DNA from: Dysgonomonas sp. 25
GTDB taxonomy: Bacteria > Bacteroidota > Bacteroidia > Bacteroidales > Dysgonomonadaceae
Assembly: GCF_010501075.1 (NCBI RefSeq)
Contig: NZ_QVMN01000005.1
Coordinates: 195,714 to 259,713 of the forward strand
Direction of reading: 5' to 3'
DNA length: 64,000 nucleotides
A model generated the notes under the pieces. It was not told where the DNA came from, did no database searches, and worked only from the letters and a program-made list of their open reading frames with translations. The position numbers were made by a program, and so were the translations under genes. This document shows positions 1 through 64,000 of the stretch, piece after piece (position 1 is the first letter of the stretch; the number at the start of each line of letters is the position of its first letter).

Positions 1-348
1 GATGTGTATCATATCCATTTTCCACGTTTCGCCGTTCTGCGCTTCGTAGATGGCGTGCCACTCGAGGCATTCCTCTTCGGTGTCGAGCAGGTTGCCGTAC
101 TGTATTTGCCTGATGCCGGGCTTCTGTGCCAGCCGGTTCATCGCCTCGAAGCTGTCGGCTACCCGCAGGGGAGACGAGTAGATGTGGAAGTCGAGGTCTT
201 TGTTTTTCATTATCAGTCCCATACTTGCCGAGCCGATAAGGTTGGGCTGTGCCCCTACCGATTGCCAGATGTTGATAATGTCCGTTTCGCGGATGATTTC
301 CTGTGCGCGTCGAGCGGCTTTGTCCGATAGTTCGAGCAGATTTTCCAT
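1..348 (-). CDS. Nucleotidyltransferase-like protein (3' part cut by window edge)
   Basis: This is the first 116 residues of a protein that runs out of the window at its C-terminal side. It begins MENLLELSD and contains GSASMGLIMKNKDLDFH near residues 38-54. A Gly-Ser followed by an Asp-x-Asp pair is the signature of the nucleotidyltransferase fold, where the acidic pair binds metal. The start is the ATG just downstream of a good TATCTTTGC promoter box at about 383-391 on this strand. The substrate cannot be told. The assignment rests on one motif, so a catalytically inactive relative is also possible. Confidence 0.55.
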   Translation of the reverse strand, partial: MENLLELSDKAARRAQEIIRETDIINIWQSVGAQPNLIGSASMGLIMKNKDLDFHIYSSPLRVADSFEAMNRLAQKPGIRQIQYGNLLDTEEECLEWHAIYEAQNGETWKMDMIHI

Positions 349-438
349 ACGTTATTCTTTTTAGATAGATAATTGGGGGGCGCAAAGATAGATAATTTTG
401 GAATATTTTTCTTTTCTTTATCGGCAAATAATGCAAAA

Positions 439-1047
439 ATGAAAAAAAGCTACTCAAAAGGTTGCCTGATTACGGGCATTGCCTGTATCGCCTTTTGCGC
501 TTTCGTGGTCTGGAAATGCTCTCAATCCTCCTTTTTCAAGACTTACGACAAGAAAGACCTGACCGAAAACTACGACACGCACGAAGCCGAAATGAAGCAA
601 CTGATAGCGTATTTCCGCGCCAAGACGCCTTCGTATATCCATGTCGATATCGAGATTAACGACATCAAAAATATAGACATCTTCCACGTCGTACTCAACG
701 AGCAGAATTATGGCGGCTGGGATATCGATGTCGATTCGCCCAAGGCCGACACTATTTTCAACCTGCTGAATTGGGACAAAAGCGAAATCAAAACCCTGAA
801 AAAGAAACTCGATGCCGTCAATTGCATTTCGATTGACAACCGTAATCCTGCTCGCATCGGCTTTCAGCGAAGCGTTATGAGCAAGTTTTTGTATGTGATT
901 TTCGACGAACCCATAACCGAAAACGATTCGTTGATGAAAATCTACGATACCAAATGCATCTATATCCACTATCGTGACAATGTTGTCCTCGAATATGGCA
1001 GCGGAGCTACCGGCTCGCTCTGTTTCCCCGAACGGTTTTTAGAATAA
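439..1047 (+). CDS. Hypothetical membrane-anchored protein
   Basis: A 202-residue protein starting MKKSYSKGC with a hydrophobic stretch at residues about 9-26, so it is probably anchored in the inner membrane or exported with an uncleaved signal. I preferred this ATG over an in-frame upstream start because it places the basic residues directly before the hydrophobic segment. The soluble part is rich in charged residues and resembles no family I know. It is divergent from the nucleotidyltransferase-like gene and is followed by about 380 bases without a convincing gene. Confidence 0.6.
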   Translation: MKKSYSKGCLITGIACIAFCAFVVWKCSQSSFFKTYDKKDLTENYDTHEAEMKQLIAYFRAKTPSYIHVDIEINDIKNIDIFHVVLNEQNYGGWDIDVDSPKADTIFNLLNWDKSEIKTLKKKLDAVNCISIDNRNPARIGFQRSVMSKFLYVIFDEPITENDSLMKIYDTKCIYIHYRDNVVLEYGSGATGSLCFPERFLE

Positions 1048-1430
1048 AGGCGATTGTGCCGCTTCGTCTTATTCTTCACCCGGGCTGACTAAAAGATAAT
1101 CAGTAAGAGTATGCCTGCATTTTTTTAACATTTTTCTTCAAAAAGAAAGAAAAGTAGCAAAAGAAAGAAAACTTTTATAGGATATTTTCTTTGTCTTTCC
1201 CCAAAGAAAGAAAAAAGAAAATATATAAAAGAAAAAAGAAAGAAAGTTTTCTGTCTTCAGAGACGCAGCCGAGAGGTATGGACGAGCGAGATATGAGACG
1301 GCGACTACCACATCAGCCGTCCGGCTTCATGCGGAGATGCTTTGCTTGGGTGCGCCGCATCCCGCCGAAGCCGCGAAAAACGATGTGCCGGAAGCTGGAA
1401 TGAAAAATAAAATGTTAAAATTCTGTATCG
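1048..1430. other. Intergenic A-rich tract and repeat-like sequence
   Basis: No convincing gene. Bases 1130-1250 are dominated by AAAGAAAG-type purine runs. Bases 1255-1400 are a GC-richer block that looks like the dispersed intergenic elements common in Bacteroidales. An open frame of about 70 codons crosses both parts, but its composition follows the repeat and not a protein. The portal gene starts directly after this block, and I see no TTTATCWATA element here, unlike most other phage units in the window. Confidence 0.5.
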
Positions 1431-2567
1431 ATGTCGGGCGCAGTTATCATTAAGTCAAAAAGCGCTATGAATCAGACGTCGACAAACAACATGCAATATT
1501 CGGTTATCCACCTGAGCGAAACAGTAAAATCGTATCCCACTTTCCGTCGTAATGTAAGGGGATGGATAAATTACGACACCGACAATTTATTGCCTCAACG
1601 TATTATCGAACTAAACAACGAATCGGCTGTAAACAAAGCCGTTATCGAAAACAAAGTGACCTACATCTGCGGAGCCGGCGTAGACGATGCCGCCTACTAC
1701 GGCCAACCGAATCCGCAGGATGACTGGGATGTGCTTATCGAGCGATTGGCGAAAGATTATGTGACCTTTGGCGGATTTTGCTTTCAGGTCATAGCCAATG
1801 AAGACGGGCGGAGTGTGAGCCTCTACCATACGGATTTCAGCAAGATTCGTGTAGGACAAACGAACGAATTCGGAGGATATTTGTCGTTTTTCCTGTCCAA
1901 CGACTGGCGAAAAACAACCGGGAAATATGCGCCGGTGGAGCTGAAAGCGTATGGCAGCGAGCAGCCGCAAAAAGGTGAAGCGTATCTTTTCTACCACAAG
2001 GATTATGAGCCGAGCCTCGACTATTATCCTGTGCCACAGTATTATTCGGCATTGAATTATATCGAAGCCGACGGCTTGTTGGGGCGTTTCTACCGCAACT
2101 CGATTAATAATGGTTTTGTGCCGTCGACCATTATCACTATGCCGAGCAACCCGACCAATGCGCAGAAGGAGCAGTTCCAGCACGACATAGAGCGGAGTTA
2201 TGCCGGGGCTAACGGGGCTAACAGCATCGTGGTGCTTTGGGGCGAAAGCCAAGAGGTGAAGCCTGTGGTGACATCGTACACGGCGAGCAACAATGCGGAT
2301 TTGTACAACAAAGTGGACGAGATTATTTTCCAGAAGATTATTTCGGCGCACCGCCTCACATCGCCTACTTTGGCGGGATTGTCGGGCTCGGGCAATCTGG
2401 CGGGCAATGCCAACGAGATTATCAATTCGTATGTCTTGTACAATCAGACGGTTATCCAAAAGCTTCGCCGCAAAATCCTCGACACGCTGAATCCGTTTGT
2501 GGTGGCCAATGGCTATATGACACCGCTCGTTATCCGCGACTTAGATATTGTGAGCGAGGTGAAGTAG
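1431..2567 (+). CDS. Phage portal protein
   Basis: A 378-residue protein resembling portal proteins of tailed phages of Bacteroidetes. The portal is the dodecameric ring at the unique capsid vertex through which DNA is packaged and to which the tail attaches. Supporting text includes the early NYDTDNLLPQRI region, the alternating alpha/beta core with FHTDFSKIRVGQ-type sequence (here YHTDFSKIRVG) and the late long-helix region with AHRLTSPTLAGLSGSGNLAGNANEI cut by Gly. The length is on the short side of the family but the frame is intact. A second ATG 12 codons in (MNQTSTNN) is an equally plausible start. It stands alone: the upstream neighbour is a repeat block, a strong terminator follows, and the next genes encode secreted fibre-like proteins. 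The terminase that would normally precede it lies 13 kb away on the other strand. Confidence 0.8.
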   Translation: MSGAVIIKSKSAMNQTSTNNMQYSVIHLSETVKSYPTFRRNVRGWINYDTDNLLPQRIIELNNESAVNKAVIENKVTYICGAGVDDAAYYGQPNPQDDWDVLIERLAKDYVTFGGFCFQVIANEDGRSVSLYHTDFSKIRVGQTNEFGGYLSFFLSNDWRKTTGKYAPVELKAYGSEQPQKGEAYLFYHKDYEPSLDYYPVPQYYSALNYIEADGLLGRFYRNSINNGFVPSTIITMPSNPTNAQKEQFQHDIERSYAGANGANSIVVLWGESQEVKPVVTSYTASNNADLYNKVDEIIFQKIISAHRLTSPTLAGLSGSGNLAGNANEIINSYVLYNQTVIQKLRRKILDTLNPFVVANGYMTPLVIRDLDIVSEVK

Positions 2568-2585
2568 CTACACTCCTTGCTTCGG

Positions 2586-2617
2586 CCTCTCCCTCGGAAT
2601 GGGAGAGGTTTTTTTTG
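2586..2617 (+). terminator. Rho-independent terminator after portal gene
   Basis: Perfect 8-bp stem CCTCTCCC/GGGAGAGG with a 7-base loop followed by a run of nine T residues, 18 bases past the portal stop codon. Confidence 0.85.
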
Positions 2618-2747
2618 GAAAATATGTTAAAGAATATATATTTTCTTAACAATTACTTCCCGACTTTGATATATCTTTGTTTATTGGGCAAAAGACCTGA
2701 ATAATCTAACTATATTATTTATTATTAATCTAAAACTAAATAAAAAA

Positions 2748-4377
<1,630 letters not shown>

Positions 4378-4387
4378 TAATTGAAAA

Positions 4388-5119
4388 ATGAAAAGACTTA
4401 TTTTAACTATTCTTTTAGCAATCAGCGCCATCTGTTTATTGCATGCACAAAACCAAACGGTGAATGGTAATTTGACGGTAACAACTTCAGCTACTCCTAC
4501 GGATGGAGGTATCACTATTGGAAAGGTTGGTTATGCGGGGATTTTAGATGTACCTAAAGGAGGCGTCTCTCTTCAATACAATATCGATTTTCAAGGTTAT
4601 AGGGATATTGTTCATAACCAGATTGCAGCTCGCATTTCAGCTTTAAGAACCAACAGATGTAGAGATGGTTTCTCTGCAGTTCAGAGTACAGCTTTACTTT
4701 TTTATACAAATGAATTAGGCGTGAATGCTGGTACGACCGATTTGTTTGAGCGCATGCGTATTGCTCCTAATGGCAATGTTGGTATTGGCATGACTAACCC
4801 GACTCACAAACTCGACGTCAACGGCACCATTCATGCCAAAGAAGTGAAAATCGACAATAACGGCTGGGCTGATTTTGTCTTCGAAACAGGCTATAAGTTG
4901 CCTACCCTTTCCGAAGTAGAAGCACATATCCAGGAGCATAAACGCTTACCCGAAATTCCATCCGAAGCGGAAGTGAAAGAAAAAGGTGTCGATGTAGGCG
5001 AGATGCAGGTCAAGCTATTGCAGAAAGTTGAGGAATTGACACTATATGTAATAGAATTAGAGAAGAAACTGCAAAAGCAGGATGCCACTATTCAGGAGTT
5101 ACAAAATCAAAATAAATGA
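4388..5119 (+). CDS. Secreted fibre-like protein 3 with conserved C-terminal domain
   Basis: A 243-residue paralogue with signal peptide ending LLHAQ. Both its signal region and early QTVNGNLTV sequence resemble copy 1 (QTVNGFLSV), whereas the middle differs. The C-terminal module again begins LDVNGTIHAKEVKID and ends in a heptad-like coiled coil. It starts 10 bases after the preceding stop and ends 3 bases before the T9SS protein, so all four genes are likely one transcript. Confidence 0.7.
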   Translation: MKRLILTILLAISAICLLHAQNQTVNGNLTVTTSATPTDGGITIGKVGYAGILDVPKGGVSLQYNIDFQGYRDIVHNQIAARISALRTNRCRDGFSAVQSTALLFYTNELGVNAGTTDLFERMRIAPNGNVGIGMTNPTHKLDVNGTIHAKEVKIDNNGWADFVFETGYKLPTLSEVEAHIQEHKRLPEIPSEAEVKEKGVDVGEMQVKLLQKVEELTLYVIELEKKLQKQDATIQELQNQNK

Positions 5120-5122
5120 ATT

Positions 5123-6946
5123 ATGACAAGAATGAAAAATATATTAATTATATTACTTTTTTTGCCAACAGTTGGCTTTCTGCATGCACAGAACAGAGAT
5201 ATAATATTAAATTCGCCTAATACAACAGGTGGAATAATAGAGGCATGTAATAGCATTACGTTACTACCTGATTTCTCTTTTAAATCAGAGGAAAATAGAT
5301 TCTTACAATTAAGAATTAACGAAGATGCATGTATACCTCAGCTACCTACTCAAGTCGACCTTCATTACAAGATGGCTGTAAGGTACTCCTATGGCAACAA
5401 CTGGTTAGTCGAAGATCATCCTTTAGGTTTTGTAGAATCCGATTACAAGGGTATCAGAATAGGTGAATATTACTGGATGGACAGGAATTTCTCGCACTTT
5501 GAGCCGCAACGCATGCGCTCCCCTGACAATGATCTTGTTACAGGACGAGAAAACTACACTTACGAGGACATCACCAATTGGGGAGTAACGCAAGAGAAAA
5601 TTAATACTTACTTAGACCACCTAACACTCGACAAGAACGACTTTCAGGTGAATCTCGATACCTTTAAGTATTATTACGGAGAATACTATACTCCTAATAC
5701 CTATAAATTCATGAATACATGGGCTGATATGTACGAAGACGGTCAGAAGAACCCGCTGGATCTCAGATCTTTTGAAGAAAGAAAGACCATTCCCGCAGAT
5801 AAGCGCAACTGGTGGGGCTTACCTGACCTGAAAGACTATCGCCAACTAATGGCTATGACGTCACCCATGGTTTCGCACCCCGAACTCTCGGCGGTTGATA
5901 TTCAACGCGAGTTAGGTGTACGCTACGGACAAACCCCTTTGGCAGGATGGGATAGACACAGGGTTTATTTCTTGCCCGGCTCTCCATGCTATAAGGAAAT
6001 TGCCGGAACAGATTATTGGTTCGATCGTGCTGGAAGAATAGAAGATATAAAGTATGACTTCCGTTTGATGCCAAGTGGACAACGCTTCAATGGTGATCAT
6101 TATTTTGATACTGACTTATGTGGTGTATCCAAAAGATTTCCAGCCAAGATAGGAGAAATACAACAACTATTCTATGTAGCTACAATGGCTGTCAAACCAA
6201 TTCCCGGGACCGGTGCTCCCCGCTTCTTCCGCATACATGATGCCCTCGATTCGCGCGGAGAAGAATTGTATCATTGGCTTACAGTACGCTGGTGTAGGGA
6301 ATTGACAGATGCAGAATTGGGATATAAGATATTCATCAAAATAGATGGAATCGATAAAAATTCAGATGAATGGCAATCGCTTGTTGCAGGAGATGAAATA
6401 CCACTGCTTATTGCTTTGAGGAATAACAGAATTGACAGGAATAAAATTGCTATCACCAAAATAGACGACCCTTTAGCTGCCACACCGGATGCTAATTATA
6501 CCGAATTGCCAAAGGGTTACCTGCGCGGTTTCTATGTGCAATACAATATAGAAAAAGATGCTATTCGCAAAGCAGATGCAGAAGTAGCCTACCTTGCGTG
6601 CAATGTGCAAGACGAAGTATTGGGTTACAGACCCCCTCATCAAGCAGGTGCAATTCCTACGGTATCCAGTCTGAGCAAGAGTTTGGCTTCAGATACCTTT
6701 GGCATGCTAGAAAGTCAGAACAATGTCTATATATCGCCTAATCCGGCAGATGACCAGATAACCGTTACTTCTGACGAGCCGATAAAGGAACTTAAGATTT
6801 ACAGTGTTTCTACGGGTGTATTATATGTTAGCCTGAAGAACCCCGCATCAGAGGTGATAGATATCAGAACATTACCTAAAGGAGCGTATGTAGTTGATAT
6901 TAAAACTGAAAAAGGGGATGTTCAGAAGAAACTCATGAAGAAATAA
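5123..6946 (+). CDS. Large secreted protein with type IX secretion C-terminal sorting domain
   Basis: A 607-residue protein with an N-terminal signal peptide (hydrophobic to FLHAQ, residue about 23) and a C-terminal type A sorting domain: NVYISPNPADDQITV near residue 530, then a region ending KLMKK. Such domains send proteins across the outer membrane by the type IX system and allow surface attachment. The central 500 residues are rich in Tyr, Trp and Asp and match no family I recognise. An in-frame ATG three codons later is an alternative start. It is the last gene of the fibre-like operon, so the four products may act together at the cell surface. Confidence 0.75.
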   Translation: MTRMKNILIILLFLPTVGFLHAQNRDIILNSPNTTGGIIEACNSITLLPDFSFKSEENRFLQLRINEDACIPQLPTQVDLHYKMAVRYSYGNNWLVEDHPLGFVESDYKGIRIGEYYWMDRNFSHFEPQRMRSPDNDLVTGRENYTYEDITNWGVTQEKINTYLDHLTLDKNDFQVNLDTFKYYYGEYYTPNTYKFMNTWADMYEDGQKNPLDLRSFEERKTIPADKRNWWGLPDLKDYRQLMAMTSPMVSHPELSAVDIQRELGVRYGQTPLAGWDRHRVYFLPGSPCYKEIAGTDYWFDRAGRIEDIKYDFRLMPSGQRFNGDHYFDTDLCGVSKRFPAKIGEIQQLFYVATMAVKPIPGTGAPRFFRIHDALDSRGEELYHWLTVRWCRELTDAELGYKIFIKIDGIDKNSDEWQSLVAGDEIPLLIALRNNRIDRNKIAITKIDDPLAATPDANYTELPKGYLRGFYVQYNIEKDAIRKADAEVAYLACNVQDEVLGYRPPHQAGAIPTVSSLSKSLASDTFGMLESQNNVYISPNPADDQITVTSDEPIKELKIYSVSTGVLYVSLKNPASEVIDIRTLPKGAYVVDIKTEKGDVQKKLMKK

Positions 6947-7002
6947 GGTAAATTACCCTTATTATAACAGAAATCATAGAATAGAGTACAAGTGATATTT
7001 TT

Positions 7003-7404
7003 TTACTTGTACTCTATTTTATACTTGATACTTTTCAGGTACGCCTCGCTGAGGGGGATGGTATCGCGGCGGAGAATCATATTTTCGCGGCGGACGACAT
7101 GCCATGTGTGCTTCTGTATCGTGTCTAAGCTCACAACCGTGGTGAAGAGCGTGTCGTAATGCTGGAAATCGGGATAGATGTACTCGGTGAACGACTGGAA
7201 CCGCCCGCTTTTGTAGAACGGGTAGATAACCCGCCCCAAGTATTCCTCGCCGGGTGGAAGTATCTGTTCGGCTGAATAGGTCTTATAGATGTAGATGCTT
7301 TGGTCGGATTTGTTTACATACGACAAGGTGTCGTCGTCCACATCGCATGCAACCAAGAATAATCCGGCAAAAACCGTTGCCAGCACCGAAAGTCTTTTCT
7401 TCAT
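7003..7404 (-). CDS. Small lipoprotein
   Basis: A 133-residue protein with a signal peptide and lipobox LVAC (Cys at about residue 20) followed by DVDDD. In Bacteroidota acidic residues just after the lipobox Cys mark export to the cell surface. The mature part is Tyr- and Ile-rich and unrecognised. It follows the TPR gene by 20 bases on the same strand, so the two probably form an operon. Confidence 0.65.
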   Translation of the reverse strand: MKKRLSVLATVFAGLFLVACDVDDDTLSYVNKSDQSIYIYKTYSAEQILPPGEEYLGRVIYPFYKSGRFQSFTEYIYPDFQHYDTLFTTVVSLDTIQKHTWHVVRRENMILRRDTIPLSEAYLKSIKYKIEYK

Positions 7405-7424
7405 ATCGTATTTGTATAAGCCCT

Positions 7425-8348
7425 CTACGACCGGTAGCGGGTAAGCAGGCCGTCGAAGCGTTTATCGTCGCGGATATTGGCAAAATCGGGCTCTACTTCG
7501 ATAAACTCGCGTGTGACGCTGGTCGTCGCAAGCATCTTTTCCAGCCAGTCGAATGCTTTATCCTTCTCCCCCGTGAGCGCATAGAGGCATGCAAGATTGT
7601 ATGCCGCCTTACGCGAATTGAGTTCGTATGTCTTTAAAAATCGTTTCTCTATCTCGTCTTTGTAAGTATCGATGTCGTTTTCGGCCTTTGCCAGCGCCAG
7701 CATATCCAGTGCCATATTGAAGCGCGCCTTGATGGAATCGGGGCGAAGTTCGATAGCCCGTTCGTATTTCCCGAAGCTTTCGAGCATAAGCGATTTGTCC
7801 TGTTTGAAGCGTGCGTAGCCCGATAAGGCTATCGCCCAGTTGTTGTATATCTCGGCTTCGTCGGGGTTGAGTTCGGCGGCTTTGGCGTACTTGTCGATGC
7901 AAAGCTCGTAATGCTTTTCGTCCTTTTTCAGGTCGGCGAGGGCGAGCAATGCATTGGCCCAACTGTAATAGATATCGGCGTCGTTGGGGCTGAATTTGGC
8001 TGCCTGACGGTATTTCTCCACGCTCTCGGCATACATCTGCGGGTCGTCGAATACTTCGCCCAAATCCGACAGCAAGTTTGCCCAGTTGTAGTAGGCCATC
8101 GCATAATCGGGCTTGACCTGTGTGGCTTTGCGGTACTTGTCTACGGCCTCGGCAAAGTAATGCTCGGTACCTGTCTGGTCGAGCAGGTCGGACAAGGCAA
8201 CTCCCCAGTCGTTGTAGGCTTGCGCAAAGTGCGGATCTAAGTCGGTCGCTTTGCGGAAACAATCGCAGGCGTCCTGGTATTCGTTATCGCGATAGTGTTC
8301 AGCTCCTCTTTTGAACCAATCTTCTGCCGAGTAATTGTTGGGTGTCAT
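7425..8348 (-). CDS. Tetratricopeptide-repeat protein
   Basis: A 307-residue soluble protein made of about seven consecutive TPR-like helical pairs, seen as recurring YNNWAIALS, YYNWANLLS and YYSWANALLA segments spaced about 34-45 residues. TPR arrays mediate protein-protein contacts; the partner is unknown. No signal peptide is visible, so it is likely cytoplasmic. The final region, with ALTGEKDKAFDWLEKML, is a typical TPR end. Confidence 0.8.
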   Translation of the reverse strand: MTPNNYSAEDWFKRGAEHYRDNEYQDACDCFRKATDLDPHFAQAYNDWGVALSDLLDQTGTEHYFAEAVDKYRKATQVKPDYAMAYYNWANLLSDLGEVFDDPQMYAESVEKYRQAAKFSPNDADIYYSWANALLALADLKKDEKHYELCIDKYAKAAELNPDEAEIYNNWAIALSGYARFKQDKSLMLESFGKYERAIELRPDSIKARFNMALDMLALAKAENDIDTYKDEIEKRFLKTYELNSRKAAYNLACLYALTGEKDKAFDWLEKMLATTSVTREFIEVEPDFANIRDDKRFDGLLTRYRS

Positions 8349-8514
8349 AATACTTCAGAATTAAGCCAATAAATCAGGTTTTAGTCTTATGTAAATATAG
8401 CTATATTTTTTTCTTTTTGCTACGAAAAAAACGCTTTTTTTATCATATATTATACAAATAAGAACGAAAAATGTTCAATTACTTGTCCTTTTTCGTGTGT
8501 TATGTTATGCGTCA

Positions 8515-8752
8515 GCTGGTTGCGGAGGGTGCTTGTGTGAGGAATCCCACCCCTTGAAAACAGTGGGGAGCGGGATGCCTCGGTTAAACTCAGGACAATG
8601 GTTTAAGAAAACCTTTCCATTTTAATAATTTGTCAATTACTCGTTTCATCTTTTAAGACAGCAAAACTTCCTGTACGTTTAATCCCTGCTCCTGCCTTTT
8701 TGTAATTTTAACATAATTTCACCCCTGCAAGCACACCCTGCTACCGCCTGAA
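8515..8752 (+). ncRNA. Candidate structured non-coding RNA (6S-like rod)
   Basis: No protein frame fits here, but the ends can pair: GCGG at 8522 with CCGC at 8744, AGGGT at 8526 with ACCCT at 8735, and GCTTG at 8531 with CAAGC at 8728. Inside, CCCAC/GTGGG closes a small hairpin (8546-8567) and GAGCGGGAT pairs with ATCCCTGCTC near 8682 apart from one bulge. A long rod with a closing stem and internal openings is what 6S RNA looks like, and a Bacteroidales 6S class is known, but I cannot match its consensus from memory. The strand is inferred only from the better pairing and composition. Confidence 0.4.
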
Positions 8753-8900
8753 AATCAATATTAGTTACTTCGTTGTAAGTGTCTTACAAGCAGGTAAGTT
8801 CTTGTTTTTACCGATGCGGATGATTAGCTTTGCTATCAATACGTAATAAACTTACTAATGGTAACTGATTGTCTTTTGTAAAAGCGGTCTTTTATTTTGT

Positions 8901-9168
8901 ACTGTCGCTCACTTGCGTTGCGTGAGTACTTCGTCTATCCGGCAATGTCGGAGTTGTTGAAAAAGGACGTGCATTAGTTCCGTAGTTGGGGCACCCGTCC
9001 GGTGCAGGCGGCGGTAGAATGAAATACCAGAATACGAAGTATTCCTTTATTTCATTCAGCCGGCAAACTGAATGGCGGGTCAACGAGGAACGAAGCACTA
9101 GCCTTTTGGTTCGTTTTGCGCAATGGCAAAATGAACGAAGCAAGGAATTGTTTTACAATTCCGCGCAG
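8901..9168 (-). repeat. Dispersed intergenic repeat, copy C (inverted, shorter)
   Basis: Reverse complement of the first part of the repeats found at 15964-16372 and 21078-21486. It shares the segments reading (opposite strand) CTGCGCG, CTTCGTTCATTTTGCCATTG, AACCAAAAGGCTAGTGCTTCG, the CCGCCTGCACCGGACGG core and GACATTGCCGGATAGACG. It lacks the distal half of the other two copies. No open frame through it looks like protein, and there are no transposase signs. Confidence 0.8.
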
Positions 9169-9247
9169 CAAAGAAAAGTGGTAGTGAAAATAATAAAACA
9201 TATCTGAATTGCAGATGTATAATAATAACTAAAAAAAGGATTGAGTT

Positions 9248-9775
9248 ATGTCGAAAAAAGTAGCCATTTTAGCCGTAAACCCTGTGAATGGGATGGGATT
9301 GTTCCAATACCTCGAAGCCTTCTTCGAAAATGGAATCGAATACAAAACCTTTGCCGTAGCCGATAGCAAAGAAATCAAAACCAATTCGGGTGTAACGCTC
9401 ATACTCGACGACGTGATTGCCCACCTGAAAGGCAAAGAAGACGAATACGATGCCGTGGTATTCGGTTGCGGCGATGCCGTTCCCGTCTTCCGCGACAATG
9501 CCGATAAGGCCTATAATCAGGATATGATGGCCGTGTTGAAAGCCTTTGGCGACAAGGGAAAGCTGCTTATCGGGCACTGTGCGGCAGCCATGTTCTTCGA
9601 CCAATTGGGCATTGCCGACGGAAAGCGTGTAGCCCAGCATCCACTTGCCAAGCCGGCTATACAAAAGGCTAAGGCGACCGATGAGAAGGTCGAAGTAGAC
9701 GGAAATATCTACACCGCGCAAGACGAAAATGCTATCTGGATGATGATGCCGGAAGTGTTGAAAGCGCTCAAGTAA
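9248..9775 (+). CDS. DJ-1/PfpI superfamily protein
   Basis: A 175-residue cytoplasmic protein with the class I glutamine amidotransferase-like fold of DJ-1/PfpI. The candidate nucleophile is Cys111 in LIGHCAAAMF, at the nucleophile-elbow position, preceded by FGCGDAVPVF (around residue 72) which would form part of the active-site loop. Family members act as chaperone-deglycase-like or stress proteins, or as proteases; which applies here cannot be told. Single gene, ended by a strong terminator. Confidence 0.75.
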   Translation: MSKKVAILAVNPVNGMGLFQYLEAFFENGIEYKTFAVADSKEIKTNSGVTLILDDVIAHLKGKEDEYDAVVFGCGDAVPVFRDNADKAYNQDMMAVLKAFGDKGKLLIGHCAAAMFFDQLGIADGKRVAQHPLAKPAIQKAKATDEKVEVDGNIYTAQDENAIWMMMPEVLKALK

Positions 9776-9786
9776 CGAAAGCAAAA

Positions 9787-9818
9787 AGAGAGGTTTTTTA
9801 CGACCTCTCTTTCTGTTT
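9787..9818 (+). terminator. Terminator after DJ-1/PfpI gene
   Basis: AGAGAGGT/ACCTCTCT 8-bp stem with an 8-base loop, followed by T-rich sequence; it begins 11 bases after the stop codon. Confidence 0.8.
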
Positions 9819-9854
9819 ATGTGCCTGCGGATTTTTATGTTCTGCCGAAAGTAA

Positions 9855-9985
9855 TATCGTCATCCCGAACGGCGGATAGCTTGTCATGCTGAGTGAAACG
9901 AAGCATCTCGCCACTGAATGAGAAAGAGATTCCTCATATCATTGAGTCGCCTATGCTCCTCAATTTCCAATTCGGAATGACAAAT
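9855..9985. repeat. Dispersed intergenic repeat fragment at 3' side of distal tail gene
   Basis: Contains GTCATCCCGAACGG and TTGTCATGCTGAGTG, a style of dispersed intergenic element frequent in Bacteroidota. A degenerate relative, CTTGTCATGTTGAGTG, occurs at about 53794 directly upstream of another phage region. No gene here. Confidence 0.5.
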
Positions 9986-9992
9986 TATAGCC

Positions 9993-12900
9993 CTACAACA
10001 TCTTCCTGATTAATTTTAGTGTCGTCTTGCGCATCCCGAGCGGATCGTAGCCCTCCACCTCGGCGGCATGGTACAAGTCGCCATTGAAGCGGATGAGGCA
10101 ATGCTCGAGCATATCGTACTCCTCGGGCGAGAGGTAGCATTCGACCTGCGTATAGCAATTCTGCGCATCGGCCAGAATGGTGAAATAGTTGCGCAAGATA
10201 CTGTCGGGCTTGTCTTTGTAGTCGAGCTCCATCCGTTGCCCCTTGTCGAAAGTATCGGTCACCAGGGCAGCATCCACCTCCACTTTATTGTTGATTTTTA
10301 CGCGGTAACTGCCATCCGCTTTGTACCAGAAGCGTTGCGCCTTGTCCGTATAACTTTTCATCATCATTTCGGCATAATCGCTCGAATCGCTGCCCCAAAC
10401 CTCCTTGTCGGAAATAACCGGGAAAACGCCGTCCTTGTAGAAGTTGCTGTCTTCGGATTTTATCGCTTTCATCCAGTTGTACGAGAAATTGGAAGTCTGC
10501 TTCACCACGTTGCTTTCGGGGCTTCCCGTCTCGAAACGCCCGCCACCGTCGTTCCCTTCGAAGGCTTTTATCTCGCCCATCGGGTCGCGCTCGTAGTCGC
10601 CGTCGGCAGCCAAGCGGCGGGTGCTTTCCACAAATCCTATCTCGTCCTTATCCACGGTGAATCCTATTTCGTATGCTTTGGGCAGCCCGAACGGTATATT
10701 CTGGCGGTTGACGTTGACGTCCGCCTTCTGGTCGAGGTCGAGGATAAGCGATGTATTGCCCGACAGTTTTTTGCGGATGTTGAGCTCGAAATTCTTGTCA
10801 TTGTGCTGAATCAGCTCTAAATTGAACGCCTTGCAGAAATTATCTATCCATTCGTCCACTTTCACTTCGGACGGAAGGAATCTGATGACATCTACTGTAT
10901 CTTTCGGGAAATCGTAGTCTTTCTCGGGTTTGCTGTTCCAATCCAATTCGGCTATACTGCTGCCTGTGAACTCGTTGATTTGCGCCCATCCTTTGTCGCG
11001 GCGATAAGGTTCTATCGACAATTCGAAGTCTATTTTATGCCATAGCCAATAATTGGAACCACCTTTGGCGGTGTCGCTTGTAGAAATGAGCGTCACCCGT
11101 TCTCCTTTCTCGAACCAGACAATAGCATTCATTTCGCCATCGCCGTACCAATTGACGGGGCGGTCTTTGTGGGACGCATCGATAATAGGTTTTGCCTCTC
11201 CTTTGTAGTATCCTCTGCGTGCGTAATTGACAGGAGCGTTTTTTAATACGATTTTGTGCATCCTCGTTTCTTCGAGTACGAAATCCTCTTGATTGGCATT
11301 CCCATTTTCGCTGGGGTCTATACATTTTATGTATGGTGTAGGCTGATTGACAAGAACATAAGAAAGCGTCTTGTCTTTATAATTATTATTCCATGAGTGA
11401 CACGATTTGGCGGCCAATGTGCGTGCCCATACAGGATTTAGGTGGCGTTTCGGGTTTTCGTCATTATCGTAGCCGTCAACCCTTCCTTTTGCCCTGTCAA
11501 ATGGTGTTCCAGCCCGATACCGACCATTTTCGAAAGCTCCCCATGCAATCCCTATAACCAGTTTGTCGTTTTGCGCCGGATCGACAAATACGGTCTGGTT
11601 CGGTTTGAAGTTCAAGGGGTAATTTTCGTTAAACACGGGAATCTGAATAGGTGGGTATACATAACCGTCTGTTTTTCCGGCTTGATCATCTTTAATTTTT
11701 AGACCTTCCTGTGTTTGCTCTTGATTATTTTGGTAATATATTCCATCTATTGTTATTCCATCAAGTGTGAAATCTCCTTCGCCTCTGTCGCGGATCAGTT
11801 TGAGTTCGAAGCGCTTATCGTTCAGATAGTCGTCGTTGTCGCTCTTATGATCACCTGAAGCAAAAATGTATCCTGTGTTACCATCTGTGATATGAAAATG
11901 GGAAAAGTCGAAAAAATCGGGGTCTGACCGCCTCGGGATGTAGATGTCTCCTTTCAACGAAACTTTGTAATACCCCGACATTGGGATGCGGATAGAATGG
12001 TGATATTTCTTTCGCGGATAAACTACATTGTTGACTTTATAGTCTTTTATATCCTCTGTATAAGAGGTTATGTTTTCGCCCAGGTCTTCGAGTACTGTCA
12101 GCTTTTTCAAGTTGGTCGAATTGAGCATGTTGGCTGTATATGCCCCCCTGTTATCCCCGTCTGTTGTAGAAAGGAATCCGGTTGTCTCGAAAAGCTTAGG
12201 CTGCTTCTTGTTTACACCTTCGTCTTCCGGCAGAAACCAGCAATTATCCCACTGTCCTTTTATCTTTATCGTCCCCAAATCGCCGTAATTCCACGGCATA
12301 TCGAAATTCGACGGGTTTTTGTAGCTCATATACAGGTTTTTGAGCCGTTCGTCCGAGAAAGCCGTTCCCGTGATGTTTAGCTTGTGGCTTTTAAAGATAT
12401 TCTTCAGCGTGTCCAAGCAGTTGAGCGAAGGCGGGAAGTCCTCGAGCCCGAAACGCACATTGTCGCTTATCCCGTCTTTTGCCCCATACAAGCCACTTCC
12501 GGCAGGCACTTTGGGCAATAGTCCGTACATGACCAGCGGAAAGAAGAAGCGCATATCCGCAGCCCCTTGGCTCTGGTTGTATTGGCTTATCATTGCCAGA
12601 TTGGGGAAGGGGACAGGGTAGGAACCGGCCTTGTTCATCGTTTTGTCGCCGAATATCTCTTTGATGGTTCTTGCGGGTGGAGTGCCCAGATTCCCTTTGT
12701 AGGCGCGCGAAGTGACTTCCGTCAGCTTGAAATAGCCGTCGAGTATTTTCACGCCTCCCATGATGAGTTGTGCCGGGTAAAGGGTTGCGAACTTGCCTTT
12801 TACCTCCTCGGTGTTGATGTAGCCGAAAATGGCGTTGTTGGCATTGGATGCGGGCAGCGTTATCTCGTACGAGCGCTGCGTATCTTTGGCGCTGACCTCT

Positions 12901-12998
12901 ACGGGCGAGATAAACTGCCGCTTGAGGTAGACCGCGAAGTCTTTTGCTTCGCCTATGTCGCACAGTTGGTGGTTGATATACAATTCTATTTGTTTCAT
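9993..12998 (-). CDS. Phage distal tail / baseplate-type protein
   Basis: A 1001-residue protein beginning MKQIELYINHQLCDIGE with an early region KRQFISPVEVSAKDTQRSYEITLP. This arrangement is that of the very large protein usually encoded right after the tape measure in Bacteroidales siphophages, thought to form the tail tip or baseplate hub. The body is beta-rich with many Asp-Gly turns, and the C-terminal part (CYLSPEEYDMLEHCLIRFNGDLYHAAEV) matches that type of protein as I remember it. The frame is intact over 3 kb. In this genome its expected neighbour, the tape measure, lies 41 kb away. A TTTATCTATA element stands 34 bases upstream of the start codon. Confidence 0.65.
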   Translation of the reverse strand: MKQIELYINHQLCDIGEAKDFAVYLKRQFISPVEVSAKDTQRSYEITLPASNANNAIFGYINTEEVKGKFATLYPAQLIMGGVKILDGYFKLTEVTSRAYKGNLGTPPARTIKEIFGDKTMNKAGSYPVPFPNLAMISQYNQSQGAADMRFFFPLVMYGLLPKVPAGSGLYGAKDGISDNVRFGLEDFPPSLNCLDTLKNIFKSHKLNITGTAFSDERLKNLYMSYKNPSNFDMPWNYGDLGTIKIKGQWDNCWFLPEDEGVNKKQPKLFETTGFLSTTDGDNRGAYTANMLNSTNLKKLTVLEDLGENITSYTEDIKDYKVNNVVYPRKKYHHSIRIPMSGYYKVSLKGDIYIPRRSDPDFFDFSHFHITDGNTGYIFASGDHKSDNDDYLNDKRFELKLIRDRGEGDFTLDGITIDGIYYQNNQEQTQEGLKIKDDQAGKTDGYVYPPIQIPVFNENYPLNFKPNQTVFVDPAQNDKLVIGIAWGAFENGRYRAGTPFDRAKGRVDGYDNDENPKRHLNPVWARTLAAKSCHSWNNNYKDKTLSYVLVNQPTPYIKCIDPSENGNANQEDFVLEETRMHKIVLKNAPVNYARRGYYKGEAKPIIDASHKDRPVNWYGDGEMNAIVWFEKGERVTLISTSDTAKGGSNYWLWHKIDFELSIEPYRRDKGWAQINEFTGSSIAELDWNSKPEKDYDFPKDTVDVIRFLPSEVKVDEWIDNFCKAFNLELIQHNDKNFELNIRKKLSGNTSLILDLDQKADVNVNRQNIPFGLPKAYEIGFTVDKDEIGFVESTRRLAADGDYERDPMGEIKAFEGNDGGGRFETGSPESNVVKQTSNFSYNWMKAIKSEDSNFYKDGVFPVISDKEVWGSDSSDYAEMMMKSYTDKAQRFWYKADGSYRVKINNKVEVDAALVTDTFDKGQRMELDYKDKPDSILRNYFTILADAQNCYTQVECYLSPEEYDMLEHCLIRFNGDLYHAAEVEGYDPLGMRKTTLKLIRKML

Positions 12999-13032
12999 AA
13001 GAAATAATTAAAATGTTGTTGGTGTTTTCTTG

Positions 13033-13068
13033 TATAGATAAATATTTGGTAAAAGGGTAATGGTTCGT
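13033..13068 (-). promoter_or_regulatory. Shared phage-unit promoter element (distal tail gene)
   Basis: On the minus strand it reads CGAACCATTACCC, a short gap, then TTTATCTATAC. The CATTACC box and TTTATC are separated as -33 and -7 boxes would be, yet neither box fits the usual host TAnnTTTG pattern. The same layout, including the CGAACCATT start, precedes the terminase gene. Confidence 0.6.
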
Positions 13069-13117
13069 TTTTGTGTATTAATCTTCTTATATTTGTGCTG
13101 TAATATTGTGAATTAGT

Positions 13118-14077
13118 ATGGCAAAGAATAATAAATTAATCGTTCAAAATACAGAAATATCTTTCATAAGTCAGGCAAATGAAGATTATATCTGTCTTAC
13201 GGATATGGCGAAAGCAGCATCTGACGATGCTCGGGCTGCAGATATTATCAAAAACTGGATAAGGGGTAGAGGAACTATTGAATTCTTAGGGACTTGGGAA
13301 ACTATTTATAATCCAAATTTTAAAGTGGTCGAATTTGACCACTTTAAAAAAGAGGCTGGTTTACCGACGTTTACGATGAGTGTAAGTAGTTGGGTTGAAA
13401 AAACTGATGCTATCGGTATTTTCTCAAAAGCAGGGAAGTATGGTGGAACCTATGCACACAAAGATATTGCTTTTGAGTTTGGAGCAGCTATAAGTCCAAT
13501 GTTCAAGCTTTATTTGATAAAGGAATATCAAAGATTAAAAGAGGCTGAAACGAATCAATACGGCTTAGAATGGAATGTTAGGCGTGTTTTGAGCAAAGCT
13601 AATTATAGGATACATACAGATGCTATAAAGGAACACATTATTCCCCAGTCAGGATATGCAAAAAGCAAAGAATGGTTACTTTATGCTGATGAAGCCGACA
13701 TGTTAAATGTCGCATTGTTTGGTTGTACAGCGAAAGATTGGAGAGAAGCGAATATGGGTAGGGCTTTATCGGGTGAAAACATTAGGGATATGGCGAGCAT
13801 AAACGAATTAGCTATATTATCAAATTTAGAATCTCTCAATTCAACATTAATAAAAAATGGAGTAGCTAAAAAAGATAGGTTTAAAATATTGAGCCAGACT
13901 GCAGCAGAGCAAAAACACTCCTTAGATAGAATGGATATCCTTAAGTCTATAAAGAAAGAATCTACATTAACCTATGTAAATGCACAGAAACAACCTCAAT
14001 TATCTACTTTCAAACAAAATGTAGAAAAGAAAGAGAACTATAATCTTAATGAGGGTAAAGAGGATAATGACACATAA
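13118..14077 (+). CDS. KilA-N domain protein
   Basis: A 319-residue cytoplasmic protein with an N-terminal KilA-N DNA-binding domain: ICLTDMAKA near residue 27, IKNWIRGRGTIEFLGTWE near 46, and the conserved FTMSVSSWVEKTDAIGI and GKYGGTYAHKDIAFEFG segments (residues 86-125). KilA-N proteins are typical of phages and large DNA viruses but also occur on Bacteroidetes chromosomes, where they are thought to bind DNA. The C-terminal part is helical and less conserved. It diverges from the distal tail gene and has its own host-type promoter (TATATTTG at about 13092). An imperfect palindrome inside the gene recurs just after its stop codon, which may point to self-control. Confidence 0.75.
   Translation: MAKNNKLIVQNTEISFISQANEDYICLTDMAKAASDDARAADIIKNWIRGRGTIEFLGTWETIYNPNFKVVEFDHFKKEAGLPTFTMSVSSWVEKTDAIGIFSKAGKYGGTYAHKDIAFEFGAAISPMFKLYLIKEYQRLKEAETNQYGLEWNVRRVLSKANYRIHTDAIKEHIIPQSGYAKSKEWLLYADEADMLNVALFGCTAKDWREANMGRALSGENIRDMASINELAILSNLESLNSTLIKNGVAKKDRFKILSQTAAEQKHSLDRMDILKSIKKESTLTYVNAQKQPQLSTFKQNVEKKENYNLNEGKEDNDT
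13325..13350 (+). repeat. Palindromic 26-base repeat, copy inside KilA-N gene
   Basis: AAAGTGGTC and GACCACTTT arms flank a GAATTT centre. The 26 bases from GTGGTC through TTTAAAAA recur exactly at 14097-14122. Here they encode the VVEFDHFKK part of the KilA-N domain. Confidence 0.85.
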
Positions 14078-14096
14078 ATAGAACATCGTCTCTGAT

Positions 14097-14122
14097 GTGG
14101 TCGAATTTGACCACTTTAAAAA
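14097..14122 (+). repeat. Palindromic 26-base repeat, copy after KilA-N gene
   Basis: Exact non-coding copy of the palindrome located inside the upstream KilA-N gene, 19 bases past its stop codon. It could be an operator, a transcription-ending hairpin (A-rich, with no T-run on the gene strand) or a recombination footprint. Confidence 0.8.
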
Positions 14123-14215
14123 TAAAAAATGTTAAATTAAGTAAAACAAATGGAGTGGGATTAAACAATCGCTTAGTTTCGCTGTCTTATAATAAAACCA
14201 ATAATTATTCTGATT

Positions 14216-14698
14216 ATGAAGAAAATTACATTAATTGCCATTTTTGCCCTAACCGGCATATTATTTTCAGCAAATATTTCAGCGCAGACAGTGAAAGCAA
14301 CAGATGAAGCGATAAAGAACCTGAAACCATATCCCGAAAAAATGGGCGATATGGAACGACATGTTATCTTCCTCGAACCGAGGGCGGACGAAAGCCTGTA
14401 CAAGATAGAAATCATTGCGGGCATGTACAAAGAGGTAGACTGCAACCGCCACACGCTGGCAGGTGCGTTCAACGAAGGCACTGTGGAAGGCTGGGGATAC
14501 AGCTATTACACATTCGAAACGAACGGGCAGATTGCCTCTACCATGATGATGTGCCACGATCCTAAGACGACTAAGTTCGTATCGGGAAAGGGCGAAGTTG
14601 TACGCTACAACAGCCGTTTGCCGTTGGTTGTTTACCTTCCTCAAGGCGTGGAATTGAAATACCGCGTGTGGACGGCAGGCGAAATGTTGCCTGAATAA
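14216..14698 (+). CDS. eco: Ecotin, periplasmic serine protease inhibitor
   Basis: A 160-residue protein with a cleavable signal peptide (hydrophobic to ANISAQ, residue about 24) and the ecotin fold. Matching features are KPYPEKMGDMERHVIFL, the VDCNRHTLAG strand (Cys near 83), EGWGYSYYTFET, the reactive-loop region IASTMMMCHDP with Met as the likely P1 residue, and the closing VVRYNSRLPLVVYLP and LKYRVWTAGE. Ecotin dimers clamp trypsin-fold proteases in the periplasm and protect the cell from host or predator enzymes. The two Cys presumably form the usual disulphide. It converges with the terminase gene, with 6 bases between the stop codons. Confidence 0.9.
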   Translation: MKKITLIAIFALTGILFSANISAQTVKATDEAIKNLKPYPEKMGDMERHVIFLEPRADESLYKIEIIAGMYKEVDCNRHTLAGAFNEGTVEGWGYSYYTFETNGQIASTMMMCHDPKTTKFVSGKGEVVRYNSRLPLVVYLPQGVELKYRVWTAGEMLPE

Positions 14699-14704
14699 AG
14701 GAAA

Positions 14705-15877
14705 CTACTTCCTGCCCGCGATAACCGAATAGCTGAGCGCGTTGTTCCGTTCGAGCAACTTGTTGAGGCACACATAGCGTTGTGCGTCTATCGAGTGGTT
14801 GAACTTATCCTCGGGGCGGTTGACAAAGCGTCCGTGCTGGTCGGTTTGCCAGCGGTAATTGCGATATTCTTCGATGATATTCAGGCTGCGGCTTGTGACA
14901 TTTTTGTGGTAACGGTTGAGGATGGATATGCCGGCTATGATGCTGTCTTTACCCTTCTTTGCCGCCTCCACATGCCATCCTTGTGTCGTTATCTCTTTGA
15001 TGCTTTTCGGCTCGGCGCTGTCGGCAATGATAGGCGTATCGCGCGGAACAGCCATCTCGACAAGGTGGTCGGCTATCATCATATTGTCGTAGCCCTTGGC
15101 AAAGAGTAGTTCGTCTATCCACAATTCACCGCCCGACAGGCGTACGTCGACGATTGCCGTGGGGTCGTTCGTGAAGCCGAAATCGATGCCTATCCAGCGG
15201 CTTTTGTATAGCTCCGGCATATCGGCTGTTATATCCCAGTTGCGGATGATAGCCCCTTCGAGCATGCCGGTGACGCCTTCGCCGTAGATGCGCCACCAGT
15301 TTTCGTCGTCGCGGTTCGATTCTATCTCCTTCACCTGTGCCGCGCTCAGAAACTCGTTGTCTTTGTAGGTGGAATGGATGAGGAAAGCGTCCTCTTTGCC
15401 CAATACTTTCTCGTCGAGCCAAAAGGCATGCGAAGGGTTGCAGTCGAGGAATACATTCTTGGTGGTGCGGATAGCGAGCTGGCGGAATATCTCGTAGTCG
15501 ATATTGATGCACTCGTTGATGTAGAGGATATTGCGCGATGGCCCATGCACTTTGCCGGCATTGTCGGCGGAGAAGAATTCTATCATCGATTTGTTGATGG
15601 AGTAAATCTTTTCGGTGGCGTTCCAGCTGTGCGCATCCCAGCGTTCTTCGCGCAGAAGCATATCGCGGAAGTCGCGTATACAACCACGTTTCAGATGGGG
15701 GAGTGATTCGGATACGACCGATATAACCAGCGGCTCATCCGAGCGTTCGGCTAAGGAATAGAGTAATTGCAGGATGCTGTATGTCTTGGACGAGCGCGTC
15801 GAACCTTTGTTCACTATATAGCGATAACCGGCGTTGTATGCTGCCAGATTGCGCGCAAATACGGAAGTCGTCTTCAT
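14705..15877 (-). CDS. Phage terminase large subunit
   Basis: A 390-residue packaging motor with both catalytic halves apparently intact. The ATPase has Walker A GSTRSSKT at residues 25-32 and Walker B ILYINE at 117-122. The RNase H-like nuclease has Asp232 in GIDFGF, Asp286 in IIADSAEP and Asp364 in FNHSIDAQRY. Length is normal for this family (pfam Terminase_3 type). The enzyme pumps phage DNA into proheads and cuts it. No small terminase subunit is adjacent. The gene begins 10 bases from a TTTATCTATA element and about 90 bases from dispersed repeat copy A; its downstream neighbour is ecotin on the opposite strand, so it is transcribed as a single gene. Confidence 0.9.
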   Translation of the reverse strand: MKTTSVFARNLAAYNAGYRYIVNKGSTRSSKTYSILQLLYSLAERSDEPLVISVVSESLPHLKRGCIRDFRDMLLREERWDAHSWNATEKIYSINKSMIEFFSADNAGKVHGPSRNILYINECINIDYEIFRQLAIRTTKNVFLDCNPSHAFWLDEKVLGKEDAFLIHSTYKDNEFLSAAQVKEIESNRDDENWWRIYGEGVTGMLEGAIIRNWDITADMPELYKSRWIGIDFGFTNDPTAIVDVRLSGGELWIDELLFAKGYDNMMIADHLVEMAVPRDTPIIADSAEPKSIKEITTQGWHVEAAKKGKDSIIAGISILNRYHKNVTSRSLNIIEEYRNYRWQTDQHGRFVNRPEDKFNHSIDAQRYVCLNKLLERNNALSYSVIAGRK

Positions 15878-15886
15878 CTTTTTTTG

Positions 15887-15921
15887 TATAGATAAAGAAG
15901 TGGGTAAGTGGTGAATGGTTC
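15887..15921 (-). promoter_or_regulatory. Shared phage-unit promoter element (terminase)
   Basis: Minus strand reads CGAACCATTCACCACTTACC, six bases, then TTTATCTATAC. It is the best match to the element before the distal tail gene, aligning with it over about 38 bases with small gaps. The terminase ATG lies 9 bases downstream of TATA, so the transcript leader would be extremely short. Confidence 0.6.
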
Positions 15922-15963
15922 GGAATATGTTCTTTTATATAATACTTGTTCTATTGTTCCAAT

Positions 15964-16372
15964 CCTGCGCGAAGCCTTTGGCTTCTTGCTTCGTTCATTT
16001 TGCCATTGCGCAAAACGAACCAAAAGGCTAGTGCTACGTTTCTTGTTGACCCGTCAAACGGTTTGTCAGCTAAATGAAATAAGGAATACTTCGTATTCTG
16101 GAATTTCATTTTACGCCGCCTGCACCGGACGGATACCCCAACTACGAAACTAATGCACGTCCTTTATTCAAAGACTCCGACATTGCCGGATAGACGGGGT
16201 ACCCACACAACGCCAGTGAGCGGCGAGAGCAAAACGTGTTTGAGCGCAGCGAGTTTTTTGCTCTGCGAACAAGTTGCCTGTGGGTCGTCTTAGACGGCTA
16301 AGTCGTGACTTTTTGGTTCGTTTTTGGTCAAGCAAAAATGAACAAAGGCAAGCAACGACAGTTGCGCGGCAG
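15964..16372 (+). repeat. Dispersed intergenic repeat, copy A
   Basis: About 410 bases nearly identical to copy B at 21078-21486, with copy C at 8901-9168 inverted and shorter. The distal half contains AGCAAAACGTGTTTGAGCGC, a TGCGAACAAGTTGCCTGTGG segment and GGCTAAGTCGTGACTTTTTG. Internal inverted pieces such as AACCAAAAGG and CGCAAAACG suggest secondary structure. Short open frames cross it on both strands with arginine- and cysteine-rich products unlike protein. Confidence 0.85.
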
Positions 16373-16438
16373 TCAAAATAAATAATACACAGAAATATAT
16401 CTAATAATAAATAATTGCATTCATTTAACTTGTTACGT

Positions 16439-17509
16439 ATGAAAAAATATTTACCTGTAATATCTCTGTTCGTAGCCCTCGTGGCTACCTCCTGTGCCAG
16501 CATAACGCACTATATCGGCTACGATGTGAAGAATCTCGATTTCGAATACAAAGAGCGTCGCCAGCCCGAGAAAATGCTCTATCCGGCATTCTTTTACTAC
16601 AATACGCAGGTTACCCTGCCTGCCGCCTACAAGGGTGTAATAGACCAGCAAAGCCTTTCGAAGCAGATACAGATTGAGGGGCAACGCTATACCGATAATT
16701 CGCGCACGAAAGACTTTACGGTGGCCGTTTCGTACGGTGTGCTGACGACGTCGGAAGTAAACGTCAGGAATGGCGTGACAAAGACGCTGGACGAGCGTAC
16801 GCGCGATACTATCTATACCCCGTCTTATTGGATTGAGTGCCAATACCAGATGAATATAGATGCGTCGCTGCTGAAAGGGGAGAGCAAAGTCAGAAATTAC
16901 GATCTGGGCAAGGCGCTTGCGTCGCAGCCATTCGAGACAAAGACCTTTGCCAACCGTCGCGAGGCGCTGGACTATTGGGAGTTGAATAAGGAAACCCTTA
17001 CGGCCGAATTTGTGAAGGGGCTTTCGTCGAAGGCAATTCAGTTGCTATCGCGCGAGCTGTCAAAAGATTATGGTTACCCCATATATCAGCGGATAGGTAT
17101 TTTGGTTGCGATTGATAATAAGAAGATTGAGGAAAGCGTAACTTTCCGCACCAGATGCGAAGAACTGATGCCTAAACTTTCTGCGTTGAACGGGACAACT
17201 CCATTGAGGCAGAGCGATGTGCAGGCGTATATCGATTATTTCAATTCCCTTCCCGAGAAATATGCGACATTGGAAAGTAAGGAGGAAATGCGTATTCGCT
17301 TTGCGGCCTACTACAATCTGGCGCAAATCTATATCCTGCTGGAGAAACCTGCCGAAGCGGCATTCTATGCCCAAAAGGTAGCGGAGAACGGTTATGCCGG
17401 AACGGTGGGGAATGACCTTATGAGCGAAGTAGAAGAAATGCAGGCCTATTTCGAGAGCCATTCGATAAAGACTTTCCAGTTCTCGACCGACAGCTATTTT
17501 AAAAAGTAG
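16439..17509 (+). CDS. Lipoprotein of unknown function
   Basis: A 356-residue protein starting MKKYLPVISLFVALVATSC with lipobox VATSC at about residue 19, so it should be lipidated and sit in the periplasm or outer membrane. I chose the ATG that opens the signal peptide. The middle has long helices and the C-terminal third (FAAYYNLAQIYILLEKPAEAAFYAQKVAENG) looks like one or two TPR-like hairpins. No family recognised. It starts right after repeat copy A. Confidence 0.65.
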   Translation: MKKYLPVISLFVALVATSCASITHYIGYDVKNLDFEYKERRQPEKMLYPAFFYYNTQVTLPAAYKGVIDQQSLSKQIQIEGQRYTDNSRTKDFTVAVSYGVLTTSEVNVRNGVTKTLDERTRDTIYTPSYWIECQYQMNIDASLLKGESKVRNYDLGKALASQPFETKTFANRREALDYWELNKETLTAEFVKGLSSKAIQLLSRELSKDYGYPIYQRIGILVAIDNKKIEESVTFRTRCEELMPKLSALNGTTPLRQSDVQAYIDYFNSLPEKYATLESKEEMRIRFAAYYNLAQIYILLEKPAEAAFYAQKVAENGYAGTVGNDLMSEVEEMQAYFESHSIKTFQFSTDSYFKK

Positions 17510-17691
17510 GGAATATCTTTAATCGGAAATCGTTCTTTTCACAAAGAATTTATTTGTTAATAATCTGCTTCTTTTCGGTAGCCTTTTATTAATAAGGTAA
17601 ATATTATTAACTATAGGGATTCATTTTTTAGCATGCAAATTTGTATATTTGCATTGTTAATTAAATAAAGAAAACCATTGAATATATAAAA

Positions 17692-18081
17692 ATGGCTAAA
17701 CTTTCTTTCAAAGCAGAATTGGAAAATTCATCTAATAACAAGATATTTGTTTCGTTAGAATTATATGAATTTATCGAGGATGGGATGAATATTATTTACT
17801 GCCCTGCATTAGACCTGTCTTCTTACGGAAGAAACGAAGATGAGGCTAAAAAAGGATTTCAGGAAACATTCGAAATATATATAAATTATTGCATGAGCAA
17901 AAAGACGCTCGTGAAAGATTTGCAGCGACATGGATGGAATGTGAAAAGCGCAAAGCAAAAGAAAATGAAGGCTCCGAGTACAAAGGATTTACTCAATTCG
18001 AATGATACGTTGCAAGATATAATTTATAATAAAGATTATGTAAAAATGAGTGAAAAAGTAGCTTTTCCTGCATTGGCATAA
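17692..18081 (+). CDS. hicB: HicB-type antitoxin
   Basis: A 129-residue protein with the HicB partial RNase H-like fold: DGMNIIYCPALDLSSYGRNEDEAKKGF at residues about 31-57 is the family's landmark segment (here shown in part). It is expected to neutralise the neighbouring HicA and repress the operon with its C-terminal part. Antitoxin-first gene order is one of the two orders known. The preceding 180 bases hold a TATATTTG promoter box at about 17643. Confidence 0.8.
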   Translation: MAKLSFKAELENSSNNKIFVSLELYEFIEDGMNIIYCPALDLSSYGRNEDEAKKGFQETFEIYINYCMSKKTLVKDLQRHGWNVKSAKQKKMKAPSTKDLLNSNDTLQDIIYNKDYVKMSEKVAFPALA

Positions 18082-18099
18082 TTATAATATATATCGGAA

Positions 18100-18345
18100 A
18101 TGTCTACCAGAAAGCTTAAAAATGTCAAATTAGCGGATTACAGGGAATTTCTGAGCAAATGCGGATGCAAACATATCCGAACGGAAGGCGGGCATGAAAT
18201 ATGGAGCAGAAATGATTTGACAAGGCCTATTACTTTCCAGACACATATAGAACCTGTCCCCGAATTTATTATTAAGAATGCCCTTCGGCAATTGAATCTT
18301 ACAAAGAAAGATTTTTTCAATATCCTTTTCGATTGTAATACATAA
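18100..18345 (+). CDS. hicA: HicA-type mRNA interferase toxin
   Basis: An 81-residue double-stranded-RNA-binding-fold protein. GGHEIW at residues 30-35 carries the catalytic His32, and VKLADYREFLSKCGCKHIR forms the first helix and strand. HicA cuts mRNA and arrests growth when unopposed. It follows the antitoxin by 18 bases. A hairpin between it and the convergent phage gene ends the transcript. Confidence 0.8.
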   Translation: MSTRKLKNVKLADYREFLSKCGCKHIRTEGGHEIWSRNDLTRPITFQTHIEPVPEFIIKNALRQLNLTKKDFFNILFDCNT

Positions 18346-18349
18346 AATA

Positions 18350-18377
18350 ATCCCCCTCGGTAGCCGCTAAGGGGGAT
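18350..18377. terminator. Hairpin between hicA and phage tail gene
   Basis: ATCCCCC/GGGGGAT stem with a 14-base loop between two convergent genes; it probably serves both strands, although T-runs are weak. Confidence 0.65.
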
Positions 18378-18399
18378 AAACATTTATAGGAATGAAGGA

Positions 18400-21015
18400 T
18401 TAAGATTTCGCTTCGGAATTGTAGGTGTCGGAATAATGATACTTCATATCCACCCGCACCTGTGTATCCTTGGTCGAATGCTTGATTGTGAGGTCGTCCA
18501 CTACAATATAGCGTCCCGTCGCAACCTCGTATACCGCCGGCGAAACGCTCATCTCTTTCAGCCAGTCGGCAAGCTCGTGGCGGATAGCCATCGTCTGCAC
18601 CGTAAAGGTTTCCTCTGCCGATTTATATTGCACGCCTTCCATCACGCTGCTTGTCGTGTAGCGCGGTTGCTGTGTGCGGTTGAAGGTTTTACCCGACGAT
18701 TTGAAATCCGTTTGCGACGATTCGGAGAAATTGAACGTCGACCATCCACCCAGCGAATTGAGGAAAGCAAAATCGCGTACGGCATAGAGGTGCGACGGCA
18801 ATATGTTGTATATCTGCGGGCTGCTCACCACCTGACCGTCGCGTGTGAGGCAGACCTTTACGATTCCCGTATTCGAATGGAGCGCAAGCAAAGAATCGAT
18901 ATCGAGGCGGATAGTATTCGCAATCGCCAAATCCTTGCACGACTGCTCGTGCGCCGTCACGCGTGTAATCAGCGTCCCCGACTGCGTAAGCAGTTCGTAT
19001 CGGATACCTATCGTGCAGCCGTTTGCCGCTTGATGATGGTATTTGTCCGACAAGAGGAAGTTGAAATACTGCGCCTGCCCCGCGATATGCGGCAACTCGG
19101 GCTGTCGCGTCAGCGGACGGATGGTATTATTTGCCATTACATCGTAGATGTAATCCGTCAGGTCATTCGCTTCGAGGTTGCGGTCGTAGCCTGTGATGGT
19201 GTACAAAACGTCCGACATATAAAAGACATCGTTCGTGTAGAACTGCTCGTCGTTGATGAGGCGTTTCCCGATAAAACGGTAATCCTGCACCGTTCCCGTA
19301 TCGCACCAATCCGCCGCCGTGAGGAACGTATCGGAATATTTTACGGGCTTCACCGCATTCAGGTCGAACCATACGGGAGCGTCGAGGTAGGCTTTAGAAA
19401 GGGTTGTGACAAACGTTCCCGGCACGCCGTTGTTGGTCGGGTCTTCGCCCAGAAAGATGCCTGTGTCCTTGTACATATCCATCTGTATCTCTATCTCGCT
19501 GTAACCTTGGCTGATAGCGTCGGTGGAAGCGGAAATCTCCGAAATCGGCTTCACATCGAGGAAATGGCTGTACAGGGCATTGTCCTTCGGCTTGATAGTG
19601 AAATTGTATTTCTGCCCGAAGCCTTTCGATACGATGCGGATAGCCGTCCCCATGCCCAGATTGCCGCTCATATCCGTCTGGAAAGGGAGCGAAATGTCGA
19701 AGTTCGATTTCAGGTAACTGTTTCGCAATAAGCATTCTTTCAGGCTGTTGGCTATCTCCTGCAAAGACCACGAAGGATAGTCGTCGCCCCCCTTAGCACC
19801 CAGATAGAATGTGCTGCTGTTCATCTCTTTGGGCTCCATTGTCCCGCGAAAGGTGTGTATTGTTCCGCTGTTTGTTTCGACGAGATTGAATTCCGTCACA
19901 TTCTTCTTATCGCTGTCCAAGCCTTTGCCTGTCACCGTCAGCACGATTTCGAGGCGTTTATCTTCTTGCGGAGTTTGCTGGGGAACAGGATCTTTGGGAT
20001 TGCCGAAGACGTGTACAAACGTGTTCCATAGCGTGCTGTCGGGTTCGATGGTGAAAGCATAATCGTCCGTAAAGCCGCGCGGAGTGAGGTATATCGATTT
20101 GTAAGGGTATCTGCCGTCTTCCAGAATAGGGCCTCCGATGGCGATGGAGAGATGGAAATTGTCTTTGAGGAACGTGTTTTGCTGCAGGCAGGCAAAAAAG
20201 GTGTCGGCAGCCTGTCCCGGTCCCCATTGAGGCACGCCCGAAGATGAGATAGGGCCTGTGTAAAACAGATTCTCGGTCGTAGAAGTTTCCGATGGATTGC
20301 TTGTTGCCCTGAAAATGTGCCTGATACCTGTTTTCTTCTCCACCACCGTAAATTTGGAGATGTTGTCGTAGATAGAGGGCGAGCTTCCTGCACGATAATG
20401 GTAGCCGTTGCCCACGATGCCGAAAATGGTTTGTGCTTTCTCGCGAATATCGGTGGTCTTGAAAAACTTCACGTCATTGTAGCCATCGGTGTGGAAGTCG
20501 AGGCAGTAATCGTTTCCCGGCACTTTGGCTTTGATGTGGACAAATATGCCGGTCACTTCCTCGGGATTGGCCGGATTCTCTTTTTTCAGTACCAGGTTGG
20601 TATTATACCTCTCCTTGAAGTAGTCACGATTGGCAATACAATCCGCTACTGCCCTTCCCATTTGCTGTTCAGACCATTTAGGCTTTATCCCTCCCCAGTT
20701 GAAAGCCATTTCGAATGTTGTGTCTGTACCTGTATACGACTCCCCTATGTCTAATCCTCTGAATCCAAACTTCTTACCTGTTGCAACTTCGGTAATCGTA
20801 AACGGAGAAATGTTCTTGTACTTGTTCCATATAATAGTCTTGATATAAGCATTATTCAGAATCTCCATATACACCTCGAAGTAAACATCATCCGCCGTAT
20901 CGGGTGGCAGCGGCTCGGATTCGAACTCGATGAAATTCGGATTGTTAGCCATCGAAACCTTAACGGGCGAAACACTCTCTTTTGCAATCTCTTTGTTTTT
21001 GATAAAAAATCCCAT
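18400..21015 (-). CDS. Phage tail-associated protein with internal triplication
   Basis: An 871-residue protein without a signal peptide. It carries three diverged copies of a 130-150-residue unit, at about residues 50-185, 195-345 and 350-490. Each has a beta start ending in (T/R)HTFRG or KFGFRG, then PSWS or PKWSEQ, then a helix with AxxLKECLLRNSYLKSNF or an equivalent, then a (Y)xF-T-IxP close. The last 350 residues are different and beta-rich. Very large beta proteins like this follow the distal tail protein in Bacteroidales phages, so I infer a tail tip, fibre or host-contact role. It lies between the hicBA terminator and repeat copy B, alone on its strand. I found no TTTATCWATA element before it. 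Confidence 0.6.
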   Translation of the reverse strand: MGFFIKNKEIAKESVSPVKVSMANNPNFIEFESEPLPPDTADDVYFEVYMEILNNAYIKTIIWNKYKNISPFTITEVATGKKFGFRGLDIGESYTGTDTTFEMAFNWGGIKPKWSEQQMGRAVADCIANRDYFKERYNTNLVLKKENPANPEEVTGIFVHIKAKVPGNDYCLDFHTDGYNDVKFFKTTDIREKAQTIFGIVGNGYHYRAGSSPSIYDNISKFTVVEKKTGIRHIFRATSNPSETSTTENLFYTGPISSSGVPQWGPGQAADTFFACLQQNTFLKDNFHLSIAIGGPILEDGRYPYKSIYLTPRGFTDDYAFTIEPDSTLWNTFVHVFGNPKDPVPQQTPQEDKRLEIVLTVTGKGLDSDKKNVTEFNLVETNSGTIHTFRGTMEPKEMNSSTFYLGAKGGDDYPSWSLQEIANSLKECLLRNSYLKSNFDISLPFQTDMSGNLGMGTAIRIVSKGFGQKYNFTIKPKDNALYSHFLDVKPISEISASTDAISQGYSEIEIQMDMYKDTGIFLGEDPTNNGVPGTFVTTLSKAYLDAPVWFDLNAVKPVKYSDTFLTAADWCDTGTVQDYRFIGKRLINDEQFYTNDVFYMSDVLYTITGYDRNLEANDLTDYIYDVMANNTIRPLTRQPELPHIAGQAQYFNFLLSDKYHHQAANGCTIGIRYELLTQSGTLITRVTAHEQSCKDLAIANTIRLDIDSLLALHSNTGIVKVCLTRDGQVVSSPQIYNILPSHLYAVRDFAFLNSLGGWSTFNFSESSQTDFKSSGKTFNRTQQPRYTTSSVMEGVQYKSAEETFTVQTMAIRHELADWLKEMSVSPAVYEVATGRYIVVDDLTIKHSTKDTQVRVDMKYHYSDTYNSEAKS

Positions 21016-21077
21016 GTTATAATTTTTTTTTGTTTATGTCAATCAGTTGTATTCTTTTCTTTAGAAATGTTCTTTTC

Positions 21078-21486
21078 TGCGCGAAGCCTTTGGCTTCTTG
21101 CTTCGTTCATTTTGCCATTGCGCAAAACGAACCAAAAGGCTAGTGCTTCGTTTCTTGTTGACCCGTCAGTCGGTTTGTCGGCTAAATGAAATAAGGAATA
21201 CTTCGTATTCTGGAATTTCATTCTATCGCCGCCTGCACCGGACGGGTACCCCAACTACGAAACTAATGCACGTCCTTTATTCAAAGATTCCGACATTGCC
21301 GGATAGACGGGGTACCCACACAACGCCAGTGAGCGGCAAGAGCAAAACGTGTTTGAGCGCAGCGAGTTTTTTGCTCAGCGAACAAGTTGCTTGTGGGTCG
21401 TCGTAGACGGCTAAGTCGTGACTTTTTGAATACTTTTTGGTCAAGCAAAAAGTATTGAAGGCAAGCCTCAGTAAGAGGCGCGGCAG
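21078..21486 (+). repeat. Dispersed intergenic repeat, copy B
   Basis: Direct-orientation copy of the repeat at 15964-16372, differing by a few substitutions and by the tail section, where TTGAATACTTTTTGGTC replaces TTGGTTCGTTTTTGGTC. It starts about 60 bases upstream of the 871-residue tail gene and runs to about 57 bases before the end of the next phage gene. Confidence 0.85.
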
Positions 21487-21542
21487 TAGTAAATTTTAAA
21501 GAACGATTTATTAAAAAAGCAGAACAACTGATTAACATCAAT

Positions 21543-21995
21543 TTATGAATTAAAATACTTAATCAAATCATCTGTCAAAGCTTCGAAGAGCATCTCCGCC
21601 CATCTCGTCTCGAACTGTTTGCCGATACGTTCTTCGAGTGTTGCCATAATGGGGCGCGGTTCGATGCCGTCGCGCCAGATAGCCTCCGCAATGGCAAAAA
21701 GCGTATCGTTGTCCGGCTCTATGCCTTTGCCTATCGCCCATTCGCGCAGCGCGTCTATTGGCGGGCGTTTGCCTTGCCTCGGTGCACGCCCGTTTTCGAT
21801 ATACTCGATGTAGTTGTCGAACAAGAGGCTGATAACCACGCTGTCGCTTTCCGTTTGCACCTGCGTGCGGATTGTCTCGCGGAGGTGGCTGCCCGAGAGG
21901 CTTCCCCCATCCGTCTCGGCGACAATGATTTGCGCCAGAGCGAGCATTTCGGTGGCTATCACTTCGGCAACCTTTTTCAAGCGGGTGCTCATCAT
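21543..21995 (-). CDS. HK97 gp10-like head-tail joining / tail completion protein
   Basis: A 150-residue protein with the features of the HK97 gp10 family: a long N-terminal helix (STRLKKVAEVIATEMLALAQIIV), a Gly-Ser turn GGSLSGSHLRETI, a beta section and ENGRAPRQGKRPPIDALREWAI, where the NGRAP motif is diagnostic. These proteins sit at the head-tail junction. It overlaps the upstream gene by four bases (ATGA), so their translation is coupled. Confidence 0.75.
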   Translation of the reverse strand: MMSTRLKKVAEVIATEMLALAQIIVAETDGGSLSGSHLRETIRTQVQTESDSVVISLLFDNYIEYIENGRAPRQGKRPPIDALREWAIGKGIEPDNDTLFAIAEAIWRDGIEPRPIMATLEERIGKQFETRWAEMLFEALTDDLIKYFNS

Positions 21996-22534
21996 TTCGA
22001 GGTTTTGAGGGTGAATACGGGGAATTGCTTGCTATACACCTCGCAATTGCTGGCGGGAGATACGGCAAAGCCTTGCAATGCGGAGCTCTGCTCAAAGTCT
22101 CCGTTCTCATCGAACTGCTCGTCTATCAGGCAGAGGTTCTGCATATTGACTTGCGTAAACGAGAGCGAGAAGCGGCATCCGCAGGCGTTGTTGTCGTAGT
22201 AGTCGCAAAGGGTGATATACGACCAGTCGGGGCGGATGGAGATGCTTTCCTCCTGCTGTTTGATGCGTTCGATGATGTTCAGCCCGATGGAGAAGGCGAG
22301 GTTTTGCAGCTCGCTCACGCTATGCTCCTCATCGGGCAGGAAAAGGATGGCGAAATTGACCGAATTGCTGAATACATGGTTCTGGTTGCTACCGTAAATC
22401 GGGTCTTCGAGCCAGAGGAGGGGATGCTGTTCGCGTCCGCTACCGAGTTCGTAGCTGCGGTTGTAGTAGAAAGCCCTGATGGCTTTGTGCTGCCGTGCCT
22501 GACGGCGGAAAATGTCGATAATCGTTGTAATCAT
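21992..22534 (-). CDS. Phage head-tail / tail-terminator candidate
   Basis: A 180-residue protein (MITTIIDIFRRQARQHK) coupled to the gp10-like gene. The position before gp10 and the mixed alpha/beta pattern (helix, PDEEHSVSELQNLAFSIGLNII helix, paired strands) fit a neck or tail-terminator protein of Bacteroidales phages. I recognise this context, not a specific named family. A TTTATCTATA element lies 16 bases before its ATG. Confidence 0.5.
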   Translation of the reverse strand: MITTIIDIFRRQARQHKAIRAFYYNRSYELGSGREQHPLLWLEDPIYGSNQNHVFSNSVNFAILFLPDEEHSVSELQNLAFSIGLNIIERIKQQEESISIRPDWSYITLCDYYDNNACGCRFSLSFTQVNMQNLCLIDEQFDENGDFEQSSALQGFAVSPASNCEVYSKQFPVFTLKTSK

Positions 22535-22550
22535 AATTCCGTTTTCTTTA

Positions 22551-22575
22551 TATAGATAAAGTCAAGGGATTATGA
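22551..22575 (-). promoter_or_regulatory. Shared phage-unit promoter element (head-tail operon)
   Basis: Minus strand: CATAATCC, six bases, TTTATCTATATAAAG. The upstream box is closer than in the terminase and distal tail copies (14 against 20-21 bases), so the TTTATCTATA part is the more convincing half. Confidence 0.5.
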
Positions 22576-22611
22576 TTGAAGGTTTTTAACGGAGGGCTAT
22601 CAATTCACTTT

Positions 22612-23100
22612 TTAAGGTGTCAGATCGGTTATCAAATTGTTGAAATGGGATAATACTTCCTCTTTTTCGGGGTGGTCGGCATGGATGAAAAGAGAGGCAT
22701 ACATATCATAATAATTTCCTTTTTGGGCGATATCTTTCTTCAGTATTTTGTTGTTAGGATGGCATTGGTATTCTTTATACCATTTATCGAATAGCTTTTT
22801 CCGTCCCGAGTGACGCCCATCGCTGCTGTCGCAGACATAAATCATTGATTGTTTGTTGTTTCTGAAAAATGCTTCCAGGATATATATAATTGTGTGTTTT
22901 ACAAAAGGGTCATGGTTTTTCAGTATTTCTGTCCCTTCGTGCTCAAAGTTGAACATATATGTATGTGTCAGGGCGGGATTATAGTAATCGCAACAAATAA
23001 AATAAGCGATATATTTGATACCGCTTCTTGTTGTGAAAATATATTTTCCTTCCTCTATGTCTATGTTATAGAGGTGTTGCGAGCTTGATTTTTCTTTCAT
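22612..23100 (-). CDS. Conserved hypothetical protein, partner of a 47-residue protein
   Basis: A 162-residue protein without signal or membrane segments, with aromatic-rich strands (GKYIFTTRSGIKYIAYFI, TYMFNFEHEG) and VCDSSDGRHSGRKKLFDKWY near residue 90. It reminds me of small bacterial proteins annotated only as domains of unknown function and found beside very small partners. The small partner overlaps its start by 35 bases in another frame, an arrangement shared with toxin-antitoxin and similar pairs, though nothing here proves that. Confidence 0.65.
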   Translation of the reverse strand: MKEKSSSQHLYNIDIEEGKYIFTTRSGIKYIAYFICCDYYNPALTHTYMFNFEHEGTEILKNHDPFVKHTIIYILEAFFRNNKQSMIYVCDSSDGRHSGRKKLFDKWYKEYQCHPNNKILKKDIAQKGNYYDMYASLFIHADHPEKEEVLSHFNNLITDLTP

Positions 23101-23209
23101 CCAGAACGTTGGCTATATTGCCTTTTTCTCTAATGCATTTAGATAAGGCTTTTTTATCTTCAAGCATCTTCTCCAGCGTATTAGCTTTTTTATTTTGCTG
23201 CTTTTTCAT
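23066..23209 (-). CDS. Small conserved-looking protein overlapping its neighbour
   Basis: A 47-residue frame, MKKQQNKKANTLEKMLED..., with DKKALSKCIREKGNIANVLDE, ending ATPL. It has no signal peptide and reads like a short helical DNA- or protein-binding peptide. Its stop lies inside the next gene, so translation is likely coupled. The sensible amino-acid pattern and the overlap argue that it is real. Confidence 0.55.
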   Translation of the reverse strand: MKKQQNKKANTLEKMLEDKKALSKCIREKGNIANVLDERKIKLATPL

Positions 23210-23375
23210 CTGCTATCATCTTGATATTACGTTGTAAAGATATATTATTTTTATTTAATTGATAAATTTATTTTTCTATTTATATTATTATTAACCGATT
23301 TCAACTTTGTTTGCAATTCTTAGCCGAAAGTTGTATTATTGCACCCTGTTTCGCCGGAAATTTGAAAATAATAGG

Positions 23376-23738
23376 ATGAATATCGAAGAATTCAGAGAAT
23401 ATTGCCTGACAATAAAAGGAGCTGCCGAATCATTTCCTTTCAAACAAAATATTTTGGTTTTCAAGGTTATGGATAAGATGTTCGCATACATCCATCTGGA
23501 ACCTAAAGACGGAATATTCAAAGCGGATATGAAATGTGATCCCGAAAAATCCGCTAATTTGAGGAATAGGTACGAAGGTGTTAATCGCGGTACCCATACC
23601 ACCTATCTGACATGGAATACGGTCATGTTGGAGAATGATGTGCCTGATAAATTAATCAAGCAGCTGATACAGCATTCTGTAGAAGAGGTTATCAAACAGC
23701 TCCCGAAAAAGAAACAGCAGGAATACAACGAAATGTAA
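23376..23738 (+). CDS. MmcQ/YjbR family protein
   Basis: A 120-residue protein with the double-wing fold of the MmcQ/YjbR family: MNIEEFREYCLTIKGAAESFPF, then the hairpin FKVMDKMFAYIHLE and the terminal helix LIKQLIQHSVEEVIKQLPKKKQQEY. The family is thought to bind DNA, but its role is unknown. I chose the internal ATG that starts the family's first helix; upstream codons lack conservation features. A terminator shared with the ppc gene follows. Confidence 0.8.
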   Translation: MNIEEFREYCLTIKGAAESFPFKQNILVFKVMDKMFAYIHLEPKDGIFKADMKCDPEKSANLRNRYEGVNRGTHTTYLTWNTVMLENDVPDKLIKQLIQHSVEEVIKQLPKKKQQEYNEM

Positions 23739-23791
23739 AATCACACTCGCCTCTGCCCTTGAAAGGAAAGAACAGCCCGAGTAAAAAAACA

Positions 23792-23826
23792 AAAGACTGC
23801 TTCCTACAAGAGAAAACAGTCTTTCG
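23792..23826. terminator. Bidirectional terminator between yjbR-like and ppc genes
   Basis: AAAGACTG/CAGTCTTT 8-bp stem, 17-base loop, A-rich on one side and T-rich on the other, between convergent genes. Confidence 0.65.
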
Positions 23827-23846
23827 CTATAAATTCTGAAAATATA

Positions 23847-26486
23847 TCACCCCGTATTGCGCATACCTGCGGCAATACCGGAAATCGTTATCATCAGTGC
23901 CATTTCGAGGTCGCTGGAATGTATTTCGTCCTTACGTGTACGCGACAAGAGTTCGACCTGCAACAGGTTGAGCGGGTCGGTATAGATAGAACGCATACCC
24001 ACATTGCTGGCAATCTCGGGCTGGCTTTCGAGCAGATACTTGTCTTCCGAAATGGTGAGTATCGTTTCGATGTCTTTGGCGAGCATATCGCGCAACATCT
24101 TACCGAACTTGCGCAATTTAGGTTCAACCAGATGCTCGTCGTAATACTCCGACATGCGTGTGTCCGATTTGGCAAATACCATCTCAAGCATACTGATGCG
24201 GGTGTTGAAGAACGGCCATTCTTTCTCCATGGAACGGAGCAAATCCATTTTGCCCTCGTCGATAGCCTTTTGCAGGGCAGTACCTGTGCCCAGCCAAGCC
24301 GGAAGCATCAGGCGGTTTTGCGTCCACCCGAAAATCCACGGGATAGCGCGCAAGCTCTCCACACCACCCGTCGGGCGACGTTTGGCAGGTCGCGAGCCTA
24401 ACGGCAGCTTGCCCAGTTCCGTTTCGGGGGTTGCCTGATAGAAATATGGTACAAAATCGGGTTCTTCGCGTACGATGCCTTGATATACCTGACGCGACTG
24501 GTCGGCCATCTCGTCCATCAGTGCGCGCCATTCGGCTTTCGGCACAGGTGGCGGCACCAGGTTGGCTTCGAGTATGGCATCGGTATAGAGCGACAATGTT
24601 TTGGCGGCTACGTCGGGTATACCCAGTTTGAAACGTATCATTTCGCCCTGTTCGGTTACGCGCAAACCGTGTTTGAGCGAACCCGGAGGTTGCGAGAATA
24701 AGGCGAATTTGGCAGGGCCTCCGCCACGACCGACAGTTCCGCCGCGTCCGTGGAAAAGGGTGAGGGCGATGTTATGCGCTTCGCATGTTTTCAGCAATGC
24801 TTCCTGCGCACGGTATTGTGCCCATCCGGCTGCCAGCGAACCGGCATCTTTGGCCGAATCGGAGTAGCCTATCATTATCATTTGTTTGCCTGCGACAGCG
24901 CCTTTGTACCATTCGATATTGAAGAGGTCTTCCATTATGCTGTTGGAATTGTTGAGGTCGTTCAATGTTTCGAACAATGGCGTCACGGGCATGGTATAAG
25001 GGCATTCGGCTTCTTTCAGCAGCAGGTGTACGGCCAGAATGTCGGATGCCGAGCGTGTCATCGAGATGATGTATGTCGGGATAACGCCTTCGGGTGTGTT
25101 GGCTATTACGCGGCAGGTGTCGAGCAATTCTTTTGTTGCCGGCGAAGGCTCCCAGTTGCGCGGGATAAGCGGGCGGTTGGAGTTCAGCTCTTTCACAAGG
25201 AAAGCCACTTTGTCGGCTTCGTCCCACACTTCGTAGTCGCCCATGCCGAGATATTTGGTTATTTCGGCCAAGGCTTCGGTGTGTATGGTACTTTCCTGAC
25301 GGACATCCATTTGCACGAGCGTCACGCCGAAACATTTTACGCGGCGCATGGTATCGAGCAGCTTATCGTTGGCGATGATTTCCATTTTGCAGGCAACGAG
25401 CGACTTATAGCATTCGAGCAACGGTTCCCACAACTGGTCGTTGTTGAGGATAATATCTGCCGTCGGGTTCGGATGGTCGCCTTTGGCGATGGCATCGAGG
25501 TAAGCGATTGTCTGTTTCAACTGCGAACGCAGGCGTTTCGCCAGTTCGCGGTATGGCTCTTGCACGTCGAAATCGCCGAGATATACACGGAAATCCTGTG
25601 TACAGTTCGACATCGACAATTCGCGCACCAGTACTTCTATGTCTTCGAGGAAGAGTTTGGCGGCGCGTTTGCGGCTTTCTATCAATACGTCGCTGGTCAC
25701 TTTGGCCGTTACATTCGGGTTGCCGTCGCGGTCGCCACCCATCCACGAGGAGAAGTGTATCGGACGCGCGTCTATCGGTATGCGGTGCGACAGGGTTTTC
25801 TGTACTTGGCTGTCAAACTCGCGGATGTAATCGGGTACGGCGCGCCACAGGCTGTTTGCTACTACTTCGAATCCCCATTTGGCTTCGTCGTTAGGCGTCG
25901 GGCGGCTCTGGCGAATCTCGTCGGTGTACCAGTATTGGGCGACTAACTGCTTCAGGCGCTCGATGACGTGTACTTTGCGGTAATCGGCAAGGTCGTCGTG
26001 GTCGAGATAGGCGAGGCAGCTGTCTACCTGATTGAGGTTGTTGATAAGCGAACGGCGGTTGATTTCGGTAGGGTGTGCTGTGAGCACTAAGTCGATGGAG
26101 ATGTTATCGACTGCCTTGATGATGTCTTCGTCGCTTACGTTTTCTTCTTTCAGTTTCTTATATACTTCGGGGAAGTCTACCGGGTTTTCGGCTCCCAAAG
26201 CGTGCGGCGAAACGCTGTTGTATTGTTCCGCTGTATTGGTAAGATTCAGAAATTGGTTGAAGGCACGTGCTACGGGCAGGAATTGGTCGTCCCTCAGATT
26301 CTGAAGGGTAGCGACAAGCACTTCGTGTGCTCCTTCTTCGCCCTGATGCATGGCTTTGGACAGGCGGCGGATAGATTCCACCAAGTTGAGGGTTTCTTGC
26401 CCTTCGGCTTGCTTGATAGTCTCGCCCAGCATGTCGCCTAACATCTTGATGTTTTCGTGCATCAACGATTGTTTTTGCTCATTCAT
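23847..26486 (-). CDS. ppc: Phosphoenolpyruvate carboxylase
   Basis: An 879-residue cytoplasmic enzyme that fixes bicarbonate onto PEP to make oxaloacetate, feeding the TCA branch and succinate fermentation. All landmark motifs are present: VLTAHPTE with catalytic His138, [39 protein letters not shown], the [21 protein letters not shown] stretch, [13 protein letters not shown] and the C-terminal MRNTG tail. Length is normal. It lies upstream in position of, and downstream in transcription from, a PEPCK-like gene on the same strand, so PEP/oxaloacetate metabolism seems grouped here. The gap between them is filled with tandem GTTACAA repeats. Confidence 0.96.
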
Positions 26487-26493
26487 AAGCTAT

Positions 26494-26656
26494 TGTTATT
26501 TAGTTACAAGTTACAAGTTACAAGTTACGAGTTACAAGTTACAAGTTACAAGTTACGAGTTACAAGTGCTAAATTACAAATAGGCAGCAACTTGTCTTTT
26601 GTCTGTCTACTTGTAACTGCCCGAAGGGCGAAGTAACCTGTAACTTGTAACTTAAT
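26494..26656. repeat. Tandem GTTACAA-type repeats
   Basis: About ten imperfect 7-base units (GTTACAA, some GTTACGA) from 26501 to 26570, then a unique stretch, then a short return CTGTAACTTGTAACTTA in opposite orientation before the PEPCK-like gene. Units are direct and unspaced, so this is not a CRISPR array. Confidence 0.8.
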
Positions 26657-26657
26657 T

Positions 26658-28388
26658 CTACTCATTGATTAGTGTGAACATTTCCTCCGCCGCTTCGCGA
26701 GGGCCGTCTTTGGCGCGTCCGTCGATGGCCAGCGAAGTGTGCATCTCGCCGATATGCGTTCCGTTTTTCTGCATGGCGGCAAAGTATTGACGGACAAGTT
26801 TTTCGGCTAACGGGCGTTCCTGCACAGGGCCGAACGGGTTGGCAAAGTATGATTTCACCAAGCCTTCTTCGGTAGTCGTACCTTTGGCTTTGCGCGCTCC
26901 GTCTTCGAATATCTTGATGACGGCGTCGAGGTCGTCGTATATTTTTATTTTCTTATCCGTATCGGTATAGTTATTGGCATAGAGCATGTAATCGACCGGA
27001 TAGCCTTTGGAAATGACTTCGTACGTACTGATAGGTATCGTCACGCGGGCATTTATCTTGTCGGGGTTGGAATAGATTCCGTAGTCGAGCTGCTCGTAGG
27101 CATAGGAAGGGTCGAGGTCGTCGATGCGGACGAATGCGCCCACTTCTGTTCCGTAAGCTTTGATTTTGCCTTCTTTGTCGAGGGCGAGGAATCCCATGTC
27201 GTCGAAGATGACACGCATGTGGCGGATATATTTGGCATTCAGCGTACGGAAGGCTTCGAGGCTTTCGGATTTTCCTGCACCGCTGTCGCCCATGATGACG
27301 ATGTTGGCTTCTTTGCCGTTGTTGAGGAGGATGTTGACCATGGCACCGTGTATCGGCAGGCGTCCTTCTTCCATCTGTTTCACGTTGTGGAGGGTGAGGA
27401 GCATTTTCTTCATGTAGCCGAAGTAGTCGATTTCGTCGTTGTGGTTGGCATAGCCGATGAGGATATCGTTCTTCTTGTCTTTGTAGTAGAAGGTACGTTT
27501 TTCGTCGTGTCCGTCAGGGTAACCGTAGATGTAGATGATATCCGGTTTTTTGCCGATATATTGGTTTTCTTTGGCTATCTCGAACAGGTTGCACAGGCCG
27601 AATCCCTGATCCATATAGTCGGTATGGAAGTATACGAACGTTAGCATGCTTCCTACCCAGATAGGGAATAGGAACCACTCGTCTTCGTTGAGGACGATGT
27701 TTTCGATAGGGTTCACATCGTGCTCCTGAAAGATTCCGTCGCGCTTGTTACGCTTGGTATAAGTGATGAACGGAGGTTCGAAAGATACGGATGTGATGAA
27801 TGGGATAGGGGTGAGGCCGTAGTATTCGATAGGGCAGTTCCAGCTGATATCGCTGAGCATCAGTCCGGCATTTACGCCGGCTGTGAGTTCGCGGTATACG
27901 CGGTGCTGGTAGCCCATCACTGTTTCTTTGATGCGGCGGTAGAGGCTCAATACCAACTCGTTGAACAATCCGCTGGCTTGCATGAAGCGCACATTCTGCA
28001 ATCCTTCGGCAATGGTAGTGTTGCGCACGATGGCAAAGCGCTCGAGGCGACGCCAGTAGTTGAACAGGAGGTCGATAAGTTCGAGGAAAAGATCCTTTTC
28101 GTCGAAGAATATTTTGTATTTATTGTTTACGTTTACAATTTCGTCGGTGTTTCCTACCGAGAGCCATTTGAATACTTCGATAAGTGATTTTGCCAATTCA
28201 TCTTCCGTAGCGAATTCTTTCGAATAGTAGTTGTAGATAATTGGCTGTTCTTTTTTGATTTTCTGTACAAATGTTTCGATGACGCGCTTGAATCCGTAGC
28301 TGTTCAGAATCTTTTGGCGGTTGTCGCAGAATTTGACAGAAAAGTTTAGTATTGCCTTTCCTTCATTTAATGAAAATTCTTGTAACAT
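26658..28388 (-). CDS. PEP carboxykinase-like P-loop protein
   Basis: A 576-residue protein with a clear P-loop GDSGAGKSES at residues 367-376 followed by VIFDDMGFLALD (acidic metal site) and FVRIDDLD, in the order seen in PEP carboxykinase and HPr kinase. The first 340 residues do not resemble the classical ATP-PEPCK N-terminal domain that I remember, so this may be a distant member with another phosphoryl-transfer role. The start at MLQEFSLNEG is close to a TATCTTATTC stretch but no clear promoter box. Related proteins of about this length occur across Bacteroidales. Confidence 0.6.
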   Translation of the reverse strand: MLQEFSLNEGKAILNFSVKFCDNRQKILNSYGFKRVIETFVQKIKKEQPIIYNYYSKEFATEDELAKSLIEVFKWLSVGNTDEIVNVNNKYKIFFDEKDLFLELIDLLFNYWRRLERFAIVRNTTIAEGLQNVRFMQASGLFNELVLSLYRRIKETVMGYQHRVYRELTAGVNAGLMLSDISWNCPIEYYGLTPIPFITSVSFEPPFITYTKRNKRDGIFQEHDVNPIENIVLNEDEWFLFPIWVGSMLTFVYFHTDYMDQGFGLCNLFEIAKENQYIGKKPDIIYIYGYPDGHDEKRTFYYKDKKNDILIGYANHNDEIDYFGYMKKMLLTLHNVKQMEEGRLPIHGAMVNILLNNGKEANIVIMGDSGAGKSESLEAFRTLNAKYIRHMRVIFDDMGFLALDKEGKIKAYGTEVGAFVRIDDLDPSYAYEQLDYGIYSNPDKINARVTIPISTYEVISKGYPVDYMLYANNYTDTDKKIKIYDDLDAVIKIFEDGARKAKGTTTEEGLVKSYFANPFGPVQERPLAEKLVRQYFAAMQKNGTHIGEMHTSLAIDGRAKDGPREAAEEMFTLINE

Positions 28389-28746
28389 ATTGTTTTAAAT
28401 ATTATATGGTTATATATTTATCTTATTCTTAGGCCGATAGGTCTTCTTGCCTGTTAAATCGGGGGCGGGTTGTACACGCTTGCATTTCCCGAACCCCAAA
28501 TTTAACGAAACTTACCTATACAATTAAACTATTTGGCGATTAAATTTCACCCGAATCAAAAAATATATTAACCTCACTTCCTTTGTAGACACAAAGTATA
28601 GGCCTGCCCTCCGGCAGCCAGCGACCATATATTGCCCGGACATAGCGATGCCCTGTTTCCTGCAAAAAACGTTTTGTATCTCAATCGTTGATCTGTACCG
28701 ACAGTGCCCCTTGAAAATCGCGAAAGGCAGCATTGTTTTCTATTCT
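28389..28746. other. Riboswitch expression platform and gap without a clear gene
   Basis: Between the cobalamin riboswitch and the PEPCK-like gene. It holds short frames only; the longest on the riboswitch strand (about 69 codons) has no recognisable features. A direct repeat-poor region with a short CTTTGTGTCTACAAAG hairpin at about 28580-28595 may be part of the switch's expression platform. Confidence 0.5.
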
Positions 28747-28985
28747 GGCAGGTCTTCTGACTTACTCCCGATTGTATCACCTTCCCATCTACAGTTATCA
28801 GATAACAGTTATCAGTATTTTATGCGTGTTAACTGATCACTGTTGACTGTTCACTGGCTCAATGGTGGCCTGAGATTTATACAATCGTTTGGCGTAGAGT
28901 TTACAGCAGCGCGTCTGTTCAGGCTTTTCACCTGATTCCCTTTTCATTGCGCATCCGAGGCAAGTGGATGGCGCAACACCAAAAC
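28747..28985 (-). promoter_or_regulatory. Cobalamin (B12) riboswitch
   Basis: On the minus strand the order is right for a cobalamin aptamer: a 5' part with GCGCCATCCACTTGCCTCGG, then GGGAATCAGGTGAAAAGCCTG, then CTGCTGTAAACTC (the GCTGT...CTGTA equivalent), a variable arm, GGGAAGGTG, and the 3' closing segment AAGTCAGAAGACCTGCC. The variable arm is expanded by TGATAACTGTTATC-type inverted repeats. Such switches turn off B12 uptake or synthesis genes when B12 is bound. No such gene follows on this strand; the next gene is the PEPCK-like one 360 bases away. Confidence 0.85.
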
Positions 28986-29074
28986 TGGGGTAAAGGTATA
29001 TAATATTTGGGGAAAATATGGGGCGATGAAAGAAAAAAAAATGTAAATAATGGATGGGTTTGATTAGTAGTTTT

Positions 29075-29605
29075 TTATAGTATACCTTTCAGTTCTTCAC
29101 GTATAATCTCGAGCCATTTCTTTCTGAAAGGCAGCCTTTTTTTTGGATTTTTCTCGTAGAAGGTGATGGTGTTGCCGTATTCGAAATAGAATTCGACTTT
29201 GTTGTCGTGGTAGAATAAACTCTCTGTATCGCTTTCGTGGCATAGAAAGGGAGGTGTAAATTTTACCTTTTCTGTTTCCTTCTCGAAAACGCCTGTTTCT
29301 AAATAATCTTTGTAGCCGAATATCGTGTGGCTTTGCAATATTCCTGCTTCGACGAGATTCTCTTTGAAACACCAATATTTCACAGAATCGGCACTTTCGA
29401 TAATCAGAATACTGCAAAAATCGCTTATCTGCGCTGAAGGACGATAGATTACAGCCTTGTATTCGTACTTCCTGTAATCGTTGAGGATGGAGTCTATTGC
29501 AAGTTCGTTGCAATCAGCCGTCCCCGGAAGCGGGAGGTAGCCCTTTTGGGCATTCAATGTGCAACAGCAGATACAGATAGTTATCAGTAGCAGGTATTGT
29601 TTCAT
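29075..29605 (-). CDS. Secreted hypothetical protein
   Basis: A 176-residue protein with a signal peptide ending CTLNAQ. The mature part has TADCNELAIDSILNDYRKYEY and many aromatic residues; not recognised. A partial TTTATCTATTC, related to the phage-unit element, lies about 20 bases upstream, but the flanking CATTACC-like box is absent and I do not count it. Confidence 0.6.
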   Translation of the reverse strand: MKQYLLLITICICCCTLNAQKGYLPLPGTADCNELAIDSILNDYRKYEYKAVIYRPSAQISDFCSILIIESADSVKYWCFKENLVEAGILQSHTIFGYKDYLETGVFEKETEKVKFTPPFLCHESDTESLFYHDNKVEFYFEYGNTITFYEKNPKKRLPFRKKWLEIIREELKGIL

Positions 29606-29674
29606 AATGCTTTTTTATGATTCAGAATAGATAAAGATACTCATTTAATCTGATCTGGGATTTTTTCTCATTTA

Positions 29675-30463
29675 TTAGAAAGCTATCGGCAGCATCAACA
29701 GATGATAAAGCCTCGTTGTGCCGTCGCCGGTGGGCGTCCAGTCGGGCATCTCGCGGATGAGGCGCAGCGCTTCCCTGTCGGCTTCGGGGATAAGGCTTCG
29801 GACGATGGCGGGGTTGTGCACTTTGCCTTTCTCGTCCACAATAAACTGGATAATTACCCGCCCCTGAAAGCATCCCCCGACCTGGGGATAGCGCAGATTC
29901 TTTCGCAGGTATTCCCTCAACCCTTCTTCTCCTCCCGGGAAGGCCGGCATCTCGTATATATGGCTGAATGGCACGTTGAAATCGTCGGGTAACGCGTAGA
30001 GGATTCTATACTTACCTCTGGTCGGGATGGAAAAGTCGACGGACAGGCTGTAAGATACATCCACCGGCTTGCCCTCGTGCCTGCCCGGCTCCCATCGGGG
30101 CATCATGGAGCGCACGATGCCGGCGGCGATGCTGTCGCAATGTGGGTGGAGGCTTTTCAGAATGGTTACGTCGCGAATCTTGCCTTCTTTGGTAACTATA
30201 AAGCGGAGTTGTACGGCTCCTTCTATGCTGTCTTGCAGGGCGGTGGCAGGGTAATAGATGCGGTCGTTGATAAATTCCTTTAAGGCTTCCTTTCCGCCCG
30301 GGAAAACGGGTTCGTCTTCTACGGGGCATAACAGGCGGAGGGGTTCTAATTTGTATTCGTTTGTGTCCTTTACAATAAGCTCTTCGAAGTCTACTGTAAT
30401 TCCCTGCGCGTGAATGCAGCAGGACAGGCAAAGGATGACGGATATCATTATCAGCTTTCTCAT
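29675..30463 (-). CDS. Secreted protein with two TonB C-terminal-like domains
   Basis: A 262-residue protein with a signal peptide (MRKLIMISVILCLSCCIHAQ) and two copies of the TonB C-terminal fold. Each starts with a (P)xFPGGxExLxE(F/Y) motif, has RxxY-P and then a (V)xxxGxVxxxxIxxS(L) core: residues about 55-155 and 180-262. Full-length TonB has a transmembrane anchor and a proline-rich spacer, both missing here, so this is a soluble TonB-domain protein that may bind peptidoglycan or TonB-dependent receptors. It overlaps the upstream paralogue by four bases (ATGA), so I took this ATG and not an earlier in-frame one. Confidence 0.75.
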   Translation of the reverse strand: MRKLIMISVILCLSCCIHAQGITVDFEELIVKDTNEYKLEPLRLLCPVEDEPVFPGGKEALKEFINDRIYYPATALQDSIEGAVQLRFIVTKEGKIRDVTILKSLHPHCDSIAAGIVRSMMPRWEPGRHEGKPVDVSYSLSVDFSIPTRGKYRILYALPDDFNVPFSHIYEMPAFPGGEEGLREYLRKNLRYPQVGGCFQGRVIIQFIVDEKGKVHNPAIVRSLIPEADREALRLIREMPDWTPTGDGTTRLYHLLMLPIAF

Positions 30464-30963
30464 TGTTTTGCTTTCTCTCTTTTGAAGAAGATAGGTATGT
30501 GGTAATATACTTTTACAGGAACCGAAGATTGTATTGCAGGCGACCATCGCGGCATGGAGCGGGCAATGTCTACGGCAATGCTGTCGCAATCGGGGTGAAT
30601 TTTCCGCTTTAGCTCGATGTTTTCCACGTCTCCTTGCCTTCCTATTGTGAGCCGCAATACAACACGCCCTTGGATGCTGTCTCTTTTTGCAGCCTCGGTG
30701 TAGTGAATGCGTTCTCTGATATAATTCGTCAGCCCTTCAAAACCTCCCGGAAATTCGGGCATAAATTCAGCTATATCATAAATCTTTGTCGTATCCACCA
30801 TATAAGCCTCATCGGGGAATACTGTATCGGCAAGGACGCTTATCCGGGTTAAGGGGACATGCTGCTGCTTCAGTTCGATGAAATTGTTGTCCTCTTTCGA
30901 CTGGGCAAAAGCGCTATAAGCGATGAGTATAAACAGTTGTATCAGAAAGGCTTTTCTTATCAT
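30460..30963 (-). CDS. Secreted protein with a TonB C-terminal-like domain
   Basis: A 167-residue protein with a signal peptide ending SAFAQ and one TonB-like domain starting at MPEFPGGFEGLTNYIRE, with the GRQGDVENIELKRKIHPDCDSIA core shared with the downstream gene (HPHCDSIA there). The two look like products of duplication, translated together. Likely periplasmic; partner unknown. Confidence 0.75.
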   Translation of the reverse strand: MIRKAFLIQLFILIAYSAFAQSKEDNNFIELKQQHVPLTRISVLADTVFPDEAYMVDTTKIYDIAEFMPEFPGGFEGLTNYIRERIHYTEAAKRDSIQGRVVLRLTIGRQGDVENIELKRKIHPDCDSIAVDIARSMPRWSPAIQSSVPVKVYYHIPIFFKREKAKQ

Positions 30964-31126
30964 AATCCGTCAGCTTTATTATAATAGAGTGTAAAGGAAG
31001 TGAAATTCCATAAAAAAATGTACAACCTTATGCTAAAGTATAAGGCTGCACGTCAATCCGCTATTATTCAGGATAGTTATGGTATGACTATTATTCTGTA
31101 ATATAGGGATTTTGTATGTTTCTGCA

Positions 31127-31564
31127 TTAAGCTAACGGCTCGAGCGGTCCGTGGAAAACCTGTTTGGTTACGATGATTTTATTTACTTTTCCTTCTTTTT
31201 TGAAGACGATCGAATAGCGGGTTTCCAGCTGCCCTTTATTGTCGTAGAAACGGCAATAATCGGGCTTTACTTCGCCGTCTACCTTTCGTGTCGATTCCAT
31301 ATAAGCATTTGCTTTGTCTTTTTCGAAAGCGGCGAATAAATCTTTGCGTAACTCGTCGTTGTCGGCGAAAGTTATTCGTACAGTTTCTCGTTCGAGTTTT
31401 TTAGTTTCGGGATTTTTGTAGCTTATCAGCGACGTTTCGACCGAAGAAATACTTTCGCACTTTTTTACCCATTTGTTGAGGTTTTCTTGCGCACTGAGGC
31501 TGTTTACTACACTTCCTGCTGAAACAAAGAGTATTGCAAGGATTATAAGTTTTATTGTTTTCAT
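31127..31564 (-). CDS. Secreted hypothetical protein of the ECF operon
   Basis: A 145-residue protein beginning MKTIKLIILAILFVSAGS with a signal peptide to about LSAQE. The mature part is charged and ends in a beta-rich segment (ETRYSIVFKKEGKVNKIIV). I chose the ATG at the signal peptide. It is 25 bases after the anti-sigma gene on the same strand and is probably a structural or sensory product of that operon. Confidence 0.6.
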   Translation of the reverse strand: MKTIKLIILAILFVSAGSVVNSLSAQENLNKWVKKCESISSVETSLISYKNPETKKLERETVRITFADNDELRKDLFAAFEKDKANAYMESTRKVDGEVKPDYCRFYDNKGQLETRYSIVFKKEGKVNKIIVTKQVFHGPLEPLA

Positions 31565-31589
31565 ATTCGATTTGTTTTTAATTGTTTTT

Positions 31590-32075
31590 TTAATATTCGT
31601 CATATTCGGCACCTAAAGGTTGAAGCATTTGTTCTATTTCGAACTCTTTTTCTTCCATCTCCGCCTCAATGCTTCGGTATTCGGCTTTGATTTGCTTTAC
31701 ATCCACTATTTTCACGCCATTCCGTACGATGTAGCTACCCTCGTACGGGTCGAACGGTTTGTGGAACAGGGAAGAAACGGACGCTATAATCAATGCGATA
31801 GCTGCAGCCGAAGCAAGAGTGATGATCCATTTGCGCGCGATGGAGTGCTTTGCCTTCGGCATGGGCGGTAGCATTTCTTCAGTTTTGTCCTTGTCAGCCA
31901 ATTCCTGTTCCAGCTGATTTTCGAAATAAGCGAATACTTGTTTGTATGGCAGCAACTTTTCGGGAACGTCTTCCCCGGTGAAAAAGCTGTACAGTTCTTT
32001 TTCCTCCGCAATGCTCGTTTTGCCTTCGAAAAAGCGTTCGAGCAATTCTTCTATATAGTTATTTCCTGCTTCCAT
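31590..32075 (-). CDS. Anti-sigma factor-like membrane protein
   Basis: A 161-residue protein with a cytoplasmic N-terminal part (about 75 residues, ELLERFFEGKTSIAEEKELYSFF), a single membrane span near residues 83-104 (WIITLASAAAIALIIASVSS) and a small periplasmic part. This is the usual layout of an anti-sigma factor holding an ECF sigma at the membrane. It overlaps the sigma gene by 17 bases, so the two are translationally coupled and made in matched amounts. Confidence 0.7.
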   Translation of the reverse strand: MEAGNNYIEELLERFFEGKTSIAEEKELYSFFTGEDVPEKLLPYKQVFAYFENQLEQELADKDKTEEMLPPMPKAKHSIARKWIITLASAAAIALIIASVSSLFHKPFDPYEGSYIVRNGVKIVDVKQIKAEYRSIEAEMEEKEFEIEQMLQPLGAEYDEY

Positions 32076-32571
32076 AATCCTGTAGTTTAAAGAAAATATC
32101 TTTTACCCGTTTACGTGCCCGCGAGAGGTTCATCCGTATGGCCTCGGGGCTGCTTCCGGCCAGTCGGGCAATTTCGTCTATCTCCATTCCCTCGATATGC
32201 CTCATCTTCAATACCATCTGCTGCATATCGGGTAACGTGTCGATAACGTGCAGCATGTGCGACATATCGTCTTTGTGCGTCAGAAGCGTTTCCGGTGTCG
32301 GAGAATCGGTTTCCGTAGCCTCGTTTCCGTAGTTCTCCCCATAGCGTTGGAGTTCCTTTAGCCTGTTGAGGCTGAGGTGTTTTGTTATCTGTAGGGAGAG
32401 GGCTTCGATGCTATGGTATTGAGCAAGGTTGTCGCGTATACACCAAAGCTTCAGGCAGACTTCCTGCACGATGTCCTCGGCTTCGTCCTCGTCTTTCAGT
32501 AGCCTGAGGGCGTATGCTCCCAGTTTTCGGCGCAGAGGCAATACTTCGTTTATATAGCGTTCTTTTCCCAT
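32059..32571 (-). CDS. ECF-type RNA polymerase sigma factor
   Basis: A 170-residue sigma-70 family protein with region 2 (KLGAYALRLLKDEDEAEDIVQEVCLKLW) and region 4 (LPDMQQMVLKMRHIEGMEIDEIARLAGSSPEAIRMNLSRARKRVK), joined by a short linker, and no regions 1 or 3. It directs polymerase to a small set of promoters once released by the coupled anti-sigma protein. First gene of a three-gene unit. It could in principle read the unusual phage-unit element in this window, but nothing connects them. Confidence 0.9.
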   Translation of the reverse strand: MGKERYINEVLPLRRKLGAYALRLLKDEDEAEDIVQEVCLKLWCIRDNLAQYHSIEALSLQITKHLSLNRLKELQRYGENYGNEATETDSPTPETLLTHKDDMSHMLHVIDTLPDMQQMVLKMRHIEGMEIDEIARLAGSSPEAIRMNLSRARKRVKDIFFKLQDYGSRK

Positions 32572-32642
32572 TCTATACTAAAGACAACCGAAGGTCGGAA
32601 TTGTAACATCAAGATGCAAAGTTTTTTGTGAGAAAATAAAAA

Positions 32643-32671
32643 TAGCCCTGCCCGAATAAGAGGCAGAGCTA
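32643..32671 (-). terminator. Terminator of the lysis cassette
   Basis: On the minus strand TAGCTCTGCC/GGCAGGGCTA stem (one mismatch) followed by TTTTTATTTT, 12 bases after the spanin-like stop codon. Confidence 0.75.
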
Positions 32672-32682
32672 TAGAATATTTT

Positions 32683-33057
32683 CTACCTCCTCATCCACTT
32701 TGCACCCAGCCAGAGGGCGAGTAGTAAAAGGAGAATCCGTCCGCACCAGACCTGGAACGACTGGAAGGAGGACAAACGGTTGACCTCTCTGGTTTCTATG
32801 ACAGGATAAGGAACTCGTATGGTGTCGTTTATGTGGATAGAATCGCTAATGATGCGGTCGCGGTAGAGATAGCGGTATTTCTCGAGCCAGAGGGTATCGC
32901 CTTTCTCGCGGACAAAGATGCTGTCGTAATGATGCACCGAATCGTGCATCAGGCGGTCTTTGTATTCCGTTCGGACGGTTTCTACGGGGATGTAAACCGT
33001 TTTAGCCCGGCAGCCGGCAAGAAGGAGTAGCGAAAGGAGAAGTATATATTTGCTCAT
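32683..33057 (-). CDS. Spanin-like lysis lipoprotein candidate
   Basis: A 124-residue protein with a lipobox LLLAGC near residue 16 and a C-terminal membrane span (CGRILLLLLALWLGAKW). The middle is rich in Tyr, Arg and Asp and probably forms a periplasmic rod. A lipoprotein end plus an inner-membrane end would span the periplasm as a unimolecular spanin does, disrupting the outer membrane at the last stage of lysis. Last gene of a holin-amidase-spanin cassette, overlapping the amidase by four bases (ATGA), which also decides the start. Position and shape are the basis, not sequence family. Confidence 0.6.
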   Translation of the reverse strand: MSKYILLLSLLLLAGCRAKTVYIPVETVRTEYKDRLMHDSVHHYDSIFVREKGDTLWLEKYRYLYRDRIISDSIHINDTIRVPYPVIETREVNRLSSFQSFQVWCGRILLLLLALWLGAKWMRR

Positions 33058-33458
33058 AGCGAAAATTCTTTTGTGACATCGAAACACGGGCAGGCCTTGT
33101 TGGCAAACTCTTTGTGTCCGTGTATTGTCAGGTTGGGGTGACGGTTAGTGATTTCTGCTATCAGGTTGTTCAATGCGACTTTTTGCGCCGGAGTGCGCGT
33201 GTCGCAGGGTTTTCCGTTTTCGTCTAATCCTCCGATGTAGCAGATGCCGATAGAGGTTACGTTTTGCCCGACGCAATGTGCCCCGATTTCGTCCTCGTTG
33301 CGTCCTGTTTCTATTGCGCCATCGAGGTCGATAACGTAATGGTAGCCGATTTTGCGGAATCCTCTTGCCCGATGCCAGCTGTCGATGTCTTTTGCGCTGA
33401 AATCCTGTCCCACTTTGGTGGCCGAGCAGTGGATGATGATTTTATCTATCTTTCTCAT
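33054..33458 (-). CDS. N-acetylmuramoyl-L-alanine amidase (phage endolysin)
   Basis: A 134-residue T7-lysozyme-type amidase. The zinc site fits His10 (IIHCSA), His113 or His115 (TIHGHKEF) and Cys123 or Cys125 (KACPCF). A tyrosine before YVIDLDG near residue 40 is also typical. The enzyme cuts the amide bond between muramic acid and the stem peptide and degrades the wall during lysis. There is no signal peptide, so it depends on the upstream holin to get out. It overlaps both neighbours, so the cassette is one coupled unit. Confidence 0.85.
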   Translation of the reverse strand: MRKIDKIIIHCSATKVGQDFSAKDIDSWHRARGFRKIGYHYVIDLDGAIETGRNEDEIGAHCVGQNVTSIGICYIGGLDENGKPCDTRTPAQKVALNNLIAEITNRHPNLTIHGHKEFANKACPCFDVTKEFSL

Positions 33459-33912
33459 TTTCTCCTTCCTGTTTTTTCGTTATTTCAGATATGGCTTTCA
33501 ATAGGTCGTCGCGGTTCTCGAGTAGCGTTACCAATTCGTTGAGGCTGCGGTTGAATTTGCGTTTGTCTTTGTCGTTGGCCTTTTCGAATACGGATTTACA
33601 TTCGATAAAAATCAGGAAAGCAGCAGCGATGAGCGTCACGATGGGCAGGGGATAGAAAAACATGCCGATGCAATCGAACATGAAAGCGAAGAGCATAAAG
33701 GCAAAGTAAAGGACGGCTTTGTTGACCGTTTGTTTGAATCCGTAGGAGGTGCGGACTTCGCCGCGTTCTTTTGCTTTGCGTACACCGCTGATGAGGTCGA
33801 TAATGATGGCTATGGCTACGAACAGCCACATGATGCCTACGATAGCCAGTTGTGTGCGCAGGGTGGTGCTGTCGCCCGAAAGGAATGGATTGATAAATAA
33901 AAGTGTGTGCAT
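33442..33912 (-). CDS. Phage holin family protein
   Basis: A 156-residue protein with three or four membrane spans in its first 110 residues (AIVGIMWLFVAIAIIIDLISG, the VLYFAFMLFAFMFDC span and PIVTLIAAAFLIFIE) and a basic, charged cytoplasmic tail. It matches the Bacteroidetes-type holin family that precedes amidase genes. Holins open the inner membrane at a set time so that the endolysin can reach the wall. First gene of the cassette, with a TTTATCAATA element 30 bases upstream. Confidence 0.8.
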   Translation of the reverse strand: MHTLLFINPFLSGDSTTLRTQLAIVGIMWLFVAIAIIIDLISGVRKAKERGEVRTSYGFKQTVNKAVLYFAFMLFAFMFDCIGMFFYPLPIVTLIAAAFLIFIECKSVFEKANDKDKRKFNRSLNELVTLLENRDDLLKAISEITKKQEGENEKDR

Positions 33913-33942
33913 AAATTGTTGATTTTATGATATTTGTTTCTC

Positions 33943-33972
33943 TATTGATAAAGAATAGGGACTTTGGTAATG
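33943..33972 (-). promoter_or_regulatory. Shared phage-unit promoter element (lysis cassette)
   Basis: Minus strand: CATTACC, thirteen bases, TTTATCAATA. It has the same box-to-box distance as the distal tail copy, with one A-for-T change in the second box. Confidence 0.6.
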
Positions 33973-34049
33973 CTTTGTTAACATAATATTTGTACTTTTG
34001 AGTTTTTAAACAAGCTATATAACAAGCTATATATAAACAAGCTATATAA

Positions 34050-35021
34050 ATGCAGGGCACAAACGTTCTTAGTTATCCTGTGCGCAATGTGACACTTGAT
34101 TATTTCAGGCTGATATTTGCGTTTTTGGTTATTACGATTCATATCCCTTACGCCAACTTGGGTGTACTGGGGTATTTTGTTCCGCATGGACTGGCAACTA
34201 TTGCTGTTCCCTGCTTCTTTGTTATCAACGGTTATTTCCTTGCGCCTATCATTGACGATAAAGCCAAAGTCTGGCGGTATATTAAAAAATTGCTGATAAT
34301 ATATGTGGTATGGATGGCGGTTTATTCGCCTTATATTTACCTGTATTCCAACCATCTGCAAAACAAAGAAATGTTTATCGATTACATCGTATTCGGTTAT
34401 TATCATTTATGGTATGTGGTAACGCTAATAATCGGGACAGGTATTCTTTTCCTGCTGCGCAAAGCGAATAAAAAAATACTGTTCTTCCTTGTGGTTATTG
34501 TGCATCTGGCAGCTTATATCTACTTACAGTACCGGCATAGCACGCATACATACAGCCTGTGGGATAAGTCTTTTATATACAATATCCTGTACTTGGGTTT
34601 CCCGTTTATCTTTGTCGGTTACTTTTTTCGCAGCAAGGATATTGAGAAGTGGTGCCCGTCTAAAAAGATGTCGCTGGCCGGCTTATGCGTTGTAGGATTT
34701 ATTTTGCTGTTTGCCGAATATTGGATTAAAGCTAATTACGGAGCGGGTACTATCTTTACGACGAAGCTCAATCTTACTCTGACAGTGCTTGTCCCGGTCT
34801 TATTTCTTACGATACTGGCTTTTGCCCGCTATAAGCCCGATAGCGGTTATGTGGCTAACCTTTCGGCCTCGATATATTTTGTCCATATTTTAGTTATAGA
34901 ATTTGTACTTATCGGCGGAGGCTATACAGGACAGCTGTTTTATCCTGTAGTTGTGTTCCTCGGCATAGTATTGTCGGCCGGAGTAATTGCCGTGAATAGG
35001 CATATAAAGATATTCCTTTGA
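34050..35021 (+). CDS. Membrane acyltransferase (acyltransferase 3 family), copy 1
   Basis: A 323-residue integral membrane protein with about ten spans. The start NVTLDYFRLIFAFLVITIH carries the family's basic residue and His, and YHLWYVVTLIIG fits the conserved cytoplasmic loop. Such enzymes transfer acetyl or other acyl groups to exported sugars, as in O-antigen or capsule modification. It resembles the product of the gene at 36790. Its promoter box TACTTTTG is at about 33994. The family is common both in hosts and as phage-carried serotype converters. Confidence 0.75.
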   Translation: MQGTNVLSYPVRNVTLDYFRLIFAFLVITIHIPYANLGVLGYFVPHGLATIAVPCFFVINGYFLAPIIDDKAKVWRYIKKLLIIYVVWMAVYSPYIYLYSNHLQNKEMFIDYIVFGYYHLWYVVTLIIGTGILFLLRKANKKILFFLVVIVHLAAYIYLQYRHSTHTYSLWDKSFIYNILYLGFPFIFVGYFFRSKDIEKWCPSKKMSLAGLCVVGFILLFAEYWIKANYGAGTIFTTKLNLTLTVLVPVLFLTILAFARYKPDSGYVANLSASIYFVHILVIEFVLIGGGYTGQLFYPVVVFLGIVLSAGVIAVNRHIKIFL

Positions 35022-35089
35022 GGTATATATCCCGATAATTAATATAATTTAGTATTTTTACTCCCGATTATACTAAACCAAAAGATTCG

Positions 35090-36787
35090 ATGATTGCAGT
35101 GCTTATTTCGTGGTTGGTTATGTTTGCCGTTTTTCTTTCCGTGGGGAAAGGGGTCATTGTAGCAACCCGCAGAATTATAGGTTCTTCTGATAACTATTCG
35201 ATTATAGATACATTCTTTATCGGCCTTTGCTCGACAGGAAGTATTATTTCTATTTCGTCTTTGTTTGTGCCTTCGGGGATATATGTCCTGTTTGCTCTGG
35301 TAATCCTCTCCATGCTGTTTGCTATTTGCAACAGGAAGCGTGTCGCTAATCTGGTGAGACGGATGCTTTTGCGCGTATCGAGCTTGTCGGTTTTTCAGCT
35401 GATAGCGATTGCCGTGGTGACGGTTATGGCGGTTTCTTTTTGTGCTATGCCGCCCCAATTGCCCGATTCGTTCTACTATCATATACAGAACATCATGTGG
35501 AATGAAGAATACAGTGTCGTTCCCGGGCTGGCTAATTTGTTGGAGCAATTCGGTTTCAACTCCAATTTCCTCCTTTTAAGCTCTGTTTTTGGGATGAAGC
35601 CTGCTTTCGGGCAGTTCATCTATTCGCTCAATGCTTTGTGCTTTTTGCTGCTTATTGTCTGGTTTATTGTGCTGTATCGGGAGAAATGCCGTATCCTTAG
35701 CATTATGGGCGGCCTTACATGTTTTCTTGCTTTTTTAATATATAAGATTCATATAGCATCGCCATCGACAGATTTGTTGCCGAATATATTTGTTATCTAT
35801 TTGGGTATGAATGTGCTGCTGACGCCGAAGAATGTTTATAAAAAGAGTATGCTCTTTTGGCTGCTTCCTGTTTTCTGCATTACGCTGAAGTTGTCGGCTG
35901 TTTTCCTTTGCCTGTTCTGTTTGTGGCTGGCTATTTATTTCATTCGGAATAAGTCATACAAGGCTGTCGCTTATTACATGGTGTTGTCGCTGATATTCGT
36001 TATTCCGTGGTTGATGCGGAATTATTATGTATCGGGCTATCTGATATATCCTTTTCCGGCAATCGACCTTTTCGATGTCGACTGGAAAATGCCTTTGGCC
36101 TATGTCACAGAATCGAAAAAATATGTCGAGGCATATGCCATCAGTGTAGAAGCCATGCACCAGTCCAGCGATTATGTATTGAGCCTCTCTTTTATTGAAA
36201 AACTAAAGCTCTGGCTCTCGGAACAGCCACTCTATGAGATAGGGGTACTGGTGGTCTTTCTCCTTTCGCCCATCATAATGGGCATCGCCTATTTCAGGAA
36301 TAAAGGGTTTGTTAAAGTACCCTTTATGTGGGCATGGGATATTTTTCTGATAGGGGGATTGTTTATTCTGGCAACAGCTCCGGCTGTACGGTTTGGGTTC
36401 GGATATTTTGTTATGGCAGTTATGATTCCTTTATATTTTCTGGTTATGCGGATAGGGACTCTACGGAAGTTGATGCTTGCCCGTCGGACGGCTATCATTC
36501 TTATAGGCATTGTCCTGTTGGTAACAAGTGTATTGTCGTTCCGCTATCTTCGGGTTGTAATGGATCCGGAAAAGCCGTTTTCGGCAATCCTATCGACACC
36601 TTTAGGGCTGGATAGCACCCGTCCGGGTAGAAATCAGACAATCACGACGATTAAAGTGAACAATTTATATATTAATCAGCCTAATGGTTTGGCGATGGAT
36701 GCTCCGCTCCCGTGCAGCGGCAGGTATATCGACAATATCGAAATGCGGGGAGAATCTTTGCAGGAGGGTTTCAGAGAGGGGAGATAA
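35090..36787 (+). CDS. Large polytopic membrane protein, glycan-assembly type
   Basis: A 565-residue protein with about 12 membrane spans and a hydrophilic tail. It resembles the LIC_10190-like or glycosyltransferase-39-like membrane proteins seen in polysaccharide clusters: an early luminal loop CAMPPQLPDSFYYH with acidic residues could be the substrate site. It sits between two acyltransferases on the same strand, which supports a role in a cell-surface glycan. I cannot assign an exact reaction. Confidence 0.5.
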   Translation: MIAVLISWLVMFAVFLSVGKGVIVATRRIIGSSDNYSIIDTFFIGLCSTGSIISISSLFVPSGIYVLFALVILSMLFAICNRKRVANLVRRMLLRVSSLSVFQLIAIAVVTVMAVSFCAMPPQLPDSFYYHIQNIMWNEEYSVVPGLANLLEQFGFNSNFLLLSSVFGMKPAFGQFIYSLNALCFLLLIVWFIVLYREKCRILSIMGGLTCFLAFLIYKIHIASPSTDLLPNIFVIYLGMNVLLTPKNVYKKSMLFWLLPVFCITLKLSAVFLCLFCLWLAIYFIRNKSYKAVAYYMVLSLIFVIPWLMRNYYVSGYLIYPFPAIDLFDVDWKMPLAYVTESKKYVEAYAISVEAMHQSSDYVLSLSFIEKLKLWLSEQPLYEIGVLVVFLLSPIIMGIAYFRNKGFVKVPFMWAWDIFLIGGLFILATAPAVRFGFGYFVMAVMIPLYFLVMRIGTLRKLMLARRTAIILIGIVLLVTSVLSFRYLRVVMDPEKPFSAILSTPLGLDSTRPGRNQTITTIKVNNLYINQPNGLAMDAPLPCSGRYIDNIEMRGESLQEGFREGR

Positions 36788-36789
36788 AT

Positions 36790-37755
36790 ATGCAAACTAT
36801 AGAGACAAAGCAATACCCGGAACGAAATATAACATTAGATTATTTCAAGGTGATATTAGCTATATTAGTGGTGTCGATTCATACTTATGCTACACCATAT
36901 CCTTACTTGAATTATATAATTGGATCAATAATAGGGAAAATTGCAGTTCCTTGTTTTTTTATTATTAATGGTTTCTATATTAATTCAATTATAAATAATA
37001 AGCAAAAAACGTATGCACATATTAAGAAACTTATAGTTGTATATACCACATGGTCGATAATATATATAGGTTTGTATGCTCACTCTTTTGAAATTAAATC
37101 GATTAAGACGTTGTTGGTTCTACTTATGGGGTATGGACATTTATGGTATTTACCAGCGCTTATAGGAGCCATATTAATGATATACATAACGCGACGAGTT
37201 AATAAAGTATATCTGTTGTCTATTGCCATATTTTTATATTTTCTTGCATATATATTGCAACGTATATACACCACTGAACCAATGTTTATTGTATATAAAT
37301 ATTATTTTTTTAGAAATTTTTTGTTTTTTGGATTTCCATTTGTATTTATTGGATATTTTTTGTTTGATGCTCTGAAGAGCAGTACTCTTTTATGTAATCG
37401 GAAAATTCTTATTTTAGCAATTGTTATAGGCTTTGCTTTATTATTTATAGAAAGATCAATCATGGAACACTTAATTCCTGGTTATAATTATGGGGATTTT
37501 TATTTTGCGCTATTTTTTCTATGTCCTGCTTTAGTTCTTTTCGTCCTTGCTATCTCGAGATATAAGAACGTTGACGGATACATCTCAAAATTAGCATCTT
37601 GTATCTATTTTGCCCATATGCTTGTTATTGATCTATTTTATATTCTGTCTCCAGGATTGCCTATTCAGTATTTGTTTGTAATAATAATATTTATTTCGGC
37701 AATTTTTTCTGTTTCGATTATTGAATTAAATAAAAGAATTAAGCTCTTTTTATAG
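36790..37755 (+). CDS. Membrane acyltransferase (acyltransferase 3 family), copy 2
   Basis: A 321-residue paralogue of the gene at 34050: NITLDYFKVILAILVVSIHT matches its start, and GHLWYLPALIGAI and IAVPCFFIINGF match further in. It begins three bases after the previous stop, so the + strand trio is one operon. Its bases are visibly more AT-rich than those of its neighbours, which hints at a separate origin. Confidence 0.75.
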   Translation: MQTIETKQYPERNITLDYFKVILAILVVSIHTYATPYPYLNYIIGSIIGKIAVPCFFIINGFYINSIINNKQKTYAHIKKLIVVYTTWSIIYIGLYAHSFEIKSIKTLLVLLMGYGHLWYLPALIGAILMIYITRRVNKVYLLSIAIFLYFLAYILQRIYTTEPMFIVYKYYFFRNFLFFGFPFVFIGYFLFDALKSSTLLCNRKILILAIVIGFALLFIERSIMEHLIPGYNYGDFYFALFFLCPALVLFVLAISRYKNVDGYISKLASCIYFAHMLVIDLFYILSPGLPIQYLFVIIIFISAIFSVSIIELNKRIKLFL

Positions 37756-37762
37756 GCGTTGT

Positions 37763-38815
37763 TTATTTATGAAAGACCCTTTTCATAAAATATTTATTTA
37801 ATCTTACATATATCACCCGTTCGATCAGGTATGAGAAACCCAAACAAATCAGAAGATACATTGGATAGCGAATAAAAGAATTTTGGATGAAACTCAAATA
37901 GTCAGCTGTTACAATTAAGAACCAATGAGAAATATAAATTCCATATGAAATATTCGCAAAATATTTGAACACTCCTATTGTCTGATTAAAAAGACGCCAT
38001 TTTAAGAGATGCCAAACGATTCCCCCTAATAAGACAATCAATGAAAACTTCATATAAAAGTAAGTAACATTGACATAGCTTTTATATTGTTCATTTACTA
38101 TATTGAATTGAAGAGATAAAAATAGTATAACAACTATAGTCGTTAGAACTAAAAGTGGCCTGTACATACTGATAAAAGTTATCCTTTTATTTTGAGCATA
38201 TAGTTTAGCAAGCTCTACTCCACTCCACCAAATTACAAGAAAGATTAATAGTTTATTATAAAAAATAGGATACACAATAGAGATAAATACAGATATAATG
38301 GCTGCTATATATACAATTCTGGTTGCGTATCGATTACAATATTTAACCAATACAAAGTAAATCATGTAAAACCACCATTCGAAAGTTAGCGACCATAATG
38401 GTGCATTACCCAAAAATGTGCCAAATTCTATATGTTCAGGAGAGTATAATGAGACATTTTGCAACATTAACAAATTTCCCACAAGATTATGTAATAATGA
38501 ATCTTCAATAGGTTTTCCTTGTATAAGGATTAACAAATAATTAGCGATAAAGACGCAAATAAGAGGAATATAGATTCTGAAAAATCGTTTAACGAAGAAG
38601 GTTCTAAAGGATTTGTCTTTTGAGTTTTCAAAAGATAATTGTATAACAAAACCTGATAATACAAAGAAAACCATTACAGCGGCAGCACCATATTCAAACA
38701 AAGCTGCAATATTTATCCCAAATAAGGGATAGTGAGCTCCAAGAAAAATGTGGTGTAGTACTACATACAGCGCAACAAGACCTCTTATAGCATCAAGCTT
38801 TTCTATCTTTTTCAT
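37763..38815 (-). CDS. Membrane acyltransferase, duplicated copy a
   Basis: A 350-residue ten-span protein of the second acyltransferase type, with MKKIEKLDAIRGLVALYV (family motif R-G at about 11) and a His-His pair (VVLHHIF). The adjacent copy b has practically the same first 20 and last 70 residues but a diverged centre. I took the ATG of MKKIEK; an upstream TTG start would overlap the promoter. It converges with the + strand trio, 7 bases between stop codons. Confidence 0.75.
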   Translation of the reverse strand: MKKIEKLDAIRGLVALYVVLHHIFLGAHYPLFGINIAALFEYGAAAVMVFFVLSGFVIQLSFENSKDKSFRTFFVKRFFRIYIPLICVFIANYLLILIQGKPIEDSLLHNLVGNLLMLQNVSLYSPEHIEFGTFLGNAPLWSLTFEWWFYMIYFVLVKYCNRYATRIVYIAAIISVFISIVYPIFYNKLLIFLVIWWSGVELAKLYAQNKRITFISMYRPLLVLTTIVVILFLSLQFNIVNEQYKSYVNVTYFYMKFSLIVLLGGIVWHLLKWRLFNQTIGVFKYFANISYGIYISHWFLIVTADYLSFIQNSFIRYPMYLLICLGFSYLIERVIYVRLNKYFMKRVFHK

Positions 38816-38963
38816 AAGCTGCAAAGATAATATTAATTATGTTTTATGAAAAGGTTAAGGAGAGTAACTTAAATTACTCTCCTTAAAAATATTACAAATA
38901 CATTGCAGCGTTATACCCAATATCATTTAACGAATATGATACTGAAGAGATGGAAGATATTGT
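38772..38963. repeat. Direct repeat, left copy (acyltransferase 5' end and fragment of phage gene)
   Basis: About 192 bases repeated nearly exactly at 39977-40168. It covers the acyltransferase start, its promoter, a hairpin AAGGAGAGTAA/TTACTCTCCTT and the last codons of the 74-residue phage gene; here that gene is only a fragment, cut off after GATATTGT. Confidence 0.9.
38822..38829 (-). promoter_or_regulatory. Host-type -7 box six bases from start codon (copy a)
   Basis: TATCTTTG followed by CAGCTT and the ATG. Transcription from such a box starts close to the first codon, so the mRNA should be leaderless or nearly so. An identical arrangement precedes copy b at 40027-40034. Confidence 0.65.
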
Positions 38964-38973
38964 AGAAGATAAT

Positions 38974-40020
38974 TTATTTATGAAAGATCCTTTTCATAAA
39001 ATATTTATTTAATCTTACATATATCACCCGTTCGATCAGGTATGAGAATGCAAAGCATATCAGAATATAGAGGGAATAACGGATTATAGAGTTGTCTATA
39101 AAATTTAAATAACTTGCATGTGACACTAAAAACCAATGAGAAATATAAATTCCGTATGAAATATTCGCAAAATATTTGAACACTCCTATCGTCTGATTGA
39201 AAAAACGCCATTTGAAATAGTGCCAAATAATGCCACCGCATAAAACCATAAGTCCGTATTTCAATCCATTGTATGATGGAGTGAAAACCCCTCGATAAGT
39301 ATTGTCAAAGTCGGTACGCAAAATAAAATTCATCACAATTGTGCATATTAATATTACAGACAATGGTTTTAGCATAGTTATAAATGTGATCTTTTTATTC
39401 GCTGTATATAGTTTTGCAATTTCTACTCCACTCCACCACAAAACAAGAAAAATGAAGAAACGGTTTAGGAAAATCGGGTAAATGATGGTAAGAGCACTTA
39501 TTATGGCTAATGTGTACACGATTAATGAAGCTTGATTTCTTTTATATTTATATAAAAAGAAATAGAATATGTAAAACCACCATTCGAAAGTTAAAGACCA
39601 TAGAGGACCATTCCCTAAAAAACAATCGAATACTGTATGATTTGGATTGATGAGAGGTGTATCTTGTAGCATAATAAGATTACCTATTAGGTCTATACAG
39701 TCATTTATTCCAAAAGCTTTCCCTTCTATGTATAATATAAAAAAATTTAATATGAAAACACAAATCAAGGGTATATATATTCTAAAAAATCTTTTGAAAA
39801 AGAATAACTTAAATGATTGGTCTTTGGCCTGTTGGTGTGAATATTGAATTACAAAGCCTGAAAGGATAAAAAATACCATTACTGCTGCACTACCATACCC
39901 AAATATCCCCCCCACATAAAAGTCTCCAACTTCAAAATTCATTGCATAAAATATATGATGAAACATCACATATAGTGCAACAAGACCTCTTATAGCATCA
40001 AGCTTTTCTATCTTTTTCAT
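38974..40020 (-). CDS. Membrane acyltransferase, duplicated copy b
   Basis: A 348-residue paralogue of copy a, starting with the same MKKIEKLDAIRGLVALYV and ending with a nearly identical QTIGVFKYFANISYGIYISHW...ERVIYVRLNKYFMKR section. The centre (residues about 25-270) has diverged strongly. It lies directly downstream of the fibre operon. Either it is a phage-carried sugar modifier or a host gene that was duplicated together with the end of the phage operon. Confidence 0.75.
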   Translation of the reverse strand: MKKIEKLDAIRGLVALYVMFHHIFYAMNFEVGDFYVGGIFGYGSAAVMVFFILSGFVIQYSHQQAKDQSFKLFFFKRFFRIYIPLICVFILNFFILYIEGKAFGINDCIDLIGNLIMLQDTPLINPNHTVFDCFLGNGPLWSLTFEWWFYIFYFFLYKYKRNQASLIVYTLAIISALTIIYPIFLNRFFIFLVLWWSGVEIAKLYTANKKITFITMLKPLSVILICTIVMNFILRTDFDNTYRGVFTPSYNGLKYGLMVLCGGIIWHYFKWRFFNQTIGVFKYFANISYGIYISHWFLVSHASYLNFIDNSIIRYSLYILICFAFSYLIERVIYVRLNKYFMKRIFHK

Positions 40021-40168
40021 AAGCTGCAAAGATAATATTAATTATGTTTTATGAAAAGGTTAAGGAGAGTAACTTAAATTACTCTCCTTAAAAATATTAC
40101 AAATACATTGCAGCGTTATACCCAATATCATTTAACGAATATGATACTGAAGAGATGGAAGATATTGT
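39977..40168. repeat. Direct repeat, right copy (intact side)
   Basis: Right copy of the 192-base repeat also found at 38772-38963. Here the 74-residue phage gene continues intact beyond GATATTGT, which shows that this side is the source and the left copy the product of the duplication. Confidence 0.9.
40062..40089 (-). terminator. Hairpin after the fibre operon
   Basis: Perfect 11-bp stem AAGGAGAGTAA/TTACTCTCCTT with a 6-base loop, 8 bases past the last stop; T-run modest. Duplicated at 38857-38884. Confidence 0.7.
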
Positions 40169-40321
40169 TTCATCAGTCTCTATATAGACTTCCTTGCCTA
40201 AGGATATACTCTTTATTTGAGGAAAAACAGCCTCTGGGTATTCTTCTTGGTTGAAAGAAATTGAAGAAATACTTCCTTCTGCTTGTGAGACAGGAGGTAA
40301 TCCATTGTCGAAATCAGCCAT
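40097..40321 (-). CDS. Small protein downstream of phage fibre gene
   Basis: A 74-residue protein, acidic, with alternating SISSISF, SISSVSYS strand-like runs and no signal peptide. It starts two bases after the fibre gene ends and so belongs to its operon. Its C-terminal end has been copied to 38894-38963. Function unknown; a small fibre partner is possible. Confidence 0.6.
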   Translation of the reverse strand: MADFDNGLPPVSQAEGSISSISFNQEEYPEAVFPQIKSISLGKEVYIETDETISSISSVSYSLNDIGYNAAMYL

Positions 40322-40323
40322 GA

Positions 40324-42123
40324 TTACATTGGGTTAAGCGTTGATAATACTAATTCTATCTGCATATATTTTCCGGTGATAGGATAGGCTGGAATGGGAA
40401 CTCCGGATTCAGCAGTTATCATATTATAGAATCCAGGGTAGCCGGTAGCTATGTAGGTGTTGTTCGCTGATTGCATTTCACCGCCTTTTGCACTATTGTT
40501 TTTCATCAGGCAACGCATATCATGGGGAACAACATCGAACCAGACAGGCTTCTGAATACTACTCCAAAAAAATTTGTCGATAGTTTCTGTTGCAAAATCG
40601 AATGCTTGTTTCCAACAACGCCGCAGGCGACAATCGCCACTGATAGAGAAGGTTCCTCCAGTAGACAGGAACGAAGCGAAGCATGGATATTGCTTCCCGT
40701 TGTAAGTAATGTTTCCTGCCGGATTATCAACATCTACCGGTTCAACAAAATACCAATAGCCACTTTCGAGTGAGCCGGTAGTGATTTTGTCGGTTGGGAG
40801 AGTATCCACTATACGCATTTTGATAGTACTCAGAATAGCAAGGTCTTTTACTTTGTAAACCTGTTCGTTACCGGAAGATGTTATCCAAGAGTTTACGTCT
40901 GTAGCTCCGATAAAGATATTTTCCCGCTCTTCCAACGAAGAGGTATATGCAACGCCATTATAACTGATACTGGCTTTCAGATTGTCAGCAGAACGTACAA
41001 GATAGAATTCACCTTCTTCTATTTGTCCGTTTATAACAGGCACGATAGAAGGTGTGCTATCGATAAATACACCATATTGGGCTGCCAGATTGTGAAGTAT
41101 GTTGATAGAATTGATTTTTTGCAATCCTTCTCCTAACCAGATAATATTGGAGGTTAATGTATCGGTATGTTGTTCTCTGATATCGATATCATCTTTATAA
41201 GCAATACTACCATCCGACACATTCAGGTTGGCAGAAGGGATGAAGCCTATTGCATTGGCTGATGTTGTATCGGTAGTAATGGCTATTGGTTCAACAGTTT
41301 CTTGTTTCCATCCCAATTGAACAAAACGTCGTTTCTGAAAATTGTCGATAATAGAATCACGAATAACACATCCTCCGGTTGTAGAATTATTAGCAAAAAT
41401 CCAACGGTACATGGGCAGGTTTGTTTCTCCGTACTCCGAACCGGTAGGAACTGTTAAGCTTTGCGCCACACATCGATCGACAAAATGTTGTCGTAATTCC
41501 GTTTCTGTATTTCCAGTAAGAGGGTTATAATCTGTTTCGTCTCCTATCTTGAATCTACAGTTGTCGAAGCCGAGATACTGCCAATAGATACTGTTCAGAT
41601 TACTTTGCGATATAGATATATTACAGTCCGACAATAGACCAAGCGACATATTACTGTTTAATGATGGTATATTGATACCGTGATAGCTATTGTTGGAGGC
41701 ATTTGCTGCCGTAAAAGGTTGGTCGGCTACCACCATACAATATGACATCGTTTGAATTGTTGTCGGGAAATCTTGTCTGATTATACATCTGTAAAATCCT
41801 GTCTGGTTGTATCTATAATTGGTTATGTCTGATATAATCGAATCGGTTATTCGTAATATATCCGATTGTAATGATGTACCATTAAATTCGGTATTCCCGC
41901 TGCCATACAAATTTGTTCTTACTGTCCCGTTAATAATGTCCGGAAAGTTCCCGTTTGATAACACGTACTTAACTTCAATTGCAGTTCTGAAATTTGCAGG
42001 AAGTGGATTATCCTTTGTCCCTGTCCCATTTTTACTACCCAAAGCACTTACATATACCGGTGAAGCTATTAAAGCTCCATTCTCATCATAATACCTCTCC
42101 TTCCAATTATAATTATTCGCCAT
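40324..42123 (-). CDS. Phage tail fibre / receptor-binding protein candidate
   Basis: A 599-residue protein without signal peptide. It opens with MANNYNWKERYYDENG and GSKNGTGTKDNPLPANFRTAIEV, a turn-rich start typical of right-handed beta-helix proteins (pectate-lyase-like), and continues with short regular strands full of Asn, Ser, Ile and Asp, as in fibre and tailspike shafts. The Cys-containing middle may form the receptor head. It is near the end of the protease-capsid operon, where Bacteroidales phages often put fibre genes. Confidence 0.55.
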   Translation of the reverse strand: MANNYNWKERYYDENGALIASPVYVSALGSKNGTGTKDNPLPANFRTAIEVKYVLSNGNFPDIINGTVRTNLYGSGNTEFNGTSLQSDILRITDSIISDITNYRYNQTGFYRCIIRQDFPTTIQTMSYCMVVADQPFTAANASNNSYHGINIPSLNSNMSLGLLSDCNISISQSNLNSIYWQYLGFDNCRFKIGDETDYNPLTGNTETELRQHFVDRCVAQSLTVPTGSEYGETNLPMYRWIFANNSTTGGCVIRDSIIDNFQKRRFVQLGWKQETVEPIAITTDTTSANAIGFIPSANLNVSDGSIAYKDDIDIREQHTDTLTSNIIWLGEGLQKINSINILHNLAAQYGVFIDSTPSIVPVINGQIEEGEFYLVRSADNLKASISYNGVAYTSSLEERENIFIGATDVNSWITSSGNEQVYKVKDLAILSTIKMRIVDTLPTDKITTGSLESGYWYFVEPVDVDNPAGNITYNGKQYPCFASFLSTGGTFSISGDCRLRRCWKQAFDFATETIDKFFWSSIQKPVWFDVVPHDMRCLMKNNSAKGGEMQSANNTYIATGYPGFYNMITAESGVPIPAYPITGKYMQIELVLSTLNPM

Positions 42124-42313
42124 CTTGCACCTCCTTTGTTGAAATGATTACACGATTAGTGGGTAGAATGAGGCAGATACAGTTATCAAACTCTGCCATG
42201 TCACCCTGTTTCAATTCGTTGAAAACAACCTGAAAATCTTTCGGTTGAGCGTCGAAAAAGACAGTGTCGTCAATTTCGTACTCTTTGTCGTCTTTTATTA
42301 CTTTGTAAATCAT
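42113..42313 (-). CDS. Small phage protein
   Basis: A 66-residue acidic protein (MIYKVIKDDKEYEIDD) that overlaps the fibre gene by 11 bases and the next upstream gene by four (ATGA). Beta-rich, no known family. The tight overlaps make it a real operon member; possibly a fibre chaperone or connector. Confidence 0.6.
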   Translation of the reverse strand: MIYKVIKDDKEYEIDDTVFFDAQPKDFQVVFNELKQGDMAEFDNCICLILPTNRVIISTKEVQDGE

Positions 42314-42738
42314 GCTATTATTGCTTTTGCGTAAATAAATACAAACATTTTCTGTGTATCGGTCGAGACCGGAGTCGCATTCAGCGTGATGACCGATTTT
42401 GCCGGAACATCGACCGAAAGAGCCGAATCCAATGCTATATCATATGATGTGCCTTCCACGTCGATGGATAATTTATACACATCTTTCACTCCGATTTGGT
42501 AGATAGTCATCGACTCATCAATATACATCTGTGGACTTTCGGAACTCCCTATCGTAAAAGACAGGCGTCGCTCCAACGGTAACCGCTTTGCATATTCGAG
42601 TAGATTGTCGAGCGAATATCTTCCCGACTGAAAACTTCCATCGGTGTCTTCTTTCGAGCCGAAAACCCAGAAGCCTTCCGGCATATTTATTTCCGGTAGC
42701 TCGGAGAGCCTTACCGGATTGATTTTTTCATTTGCCAT
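42310..42738 (-). CDS. Phage tail or fibre-associated protein
   Basis: A 142-residue protein with INPVRLSELPEINMPEGFWVFG near the start, a pattern I associate with small structural proteins preceding fibre genes in Bacteroidales phages, and a C-terminal beta domain (KSVITLNATPVSTDTQ). It is coupled to the downstream small gene. Exact role unknown. Confidence 0.5.
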   Translation of the reverse strand: MANEKINPVRLSELPEINMPEGFWVFGSKEDTDGSFQSGRYSLDNLLEYAKRLPLERRLSFTIGSSESPQMYIDESMTIYQIGVKDVYKLSIDVEGTSYDIALDSALSVDVPAKSVITLNATPVSTDTQKMFVFIYAKAIIA

Positions 42739-42758
42739 AATTTTCTTTTTCTGTTTTT

Positions 42759-43316
42759 TTATATTGCTATAGTATTCATCCCGTTTTCCGTTAAAACAGC
42801 TTGCTCTGCTTCCGTTCCCAACACATTGACTGTGTTGTAGCCATCAGGATTTAATTCGAAAAGCGGAAAGGCAGATTCCTTATTAAGTGTAATCTGATAA
42901 CCTGTCACTTCACCAACTTTGCCCGATTGCTGACCGAATGTGAGGCTTGCCCCGCCATCCGAACCGAAGCAATAGGTTCTCCCTTGCGTGTTGCGGAAAA
43001 CGACTAAATAATTGTGCAGAGAAGCTGCTAATAAGTCAGCCGATTTTGTCCCTTCCACGGTGCGCACATACGTCCAAAGTTCCTGCCGGTACAATCCGTT
43101 ACTTTGCGTTTCGGTGAAATAGCTTTCGTCTACAGCTCCCAGTTGGATAAAATCGTTGCGGGAGTTTATTTTTTCGACATAACAGCTATTGTATAACCCG
43201 TCGTCGCGGAAACGATAAGATACGAAATCGCGTATGTCGAGCAGCCATATTTCGGTAATGCCTCCATTGTTGTAACTGCCTGTATGCAGTATATCGCGAA
43301 TAGTTCTACTGTTCAT
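42759..43316 (-). CDS. Phage tube-like protein 2
   Basis: A 185-residue protein. Its C-terminal half reads LVVFRNTQGRTYCFGSDGGASLTFGQQSGKVGEVTGYQITL, which lines up with the same part of the next upstream gene (TAVVVDKSGRAIVLGRNNG...SGAADADATGWTVTM). The two are therefore probably paralogues with the tail-tube beta-sandwich fold. One may form the tube and the other a cap, spike or variant ring. Confidence 0.5.
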   Translation of the reverse strand: MNSRTIRDILHTGSYNNGGITEIWLLDIRDFVSYRFRDDGLYNSCYVEKINSRNDFIQLGAVDESYFTETQSNGLYRQELWTYVRTVEGTKSADLLAASLHNYLVVFRNTQGRTYCFGSDGGASLTFGQQSGKVGEVTGYQITLNKESAFPLFELNPDGYNTVNVLGTEAEQAVLTENGMNTIAI

Positions 43317-43394
43317 TTGCCATTGTTATTTGCAGAAAAAGCGGCGCCTGCTATTCGTGGCAACCGCTTTTATCTTGTGAAACATCTATATCGG

Positions 43395-43940
43395 TTATGG
43401 CGTAACAGTCGTATTGTCAGCAATGGCTGCAATTACTGATTCGTCTTTCAACAAACGAGCCATCTCGATTTCGGTACCAGCCATCGTAACTGTCCAACCT
43501 GTGGCGTCGGCGTCGGCGGCTCCCGAAGCGTAGTTAAACGCTGTGGCTGTCAGACCGTTGTTGCGTCCCAAAACGATTGCTCGTCCCGATTTATCGACTA
43601 CTACTGCTGTGAATTTACCTAAACTCAAGGCTTCGTCCTGATTCAATAGTTCGTAATCGTAGTTTTCGACGGTAAAGTTCAACGTATGCGTGCGGTATTT
43701 TCCGCCGTTTCCGTTCTGAGCCAGCTCGTCGGAGAATGATGCCGTGTTGTCGATGAAAGCTATTTTGTAAGCTTTTTCGGTGACATCGGCAAGGGTGATG
43801 GCGTCGATAGTTGTTTTGTCGGCATCCTCGAAGGTATAGGCATTCTCGGTGTCGTAGTTGAACAGGTAAACCGCTTTGACTCCTGCCGGAGCATATTGGC
43901 ACTTGTTTCTGGTTATACTTGAAGTTAGTTTACATCCCAT
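43395..43940 (-). CDS. Phage major tail tube-like protein
   Basis: A 181-residue protein with MGCKLTSSITRNKCQYAPAGVKAVYLFNY at its start, a beginning that I know from Bacteroidales phage tail tube proteins, followed by a beta-rich body. I chose the ATG before GCKLTSS because the upstream codons run into a host-type repeat. Tube subunits stack as hexamers around the tape measure to make the tail. Located just after the capsid gene as usual. Confidence 0.6.
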   Translation of the reverse strand: MGCKLTSSITRNKCQYAPAGVKAVYLFNYDTENAYTFEDADKTTIDAITLADVTEKAYKIAFIDNTASFSDELAQNGNGGKYRTHTLNFTVENYDYELLNQDEALSLGKFTAVVVDKSGRAIVLGRNNGLTATAFNYASGAADADATGWTVTMAGTEIEMARLLKDESVIAAIADNTTVTP

Positions 43941-44038
43941 AATAATTCGGAAATTTGATAATTTGAAAATGTGATAATTAAAAACATGAGCATGTGCTAA
44001 TTGGCATATTAACTCATTAGCACATTGGCTCATTAATT
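43941..44038. repeat. Host-type intergenic repeat inside phage operon
   Basis: Contains repeated short words GATAATTTGAAAATGTGATAATT and, read from either side, GAGCCAATGTGCTAATGAG and GCACATGCTCATG. This kind of word-repeat is common between Bacteroidales host genes and unusual in compact phage operons (segments given in parts). Confidence 0.55.
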
Positions 44039-44986
44039 TTAGTTGTTCGGGCTATAGAATACCACTTCGTCCTCGAAAGGGATAGCGAATCCTAAGCGCA
44101 GGCGGCCGTCGATAAAGATTTTGTTATCGTTCGGGGCAGCGAATTGTCCCAGACGGATTTCTTCCAAGTCGCTCAACAGGTCTGTTCCCAATAAGAAGTT
44201 AGACGATTCGGCAATGACCATGTCGTTGTCGCCGATGCCTTTTACCGGAACGATTTCAGCGCCCAGATACTTCACGATGTTGTTTTCGACGATGAAGTTC
44301 GGATTTACAACCACTCCTGCGCCGAATACGCCTGCTAATGCCACTTTTACCTTCATCAAGGTCGCATACGAAACATATACGTTCAGGCTTTCTTTTTCCA
44401 TGCCGGCTGCGGCTACATCGTCCGGAAGGGCAGCGAAAGCTTTTTCGATTTCGTCCAAAACATTCGATTTTGTCAAGACTACACCTGTAACCTTGATAGC
44501 TTCGGTGCTGTCGGTCAATACCTTGGTTACACCGTCGAAGTCGTCAGCATCTACCGAACTGTCGCCTTTGAAGATTTTGGTTTCGATTTCGCTGCTCAAC
44601 TCGCTGGCAAGGATAGCCATTGTAGCATCTTCCAAGCCTTCGGGCAATTGATGGTTGCGTGCGCCCGGACTCATCATCCAAACAGTGCGTTTACGCTCGA
44701 GGTCGTCCAAGCATTGTTCGAGGTTGATTTTATACGTTTTGATTTTCAACTCTTTTTCGCTTAGCTTAGCGATTTGCTGAGGTGTCCATGCGCAATCGCG
44801 ACTGTCTGCCTGAAGCATGTTGCCACTCAGGTCGATGAGGTTGAGCATAGAGCTTTCCTTGATGCCGATAACGGGCGTGATTTTGCCCTTTTCGATTAAT
44901 TTTCCGCCGAATACGGCTTTGGTAAACCAGTCCATATTAGATGAAGGCTGGTAGGTCAGCGGAGTAATGTTGTACAAATTTGCCAT
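44039..44986 (-). CDS. Phage major capsid protein
   Basis: A 315-residue protein starting MANLYNITPLTYQPSSNMDWF. It has a P-domain-like helix region (LDDLERKRTVWMMSPGARN), a long central helix (AILASELSSEIETKIFKGD) and a late segment with NFLLGTDLLSDLEEIRLGQF and DGRLRLGFAIPFEDEVVFY as in capsid proteins with the HK97 fold. Hundreds of copies would form the head. The start at MANL is preferred to codons further upstream, which lie in a repeat. TTTATCAAT happens to overlap the start codon. It follows the protease-scaffold gene, with an inverted-repeat element in the gap. Confidence 0.75.
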   Translation of the reverse strand: MANLYNITPLTYQPSSNMDWFTKAVFGGKLIEKGKITPVIGIKESSMLNLIDLSGNMLQADSRDCAWTPQQIAKLSEKELKIKTYKINLEQCLDDLERKRTVWMMSPGARNHQLPEGLEDATMAILASELSSEIETKIFKGDSSVDADDFDGVTKVLTDSTEAIKVTGVVLTKSNVLDEIEKAFAALPDDVAAAGMEKESLNVYVSYATLMKVKVALAGVFGAGVVVNPNFIVENNIVKYLGAEIVPVKGIGDNDMVIAESSNFLLGTDLLSDLEEIRLGQFAAPNDNKIFIDGRLRLGFAIPFEDEVVFYSPNN

Positions 44987-44996
44987 TGATAAATTA

Positions 44997-45108
44997 ATTT
45001 TAGCCCCTCCTAACCTCCCCAAGGGGAGGAATATATAAGGGATTTGTTTAAAAATATTTGTTGATTGATTTGCTTATTCAGCCCCTCCTTAGGAGGGGTT
45101 GGGGAGGC
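44997..45108. repeat. Inverted-repeat element between protease and capsid genes
   Basis: CCCCTCCTAACCTCCCC/GGGGAGG near 45003-45030 and CCCCTCCTTAGGAGGGGTTGG near 45083-45105 form internal and mutual hairpins. Such C- and G-block repeats are dispersed in Bacteroidetes chromosomes; here one sits in the middle of the head operon. Confidence 0.6.
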
Positions 45109-46299
45109 CTATTTCCTGCGTTGCAGCGTTTCGTTGAGGGCTACGGCCATGCGTTCGGCAGTAGACATAGATAGCTGATCGGCAGCCGATTGACGTTGCA
45201 CGGCAGGACGTGCCGAAGGTGTCTGGCGGCGAAGCGTTTCCACTTGTTTAGATGCCTCTTCCAATGCGGCCGATAGTTCGTCGATAGCTTTCTGCATTTC
45301 GGCGATTTTAGCTTTCAATAGTTCGCTTTTGCCTTTTGGATCAGCCGGTTGTGCTTCTTCCGGTTCATCGTCAAGAGGTTGCTCTGCCAATTGGCGGTAA
45401 TAACGCCGAAGCGCTTCGGGAGCCGATTGGCTGTCGGGATTGCTGATGGCATCTGCCGCCGGACGCGTTTCGACCAAGTCTCCTTTTTCGTCGATAACGA
45501 GCAGATTGCCGTTTGCCAGTTTATGCTCTCCGGCAGGCATTTGCTCTTCGTCCATCGTCGCAAAGCCATCCTGATCGACATACACCTCTTTGCCATCGGC
45601 AAGGATAAAGATGATAAAAGGTTCGCCACTATCGGTCGTGTCCCTTTTCTTTACGTCTTCGATGCCGAGCAGCAAATGAGCGATACGCCGCAAAAGCGTC
45701 TTTTTCTGTTTACGGTTGTTCATCTTACGTTTTTTGTTTTTAGAATTGATTTGATGTTTGTTCAGGGCAATTTCCTGATTGAAAAGCCCTTCGAGCGAGA
45801 ATCCCTTGACATGGCCCGCCATGACCTGCTCGTCCCAATAGTTGCGATCTTCGATTTTATAGCTGCACATAAGTGTGCCTTGGGGGAGGTCGTCGAAGCC
45901 TAATGCGCGGGATTTATCTCGTTCGGGGTCTTCTACTATCCACAACTCAGTGAGGTAGTTGCCTTGCAGCGGTTGCGCATGTTGATGCGTTGTTGTGGTG
46001 AGGGCTATGCCTGTGCGCATCATCTTTTGTGCAATTTTTCGTATTTGTTCGGCTGAGAAGCGGATATAATGCTCGCCCATCGTTGGCGAGTTGCGATAGA
46101 TTAATTGATCGGGTTTGAGGACGACGCCTGTCAGTACTTGTTTTTGTTCGTCGCGGTTCAGGTGCAATGGTTGCATTTGCTGGCTGAGGGCGACAAAATC
46201 GACTTCGTTGGCAGGACAATCGACAAACGAAATGGCATAAATACCTGTCTCGTCTTCGAGGTTTTCGTCAATCAAACAGTTGTAAACGGGAAGTTTCAT
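45109..46299 (-). CDS. Phage prohead protease fused to scaffold-like domain
   Basis: A 396-residue protein. Residues about 1-185 resemble the XkdF-type prohead serine protease: ISFVDCPANEVDFVALS at the start, a His-containing TTTHQHAQPLQGNYLTELWIV strand, and the catalytic Ser in VKGFSLEGLF. The rest is a basic linker, a beta stretch (FIIFILADGKEVYVDQDGF) and a long Glu/Lys/Ala coiled coil (ELLKAKIAEMQKAIDELSAALEE), typical of a scaffold. Fused proteases of this kind shape the prohead and then degrade the scaffold. An internal ATG at MNNRKQKK could give scaffold alone. First gene of the head operon, with TTTATCAATA 71 bases upstream. Confidence 0.75.
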   Translation of the reverse strand: MKLPVYNCLIDENLEDETGIYAISFVDCPANEVDFVALSQQMQPLHLNRDEQKQVLTGVVLKPDQLIYRNSPTMGEHYIRFSAEQIRKIAQKMMRTGIALTTTTHQHAQPLQGNYLTELWIVEDPERDKSRALGFDDLPQGTLMCSYKIEDRNYWDEQVMAGHVKGFSLEGLFNQEIALNKHQINSKNKKRKMNNRKQKKTLLRRIAHLLLGIEDVKKRDTTDSGEPFIIFILADGKEVYVDQDGFATMDEEQMPAGEHKLANGNLLVIDEKGDLVETRPAADAISNPDSQSAPEALRRYYRQLAEQPLDDEPEEAQPADPKGKSELLKAKIAEMQKAIDELSAALEEASKQVETLRRQTPSARPAVQRQSAADQLSMSTAERMAVALNETLQRRK

Positions 46300-46370
46300 A
46301 CGTAATTCTTTTTTAGTTTTATGGCTGTATGGAAACTCGCAAACGCGTTTTCATAAGCTCTTTTTTGTTT

Positions 46371-46398
46371 TATTGATAAAGGGCTTGATATGGGATGG
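46371..46398 (-). promoter_or_regulatory. Shared phage-unit promoter element (head operon)
   Basis: Minus strand: CATCCCATATC, then AAGCCC and TTTATCAATA. The second box is exact, the first is weaker (CATCCC) and about 17 bases away. The leader to the start codon is about 70 bases, the longest of the set. Confidence 0.5.
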
Positions 46399-46498
46399 AC
46401 GATTTTAACATTTGAGGGAGGAATTGTTTCGTATGAGAAAGAGAAGATCGGCAGTCGCCCGGTACTACAAAAAAATATATCTTTACAGAAAAAAGAGA

Positions 46499-47086
46499 AT
46501 GAAAAAATGCCTGCCTGTCTTATTTACTCTATTATTTTTATTCACTCACTGCGAAAATCCAAATAAGGAGAAGGCTATTGCTCTACAGCAAGAGGCTGCT
46601 GAGATGATAAGTGAAAATAATCTGGATAAAGCGTCGGAATTATTGTCCGAATCTATAAGCCTTTATCCTGATGGATTTGAGGCGCACTATTTATATTCTA
46701 CAGTTTTGATAAAACAGAAAAAATATAGCGAAGCAATTCTGATTCTTGATGAGGCTATAAAACTTAAGCCAAATGTGCCGGAAACATTAGCTCTACAAGG
46801 TATGCTCTGTTTATATGCAGAAGAACCGGAAAAAGCGAATAAAGTTTTTGATAAAGCTATTGAAAATTATGACCGGCTATTACAATTGGATTCATTGGAA
46901 AACAAAGAATATATACTTACCGGAAAATGGTATGTACATTTTTTAAGGTACAATGATAAAGAAGACGCTATTAGAGGAATGAAGAAGGATTTTGAAAGTG
47001 ATTCTACGCTTAATAGTGAGCGAATCGATGAATTTGTCGAAATATTGGATGATTTTGATCTCAAGGAGGTATTAAATAATTATTAA
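46499..47086 (+). CDS. TPR-repeat lipoprotein
   Basis: A 195-residue protein with signal peptide and lipobox LFTHC (Cys at about 19), then three TPR hairpins: residues about 28-60, 62-95 and 96-130 (FEAHYLYSTVLIKQKKYSEAIL; ETLALQGMLCLYAEEPEKANK). I used the ATG at MKKCLP, which opens the signal peptide and lies near the promoter box TATCTTTA. Likely a periplasmic or outer-membrane scaffold protein; partner unknown. Confidence 0.75.
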   Translation: MKKCLPVLFTLLFLFTHCENPNKEKAIALQQEAAEMISENNLDKASELLSESISLYPDGFEAHYLYSTVLIKQKKYSEAILILDEAIKLKPNVPETLALQGMLCLYAEEPEKANKVFDKAIENYDRLLQLDSLENKEYILTGKWYVHFLRYNDKEDAIRGMKKDFESDSTLNSERIDEFVEILDDFDLKEVLNNY

Positions 47087-47097
47087 AAACCTTTATT

Positions 47098-47703
47098 ATG
47101 AAAAAGATAGTCTTTATTATTCTGTTATTGCTTCCTTTAGCTGTTTTTTCACAAGAAGTGGAAGATAAATACTCGATAGGAGGGCAACTACGAATAGCTG
47201 TATTGACAGAAATACGCTTGCCAAGCGACTACAATCGTATATGGATTGAAGATACAGATCTCTCTGTTGTTACTGATTCATCAGGGATTTTTCGATTCGA
47301 TAATTTAGAGAAAGGTAAATATCATATAATCGTAAAGGGATTGGGTTGTAAAACCGATACCGTTGTGGAAATAGTCGATAAGTCGCTTTCGGATATTGTT
47401 TTGATAGCGAAGTATGATTGTGAGGTAAATTCAGCTAATGCAGAAAAAGATATTAGAGATAATGAGGTAAAGTTGTTGATAATGGGTGGTTATGCTCCTA
47501 AAAAGATCAGGGATAAAGATCATAAATTTGAGGAAAAATTCAACTTGAAGTATTATCAATACGGGTGTCTTGCTCCCGAAATTGAATGCCTCATCGAATA
47601 TAATCGGCATATTTTCGAATACCTCGACTCCCGATATGGAAAGAGTTGGCGGAAATCGGTGCGGAAAGATGTCCCCGGCTTTAAAGAATACAGAAAAAAA
47701 TAA
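47098..47703 (+). CDS. Secreted protein with carboxypeptidase-regulatory-like domain
   Basis: A 201-residue protein with signal peptide ending AVFSQ. Residues about 30-105 form a transthyretin-like beta sandwich of the CarboxypepD_reg type, seen in DSSGIFRFDNLEKGKYHIIVKGLG and the following paired strands. In Bacteroidota this domain is common on secreted and surface proteins. The C-terminal part is charged and unrecognised. Eleven bases after the TPR lipoprotein stop, thus one operon. Confidence 0.65.
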   Translation: MKKIVFIILLLLPLAVFSQEVEDKYSIGGQLRIAVLTEIRLPSDYNRIWIEDTDLSVVTDSSGIFRFDNLEKGKYHIIVKGLGCKTDTVVEIVDKSLSDIVLIAKYDCEVNSANAEKDIRDNEVKLLIMGGYAPKKIRDKDHKFEEKFNLKYYQYGCLAPEIECLIEYNRHIFEYLDSRYGKSWRKSVRKDVPGFKEYRKK

Positions 47704-47837
47704 TCATACCTTATTTTTTTAGACTACCGCTTTCCATTCCCTAATATAGAATAATCCAAACTAAACCCTGTATCTGTTTGTTGTTACTTGACTTTTCTCC
47801 TATCTTTAGGATATGAATCTTAAAAACTAAAAAGACT

Positions 47838-48602
47838 ATGGCTCTATTTGATTTGAAAGGAAGAGTAGCTTTTGTTACAGGAGCTTCTTCGGGATTAGGA
47901 AAAAGATTTGCTCTTACGCTTGCCCGTCAGGGGGCGGATGTTGCTATCGTGGCGCGCCGGATGGATAAGTTGCAGGAGTTGGCTAAGGAAATAGAAGCGG
48001 AGGGACATCGCTGTCTGCCTGTGCAATGTGACTTGACTGTGGAATACGATGTTGTGCGTGCGGTGAAAGAGGTTGTCGGTCACTTCGGTAAAATCGATAT
48101 ATTAGTTAATAATGCCGGGCTGGCACTCGGCGGGAATGCGGAGGATATGAGCCTCGAAGATTTCGAACGGGTGATGAAAGTTAATGTGAGCGGCGTATTC
48201 CTGTGTGCGCGGGAGGTTGGCAAGCATATGATCGAAAATCAGTACGGGCGCATTATCAATATAGCTTCGGCATACGGAAAGGTAGGGAATAAATTCAGTC
48301 CGACGCTGAGCTATCATACTTCGAAAGGGGCTGTCATCAATCTTGCCCGAGCCTTGGCTACGGAATGGGCAAAACACAATATCACGGTCAACAATATCGC
48401 TCCGGGCTATTACGAAACGGAAATGACCGAAGAGCTATTCAAAATCGATGCTTTTATGAATTTTGTAAAAGGAAAGACAGTTTTCGAGCGTCCGGGCAAA
48501 GTGGAAGAATTAGATTCGGCTATTGTCTTTCTGGCAGCTAACGAATCGACGTATATCACCGGACAGACTATCTATGTAGATGGTGGCTGGACGATTATTT
48601 AG
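47838..48602 (+). CDS. Short-chain dehydrogenase/reductase
   Basis: A 254-residue classical SDR. NAD(P) binding uses TGASSGLGKR at residues 14-23 and NNAG at 91-94; the active site is Ser144, Tyr159 and Lys163 (YHTSKG). The end GQTIYVDGGWTII is the usual SDR close. Arg40-Arg41 after the second strand suggests NADP(H). Beta-ketoacyl or gluconate-type substrates are typical for this length; the real one is not evident. Stand-alone gene with TATCTTTAGG box at about 47803 and a shared terminator. Confidence 0.85.
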   Translation: MALFDLKGRVAFVTGASSGLGKRFALTLARQGADVAIVARRMDKLQELAKEIEAEGHRCLPVQCDLTVEYDVVRAVKEVVGHFGKIDILVNNAGLALGGNAEDMSLEDFERVMKVNVSGVFLCAREVGKHMIENQYGRIINIASAYGKVGNKFSPTLSYHTSKGAVINLARALATEWAKHNITVNNIAPGYYETEMTEELFKIDAFMNFVKGKTVFERPGKVEELDSAIVFLAANESTYITGQTIYVDGGWTII

Positions 48603-48620
48603 GTATCACTTTATTTACAT

Positions 48621-48662
48621 AAAAAAGCCGCAATTCGTTTCTGATTTGCGGCTTCTGTTTTT
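48621..48662. terminator. Bidirectional terminator between SDR and lipoprotein genes
   Basis: AAGCCGCAA/TTTGCGGCTT stem with flanking A-run and T-run between convergent genes. Confidence 0.8.
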
Positions 48663-48666
48663 ATCG

Positions 48667-49092
48667 TTAATTGATGTCGTCTGTGACATTTACTTTCAAG
48701 GTGGAGGCGTTTCCATCGTTATCGGAAACGGTGATAGTGGTTGTTCCTTCTTTTAGGACAGTAAAAGTCAGATAGCCTTTGCCGTCCTCTCCGGTATTGC
48801 CGTCACTGTCGCTATATCCATATCCATATCCATATGGCATTTGCACTTTGATTTGCGAATTGGCTACAACATCTTGGTTGGATGAGGTTGCTTTGTAGGT
48901 GCCTTTTCCTCCTTTCACGATGGCATAGTGCACTTCCAAACCGATAAAGGTTTTAGCTACATGGACTTCGTTTATCTTTTTTGTAGCATCATTCATGCTA
49001 TAGAATTTGATGGCATCATCGTCTTTGTCGTCGCTACCGCACGAAGCAAAGAGGAGCGGGATAAATAGCAGGAGTAGTAAGGTTTTTTTCAT
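48667..49092 (-). CDS. Surface lipoprotein, array member 4
   Basis: A 141-residue lipoprotein with lipobox LLFASC followed by GSDDKDDD, a surface-export-type acidic signal. It consists of one beta-sandwich with GGKGTYKATSSNQDVVANSQI and the end TTITVSDNDGNASTLKVNV, as in bacterial Ig-like domains. It lacks the second domain that its neighbours carry. A YGYGYGYSDSDGN loop is low-complexity. Confidence 0.7.
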   Translation of the reverse strand: MKKTLLLLLFIPLLFASCGSDDKDDDAIKFYSMNDATKKINEVHVAKTFIGLEVHYAIVKGGKGTYKATSSNQDVVANSQIKVQMPYGYGYGYSDSDGNTGEDGKGYLTFTVLKEGTTTITVSDNDGNASTLKVNVTDDIN

Positions 49093-49123
49093 GGTGGGGT
49101 ATTTGAATTAATATGATTAGGTA

Positions 49124-49915
49124 TTAGTAACGTGGTGTGTAAAAATGTAATATATATTCAATTTTAGTGATTCCTGCTGCCGGATATTGAGTGGCATATT
49201 TCTCGGTAAGATCTTCGAACAGATAGAGATTGATAGGGCCCATATCTTTTTGTGCATACATTTCGTGTTCATACTTTCTCTCATAGCGGTGTTCTTCGCC
49301 GTTATAAGTGAATATGAAGTAGTAAGAGCGATTCTCTTCTACGATACGGAATTCCCCTTCAAATCTTATGCCGGATTCCTCTGTGTTTTTGTTGTAAATG
49401 ATTAGGTCTCCGGACAGATGGTTTTTGTAAGTCAGATGAAACATATTGCCACGCGCTATGTTATTTGCTGCGATATCACTCTTGATAGCGTCGTAAACCG
49501 AAGGATCTGTCAATGGATCAGGAGTAATAACTAATAGAGGTTCTATGTCTACATGATAATATACTTGCGTTCCTACTTTCACTTCCACGGGAATGACGGT
49601 TGCATTTCCTTTGCCGTCCGAGACTGTGATTGTCGTTTTTCCGGGAGCTTTAGGTGCATAGGAGATACGGTTTGTTTCGGTCATCACTATTTCTATGATA
49701 GAGCGGTCGTCCGAAGAGGCTGTGAAAAAGCCATCACCTCCCTTTATCCAAAAATAGCCTATCTCTTTATTTGTCGTAACATCTATTTGAGTGATGCGTT
49801 CCGATAAATAGCTGTCGCTATATAATTTTATTTTATCATCGTCGCTTCCGCAGGCGAAAAAAGCCATAGCGATAAAGGCTAATACTGCAAATTTCAAAAA
49901 ATCCATTGTCTTCAT
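49124..49915 (-). CDS. Surface lipoprotein, array member 3
   Basis: A 263-residue paralogue with lipobox MAFFAC then GSDDDK. The N-terminal Ig-like domain (GGDGFFTASSDDRSIIEIVMTE; TTITVSDGKGNATVIPVEV) matches its neighbours, and a C-terminal domain of about 140 residues, with YNKNTEESGIRFEGEFRIVEENRSYYFIFTYNGEEHRYE cut into paired strands, is shared with members 1 and 2. Unknown function. Confidence 0.7.
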   Translation of the reverse strand: MKTMDFLKFAVLAFIAMAFFACGSDDDKIKLYSDSYLSERITQIDVTTNKEIGYFWIKGGDGFFTASSDDRSIIEIVMTETNRISYAPKAPGKTTITVSDGKGNATVIPVEVKVGTQVYYHVDIEPLLVITPDPLTDPSVYDAIKSDIAANNIARGNMFHLTYKNHLSGDLIIYNKNTEESGIRFEGEFRIVEENRSYYFIFTYNGEEHRYERKYEHEMYAQKDMGPINLYLFEDLTEKYATQYPAAGITKIEYILHFYTPRY

Positions 49916-49950
49916 AGGGTCTGATATTTTTTTAGATTAAATATTTAATT

Positions 49951-50766
49951 TTATCCGGCTGATGATACAGTAAAATAATACTTCACTTCGCTTACAGTGC
50001 CGGCAGGATATTGTCCGTCATACTTGTTTTGATAGTATTCCGTGAGGTTTTCTCCCAGTTTTATCCTGTAATAATTGGACTTTTGAGAGAGAGGTGCGTT
50101 GTCACTCACATATTGATAACGGTGTTCGCGTCCGCCATATTCCAATATAAGGAATAATATGGACATTTGGTTCCCCTCTTGCAATTCGAAACGGAAACGG
50201 CCTGTCGCTATCTCATTTTCGGCATACGCATCCGAATAGATTTGTACATTTCCTTCCTCTTTGCCGGTATAGGTGAGTATAAATGAGTTGTTTGCAAGCA
50301 GATTCGTCTGTTCTACGTCTTCGCTTATCGCTGTTTTCAGCCCGGCAACCATATCGTTGATTTGTAAAGCGGGTTCGCTCACGAGAAACTTCTGGCTCGT
50401 AGCGGATACCGTAACTTTTAATGTTGCAGCATTCCCTTTACTGTCAGTGACGGTAATAATTGTTTCTCCGGCATCTTTAATAATGAAAGAGAGCGTATTC
50501 ATGTATCCGCCGTAATAGTCTTCTATCCAGATGTTTTCGCTCTCGATAACATCCTGATTGGACGATGTTGTATTATAAACACCGCTTCCGCCTTTAACGA
50601 AGGCAAAGGAATACTTTTCGCCGGCTGATCTCGTACCGATTTCTATCTCTGTTATTCTCTCCGGCGGAGTATTGGCATCGTAGAACTTGATTTTATTATT
50701 GTCATCATCGCTACAGGCAATAAAGAGTAGCGGAAACAACAGGAATAAATAAAATAGCTTTTTCAT
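49951..50766 (-). CDS. Surface lipoprotein, array member 2
   Basis: A 271-residue paralogue: lipobox LLFIAC then SDDDNN; N-terminal domain with GGSGVYNTTSSNQDVIESENI and ETIITVTDSKGNAATLKVTV; C-terminal domain with LTYTGKEEGNVQIYSD and REHRYQYVSD. The repeated IxFYD start after the acidic tract is shared by all four. Genes are 25-36 bases apart, so one operon. Confidence 0.7.
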   Translation of the reverse strand: MKKLFYLFLLFPLLFIACSDDDNNKIKFYDANTPPERITEIEIGTRSAGEKYSFAFVKGGSGVYNTTSSNQDVIESENIWIEDYYGGYMNTLSFIIKDAGETIITVTDSKGNAATLKVTVSATSQKFLVSEPALQINDMVAGLKTAISEDVEQTNLLANNSFILTYTGKEEGNVQIYSDAYAENEIATGRFRFELQEGNQMSILFLILEYGGREHRYQYVSDNAPLSQKSNYYRIKLGENLTEYYQNKYDGQYPAGTVSEVKYYFTVSSAG

Positions 50767-50790
50767 AACGATAGCGTTTAAGTTAATTTA

Positions 50791-51573
50791 TCAATTGTCC
50801 AACTGGTCGAGCCGTACGGTAGCTATAACCTTTTGCACGCCGGCTGCGGGATATTGTGTTTGGTACATATCAGTCAAATCGGCTTCTAAAACGATTCTTA
50901 CATCATCGCCTTCGGCGTTTCCTATGTTTTGCCAAGTGACATTATAGGTATGCATCTTCCCATTATATGTCATGTCGAAGAAAGTGCCCCCTATAACTGT
51001 TCTCATCTCGAATGTTCCATCATATTTTATGTCGGCATCCGATTTATCAGGAAAGACTTCCAATGTTCCGCTTTTTTCTGTTTTATATTTGAATGTCACG
51101 GCCATAGGCATTTTCAAACGGAGGCTTTCCATTTCCGTCTCTATCAGTGTTTTTACAGACGGATCTGTAACATCCACTTCCAAATTGTCCTCAGATACAG
51201 CTGTTTTTAATGTATATGCGGTGATAGAGATAAACAAGCGTCCTGAATTCATGTCCGAATCCATAACGAAAACCGACGTATTACCTTCTTTCAACGGAGT
51301 TATTCTTAGTGCAGTCCCGCTCAACTCAGTTCGGCGCGCCACTTTGATGATGTCTACATCTTGCGCTCCGTAGGTATAAGTGCCTGATCCTCCTTGAATA
51401 TCGATGTCATATCCTTCGCCTACAACAGGGAGGATAACGGTGTTAGTCAACTCTTTTCCGGGATTTTCCAGATCGTAGAATTTAATAACGTCGTCTTTGT
51501 TTTTACTTTCGTTACAAGAATTGAGTGTAAAAAGCGCAGCGAAAAAAAGGAGTGTATAAATAATCTTTTTCAT
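50791..51573 (-). CDS. Surface lipoprotein, array member 1
   Basis: A 260-residue paralogue with lipobox LFTLNSC followed by NESKNKDD, less acidic than the others. The N-terminal domain (GGSGTYTYGAQDVDIIKV) and the C-terminal domain (FKYKTEKSGTLEVFPDKSD) are both recognisable. I used the ATG at MKKIIYTLL, which opens the signal peptide. Confidence 0.7.
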   Translation of the reverse strand: MKKIIYTLLFFAALFTLNSCNESKNKDDVIKFYDLENPGKELTNTVILPVVGEGYDIDIQGGSGTYTYGAQDVDIIKVARRTELSGTALRITPLKEGNTSVFVMDSDMNSGRLFISITAYTLKTAVSEDNLEVDVTDPSVKTLIETEMESLRLKMPMAVTFKYKTEKSGTLEVFPDKSDADIKYDGTFEMRTVIGGTFFDMTYNGKMHTYNVTWQNIGNAEGDDVRIVLEADLTDMYQTQYPAAGVQKVIATVRLDQLDN

Positions 51574-51608
51574 TATTCTGTTTTTTGTCAAATTATTCGG
51601 TTATAGTA

Positions 51609-51995
51609 TTAGCTCTGCGAGCTTGTACGGTAATATTTGATATTGTCGAGGTGAAAGGTCTTTTTATCTTTCATCTTGAAAGGTACGGCTTCCCATGTGG
51701 CGGTTGCTCCGGCATTGTCGTATTGCAGTTCGAGTTTATTTGTTTCGAGTATCCGGTATTTTCCGCTCGTATTAATCGATTTTGCCAGACTTTGCGTAGA
51801 GTTGAGGTATTCGTGGAAATTACCTTGAGCATCAAATATATATATTTTGACAGCCCACGTGCCGTTGGGATCCGACATCCATTTGCCAACGATCCATTGT
51901 GCCTGTTCAGCAGCAGTGGGATCTTTATCATCGTCGCTTCCGCAACTGGTTAGAAACAAGGGTAATAATAGGAATAAATAAAGTAGCTTCTTCAT
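51609..51995 (-). CDS. Lipocalin-like lipoprotein
   Basis: A 128-residue lipoprotein with lipobox LFLTSC then GSDDDKD. The mature part starts WIVGKW, a lipocalin-like strand pair followed by eight short strands (GTWAVKIYIFDAQGNFHEYL; KYRILETNKLELQYD). Such small lipocalin-like proteins are usual in Bacteroidales, with unknown ligands. First gene of the lipoprotein operon but not a homologue of the following four. Confidence 0.65.
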   Translation of the reverse strand: MKKLLYLFLLLPLFLTSCGSDDDKDPTAAEQAQWIVGKWMSDPNGTWAVKIYIFDAQGNFHEYLNSTQSLAKSINTSGKYRILETNKLELQYDNAGATATWEAVPFKMKDKKTFHLDNIKYYRTSSQS

Positions 51996-52166
51996 AATCA
52001 AGAGGTGTTTTTAATGTTTTAGGGTTGGTTTGTTTGAGATATGTAAAGATTCTTCATGAAATTTTAGCATTATCAAGGGTTCAAAGACATTTGTCTGTAC
52101 AAAAATATATAATATCGCGCAATAAACATTAATTTAAGTAAATGTTTGTTGTGTCAAAATCAACAT

Positions 52167-52772
52167 TTATTGTTCCAGATTGCGTAAATGCCGGCGAAGC
52201 TCTTCCGCTATTACAATCCGGCGGAGAGGTATAAGGTAGTCGGCATTCATAAAATCGACTTCGTGGTCGAGCTGCTGATAGCGGCGGACAAACTCCTCGA
52301 TAGGCAGGTTGTCGCTATAACCCTCGAATATGCGGTCGTAGACTGCTTTCGCCTTCCGGAGCATATCTGCTGTCTCGTGCAACGGCTCTATTCGCAGCAT
52401 CACATCTATGACCTCATCCAATCGGCTGAAACTGAGTGAATAGGCAAAGTCTTTTGTCTCTATCAGCCGGAGCCAGTATAATGCCGTTTGCAGACCGTCG
52501 AAAGTAACACCGTCGATAGGCGTATAATTGCGGTCGAACAGCTCGTCGTTGATAAAGGAAATAGCACGGTTGATGTCGTATTTCTCGGCTTCGTAGTAGT
52601 GGTCGGCCATTGCTTTGTCGCAGCCTGTTTCGCTGCAAATATGTTCCAATGCCTTTGCCTTGTAGAGGTAGACACAGGTCTCGATGTCGCCGTCGTTGGC
52701 GCGCAGTAGCTCTAACGCTTCGTTTATCGGAATAGGGAGGATTGTTCTCAGTTCTTTGACCTTATTCATCAT
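52167..52772 (-). CDS. Hypothetical protein with UBA/TS-N-like helices
   Basis: A 201-residue cytoplasmic protein. Its start, VKELRTILPIPINEALELLRANDGDIETCV, looks like the small three-helix domain at the N-terminus of elongation factor Ts, and TGCDKAMADHYYEAEKYDINRAISFI repeats the pattern. The rest is helical. It is not EF-Ts, which lacks a second copy and has a different core. Role unknown; single gene. Confidence 0.6.
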   Translation of the reverse strand: MMNKVKELRTILPIPINEALELLRANDGDIETCVYLYKAKALEHICSETGCDKAMADHYYEAEKYDINRAISFINDELFDRNYTPIDGVTFDGLQTALYWLRLIETKDFAYSLSFSRLDEVIDVMLRIEPLHETADMLRKAKAVYDRIFEGYSDNLPIEEFVRRYQQLDHEVDFMNADYLIPLRRIVIAEELRRHLRNLEQ

Positions 52773-52942
52773 ATCGCAGCAACTTTTAGCTTAACCAAAT
52801 TGTGTTGTTATGAAAGAAACGGCGAAAATAATAACTTATTTCATCAAATAAGCGTACTTTGTCGAAAAAATATCCTTGTCAATTGGGACAATTAGGCAAA
52901 ATATCAGTCTTATAATTATAAAACAACAAAAACAACCAAATT

Positions 52943-53257
52943 ATGAAAACAGATTTTTATACCAAAGCCGTATTGACAGTTATAGCTATCGCTTTATCAA
53001 TCCTTGTTGTCCAGAACTTTTTTCCGGCAGCCGTAACTTCCGCCCATGCCGCTGCTCCCGTCCCTGCACCCGCTCAACAACTGCAAAACGGCGTGGTGGA
53101 TGTGAATGTCGTGCAACTCAATGGGGTGAAGCTCTTTACGCGCTATGTCGAACTGGAGGATGAAGATGGCAATCCCGAGAATTGTGCTTATCTGCCCACC
53201 TCTATCGAGTATCAGGGGTATACGCCGGGCATCCCTGTTTGTATAACCGATTATTGA
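52943..53257 (+). CDS. Small secreted protein, array copy 1
   Basis: A 104-residue protein. It has an N-terminal hydrophobic segment (residues about 9-27) ending near SAHAAAPVPAPAQQ, which may be a signal peptide or anchor, then QNGVVDVNVVQLNGVKLF, the hallmark of this family, and a short variable tail. Two paralogues follow on the same strand. Unknown role. Confidence 0.65.
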   Translation: MKTDFYTKAVLTVIAIALSILVVQNFFPAAVTSAHAAAPVPAPAQQLQNGVVDVNVVQLNGVKLFTRYVELEDEDGNPENCAYLPTSIEYQGYTPGIPVCITDY

Positions 53258-53379
53258 GTTTTTCTGAAAAAATATCCTTGTGCATTTAAACTATCCATCC
53301 TCAAAATAGTCATATATTTGAGGATGTTTTTTTATCAGACGTTTTGTGCGATTAATAGGTAAACTAAAAATATAGAATT

Positions 53380-53736
53380 ATGAAAACAAGTTTTTATTCT
53401 CAAGTTATTCAGACGATTATTGCGGTTGCATTAGTAGTTATTATTATCCAGAATGCATTGCCCAATGCTGTAACCCCCGCTCATGCACAAGCTCCCATTC
53501 CCGCACCTGCCCAGCAGATACAAAGCGGCGTAGTGGATGTGAATCTGGTGCAGGTGAATGGAGTGGAGTTGTATGGTCGAACAGTGAAGTTTGCCGATGG
53601 CGAAGTAAATTCCTATATCCCAATGTCAGTCGAATATGTAGACCCCAAAACGAGCACATTTAATGTGAATATTAAGGAAGTAGATGGTAATTACATTCAT
53701 AATATAAACGGTTCTTTATCTGTATATACAAAATAA
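53380..53736 (+). CDS. Small secreted protein, array copy 2
   Basis: A 118-residue paralogue: hydrophobic start, TPAHAQAPIPAPAQQ, then IQSGVVDVNLVQVNGVELY and a tail with YIPMSVEYVDPKTSTFNVN that closely matches copy 3. About 20 bases after it a short copy of the tape-measure start region appears. Confidence 0.65.
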   Translation: MKTSFYSQVIQTIIAVALVVIIIQNALPNAVTPAHAQAPIPAPAQQIQSGVVDVNLVQVNGVELYGRTVKFADGEVNSYIPMSVEYVDPKTSTFNVNIKEVDGNYIHNINGSLSVYTK

Positions 53737-53756
53737 TAATAATATTTTTCTACAAG

Positions 53757-53790
53757 TTTATCTATAAGTGAAAAACTTAAGATGAAAGAT
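53757..53790 (+). repeat. Partial duplicate of tape-measure promoter and start
   Basis: TTTATCTATAAGTGAAAAAC and TTAAGATGAAAGAT match the tape-measure upstream sequence and first codons at 54279-54312 with two or three changes. Here the frame closes after eight codons (MKDNDLSC). The duplicate and the original flank array copy 3. Confidence 0.75.
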
Positions 53791-53866
53791 AATGACTTGT
53801 CATGTTGAGTGTTAGTGGAGTATCTTGCTCCTGAAGACAAAAGCGAACAAACTAAAATATGAAATT

Positions 53867-54217
53867 ATGAAAACAGATTTGTACACTAAAATTATCCTCA
53901 CCGTTATTGCTGTTTTTCTTGCAGCTAATTTCTTTAAAAACAATGATATTGTTACCCCAGCCCATGCACAGGCTCCCGTTCCTGCACCTACGCAACAGAT
54001 ACAAAGCGGCGTAGTGGACGTGAATCTGGTGCAAGTGAATGGAATTGATATATACCGTAGCGCTGTTGATTTACAAACAGGAGAAAAGAAAGCCTATATT
54101 CCTATATCACTTGAATACGTGGATAAAAATACCAGCACATTTAATGTGAATGTTGCAGAATATGGCGGGGAGAGGATTACATCTGATTATTATATATCCG
54201 TATGGAATGCTAATTAG
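53867..54217 (+). CDS. Small secreted protein, array copy 3
   Basis: A 116-residue paralogue with TPAHAQAPVPAPTQQ and IQSGVVDVNLVQVNGIDIY. I chose the ATG at MKTDLY, which copies 1 and 2 share. It is enclosed by two copies of the tape-measure start sequence, which suggests that the copy arose or was inserted there. Confidence 0.65.
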   Translation: MKTDLYTKIILTVIAVFLAANFFKNNDIVTPAHAQAPVPAPTQQIQSGVVDVNLVQVNGIDIYRSAVDLQTGEKKAYIPISLEYVDKNTSTFNVNVAEYGGERITSDYYISVWNAN

Positions 54218-54278
54218 AATTTTATTATTCTTAGGTTTATTGTTGCAAATGTTAAGTTATTGAAGATAATACAATCAT

Positions 54279-54288
54279 TTTATCTATA
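54279..54288 (+). promoter_or_regulatory. Shared phage-unit element (tape measure)
   Basis: TTTATCTATA ending 12 bases before the tape-measure ATG. The upstream box is not clear (ACAATC only), so it is the weakest of the set by context but exact in its core. Confidence 0.5.
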
Positions 54289-54300
54289 AGTAAAAAACTT

Positions 54301-55866
54301 ATGATGAAAGAGATGAATTTTATGTTAAAGTTCAATGTGAAAGAGGTAGAGGACATGTTGAATGGTATCTATCAAAGAACAGAGGAACTGCCGGCTGTTT
54401 TTCTTAAGGAAATGGCCAAAGTCACTGCTTATTTCGAAAAATTGGGTTCTGTTTTAGAAAGTCTTGCTAAAGAGGCTAAAGAGATACACAAAGGTCTAAA
54501 CAATTCTATGTTGGAAGTTCAGGGGAAACAAAAAAACGATGAACAACCTTCTAAAAAGGCAATGAATGATTCTCAAGGTACTCTGGAAAAATATGTAGAA
54601 AAGATGGGGAAATTTCAAACTACCATTAAAAACCAATTAGATATCATAGATTATGATAAGACTAAAGCAGCCCTTGAACAAGTCAATGAATCGTTGCAGA
54701 AAAATGCTTATCTGGTCGAAGATTATCGCCGTAATATAGAAGGTTATTATGATGAGTTATTTAGCAATTTAGAGAAATCGAAAGGGCAAATTTCCGAAGA
54801 AGAATATGCTAAGGAGGAGCAAAAAATAAGTAAGGAGAAAGCCGATTCTTTAGCCGATTATCAAACAAAGTATGCACAGTTTACCAATTTGCTAAATACT
54901 AATATTAAGAATCAAAACAATCTCTTTGGCGATTTTTTTGCCAGTCTTCACGCCCAAATGAAGAAATTCAACGACGAATACATGGTCGGCATAAACGGAA
55001 TCTTTACAGCCGCTGCCGGTTTAGCCAAACAGAAAAAAGCCGAAGCCGAAGAAGACCTCAAAGAGATAACCGAAAAGTACAATAAGATAGTCGAAGAGCG
55101 CAAGAAAAGCACCGAAGCTATCAACGCCCTCGAAAACAAAGCTGCCAATGCCCGTGGCGGTCGCGCCATAGCCTTGCAAGAGCAGATAGATGCCGAGATG
55201 GCGAAAAACCAAGGTCTCGCTGCACAAGAAAGCCAGTTAGCCAAGGACAAGGAAAAAGCAGAAAAAGAGAAAGCCAAACAAGAAACCCGAGCCAAGAAAA
55301 TAGAACTCAAACAAGGCCTCGTCAAGAGTGTGTCTGATATTGCGATGGGTGTTGCCAAAGCCCTGTCGATGGGATTGCCCGGCATACCCATAGCCGCAAT
55401 GATTGGGGCGATGGGTGCGATACAAATAGCCACCCAGACACGCCAATTGAATAAACTCGAAGACGGAGGCTTGCTCCGGGGCAAACGCCACACACAAGGA
55501 GGCATGCGCATCCTCGGCTCGAACATCGAAGTCGAAGGCGGCGAATTTGTTATCAATCGCCACTCTACCCGCCGTAATCTGGGACTGATAAACTACATCA
55601 ACTCGCAACGCCGCGAACTGAACCCCGAGGACGTCAACTCCTACTTCGACAGCAACAAACGCCGGCTTGCTTACAAACCGATGTTCGCCAAATATATGGA
55701 AGAGGGCGGACAGATACCCAGCCTGCCCCTCGGCAATGACATGACCAATCGCCAGTTGTTAGACGCCATTCAGGCTATCAGGATAGAACCGCGCGTTGCA
55801 GTGACGGACATCAACCGTGTGCAACAATCGATGGTGCAAGCCGACCAATGGGTCGGGATACAATAA
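54301..55866 (+). CDS. Phage tail tape measure protein (short)
   Basis: A 521-residue protein: long coiled-coil regions (residues about 150-180 and 245-350, Glu/Lys/Ala-rich), then a hydrophobic Gly-rich section (MGVAKALSMGLPGIPIAAMIGAMGAI, about 352-377), and a C-terminal tail with LEDGGLLRGKRHTQGGMRILGSNIEVEGGEFVINRHS (given in parts) that is characteristic of tape measures in Bacteroidales phages. Tape measures set tail length; this one is short for the class, implying a short tail or loss of an N-terminal part. No break in the frame. The first 60 residues look native (MLKFNVKEVEDMLNGIYQR). It stands alone between the small secreted array and a thioesterase gene. Confidence 0.75.
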   Translation: MMKEMNFMLKFNVKEVEDMLNGIYQRTEELPAVFLKEMAKVTAYFEKLGSVLESLAKEAKEIHKGLNNSMLEVQGKQKNDEQPSKKAMNDSQGTLEKYVEKMGKFQTTIKNQLDIIDYDKTKAALEQVNESLQKNAYLVEDYRRNIEGYYDELFSNLEKSKGQISEEEYAKEEQKISKEKADSLADYQTKYAQFTNLLNTNIKNQNNLFGDFFASLHAQMKKFNDEYMVGINGIFTAAAGLAKQKKAEAEEDLKEITEKYNKIVEERKKSTEAINALENKAANARGGRAIALQEQIDAEMAKNQGLAAQESQLAKDKEKAEKEKAKQETRAKKIELKQGLVKSVSDIAMGVAKALSMGLPGIPIAAMIGAMGAIQIATQTRQLNKLEDGGLLRGKRHTQGGMRILGSNIEVEGGEFVINRHSTRRNLGLINYINSQRRELNPEDVNSYFDSNKRRLAYKPMFAKYMEEGGQIPSLPLGNDMTNRQLLDAIQAIRIEPRVAVTDINRVQQSMVQADQWVGIQ

Positions 55867-55890
55867 TTTTTTCGTTTTGACATGACTTTA

Positions 55891-55924
55891 GCCTTCCTCT
55901 GATTATTGAGGGAGGCTTTTTTGC
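55891..55924 (+). terminator. Terminator after tape measure
   Basis: GCCTTCCTC/GAGGGAGGC stem with an 8-base loop followed by TTTTTTGC, 25 bases past the stop. Confidence 0.85.
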
Positions 55925-55998
55925 TTTTATTTCTCGCCTCTCGTATTGCCCTCGCGGGAGATAAATAGCTATCTTTGCAACAAAACAACACATACATT

Positions 55999-56412
55999 AT
56001 GGAAAAGATATTATTCGAATTGCCGATGAAGGTGCGCGACTACGAATGCGATGCACAGGGAATTGTCAACAATGCTAACTATCAGCACTATTACGAAGTT
56101 GCTCGGCACGACTTCCTCGAAGAGAACGGGCTCGATTTTTATACCCTCCACACCGAAGGGCTCGATGCCGTTGTGGTAAGCGTTCACATCCGCTATCACC
56201 ATTCGCTGCACGGGAACGAGAAATTTGTCTGCACCATCGATTCGCTCGAGAAGGAAGGCATCCGCTATATTTTCAACCAAAGCATCTATCGCGAGCGCGA
56301 CGGTAAAAAATGCTCCTCTGCCCGTATCGAGACGGCTTGCATGCTCAACGGCAGGGTAGGGAAGCCCGAATTGTTTGATAAAGTATTCGGTAAGTATCTG
56401 GTTGAAAAATAA
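55999..56412 (+). CDS. Acyl-CoA thioesterase (4-hydroxybenzoyl-CoA thioesterase family)
   Basis: A 137-residue hot-dog-fold enzyme. The active-site loop CDAQGIVNNANYQHYYEVARHDFLE near residue 16 has the catalytic Asp and the helix usual for the YbgC/FcbC type. It hydrolyses acyl-CoA thioesters; the chain length is unknown. A clear TATCTTTGC box lies about 20 bases upstream of the chosen ATG. Confidence 0.85.
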   Translation: MEKILFELPMKVRDYECDAQGIVNNANYQHYYEVARHDFLEENGLDFYTLHTEGLDAVVVSVHIRYHHSLHGNEKFVCTIDSLEKEGIRYIFNQSIYRERDGKKCSSARIETACMLNGRVGKPELFDKVFGKYLVEK

Positions 56413-56418
56413 ATTGTT

Positions 56419-56874
56419 ATGCAGATGGTGACAATAGACAAGATTGTCCTCGAGGACATTAAAGATCCCGAATATCCCTACAAAAACGGGTATATCGATA
56501 TGCCCTTGAAATTGTTCGGACAGATGCGTTTCGAAGATGACGACGAAAAACTCGGGCTCAGTATTCCGGCAACAATAGACCTCGAAGCTATAATAGAGCC
56601 TCTCAATGATTACCTCCTGTGGCTCTCGGATTGCCGGGCTGCCCTCGAAACATTTTATCTGCGCGAGCATAAAGAGTGGATTGACGAATGTTACGACGGC
56701 GAGCTGGACGATGAGTGGTACAACAGCCTCGAAATGTATAGCGGAACGATAGACATCGACGAGGACGGAGCATTTTCGGCAAACTTCTCCTGTGGAGACA
56801 ATATGAACGACGATCACCTGCTCATTATCGAGATTTCGGGCAAAGAAATCAACGATATGTGGTTTGACGGATAA
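56419..56874 (+). CDS. Hypothetical cytoplasmic acidic protein
   Basis: A 151-residue strongly acidic protein (many Asp and Glu, e.g. FEDDDEKLGLSI and DGELDDEWYN) without signal or membrane segment. Seven bases after the thioesterase stop, so cotranscribed. Not recognised; the pattern suggests a small alpha/beta fold. Confidence 0.55.
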   Translation: MQMVTIDKIVLEDIKDPEYPYKNGYIDMPLKLFGQMRFEDDDEKLGLSIPATIDLEAIIEPLNDYLLWLSDCRAALETFYLREHKEWIDECYDGELDDEWYNSLEMYSGTIDIDEDGAFSANFSCGDNMNDDHLLIIEISGKEINDMWFDG

Positions 56875-56901
56875 TTATAAAAGACACATAACAATATAGC
56901 A

Positions 56902-58059
56902 ATGAGAAACTTTAAGCAAGAAGAAGAAACCCTTAATGCAAGAATCCAAGCCGATTTTTCCGATTGGCAGGCGCATCTGCTGAAAGCAGAACTGTATTAT
57001 GATTTGTTATACAATAATGATTTCGATTTTGAAATATTTGTCGGTCAGGATAAATTGGAAGATGAATTGGAAAGGGAAGATGGCAGTACCATTATTGATG
57101 ATGCTATCGAAAAGGTACGCGAGCTGAATCCCGACTCGATAGAGCTATGCCTTCTGCAAGCGAAGATAGGAATGTTCAGAGGCGGGATGGATTCGAAGGA
57201 AATAAAAGCCTTCATCGACCACGCATTGGCCAAAGAGCCCCAAAATGTGGATGCATTGCTCACGTTAGCTAAGTGGTATTATTATGAGGAAAATGACTAC
57301 GACAAAGCATTCGACCTTTGTAGCAAAGTGCAGCAAATAGGCCCAATGAATCCTGTCGCCTATTATTTGCGAACGGATTTATCCGTGTACATAGACATGG
57401 ATAAATATACCGGAGAAATGGAAGAGAGAGACTATCAGCGACTTATCCAGTTTAAGCCTACCCACATGGGTCCCTATTATAACCGAGCCGTCTTCTTTTC
57501 CTGTATTCCGCAATATGAGGATGCATTAGCCGACGTCGACCGCTGCATCGAACTCGATAATGGTCATTACAAAGAAAGCGAGCCTTACATCCTACGTGCC
57601 TCTATAAACAGAGAGCTTGGAAACTACGACGAAGCTTTGAATGATATAGCCAAGGCGATCGAAGCTATTGTGAATGATTCTAATGCATTGAGATGCCAAA
57701 TCTGTATTGAAAAAGGCGAAATATATGATGCTATGGGCGATAGCGTGAATGCGATGAATGCTTTTAAAGAAGCTGTCAAATATGATCAGGAGTACTATGC
57801 GACTCACTACGACATGGATAAAAGGGAAGCACAAGCCCTCGGCGACACCGAAGCGTTAGAGAAATATAATAGACGTATCAGTTTGGCAAACGGAGCTACT
57901 CCGTATGATTTTTATGTTGCTGCCATTGAAAAAGCTGAAGAAAAGAGTCTTCCGGCGAAGGAGAAAGAGCCTGCAAAAAATGAAGGTCACTATAACAAAA
58001 ACGAACGCGAAGACAGACCAAGTTTCTGGAGCCGACTGAAAAGCAAATTCTTCGGATAA
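56902..58059 (+). CDS. TPR-repeat protein
   Basis: A 385-residue soluble protein with about eight TPR-like helical pairs, seen in VDALLTLAKWYYYEENDYDKAFDL and YILRASINRELGNYDEALNDIAKAI among others. The C-terminal 50 residues are basic and disordered (PAKEKEPAKNEGHYNKNERED). Follows the acidic protein by 27 bases in the same operon. Partner unknown. Confidence 0.75.
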   Translation: MRNFKQEEETLNARIQADFSDWQAHLLKAELYYDLLYNNDFDFEIFVGQDKLEDELEREDGSTIIDDAIEKVRELNPDSIELCLLQAKIGMFRGGMDSKEIKAFIDHALAKEPQNVDALLTLAKWYYYEENDYDKAFDLCSKVQQIGPMNPVAYYLRTDLSVYIDMDKYTGEMEERDYQRLIQFKPTHMGPYYNRAVFFSCIPQYEDALADVDRCIELDNGHYKESEPYILRASINRELGNYDEALNDIAKAIEAIVNDSNALRCQICIEKGEIYDAMGDSVNAMNAFKEAVKYDQEYYATHYDMDKREAQALGDTEALEKYNRRISLANGATPYDFYVAAIEKAEEKSLPAKEKEPAKNEGHYNKNEREDRPSFWSRLKSKFFG

Positions 58060-58116
58060 ACGCCTTATTTGTTAAATAGTGCTATCAATGTGCCGGTATT
58101 TTATCATTGTATAAAA

Positions 58117-58395
58117 ATGATGCCGGTAAAAATCCTTATTTCCTTATTCTTTAGCATTGTGTGTGCCCTATATCTGGGGTGTATACTACCGCTGCATCTG
58201 CCTCGTCTGCACACTTTTTTCGACCGCAAACCATTCAATTGCCGCCCCTGTTTCACCTTCCATTGCACATGGCTGGCGATGGCGGTTTTTGCATGGTTGC
58301 TGGCTTCGTGGCAAGTGTTGCTGGCGGGCATTGTGGCGGCATTCGTGCTATTCGCTATCGTCAGATATATTGATAACAAAAAAATGGAACCATGA
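58117..58395 (+). CDS. Small membrane protein
   Basis: A 92-residue protein with two or three membrane spans and a Cys-containing loop (DRKPFNCRPCFTFHCTW). I chose the ATG of MMPVKILISL; a longer form would need a TTG start. The stop overlaps the next start by four bases (ATGA). Small membrane proteins with this PFNCRPC loop occur with the next gene in Bacteroidales, including, as I recall it, in prophages. Confidence 0.55.
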   Translation: MMPVKILISLFFSIVCALYLGCILPLHLPRLHTFFDRKPFNCRPCFTFHCTWLAMAVFAWLLASWQVLLAGIVAAFVLFAIVRYIDNKKMEP

Positions 58396-58637
58396 CAACA
58401 ACCAACCATTCAACCCTGCGTGCCGAAGTGGCAACGCTCATTTCCGATGTGGAGGCTACGCACCGTTATTCGATGAGCCGTATCTACGGACTTTATAACC
58501 GTGTATTCGAAACGGACGAACGTCCGCAATCGTGTGCCAGTTGCCTCATCCGTAAAGTGCGCGAACTAAGAAACTGGCTCGCTTCGCAAACGGACACTCC
58601 TGTGGAGAAGCCGAAACGGAAGCGGTCGAAAAAGTAA
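58392..58637 (+). CDS. Small CxxC protein, possibly phage-related
   Basis: An 81-residue protein with a helical N-terminal part, a CASCLIRKVRELRNWL motif near residue 49 where the Cys pair may bind metal, and a basic tail (KPKRKRSKK). Short proteins with such a Cys pair followed by a helix often sit near packaging genes in Bacteroidales phages, so it may be a further dispersed phage piece; this is from memory and uncertain. Confidence 0.5.
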   Translation: MTTTNHSTLRAEVATLISDVEATHRYSMSRIYGLYNRVFETDERPQSCASCLIRKVRELRNWLASQTDTPVEKPKRKRSKK

Positions 58638-58648
58638 GCGCCGGAAAG

Positions 58649-59935
58649 CTATTTGCCTTGTGCAGATAGCTTTTTTTCTGCTTCTATCTCTTCCAGTGTC
58701 AGGTAAAATTCGCTCATCAGCATGTCATCTACATAGGTAGAAACGGGCATTCTGTGCGGCGGGAAGAAGAATGCCAGCTGCCCCCTGAAAATGAGCATAA
58801 AGGAATCGCCCCTCCATGGATAAATGCTGTGCATAGCGGCCTCGGTATCGGACAGGAAACGGGGGATGTCTTCCTCATTCTCCCCGATGAGGGCAAACAG
58901 TTCCGATTTCATGGTTTCGGACAGATAGGGGCTGCTGATAAGCATGCCGAGCATATAGGCATAGGCCTGATCGGTCTGGCCGTTTCGCCGGTATGCCTTG
59001 ATAATGCTGACGATGCAGCGTTCTCTATCCTTCATGCGCAGGCGGCTGTCATCGGTCGCATACGGATAGTCGAAAACGGCCTGCGTATAATAGTCGATGG
59101 CCGCCGTATAATTGTCGCGGCTCATATAATAGTCGGCTAACGTGTGGATGATGAGGTGTTTCAGGTTGGTAGCCATCCGTCGTTCGCTTTCGTTTTCGAA
59201 TTGATGCGGATTTATTTCGAGGGCAAGAATATAGCGGAGATAATCTATATACAGGTAAACATTTTGGCGCGTCAGTCCCCGTAGCGACTGTTGCAGAAAG
59301 GCGTCCAGCTTTGCGTCGGATGCATACGGCTCGTGCTTCATCAATCCGGCTACGGCTATGCGTATGTCGTTTATATCCGTTGCATGCGAGAGGATGGTTT
59401 TTCCCTCGTAGCGTTCTTCGGGCTCGCCCTTTATTTTTGGTTTTAGGCGGTTGATATATAGGCGGTTGTTTGTTGCGCTGACGGTGAACCGTACCGTTTT
59501 TGTTATCGGAGTTTCGCGTATTTCGGGCCAGTAATATTGACGGAATACAGCGTCGGATAAAGAGTTTGTATGCAGTGTGATAGTGTCTTCGTTTATCGTC
59601 CAATTGCCCAATACGGCTGTCGATCGGCATTCGGCAACAGGTCGTTTACTGCAGACGATATATCCGGCAGCGAATGTGCTATCGCCTTTCAGTTCGAGCG
59701 ACGAGACGAGGCTGCTTATATTGCGGCTGATACCCGATTCTCCCATCGAATCGGCAAAAAGAACCTCTAACGGCGCGAATATTTCATCTTCTGCACTGAG
59801 AGCCGAGATAAGCCGTTGCCCGGTGACCAAGGGATCGGAATACCATTTTCGCACCAACAGGCTGTCTCCTCCGCTTTGTGCAAAAGCAACGAGGGCGAAA
59901 GCCAGCGATAACGATATGGCAACCAGTCGTTTCAT
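58649..59935 (-). CDS. Secreted hypothetical protein
   Basis: A 428-residue protein with a signal peptide (to about ALVAFAQ). The first 200 residues are beta-rich (lipocalin-like runs such as LEVLFADSMGESG and VRFTVSATNNRLYINRLKP), the C-terminal 200 helical with TPR-like pairs (TLADYYMSRDNYTAAIDYYTQAVF). Not recognised. I used the ATG that opens the signal peptide. Confidence 0.6.
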   Translation of the reverse strand: MKRLVAISLSLAFALVAFAQSGGDSLLVRKWYSDPLVTGQRLISALSAEDEIFAPLEVLFADSMGESGISRNISSLVSSLELKGDSTFAAGYIVCSKRPVAECRSTAVLGNWTINEDTITLHTNSLSDAVFRQYYWPEIRETPITKTVRFTVSATNNRLYINRLKPKIKGEPEERYEGKTILSHATDINDIRIAVAGLMKHEPYASDAKLDAFLQQSLRGLTRQNVYLYIDYLRYILALEINPHQFENESERRMATNLKHLIIHTLADYYMSRDNYTAAIDYYTQAVFDYPYATDDSRLRMKDRERCIVSIIKAYRRNGQTDQAYAYMLGMLISSPYLSETMKSELFALIGENEEDIPRFLSDTEAAMHSIYPWRGDSFMLIFRGQLAFFFPPHRMPVSTYVDDMLMSEFYLTLEEIEAEKKLSAQGK

Positions 59936-60004
59936 TCTTTTTAGTTTTGTAAGTATGGCAGTAAAGATAAGGAAAAAAGCTTTATAGTATTGCAAGGCGG
60001 CATA

Positions 60005-60610
60005 TTATCCGGGAATCCGATAGAATTGATAACCGATATAGAAAAATACTTCGCGGGCTAAAAATTCGGCTTTCGCTCCGAATGAAGTATACTTGCTTGT
60101 GCCGGTGGGGGATGAGTAAACTTGCGCCGGAAGATAGTCGTTTGCCAGTAGCATAGCCCGTTTCATGTGCAGCGGGTCGCTCACAATCAGTGCGGAGGAT
60201 ATATCCTGTTCTTGTAGGATAGCGGCTGCATATTCGAGGTTTTGTTGTGTGATGACGGATTGTTCTTCTATAAATATCTTGTTCTCGGGTACGCCACATT
60301 GCATGGCATATCGCTTGGCTACCGATGCTTCGGAATAATGTTTTCCTTCGCCTGTTCCTCCCGTAAAAATCAATATATCGGTATAATTGTTTTCGTATAG
60401 CCAGATGGCGTGTTTTATGCGCTCTTCGAATACGGGTGACGGTTTATCGTCCCACACTCCCGCACCCAGCACGATAGCAGCTCCTGCAACGCGGGTTTCG
60501 TCCACGTTGCTATACCGGGCGATGCCGATTGCGGTATATACGATGTAGCCGATTGCGGCAAGCGTAATTACCGCGAGTATTTTCCGCCACCTTACTTTCC
60601 GCTTTCGCAT
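60005..60610 (-). CDS. SanA/YdcF-like DUF218 membrane protein
   Basis: A 201-residue protein with one N-terminal membrane span (residues about 11-28) and a DUF218 domain: AAIVLGAGVWDDKPSPVFEERIKHA, ILIFTGGTGEGKHYSEASVAKRYA, EEQSVITQQNLEYAA and ALIVSDPLHMKRAML. SanA and YdcF are linked to envelope integrity and vancomycin tolerance; the biochemical activity is unclear. Promoter box TATCTTTACGG at about 60640. Confidence 0.8.
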   Translation of the reverse strand: MRKRKVRWRKILAVITLAAIGYIVYTAIGIARYSNVDETRVAGAAIVLGAGVWDDKPSPVFEERIKHAIWLYENNYTDILIFTGGTGEGKHYSEASVAKRYAMQCGVPENKIFIEEQSVITQQNLEYAAAILQEQDISSALIVSDPLHMKRAMLLANDYLPAQVYSSPTGTSKYTSFGAKAEFLAREVFFYIGYQFYRIPG

Positions 60611-60665
60611 AGCTTTTCTGTTTTACCGATATACACACCCGTAAAGATAAGCAAAAAGACTTGCT

Positions 60666-61109
60666 TTATAGCTTGGATAGCTCGATAGTCGAAATTTCAG
60701 TTTTCCGGCTCTGAATGCTTTTCAGTGCTTCGGCAGATATTTCCAGCGTACAATAATTACTCCCTTCCTCGGTTACCGTGAAATCACTCGGGTAGCCTCT
60801 CAAGCTCAACGAGGACGATGGTGCCGCAATTCTTATTCTGACTTTGCTACTACTCCGGCTGCAAACCGGGCTTAGGGTGAAGGTGTGAACGTAATTGCGC
60901 ATAATCTTATCATACACAAAGCTACTATAGGCATTCTGCGTCTCGACCTCTTGCTCGAGGGCAAGATTTATATGCAGCGATTGTGGTACGGGACGGCTGT
61001 CGAAGGTAATAAACGTATAGTCGCCTTGTATGACGATGAGTGTATCGGATTGCGCATATCCTGTAATGGAAGCCCATACGAGGATTATGAGAAAAAGGAT
61101 TTTTTTCAT
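60666..61109 (-). CDS. Secreted hypothetical protein
   Basis: A 147-residue protein with a signal peptide ending TGYAQ and a Ser-rich beta structure (CSRSSSKVRIRIAAPSSSLSLRG). No family recognised. Single gene. Confidence 0.6.
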   Translation of the reverse strand: MKKILFLIILVWASITGYAQSDTLIVIQGDYTFITFDSRPVPQSLHINLALEQEVETQNAYSSFVYDKIMRNYVHTFTLSPVCSRSSSKVRIRIAAPSSSLSLRGYPSDFTVTEEGSNYCTLEISAEALKSIQSRKTEISTIELSKL

Positions 61110-61236
61110 GAATATCAGGTTAATTTGTTCGTTTCAACAAGCTCTCACGGCATAAAGGTAACAGTTCGGGTTGATAAAATGCTATCCTTTTTTTCTTTTT
61201 AACATCTTGTGCTTGTGTTAATTTCTCATCAAAAAA

Positions 61237-61260
61237 AGCCTGTAATGTTGGTTACAGGCT
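61237..61260. terminator. Terminator hairpin
   Basis: AGCCTGTAA/TTACAGGCT stem with 6-base loop, preceded by seven A residues; reads as a terminator for the minus-strand gene that ends at 61271. Confidence 0.8.
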
Positions 61261-61270
61261 CTGTGTTATC

Positions 61271-62215
61271 TTATGCTGCTTCGCTTGCATTGGGCTTATA
61301 GGGGACGCTTAAAAGTTCTTCCGTATGACATTTGGTATAGATGTTCAAATATCCTCTTTCGTAAAAACAGTCGTAAAGCAACTCATTTTGAGAAGCAATG
61401 TCGATTATTCTAAGCATGTGTGCCATCGGTATAGTCTTATCGAATCCGATTTGTATCGCCTTCCTCATAGAATCCGATGGAATATTGTCCATCGCCGGCT
61501 GATATTTTGCCTTGAAGTCTGCTACTATGACCGAAAATTTGTCCACCTCTGCTTGAAAGGAGGCCGGCCGGTCGATTTGGTATGTTGCGACCAACTCTGC
61601 CTCGTGTTGAAAGTTTGTATCAAAAGCAACCAAACGAAAACGGTATTCCTTGAATTCCAGTTCCTTCAGCTTTTCATAATCAACACTTTGTGTGTACTGC
61701 TTATATCCCGTCTGATTCAGAGGTAGTGGGTCAATCACATCATTCGCTATTATAATGCTAAAGTCATCATCCACCAAGTCTAACAGCCATTGCTTGCTGA
61801 TATTGTTCTTTTTCATAAAACACATCAATTTGGCAGCAATATCCAATGGCATATCCTCCACTTTGACCGATAGCATCACCCATTCGTCTTGCTCCAAGTG
61901 ATTTGCCGTTTTGGCAGACAGTATTCGGGAAAATAAGGAATCTATATTTGGTATTTCTTTGGATGGATAAGTCAAAGCTATCGTATTTTCAGCCCTTATA
62001 CTGAATAAGTCAGTGTAGTGATAATTAAATATTTGCCTTCCTTCTCTTGGAGGAAGAACATTGGCCACAGGCATCACAAATTCAATAAGTGGGCAGTCGG
62101 GTTCGGCTATTGTGTCAAGTTCCTTATCTTGCTCGTCCAATATATGGAAAGCTAAGATAAGAATCAATATTATGGATAGTAGCGAGATTAGGATAAATAG
62201 CGGTTTTCGTTTCAT
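61271..62215 (-). CDS. Membrane-anchored hypothetical protein
   Basis: A 314-residue protein with one N-terminal membrane span (PLFILISLLSIILILILAF) and a large soluble part, likely periplasmic, with mixed alpha/beta pattern. No motif recognised. It lies 46 bases after the UDP-glucose dehydrogenase stop on the same strand and may be cotranscribed. Confidence 0.6.
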   Translation of the reverse strand: MKRKPLFILISLLSIILILILAFHILDEQDKELDTIAEPDCPLIEFVMPVANVLPPREGRQIFNYHYTDLFSIRAENTIALTYPSKEIPNIDSLFSRILSAKTANHLEQDEWVMLSVKVEDMPLDIAAKLMCFMKKNNISKQWLLDLVDDDFSIIIANDVIDPLPLNQTGYKQYTQSVDYEKLKELEFKEYRFRLVAFDTNFQHEAELVATYQIDRPASFQAEVDKFSVIVADFKAKYQPAMDNIPSDSMRKAIQIGFDKTIPMAHMLRIIDIASQNELLYDCFYERGYLNIYTKCHTEELLSVPYKPNASEAA

Positions 62216-62261
62216 TAGCCTAACGCAATAATATCTTATTCAATTCGCTTACTTATACTAT

Positions 62262-63578
62262 TTAAATACCGATACCAAAATAATCGAATCCTAATTCGTT
62301 CATTTCCTCTTTGTTGTAGATGTTGCGACCGTCGAAGATAACGGCTTTTTTGGCTATTTTCTTCACCACGTCCCATGTAGGCAGGCGGAACTCGTTCCAC
62401 TCCGTCACCAGCAGGATAGCATCCGCTTCGAGGGCGGCATCGTAAATGTCTTTGGCATAGACGATAGTGTCGCCTATACGGCGGTGCGTTTCTTCTACGG
62501 CAACAGGGTCGTAGGCGCGTAGCTTTCCGCCGGCGTTGAGGATATCCTCGACCAGAACAAGTGCCGGAGCTTCGCGCATATCGTCGGTTTTGGGTTTGAA
62601 CGCCAATCCCCACAGGGCGATAGTCTTACCTTTGATGTCGTTGTTGTAATATTTCATCAGCTTTTCGAAGAGGATGTGTTTTTGTTTTTCGTTCACATCT
62701 TCTACGGCTTCCAGTATTTTCATGTCTTGTCCTAACTTCTTCCCTGTCTTGATGAGGGCTTTCACATCTTTCGGGAAGCAGCTTCCGCCGTAGCCTGTTC
62801 CGGCATAGAGGAACTTAGAGCCGATGCGGGCATCGGAACCGATACCTTTGCGCACCATATTCACGTCAGCACCCACGATTTCGCACAGATTGGCGATTTC
62901 GTTCATAAAGCTGATACGGGTTGCCAGCATGGCATTGGCGGCATATTTAATCATCTCGGCGGATGGTATGTCGGTGTATATAATGCGGTAGTTATTGAGC
63001 GTGAATGGCTTGTAGAGCCTTTCCATCAGCGCTTTGGCGCGGTCGTTTTCGATACCTACCACTACACGGTCGGGCGCCATGAAGTCGGCGATGGCAGCTC
63101 CTTCTTTCAGGAACTCGGGATTGGAAGCCACATCAAACTCAATGTCGCTTTTTCCGCGCTTGTCCAATTCCTCCTGTATGGCCTGTTTTACCAATTTGGC
63201 AGTCCCTACGGGCACCGTGCTTTTGGTCACTACTACTACATGTTTGTTAAGGTTGCTTCCAACTGTGCGGGCAACTTCGATAACGTAGCGCAAATCGGCG
63301 CTACCATCCTCGTCCGGAGGTGTTCCTACGGCCGAGAAAACGATGTCCATGTCGTTCAGGATAGAAGGCAGGTCGGTAGTGAAGTGCAGGCGGTTAGCCT
63401 TCACGTTGCGTTCCACCATTTCGTCCAATCCGGGTTCGAAGATAGGGATAATGCCATTCTTGAGATTTTCGATTTTCTTTTGGTCTACATCGACACAATA
63501 GACGTCTGTTCCCATTTCGGCAAAACATGTCCCTGTCACTAATCCTACATATCCTGTACCTACAACAGCTATTTTCAT
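62262..63578 (-). CDS. ugd: UDP-glucose 6-dehydrogenase
   Basis: A 438-residue enzyme making UDP-glucuronate from UDP-glucose with two NAD+. Visible: Rossmann motif VVGTGYVGLVTG at residues 5-16, STVPVGT at 120-126, KYAANA with Lys211, and GTGYGGSCFPKDV with catalytic Cys267, then the C-terminal second Rossmann half (IALWGLAFKPKTDDMREAPAL). Length is normal. The product feeds capsule and other surface polysaccharides. Promoter box TATCTTTGC at about 63622, upstream of the start. Confidence 0.95.
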   Translation of the reverse strand: MKIAVVGTGYVGLVTGTCFAEMGTDVYCVDVDQKKIENLKNGIIPIFEPGLDEMVERNVKANRLHFTTDLPSILNDMDIVFSAVGTPPDEDGSADLRYVIEVARTVGSNLNKHVVVVTKSTVPVGTAKLVKQAIQEELDKRGKSDIEFDVASNPEFLKEGAAIADFMAPDRVVVGIENDRAKALMERLYKPFTLNNYRIIYTDIPSAEMIKYAANAMLATRISFMNEIANLCEIVGADVNMVRKGIGSDARIGSKFLYAGTGYGGSCFPKDVKALIKTGKKLGQDMKILEAVEDVNEKQKHILFEKLMKYYNNDIKGKTIALWGLAFKPKTDDMREAPALVLVEDILNAGGKLRAYDPVAVEETHRRIGDTIVYAKDIYDAALEADAILLVTEWNEFRLPTWDVVKKIAKKAVIFDGRNIYNKEEMNELGFDYFGIGI

Positions 63579-63735
63579 TCTGTAAATATTATAGTTAGAT
63601 TTTTTAATTTAATGGTGCAAAGATACGATTTTCTCTTTGCAATAATTGCTTTTTGAAAGAACAATATAGCAGGACAACTGTTTAATAGTGAAAAGATAGG
63701 ATAAATTTAACAAACTAAACTAATAATAGCATATT

Positions 63736-64000
63736 ATGATTACAAGATTTTTATTTCCGAAAAGGACTTCCGATTTTAATGTATCCTTTGCATTACTCCT
63801 TTTACGAATCGTTGTGGGGGCTTTGTTTATGACACACGGATGGGCTAAATTAACGAATTTCGAAGCTACGGCTGCCGGTTTCGAGCAAATGGGCACAGGC
63901 GGCGCTATAGGTGCCGGATTGGCGGTCTTTGCCGAATTCTTTTGTGGAATAGGTATTATTACCGGATTTCTGTTCCGGCTGGCGCTTATCCCGCCCATTG
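63736..64000 (+). CDS. DoxX family membrane protein (cut by window edge)
   Basis: First 88 residues of a small membrane protein: LLLRIVVGALFMTHGWAKL is the DoxX signature, followed by GGAIGAGLAVFAEFFCGIGIITG. DoxX-like proteins are four-span membrane proteins with roles in redox balance or as quinone-linked subunits. C-terminal part outside the window. Confidence 0.85.
   Translation, partial: MITRFLFPKRTSDFNVSFALLLLRIVVGALFMTHGWAKLTNFEATAAGFEQMGTGGAIGAGLAVFAEFFCGIGIITGFLFRLALIPPI

Follow-up and report, generated by a model that had tools for sequence, protein, structure and literature searches.

A promoter-like element shared by dispersed phage-type genes in Dysgonomonas and its candidate sigma-like reader

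Introduction

The late promoters of the phages T4, through gp55, and SPO1 are read by phage-encoded sigma factors. Among gene transfer agents (GTAs), the regulator GafA contains sigma-factor-like regions, and in the accessible portions of the sources a role as an alternative sigma factor is suggested by its author (PMC6363796, PMC9638019). GafY and GafZ are dedicated regulators of the GTA cluster of Caulobacter crescentus (CcGTA), and whether they also control accessory genes elsewhere is posed as a question in the available part of that paper (PMC11150451). For the Bacteroidota, the primary-sigma box is given as TAnnTTTG at -7 in the accessible text of PMC7366714. Searches of one open-access library yielded no paper combining Dysgonomonas and gene transfer agent, and, among the matches listed, no open-access title describes a Bacteroidota GTA or its regulator.

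Here, we analyze a stretch of 64,000 nucleotides from Dysgonomonas sp. 25, termed the window, together with the rest of the same genome and with related genomes. A preliminary description of the window had reported an unusual element before six dispersed phage units.

The element and its units in the window

The word TTTATCWATA occurs in seven exact copies in the window, compared with 0.72 expected on both strands under a first-order Markov model; when one mismatch is allowed, 40 copies are found versus 18.45 +- 4.10 in 100 shuffles, none of which reached 40. All seven exact copies are intergenic and lie 19-110 bp upstream of an open reading frame (ORF) on the same strand, and the genes behind all seven are phage-type or phage-linked. 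The ORF caller used in these and the other motif-to-gene counts was a simple one, so the gene starts are approximate. Exact TTTATC[TA]ATA is present at each of the six sites described previously (13033-, 15887-, 22551-, 33943-, 46371-, and 54279+), and a seventh, beyond those six, stands at 53757+. The elements and the genes of their units are as follows.

13033-13061, minus strand: promoter-like element of the tail unit; core TTTATCTATA at 13033-13042, upstream box at about 13056-13061, A at -16; 27.0 bits with a matrix from relatives
9993-12998, minus strand: 1001-aa tail-type protein, conserved in relatives' phage gene clusters, named by position only; no match in Pfam or PHROG
15887-15915, minus strand: promoter-like element of the terminase unit; core at 15887-15896, upstream box at about 15910-15915; 29.6 bits
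14705-15877, minus strand: terminase large subunit (TerL; Terminase_3C, phrog_2), also preceded by the motif in relatives
22551-22579, minus strand: promoter-like element of the head-tail unit; core at 22551-22560, upstream box at about 22574-22579; 26.4 bits
21992-22534, minus strand: 180-aa head-tail type protein, first gene of the unit, with similar genes in relatives' phage clusters; no match in Pfam or PHROG
21543-21995, minus strand: 150-aa head-tail type protein, second gene of the unit; no match in Pfam or PHROG
18400-21015, minus strand: 871-aa phage-cluster protein, farther downstream of the head-tail unit in the same direction; no significant family match
33943-33971, minus strand: promoter-like element of the lysis unit; core TTTATCAATA at 33943-33952, upstream box at about 33966-33971; 17.0 bits
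33442-33912, minus strand: holin (Phage_holin_4_1)
33054-33458, minus strand: endolysin (Amidase_2, phrog_822)
32683-33087, minus strand: possible Rz-like spanin, a weak match (phrog_456, E 0.022)
46371-46399, minus strand: promoter-like element of the head operon; core TTTATCAATA at 46371-46380, upstream box at about 46394-46399; 22.3 bits
45109-46299, minus strand: head maturation protease (Peptidase_S78_2)
44039-45022, minus strand: major capsid-type protein (phrog_11320, phrog_1623)
40324-44033, minus strand: remaining head operon genes, of 212, 185, 142, and 599 aa
53738-53766, plus strand: seventh element; core at 53757-53766; 29.5 bits; nearly a duplicate, as judged by eye, of the promoter and first codons of the tape-measure gene
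53825-54217, plus strand: 130-aa protein following the seventh element; its relatives adjoin the tape-measure gene in another genus
54260-54288, plus strand: promoter-like element of the tape-measure unit; core at 54279-54288; 23.5 bits; motif kept in relatives
54301-55866, plus strand: tape-measure type protein, named from its position and from similarity in relatives; no match in Pfam or PHROG
1431-2567, plus strand: portal protein (phrog_11226); motif absent from the 250 bp upstream, present in several relatives
58100-58109, plus strand: degenerate element TTTATCATTG, then TATAAAA, upstream of a gene for a small protein that has the motif in relatives
58117-58395, plus strand: 92-aa membrane-type protein (FDRKPFNCRPC), assigned by eye to a family that repeatedly follows the motif in relatives

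The element is ordered as an upstream box with an A at -16, then TTTATCTATA, and finally a start region rich in A. This A at -16 is present in 52 of 53 sites from nine gene families of related species and is not kept in g3 and g10; its near-invariance indicates a two-part, promoter-like element. The distance to the ATG ranges from 19 to over 80 bp, whereas the spacing to the A at -16 is fixed, for which reason a ribosome-binding or start-codon feature was rejected. The upstream box had been described as CATTACC-like: the A at -16 holds in 7/7 window sites, but the box is looser than CATTACC. Similarly, the longer alignment from CGAACCATT is common to the first two sites, with a 1-base offset, but to those two only, and it was rejected as a general element. 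The core TATCTATA lacks the TTTG of the host box; of the six fixed bases in TAnnTTTG, it shares four, namely T, A, T, and the second T of TTT. The misfit to the host box noted earlier is borne out, and the host -7 box itself occurs in only 2/54 motif-bearing upstream regions, so another promoter is not evident there.

A dispersed, GTA-like gene set

The phage genes look like a GTA-like set that is intact, conserved through the genus, and dispersed. TerL, the small terminase (TerS), portal, protease, capsid, holin, and endolysin are assigned by family match, and the tail genes by similarity in relatives only. A TerL gene uninterrupted by stops was found in 23 of the 25 genomes of the genus, the set is mostly single-copy per genome across the genus, and the distances of four proteins correlate with rho of 0.18-0.58 when protein is compared with protein. 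Both inside and outside the window, the units stand among host genes rather than as the contiguous genome with integrase and replication genes of an ordinary prophage. In the single contig of G019, the terminase lies at 4.54 Mb, the tape measure at 4.97 Mb, the protease at 5.02 Mb, and small terminases at 0.99 and 4.31 Mb; in G002, most units fall within one region. The intact and conserved genes suggest that the scattered set may still be functional and make particles.

Copies elsewhere in the same genome

Genome-wide, the word has about 210 copies compared with 80 for the reversed pattern. The element had been said to precede no host gene. Within the window this is true of the exact word, but genome-wide the word is not restricted to phage genes. 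In an 800-kb sample of the same genome, 40 copies comprise 22 inside ORFs and 18 between them; only 2/40 lie within 110 bp before a same-strand start, compared with 7/7 in the window (Fisher 5.7e-7), and an even spread of hits over host genes is thus not seen in this sample. Dispersed repeats lying apart from genes account for many of the intergenic copies. An A at -16 is found in 22 of the 40 sample copies and in 14 of the 18 intergenic ones, which makes it a weak filter against decoys and suggests that some of these intergenic copies are promoters without a gene. The motif also stands 27 bp upstream of the ATG of an AAA_15 ATPase gene (C32:425753), which may be a further member of the regulon.

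The motif-led genome search found three more scattered phage-type genes, namely a small terminase, a DUF6712 gene, and a 233-aa phage-cluster gene; the DUF6712 and 233-aa sites of this genome lack the A at -16 and are absent among the 45 best matrix matches. A matrix built from relatives only gave 20 matches above 18 bits in this genome versus 0 in the reversed sequence, over a scan of 1,025,244 bases (2,000 of them scanned twice, with no listed match there). Seven of these 20 best matches are at the phage set and 13 are away from known phage-set starts. The stricter pattern TTATCTATANNNTAAAA has one match in this genome and one in the control.

Conservation in relatives

The motif precedes 52/111 operon-leading phage genes in relatives' loci (the other 59/111 are without it) versus 3/78 internal phage genes and 4/270 other genes; the contrast between lead phage genes and other genes gives a Fisher value of 5e-28, for genomes that are related and hence not independent. 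The motif before orthologous genes is kept in the genus and in two other genera. TTATCTATANNNTAAAA has 103 matches in 25 genomes versus 17 reversed, and none in G016 (98% complete, without the phage set). At 44 of 69 TTATCTATANNNTAAAA sites examined, an ORF follows within 110 bp, and 27 of these 44 are phage-set genes; the pattern was drawn from the logo of relatives' sites, so that refinding the logo's own genes is partly by construction. Six small terminases, counted in the 27, and eight members of the 92-aa family, counted in the 44, are outside the source set of the pattern.

A contiguous relative lies beside a recombinase gene in G017:C86, with TTTATCAATA upstream of its protease and a sigma-like paralog on the same contig. 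G007:C184 carries a terminase match alone, at about 38-40%. In IMG/VR, nine capsid loci and four sigma-like loci were found.

A sigma-like protein that covaries with the motif

The gene for a 204-aa sigma-like protein lies at C54:187456-188055, 8 kb left of the window. It is found in 24/25 genomes with the capsid gene versus 4/76 without it; in G034, the two co-occur despite no linkage, at 0.77 Mb and 2.83 Mb (capsid) of a single contig. The predicted structure has two helical domains (pTM 0.42), and 46 of the 50 structure matches listed are, by title, sigma factors or chains of RNA polymerase initiation complexes; the best Foldseek E-value among the matches listed is 0.022, and none is below 0.001. 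Alignment by hhalign with five ECF sigma factors gave 89.2% over 147 columns, compared with 19.3% over 20 for the control. The protein has no Pfam, significant PHROG, or PDB sequence match, and the Pfam Sigma70 models match none of 20 members at E <= 0.5; hence, it is named sigma-like rather than filed as a member of the sigma-70 family.

Divergence of the sigma-like protein goes with a change of the motif. Lead genes in genomes with one sigma subclade carry the motif in 42/59 cases, compared with 1/31 for the other subclade; the most diverged genus has the variant AATATCAATA, and the g11 word and the second subclade's variant were fitted by eye, without a control. In G018 and G021, the motif precedes phage-set genes, yet no sigma-like gene was detected; in G021 (99% complete), the capsid and protease genes were likewise not found.

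Two genes of the window were considered as motif readers for their position and rejected: a KilA-N gene (13118-14077) and an ECF sigma gene (32059-32571), both with no counterpart among the matches listed in relatives' annotated phage loci.

Proposed mechanism and alternatives

We consider it probable that the element serves a domesticated GTA-like set as its dedicated two-part promoter and is most likely read by the phage-linked sigma-like protein. The element and its location upstream of phage-type genes were computed directly, as were its conservation, the two-part form it takes in the genus, and the way it varies together with the sigma-like protein; from these we infer that the element acts as a promoter and that the sigma-like protein is its reader. 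The sigma-like protein would descend with the phage genes and direct RNA polymerase to the element. Since a dedicated factor would read a shared promoter, one regulator could fire all the dispersed units, switching on the genes for head, packaging, tail, and lysis irrespective of their location. The earlier proposal of a common regulator or alternative sigma factor is supported by the phage genes that the motif predicted, by conservation, by the scarcity of the host box in motif-bearing regions, and by the co-occurrence and covariation of the sigma-like protein.

The element could also be the promoter of the set and be read by a host ECF sigma factor, or by the primary sigma factor with an activator. 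ECF sigma domains are encoded next to the lysis unit by a 170-aa gene (32059-32571), and TATCTATA shares with the host -7 box the four fixed bases given above. The GTAs of Rhodobacter and Caulobacter use activators according to the available parts of PMC9638019 and PMC11150451, and no sigma-like gene was detected in G018 and G021, two genomes with the motif. Against this, the ECF gene is missing among the relatives' listed phage-locus matches, and the motif changes with the phage-linked sigma-like protein, a change that a general host sigma or an unlinked factor does not predict; we regard this explanation as unlikely.

Readings other than a promoter core fare worse. The motif frequently lies just 19-45 bp upstream of the ATG, followed by an A-rich stretch, as might be expected of an operator for a DNA-binding regulator or of an mRNA element near the start codon; the fixed -16 spacing at varying ATG distances and the scarcity of the host -7 box in motif-bearing regions make this a very improbable explanation. 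That the motif is a frequent intergenic repeat word, standing before phage genes by chance, accords with its genome-wide abundance and its many copies within dispersed repeats, but is scarcely credible in view of its position bias, its prediction of further phage-set genes, and its recurrence before orthologous genes in many species and further genera.

Under the dedicated promoter and its sigma-like reader, a wider reading, to which we give an even chance, is a GTA-like element with its own sigma factor across several genera of one Bacteroidota family, whose sigma factor and promoter word co-evolved and whose gene-less repeats are orphan promoters. With sigma and promoter word evolving together, each gene could move alone and still be co-activated, and the orphan promoters in dispersed repeats may be seeds or traces of the scattering. 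If true, a dedicated sigma factor with a shared promoter would explain the expression, in one programme, of a phage broken up across the chromosome. The shared promoter also offers a route to the remaining parts of the element from sequence alone, having led to small terminases and the 92-aa family.

Comparison with known systems

The proposed arrangement resembles that of RcGTA in Rhodobacter capsulatus, where phage-derived genes are under one dedicated regulator, GafA, the counterpart here being a candidate. As far as the accessible text on GafA goes, that regulator acts through RNA polymerase omega as an activator of several domains, with one DnaA-like region, whereas here both sigma-like domains lie in one 204-aa protein, the promoter word is common to many units, and the host belongs to another phylum. 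CcGTA differs, in the available part of its description, in combining activation with antitermination at one 14-kb cluster and in having no shared sigma-type promoter before separate units. The candidate is similar to Bacteroidota ECF sigma factors in predicted fold and in profile over domains 2 and 4; unlike them, it has no Pfam sigma model match in 20 members and travels with a phage-derived set. Bacteroidota primary-sigma promoters likewise lie upstream of genes and start with TA, but TATCTATA is without their TTTG. As with T4 gp55 and SPO1, one phage-derived sigma factor, here a candidate, would serve the virion genes; in contrast to those phages, these genes lie scattered over the host chromosome and occur throughout a genus.

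The word in the window and the genes behind it

In the 3.74-Mb draft genome of Dysgonomonas sp. 25, the window (C54:195714-259713; C numbers denote contigs) contains seven exact copies of TTTATC[AT]ATA (the strict word), about 0.72 being expected by chance, close to the preliminary description's hand estimate of about one. All six sites of that description were recovered as exact matches, and a seventh lies at 53757. Each of the seven copies is intergenic and faces a same-strand ORF at 19-110 bp. The genes behind them, which belong to the scattered phage-type genes termed here the phage set, are as follows:

Terminase large subunit (family match)
Head protease and capsid operon (family match)
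Holin with amidase (family match)
Head-tail unit (position and similarity in relatives)
1001-aa tail-type gene (position and similarity in relatives)
Tape-measure type gene (position and similarity in relatives)

The names tail, head-tail and tape-measure come from position and similarity inside relatives' phage clusters, not from family models. The units are separated by host genes, such as PEP carboxylase at 23847-26486, and the portal gene (1431-2567) has no motif in the 250 bp upstream. At 53757-53800, the tape-measure promoter and first codons are nearly duplicated, with a 130-aa ORF downstream; partial tape-measure matches are present in several relatives.

The word is accompanied by an upstream element, in which an A at -16 (counted upstream of the word) is found at all seven window sites and in 52 of 53 word-aligned sites from nine genes across the genus, and T.AT at -18 to -15 in 28 of the 53. 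The distance from the word to ATG varies from 19 to 81 in this genome and reaches 139 in relatives. Constant spacing between the two parts, combined with a start codon at variable distance, is promoter-like in appearance, as judged from the sequence.

The word in the rest of the genome

The strict word occurs 210 times genome-wide versus 80 for the reversed pattern, and it is therefore enriched beyond the phage genes. An 800-kb host sample, consisting of contiguous blocks out of five contigs, contains 40 copies, 22 within ORFs and 18 between them, of which two lie at most 110 bp before a same-strand start, versus seven of seven in the window (p = 5.7e-7). Within this sample, the preference for phage over host genes claimed in the preliminary description is borne out, with no even spread over host genes. 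Many intergenic copies lie behind host genes, within dispersed repeats, and a number continue as AAGAAAAGTTGACAAG. An A at -16 also accompanies 14 of the 18 intergenic host copies and thus fails to separate gene promoters from repeat copies.

The dispersed repeats, e.g., at C4:47734, C5:36911, C43:220137 and C55:245201 (loci L015, L016, L021 and L024), read TTTATCTATAYAAGAAAAG followed by AGTTGACAAG repeats. Several score 16-23 bits under the matrix described below, like the phage-set promoters, yet no gene follows them; they might be orphan promoters, short RNAs or captured copies.

Set members predicted by the word

When this whole genome was searched for copies of the word with an ATG 4-26 bases further on, 44 places were found, versus 24 in the control. 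Nine rows, representing eight sites, belong to the phage set; five sites are inside the window, and three outside it each mark a phage-type gene among host genes:

C43:131129, terminase small subunit (phrog_1482, Sf6_terminase)
C54:163880, DUF6712 gene
C54:159990, 233-aa gene, which adjoins head-tail genes in relatives' phage clusters

An AAA_15 ATPase (C32:425753) was also found via the word and a near ATG; the remaining places mostly fall within ORFs or repeats, or lack an ORF. No A is present at -16 in the sites of the DUF6712 and 233-aa genes, and a second small terminase (C21:163805) is accompanied by a variant of the word that differs by one change.

A matrix built from 46 relatives' sites was scanned over 1.03 Mb of this genome, some stretches of which were picked since they contain the word, and gave 20 matches above 18 bits versus none in reversed sequence. 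Seven are at the phage set (terminase, 53757, tail, head-tail, tape measure, protease and small terminase), while the other 13 are in repeats, intergenic or in other places. The lysis site scored 17.0, and the DUF6712 and 233-aa sites are absent among the best 45 matches listed.

The stricter pattern TTATCTATANNNTAAAA has 103 matches in 25 whole genomes versus 17 reversed, with one of each in this genome. None was found in G007, G011, G013, G015 and G024 (G numbers denote genomes compared), or in G016 (98% complete), a genome that lacks terminase, tape measure, protease and capsid. Among 69 distinct sites inspected, 44 have an ORF of at least 60 aa at most 110 bp away and the other 25 have none; nine of the 69 are within ORFs. 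The 44 ORFs comprise 27 phage-set genes (seven tape measure, six small terminase, five portal, three head-tail, two protease, two tail, one terminase and one DUF6712; 21 assigned via direct BLAST match and six tape measures via their group), eight members of one 92-aa family and nine single cases. Neither the small terminases nor the members of the 92-aa family entered the logo that gave the pattern, and both are therefore independent finds. By eye, the window contains a member of this family at 58117-58395, behind a degenerate TTTATCATTG. This 92-aa protein is membrane-type, contains FDRKPFNCRPC and may be a new component of the set; it is followed at 58392 by an 81-aa ORF containing CASC.

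The set and the word in relatives

Judged by the terminase, the closest named genomes are those of four Dysgonomonas and a MAG titled Prevotella, at 69-72% identity. A terminase without internal stops is present in 23 of 25 genus genomes, this one included, the best matches in the others being 67-72% identical; a second match exists in G007, G020 and G024. The tape measure was detected in 21 of the 25 and the protease in 18. Terminase and tape measure are retained in G021 and G023, where capsid and protease were not found; this may reflect partial loss or divergence.

The relatives' loci analyzed are mostly from the genus, with some from the family and some prophage-like, and identical upstream regions were removed. 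Of 111 operon-leading phage genes, 52 have the relaxed word [ATG]TTATC[AT]ATA at most 130 bp upstream, versus 3 of 78 internal phage genes and 4 of 270 other genes, and the motif thus recurs before orthologous genes, as the preliminary description would lead one to expect. The comparison of lead with other genes gives p = 5e-28, although the genomes are related and p-values are a guide only. For the strict word, the counts are 37/111, 0/78 and 1/270.

In two further genera, TTTATCTAT[ACT] was found in 16 of 24 upstream regions and the A at -16 is not conserved; in a fourth, AATATCAATA was found in 7 of 10, both patterns having been picked after reading and without a control. A single genome represents the fourth genus; its two phage clusters are contiguous, possibly prophages, with capsid identity of about 40%. 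A contiguous cluster akin to the set in G017 (L193-L194, C86:104000-143999) adjoins a recombinase-like gene and is possibly a mobile cousin; TTTATCAATA precedes its protease, and a sigma-like paralog is on the same contig.

A sigma-like protein as candidate reader of the word

In D. mossii (G002), most phage genes are in one region, followed by an early-type module:

Repressor
DnaD-like protein
DnaC-like protein
201-aa protein, with no Pfam, significant PHROG or PDB sequence match

The last of these, termed here the sigma-like protein, is found in 20 of 25 genus genomes, and its copy in this genome (C54:187456-188055) lies 8 kb left of the window. Across 101 family genomes, its gene is present in 24 of 25 capsid-bearing genomes (the exception being G018) and in 4 of 76 without capsid (G013, G023, G024 and G033), the first three of which were searched for the terminase and have it; matches to fragments in G016 and G087 were excluded. 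Linkage does not explain this co-occurrence, because in G034 the two genes, though on one contig, are separated by 2 Mb. Order-wide, matches were found in 10 of 393 genomes, five within this family; those outside are weak (best E 2.5e-17).

The AlphaFold model has two helical domains (mean pLDDT 80.8, pTM 0.42). Among the 50 Foldseek matches listed, 46 are titled sigma factors or RNA polymerase/transcription-complex chains, and the other four are DnaA, two response regulators and Rv1404; the best E is 0.022, with none below 0.001. Residues 119-204 can be superposed on domain 4 of E. coli sigma70 (2.5 A, 81 residues) with a Z of 9.3, a range in which helical proteins may match by chance. In a profile comparison, five ECF sigma factors encoded in the same genome gave 89.2% (E 2.2e-6) over 147 columns in both domains, versus 19.3% over 20 columns for a control profile of the small terminase, another helix-turn-helix protein.

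Within the genus, the protein falls into two sequence types, split by eye at the N-terminus. In genomes of the first type, 42 of 59 lead genes are preceded by the relaxed word, versus 1 of 31 for the second (p = 1.6e-10); G011, G018 and G021, which yielded no sigma-like gene, are omitted from this count. By eye, the word of second-type genomes is related but changed, reading WTTATCT and ending differently, and their upstream box is often TTCATCA-like. In the three genomes omitted, the word nevertheless precedes 1/1, 3/4 and 1/1 lead genes, respectively; its presence in G021, which is 99% complete, is the main result against the sigma-like protein as reader. The relaxed word is absent from the 130 bp upstream of all 20 sigma-like genes, as expected for an early gene, and TTTATCT is close by in G002 and G020.

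Left of the window, L255:11734-15470 (C54:187447-191183) encodes proteins of 120, 118 and 584 aa, the last primase-like by eye, beside the sigma-like gene. L032:11313-11897 (C21:453312-453896) is a 64% relative of the XRE/S24 repressor beside the D. mossii early module and is a candidate switch for the phage set.

Proposed mechanism and comparison with known systems

The preliminary description had proposed a common regulator or alternative sigma factor. Most likely, synthesis of the sigma-like protein comes first and is separately controlled, and the protein then directs the polymerase to the word-bearing units, whereby packaging, head, tail and lysis genes would rise together; we infer the steps from protein to promoter and from genes to particles. 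The phage set, known here from its genes, appears GTA-like (GTA, gene transfer agent), being intact, dispersed and conserved.

Among the open-access papers searched, none joining Dysgonomonas and gene transfer agents was found, and nothing similar appeared among the titles listed in wider searches. The main text of a Flavobacterium start-site study contains no word starting TTTATC or TATCTA (PMC9723704); the source for the Bacteroides -7 box is PMC7366714. For the gut, one study reports GTA activity in Oscillospiraceae and Ruminococcaceae, as well as lateral transduction in Bacteroides (PMC12946183). Regions of Rhodobacter GafA resemble sigma factors, and the author considered that GafA might be an alternative sigma factor (PMC6363796); in later work, it acts via RNA polymerase omega (PMC9638019), and CcGTA uses GafY and GafZ (PMC11150451).
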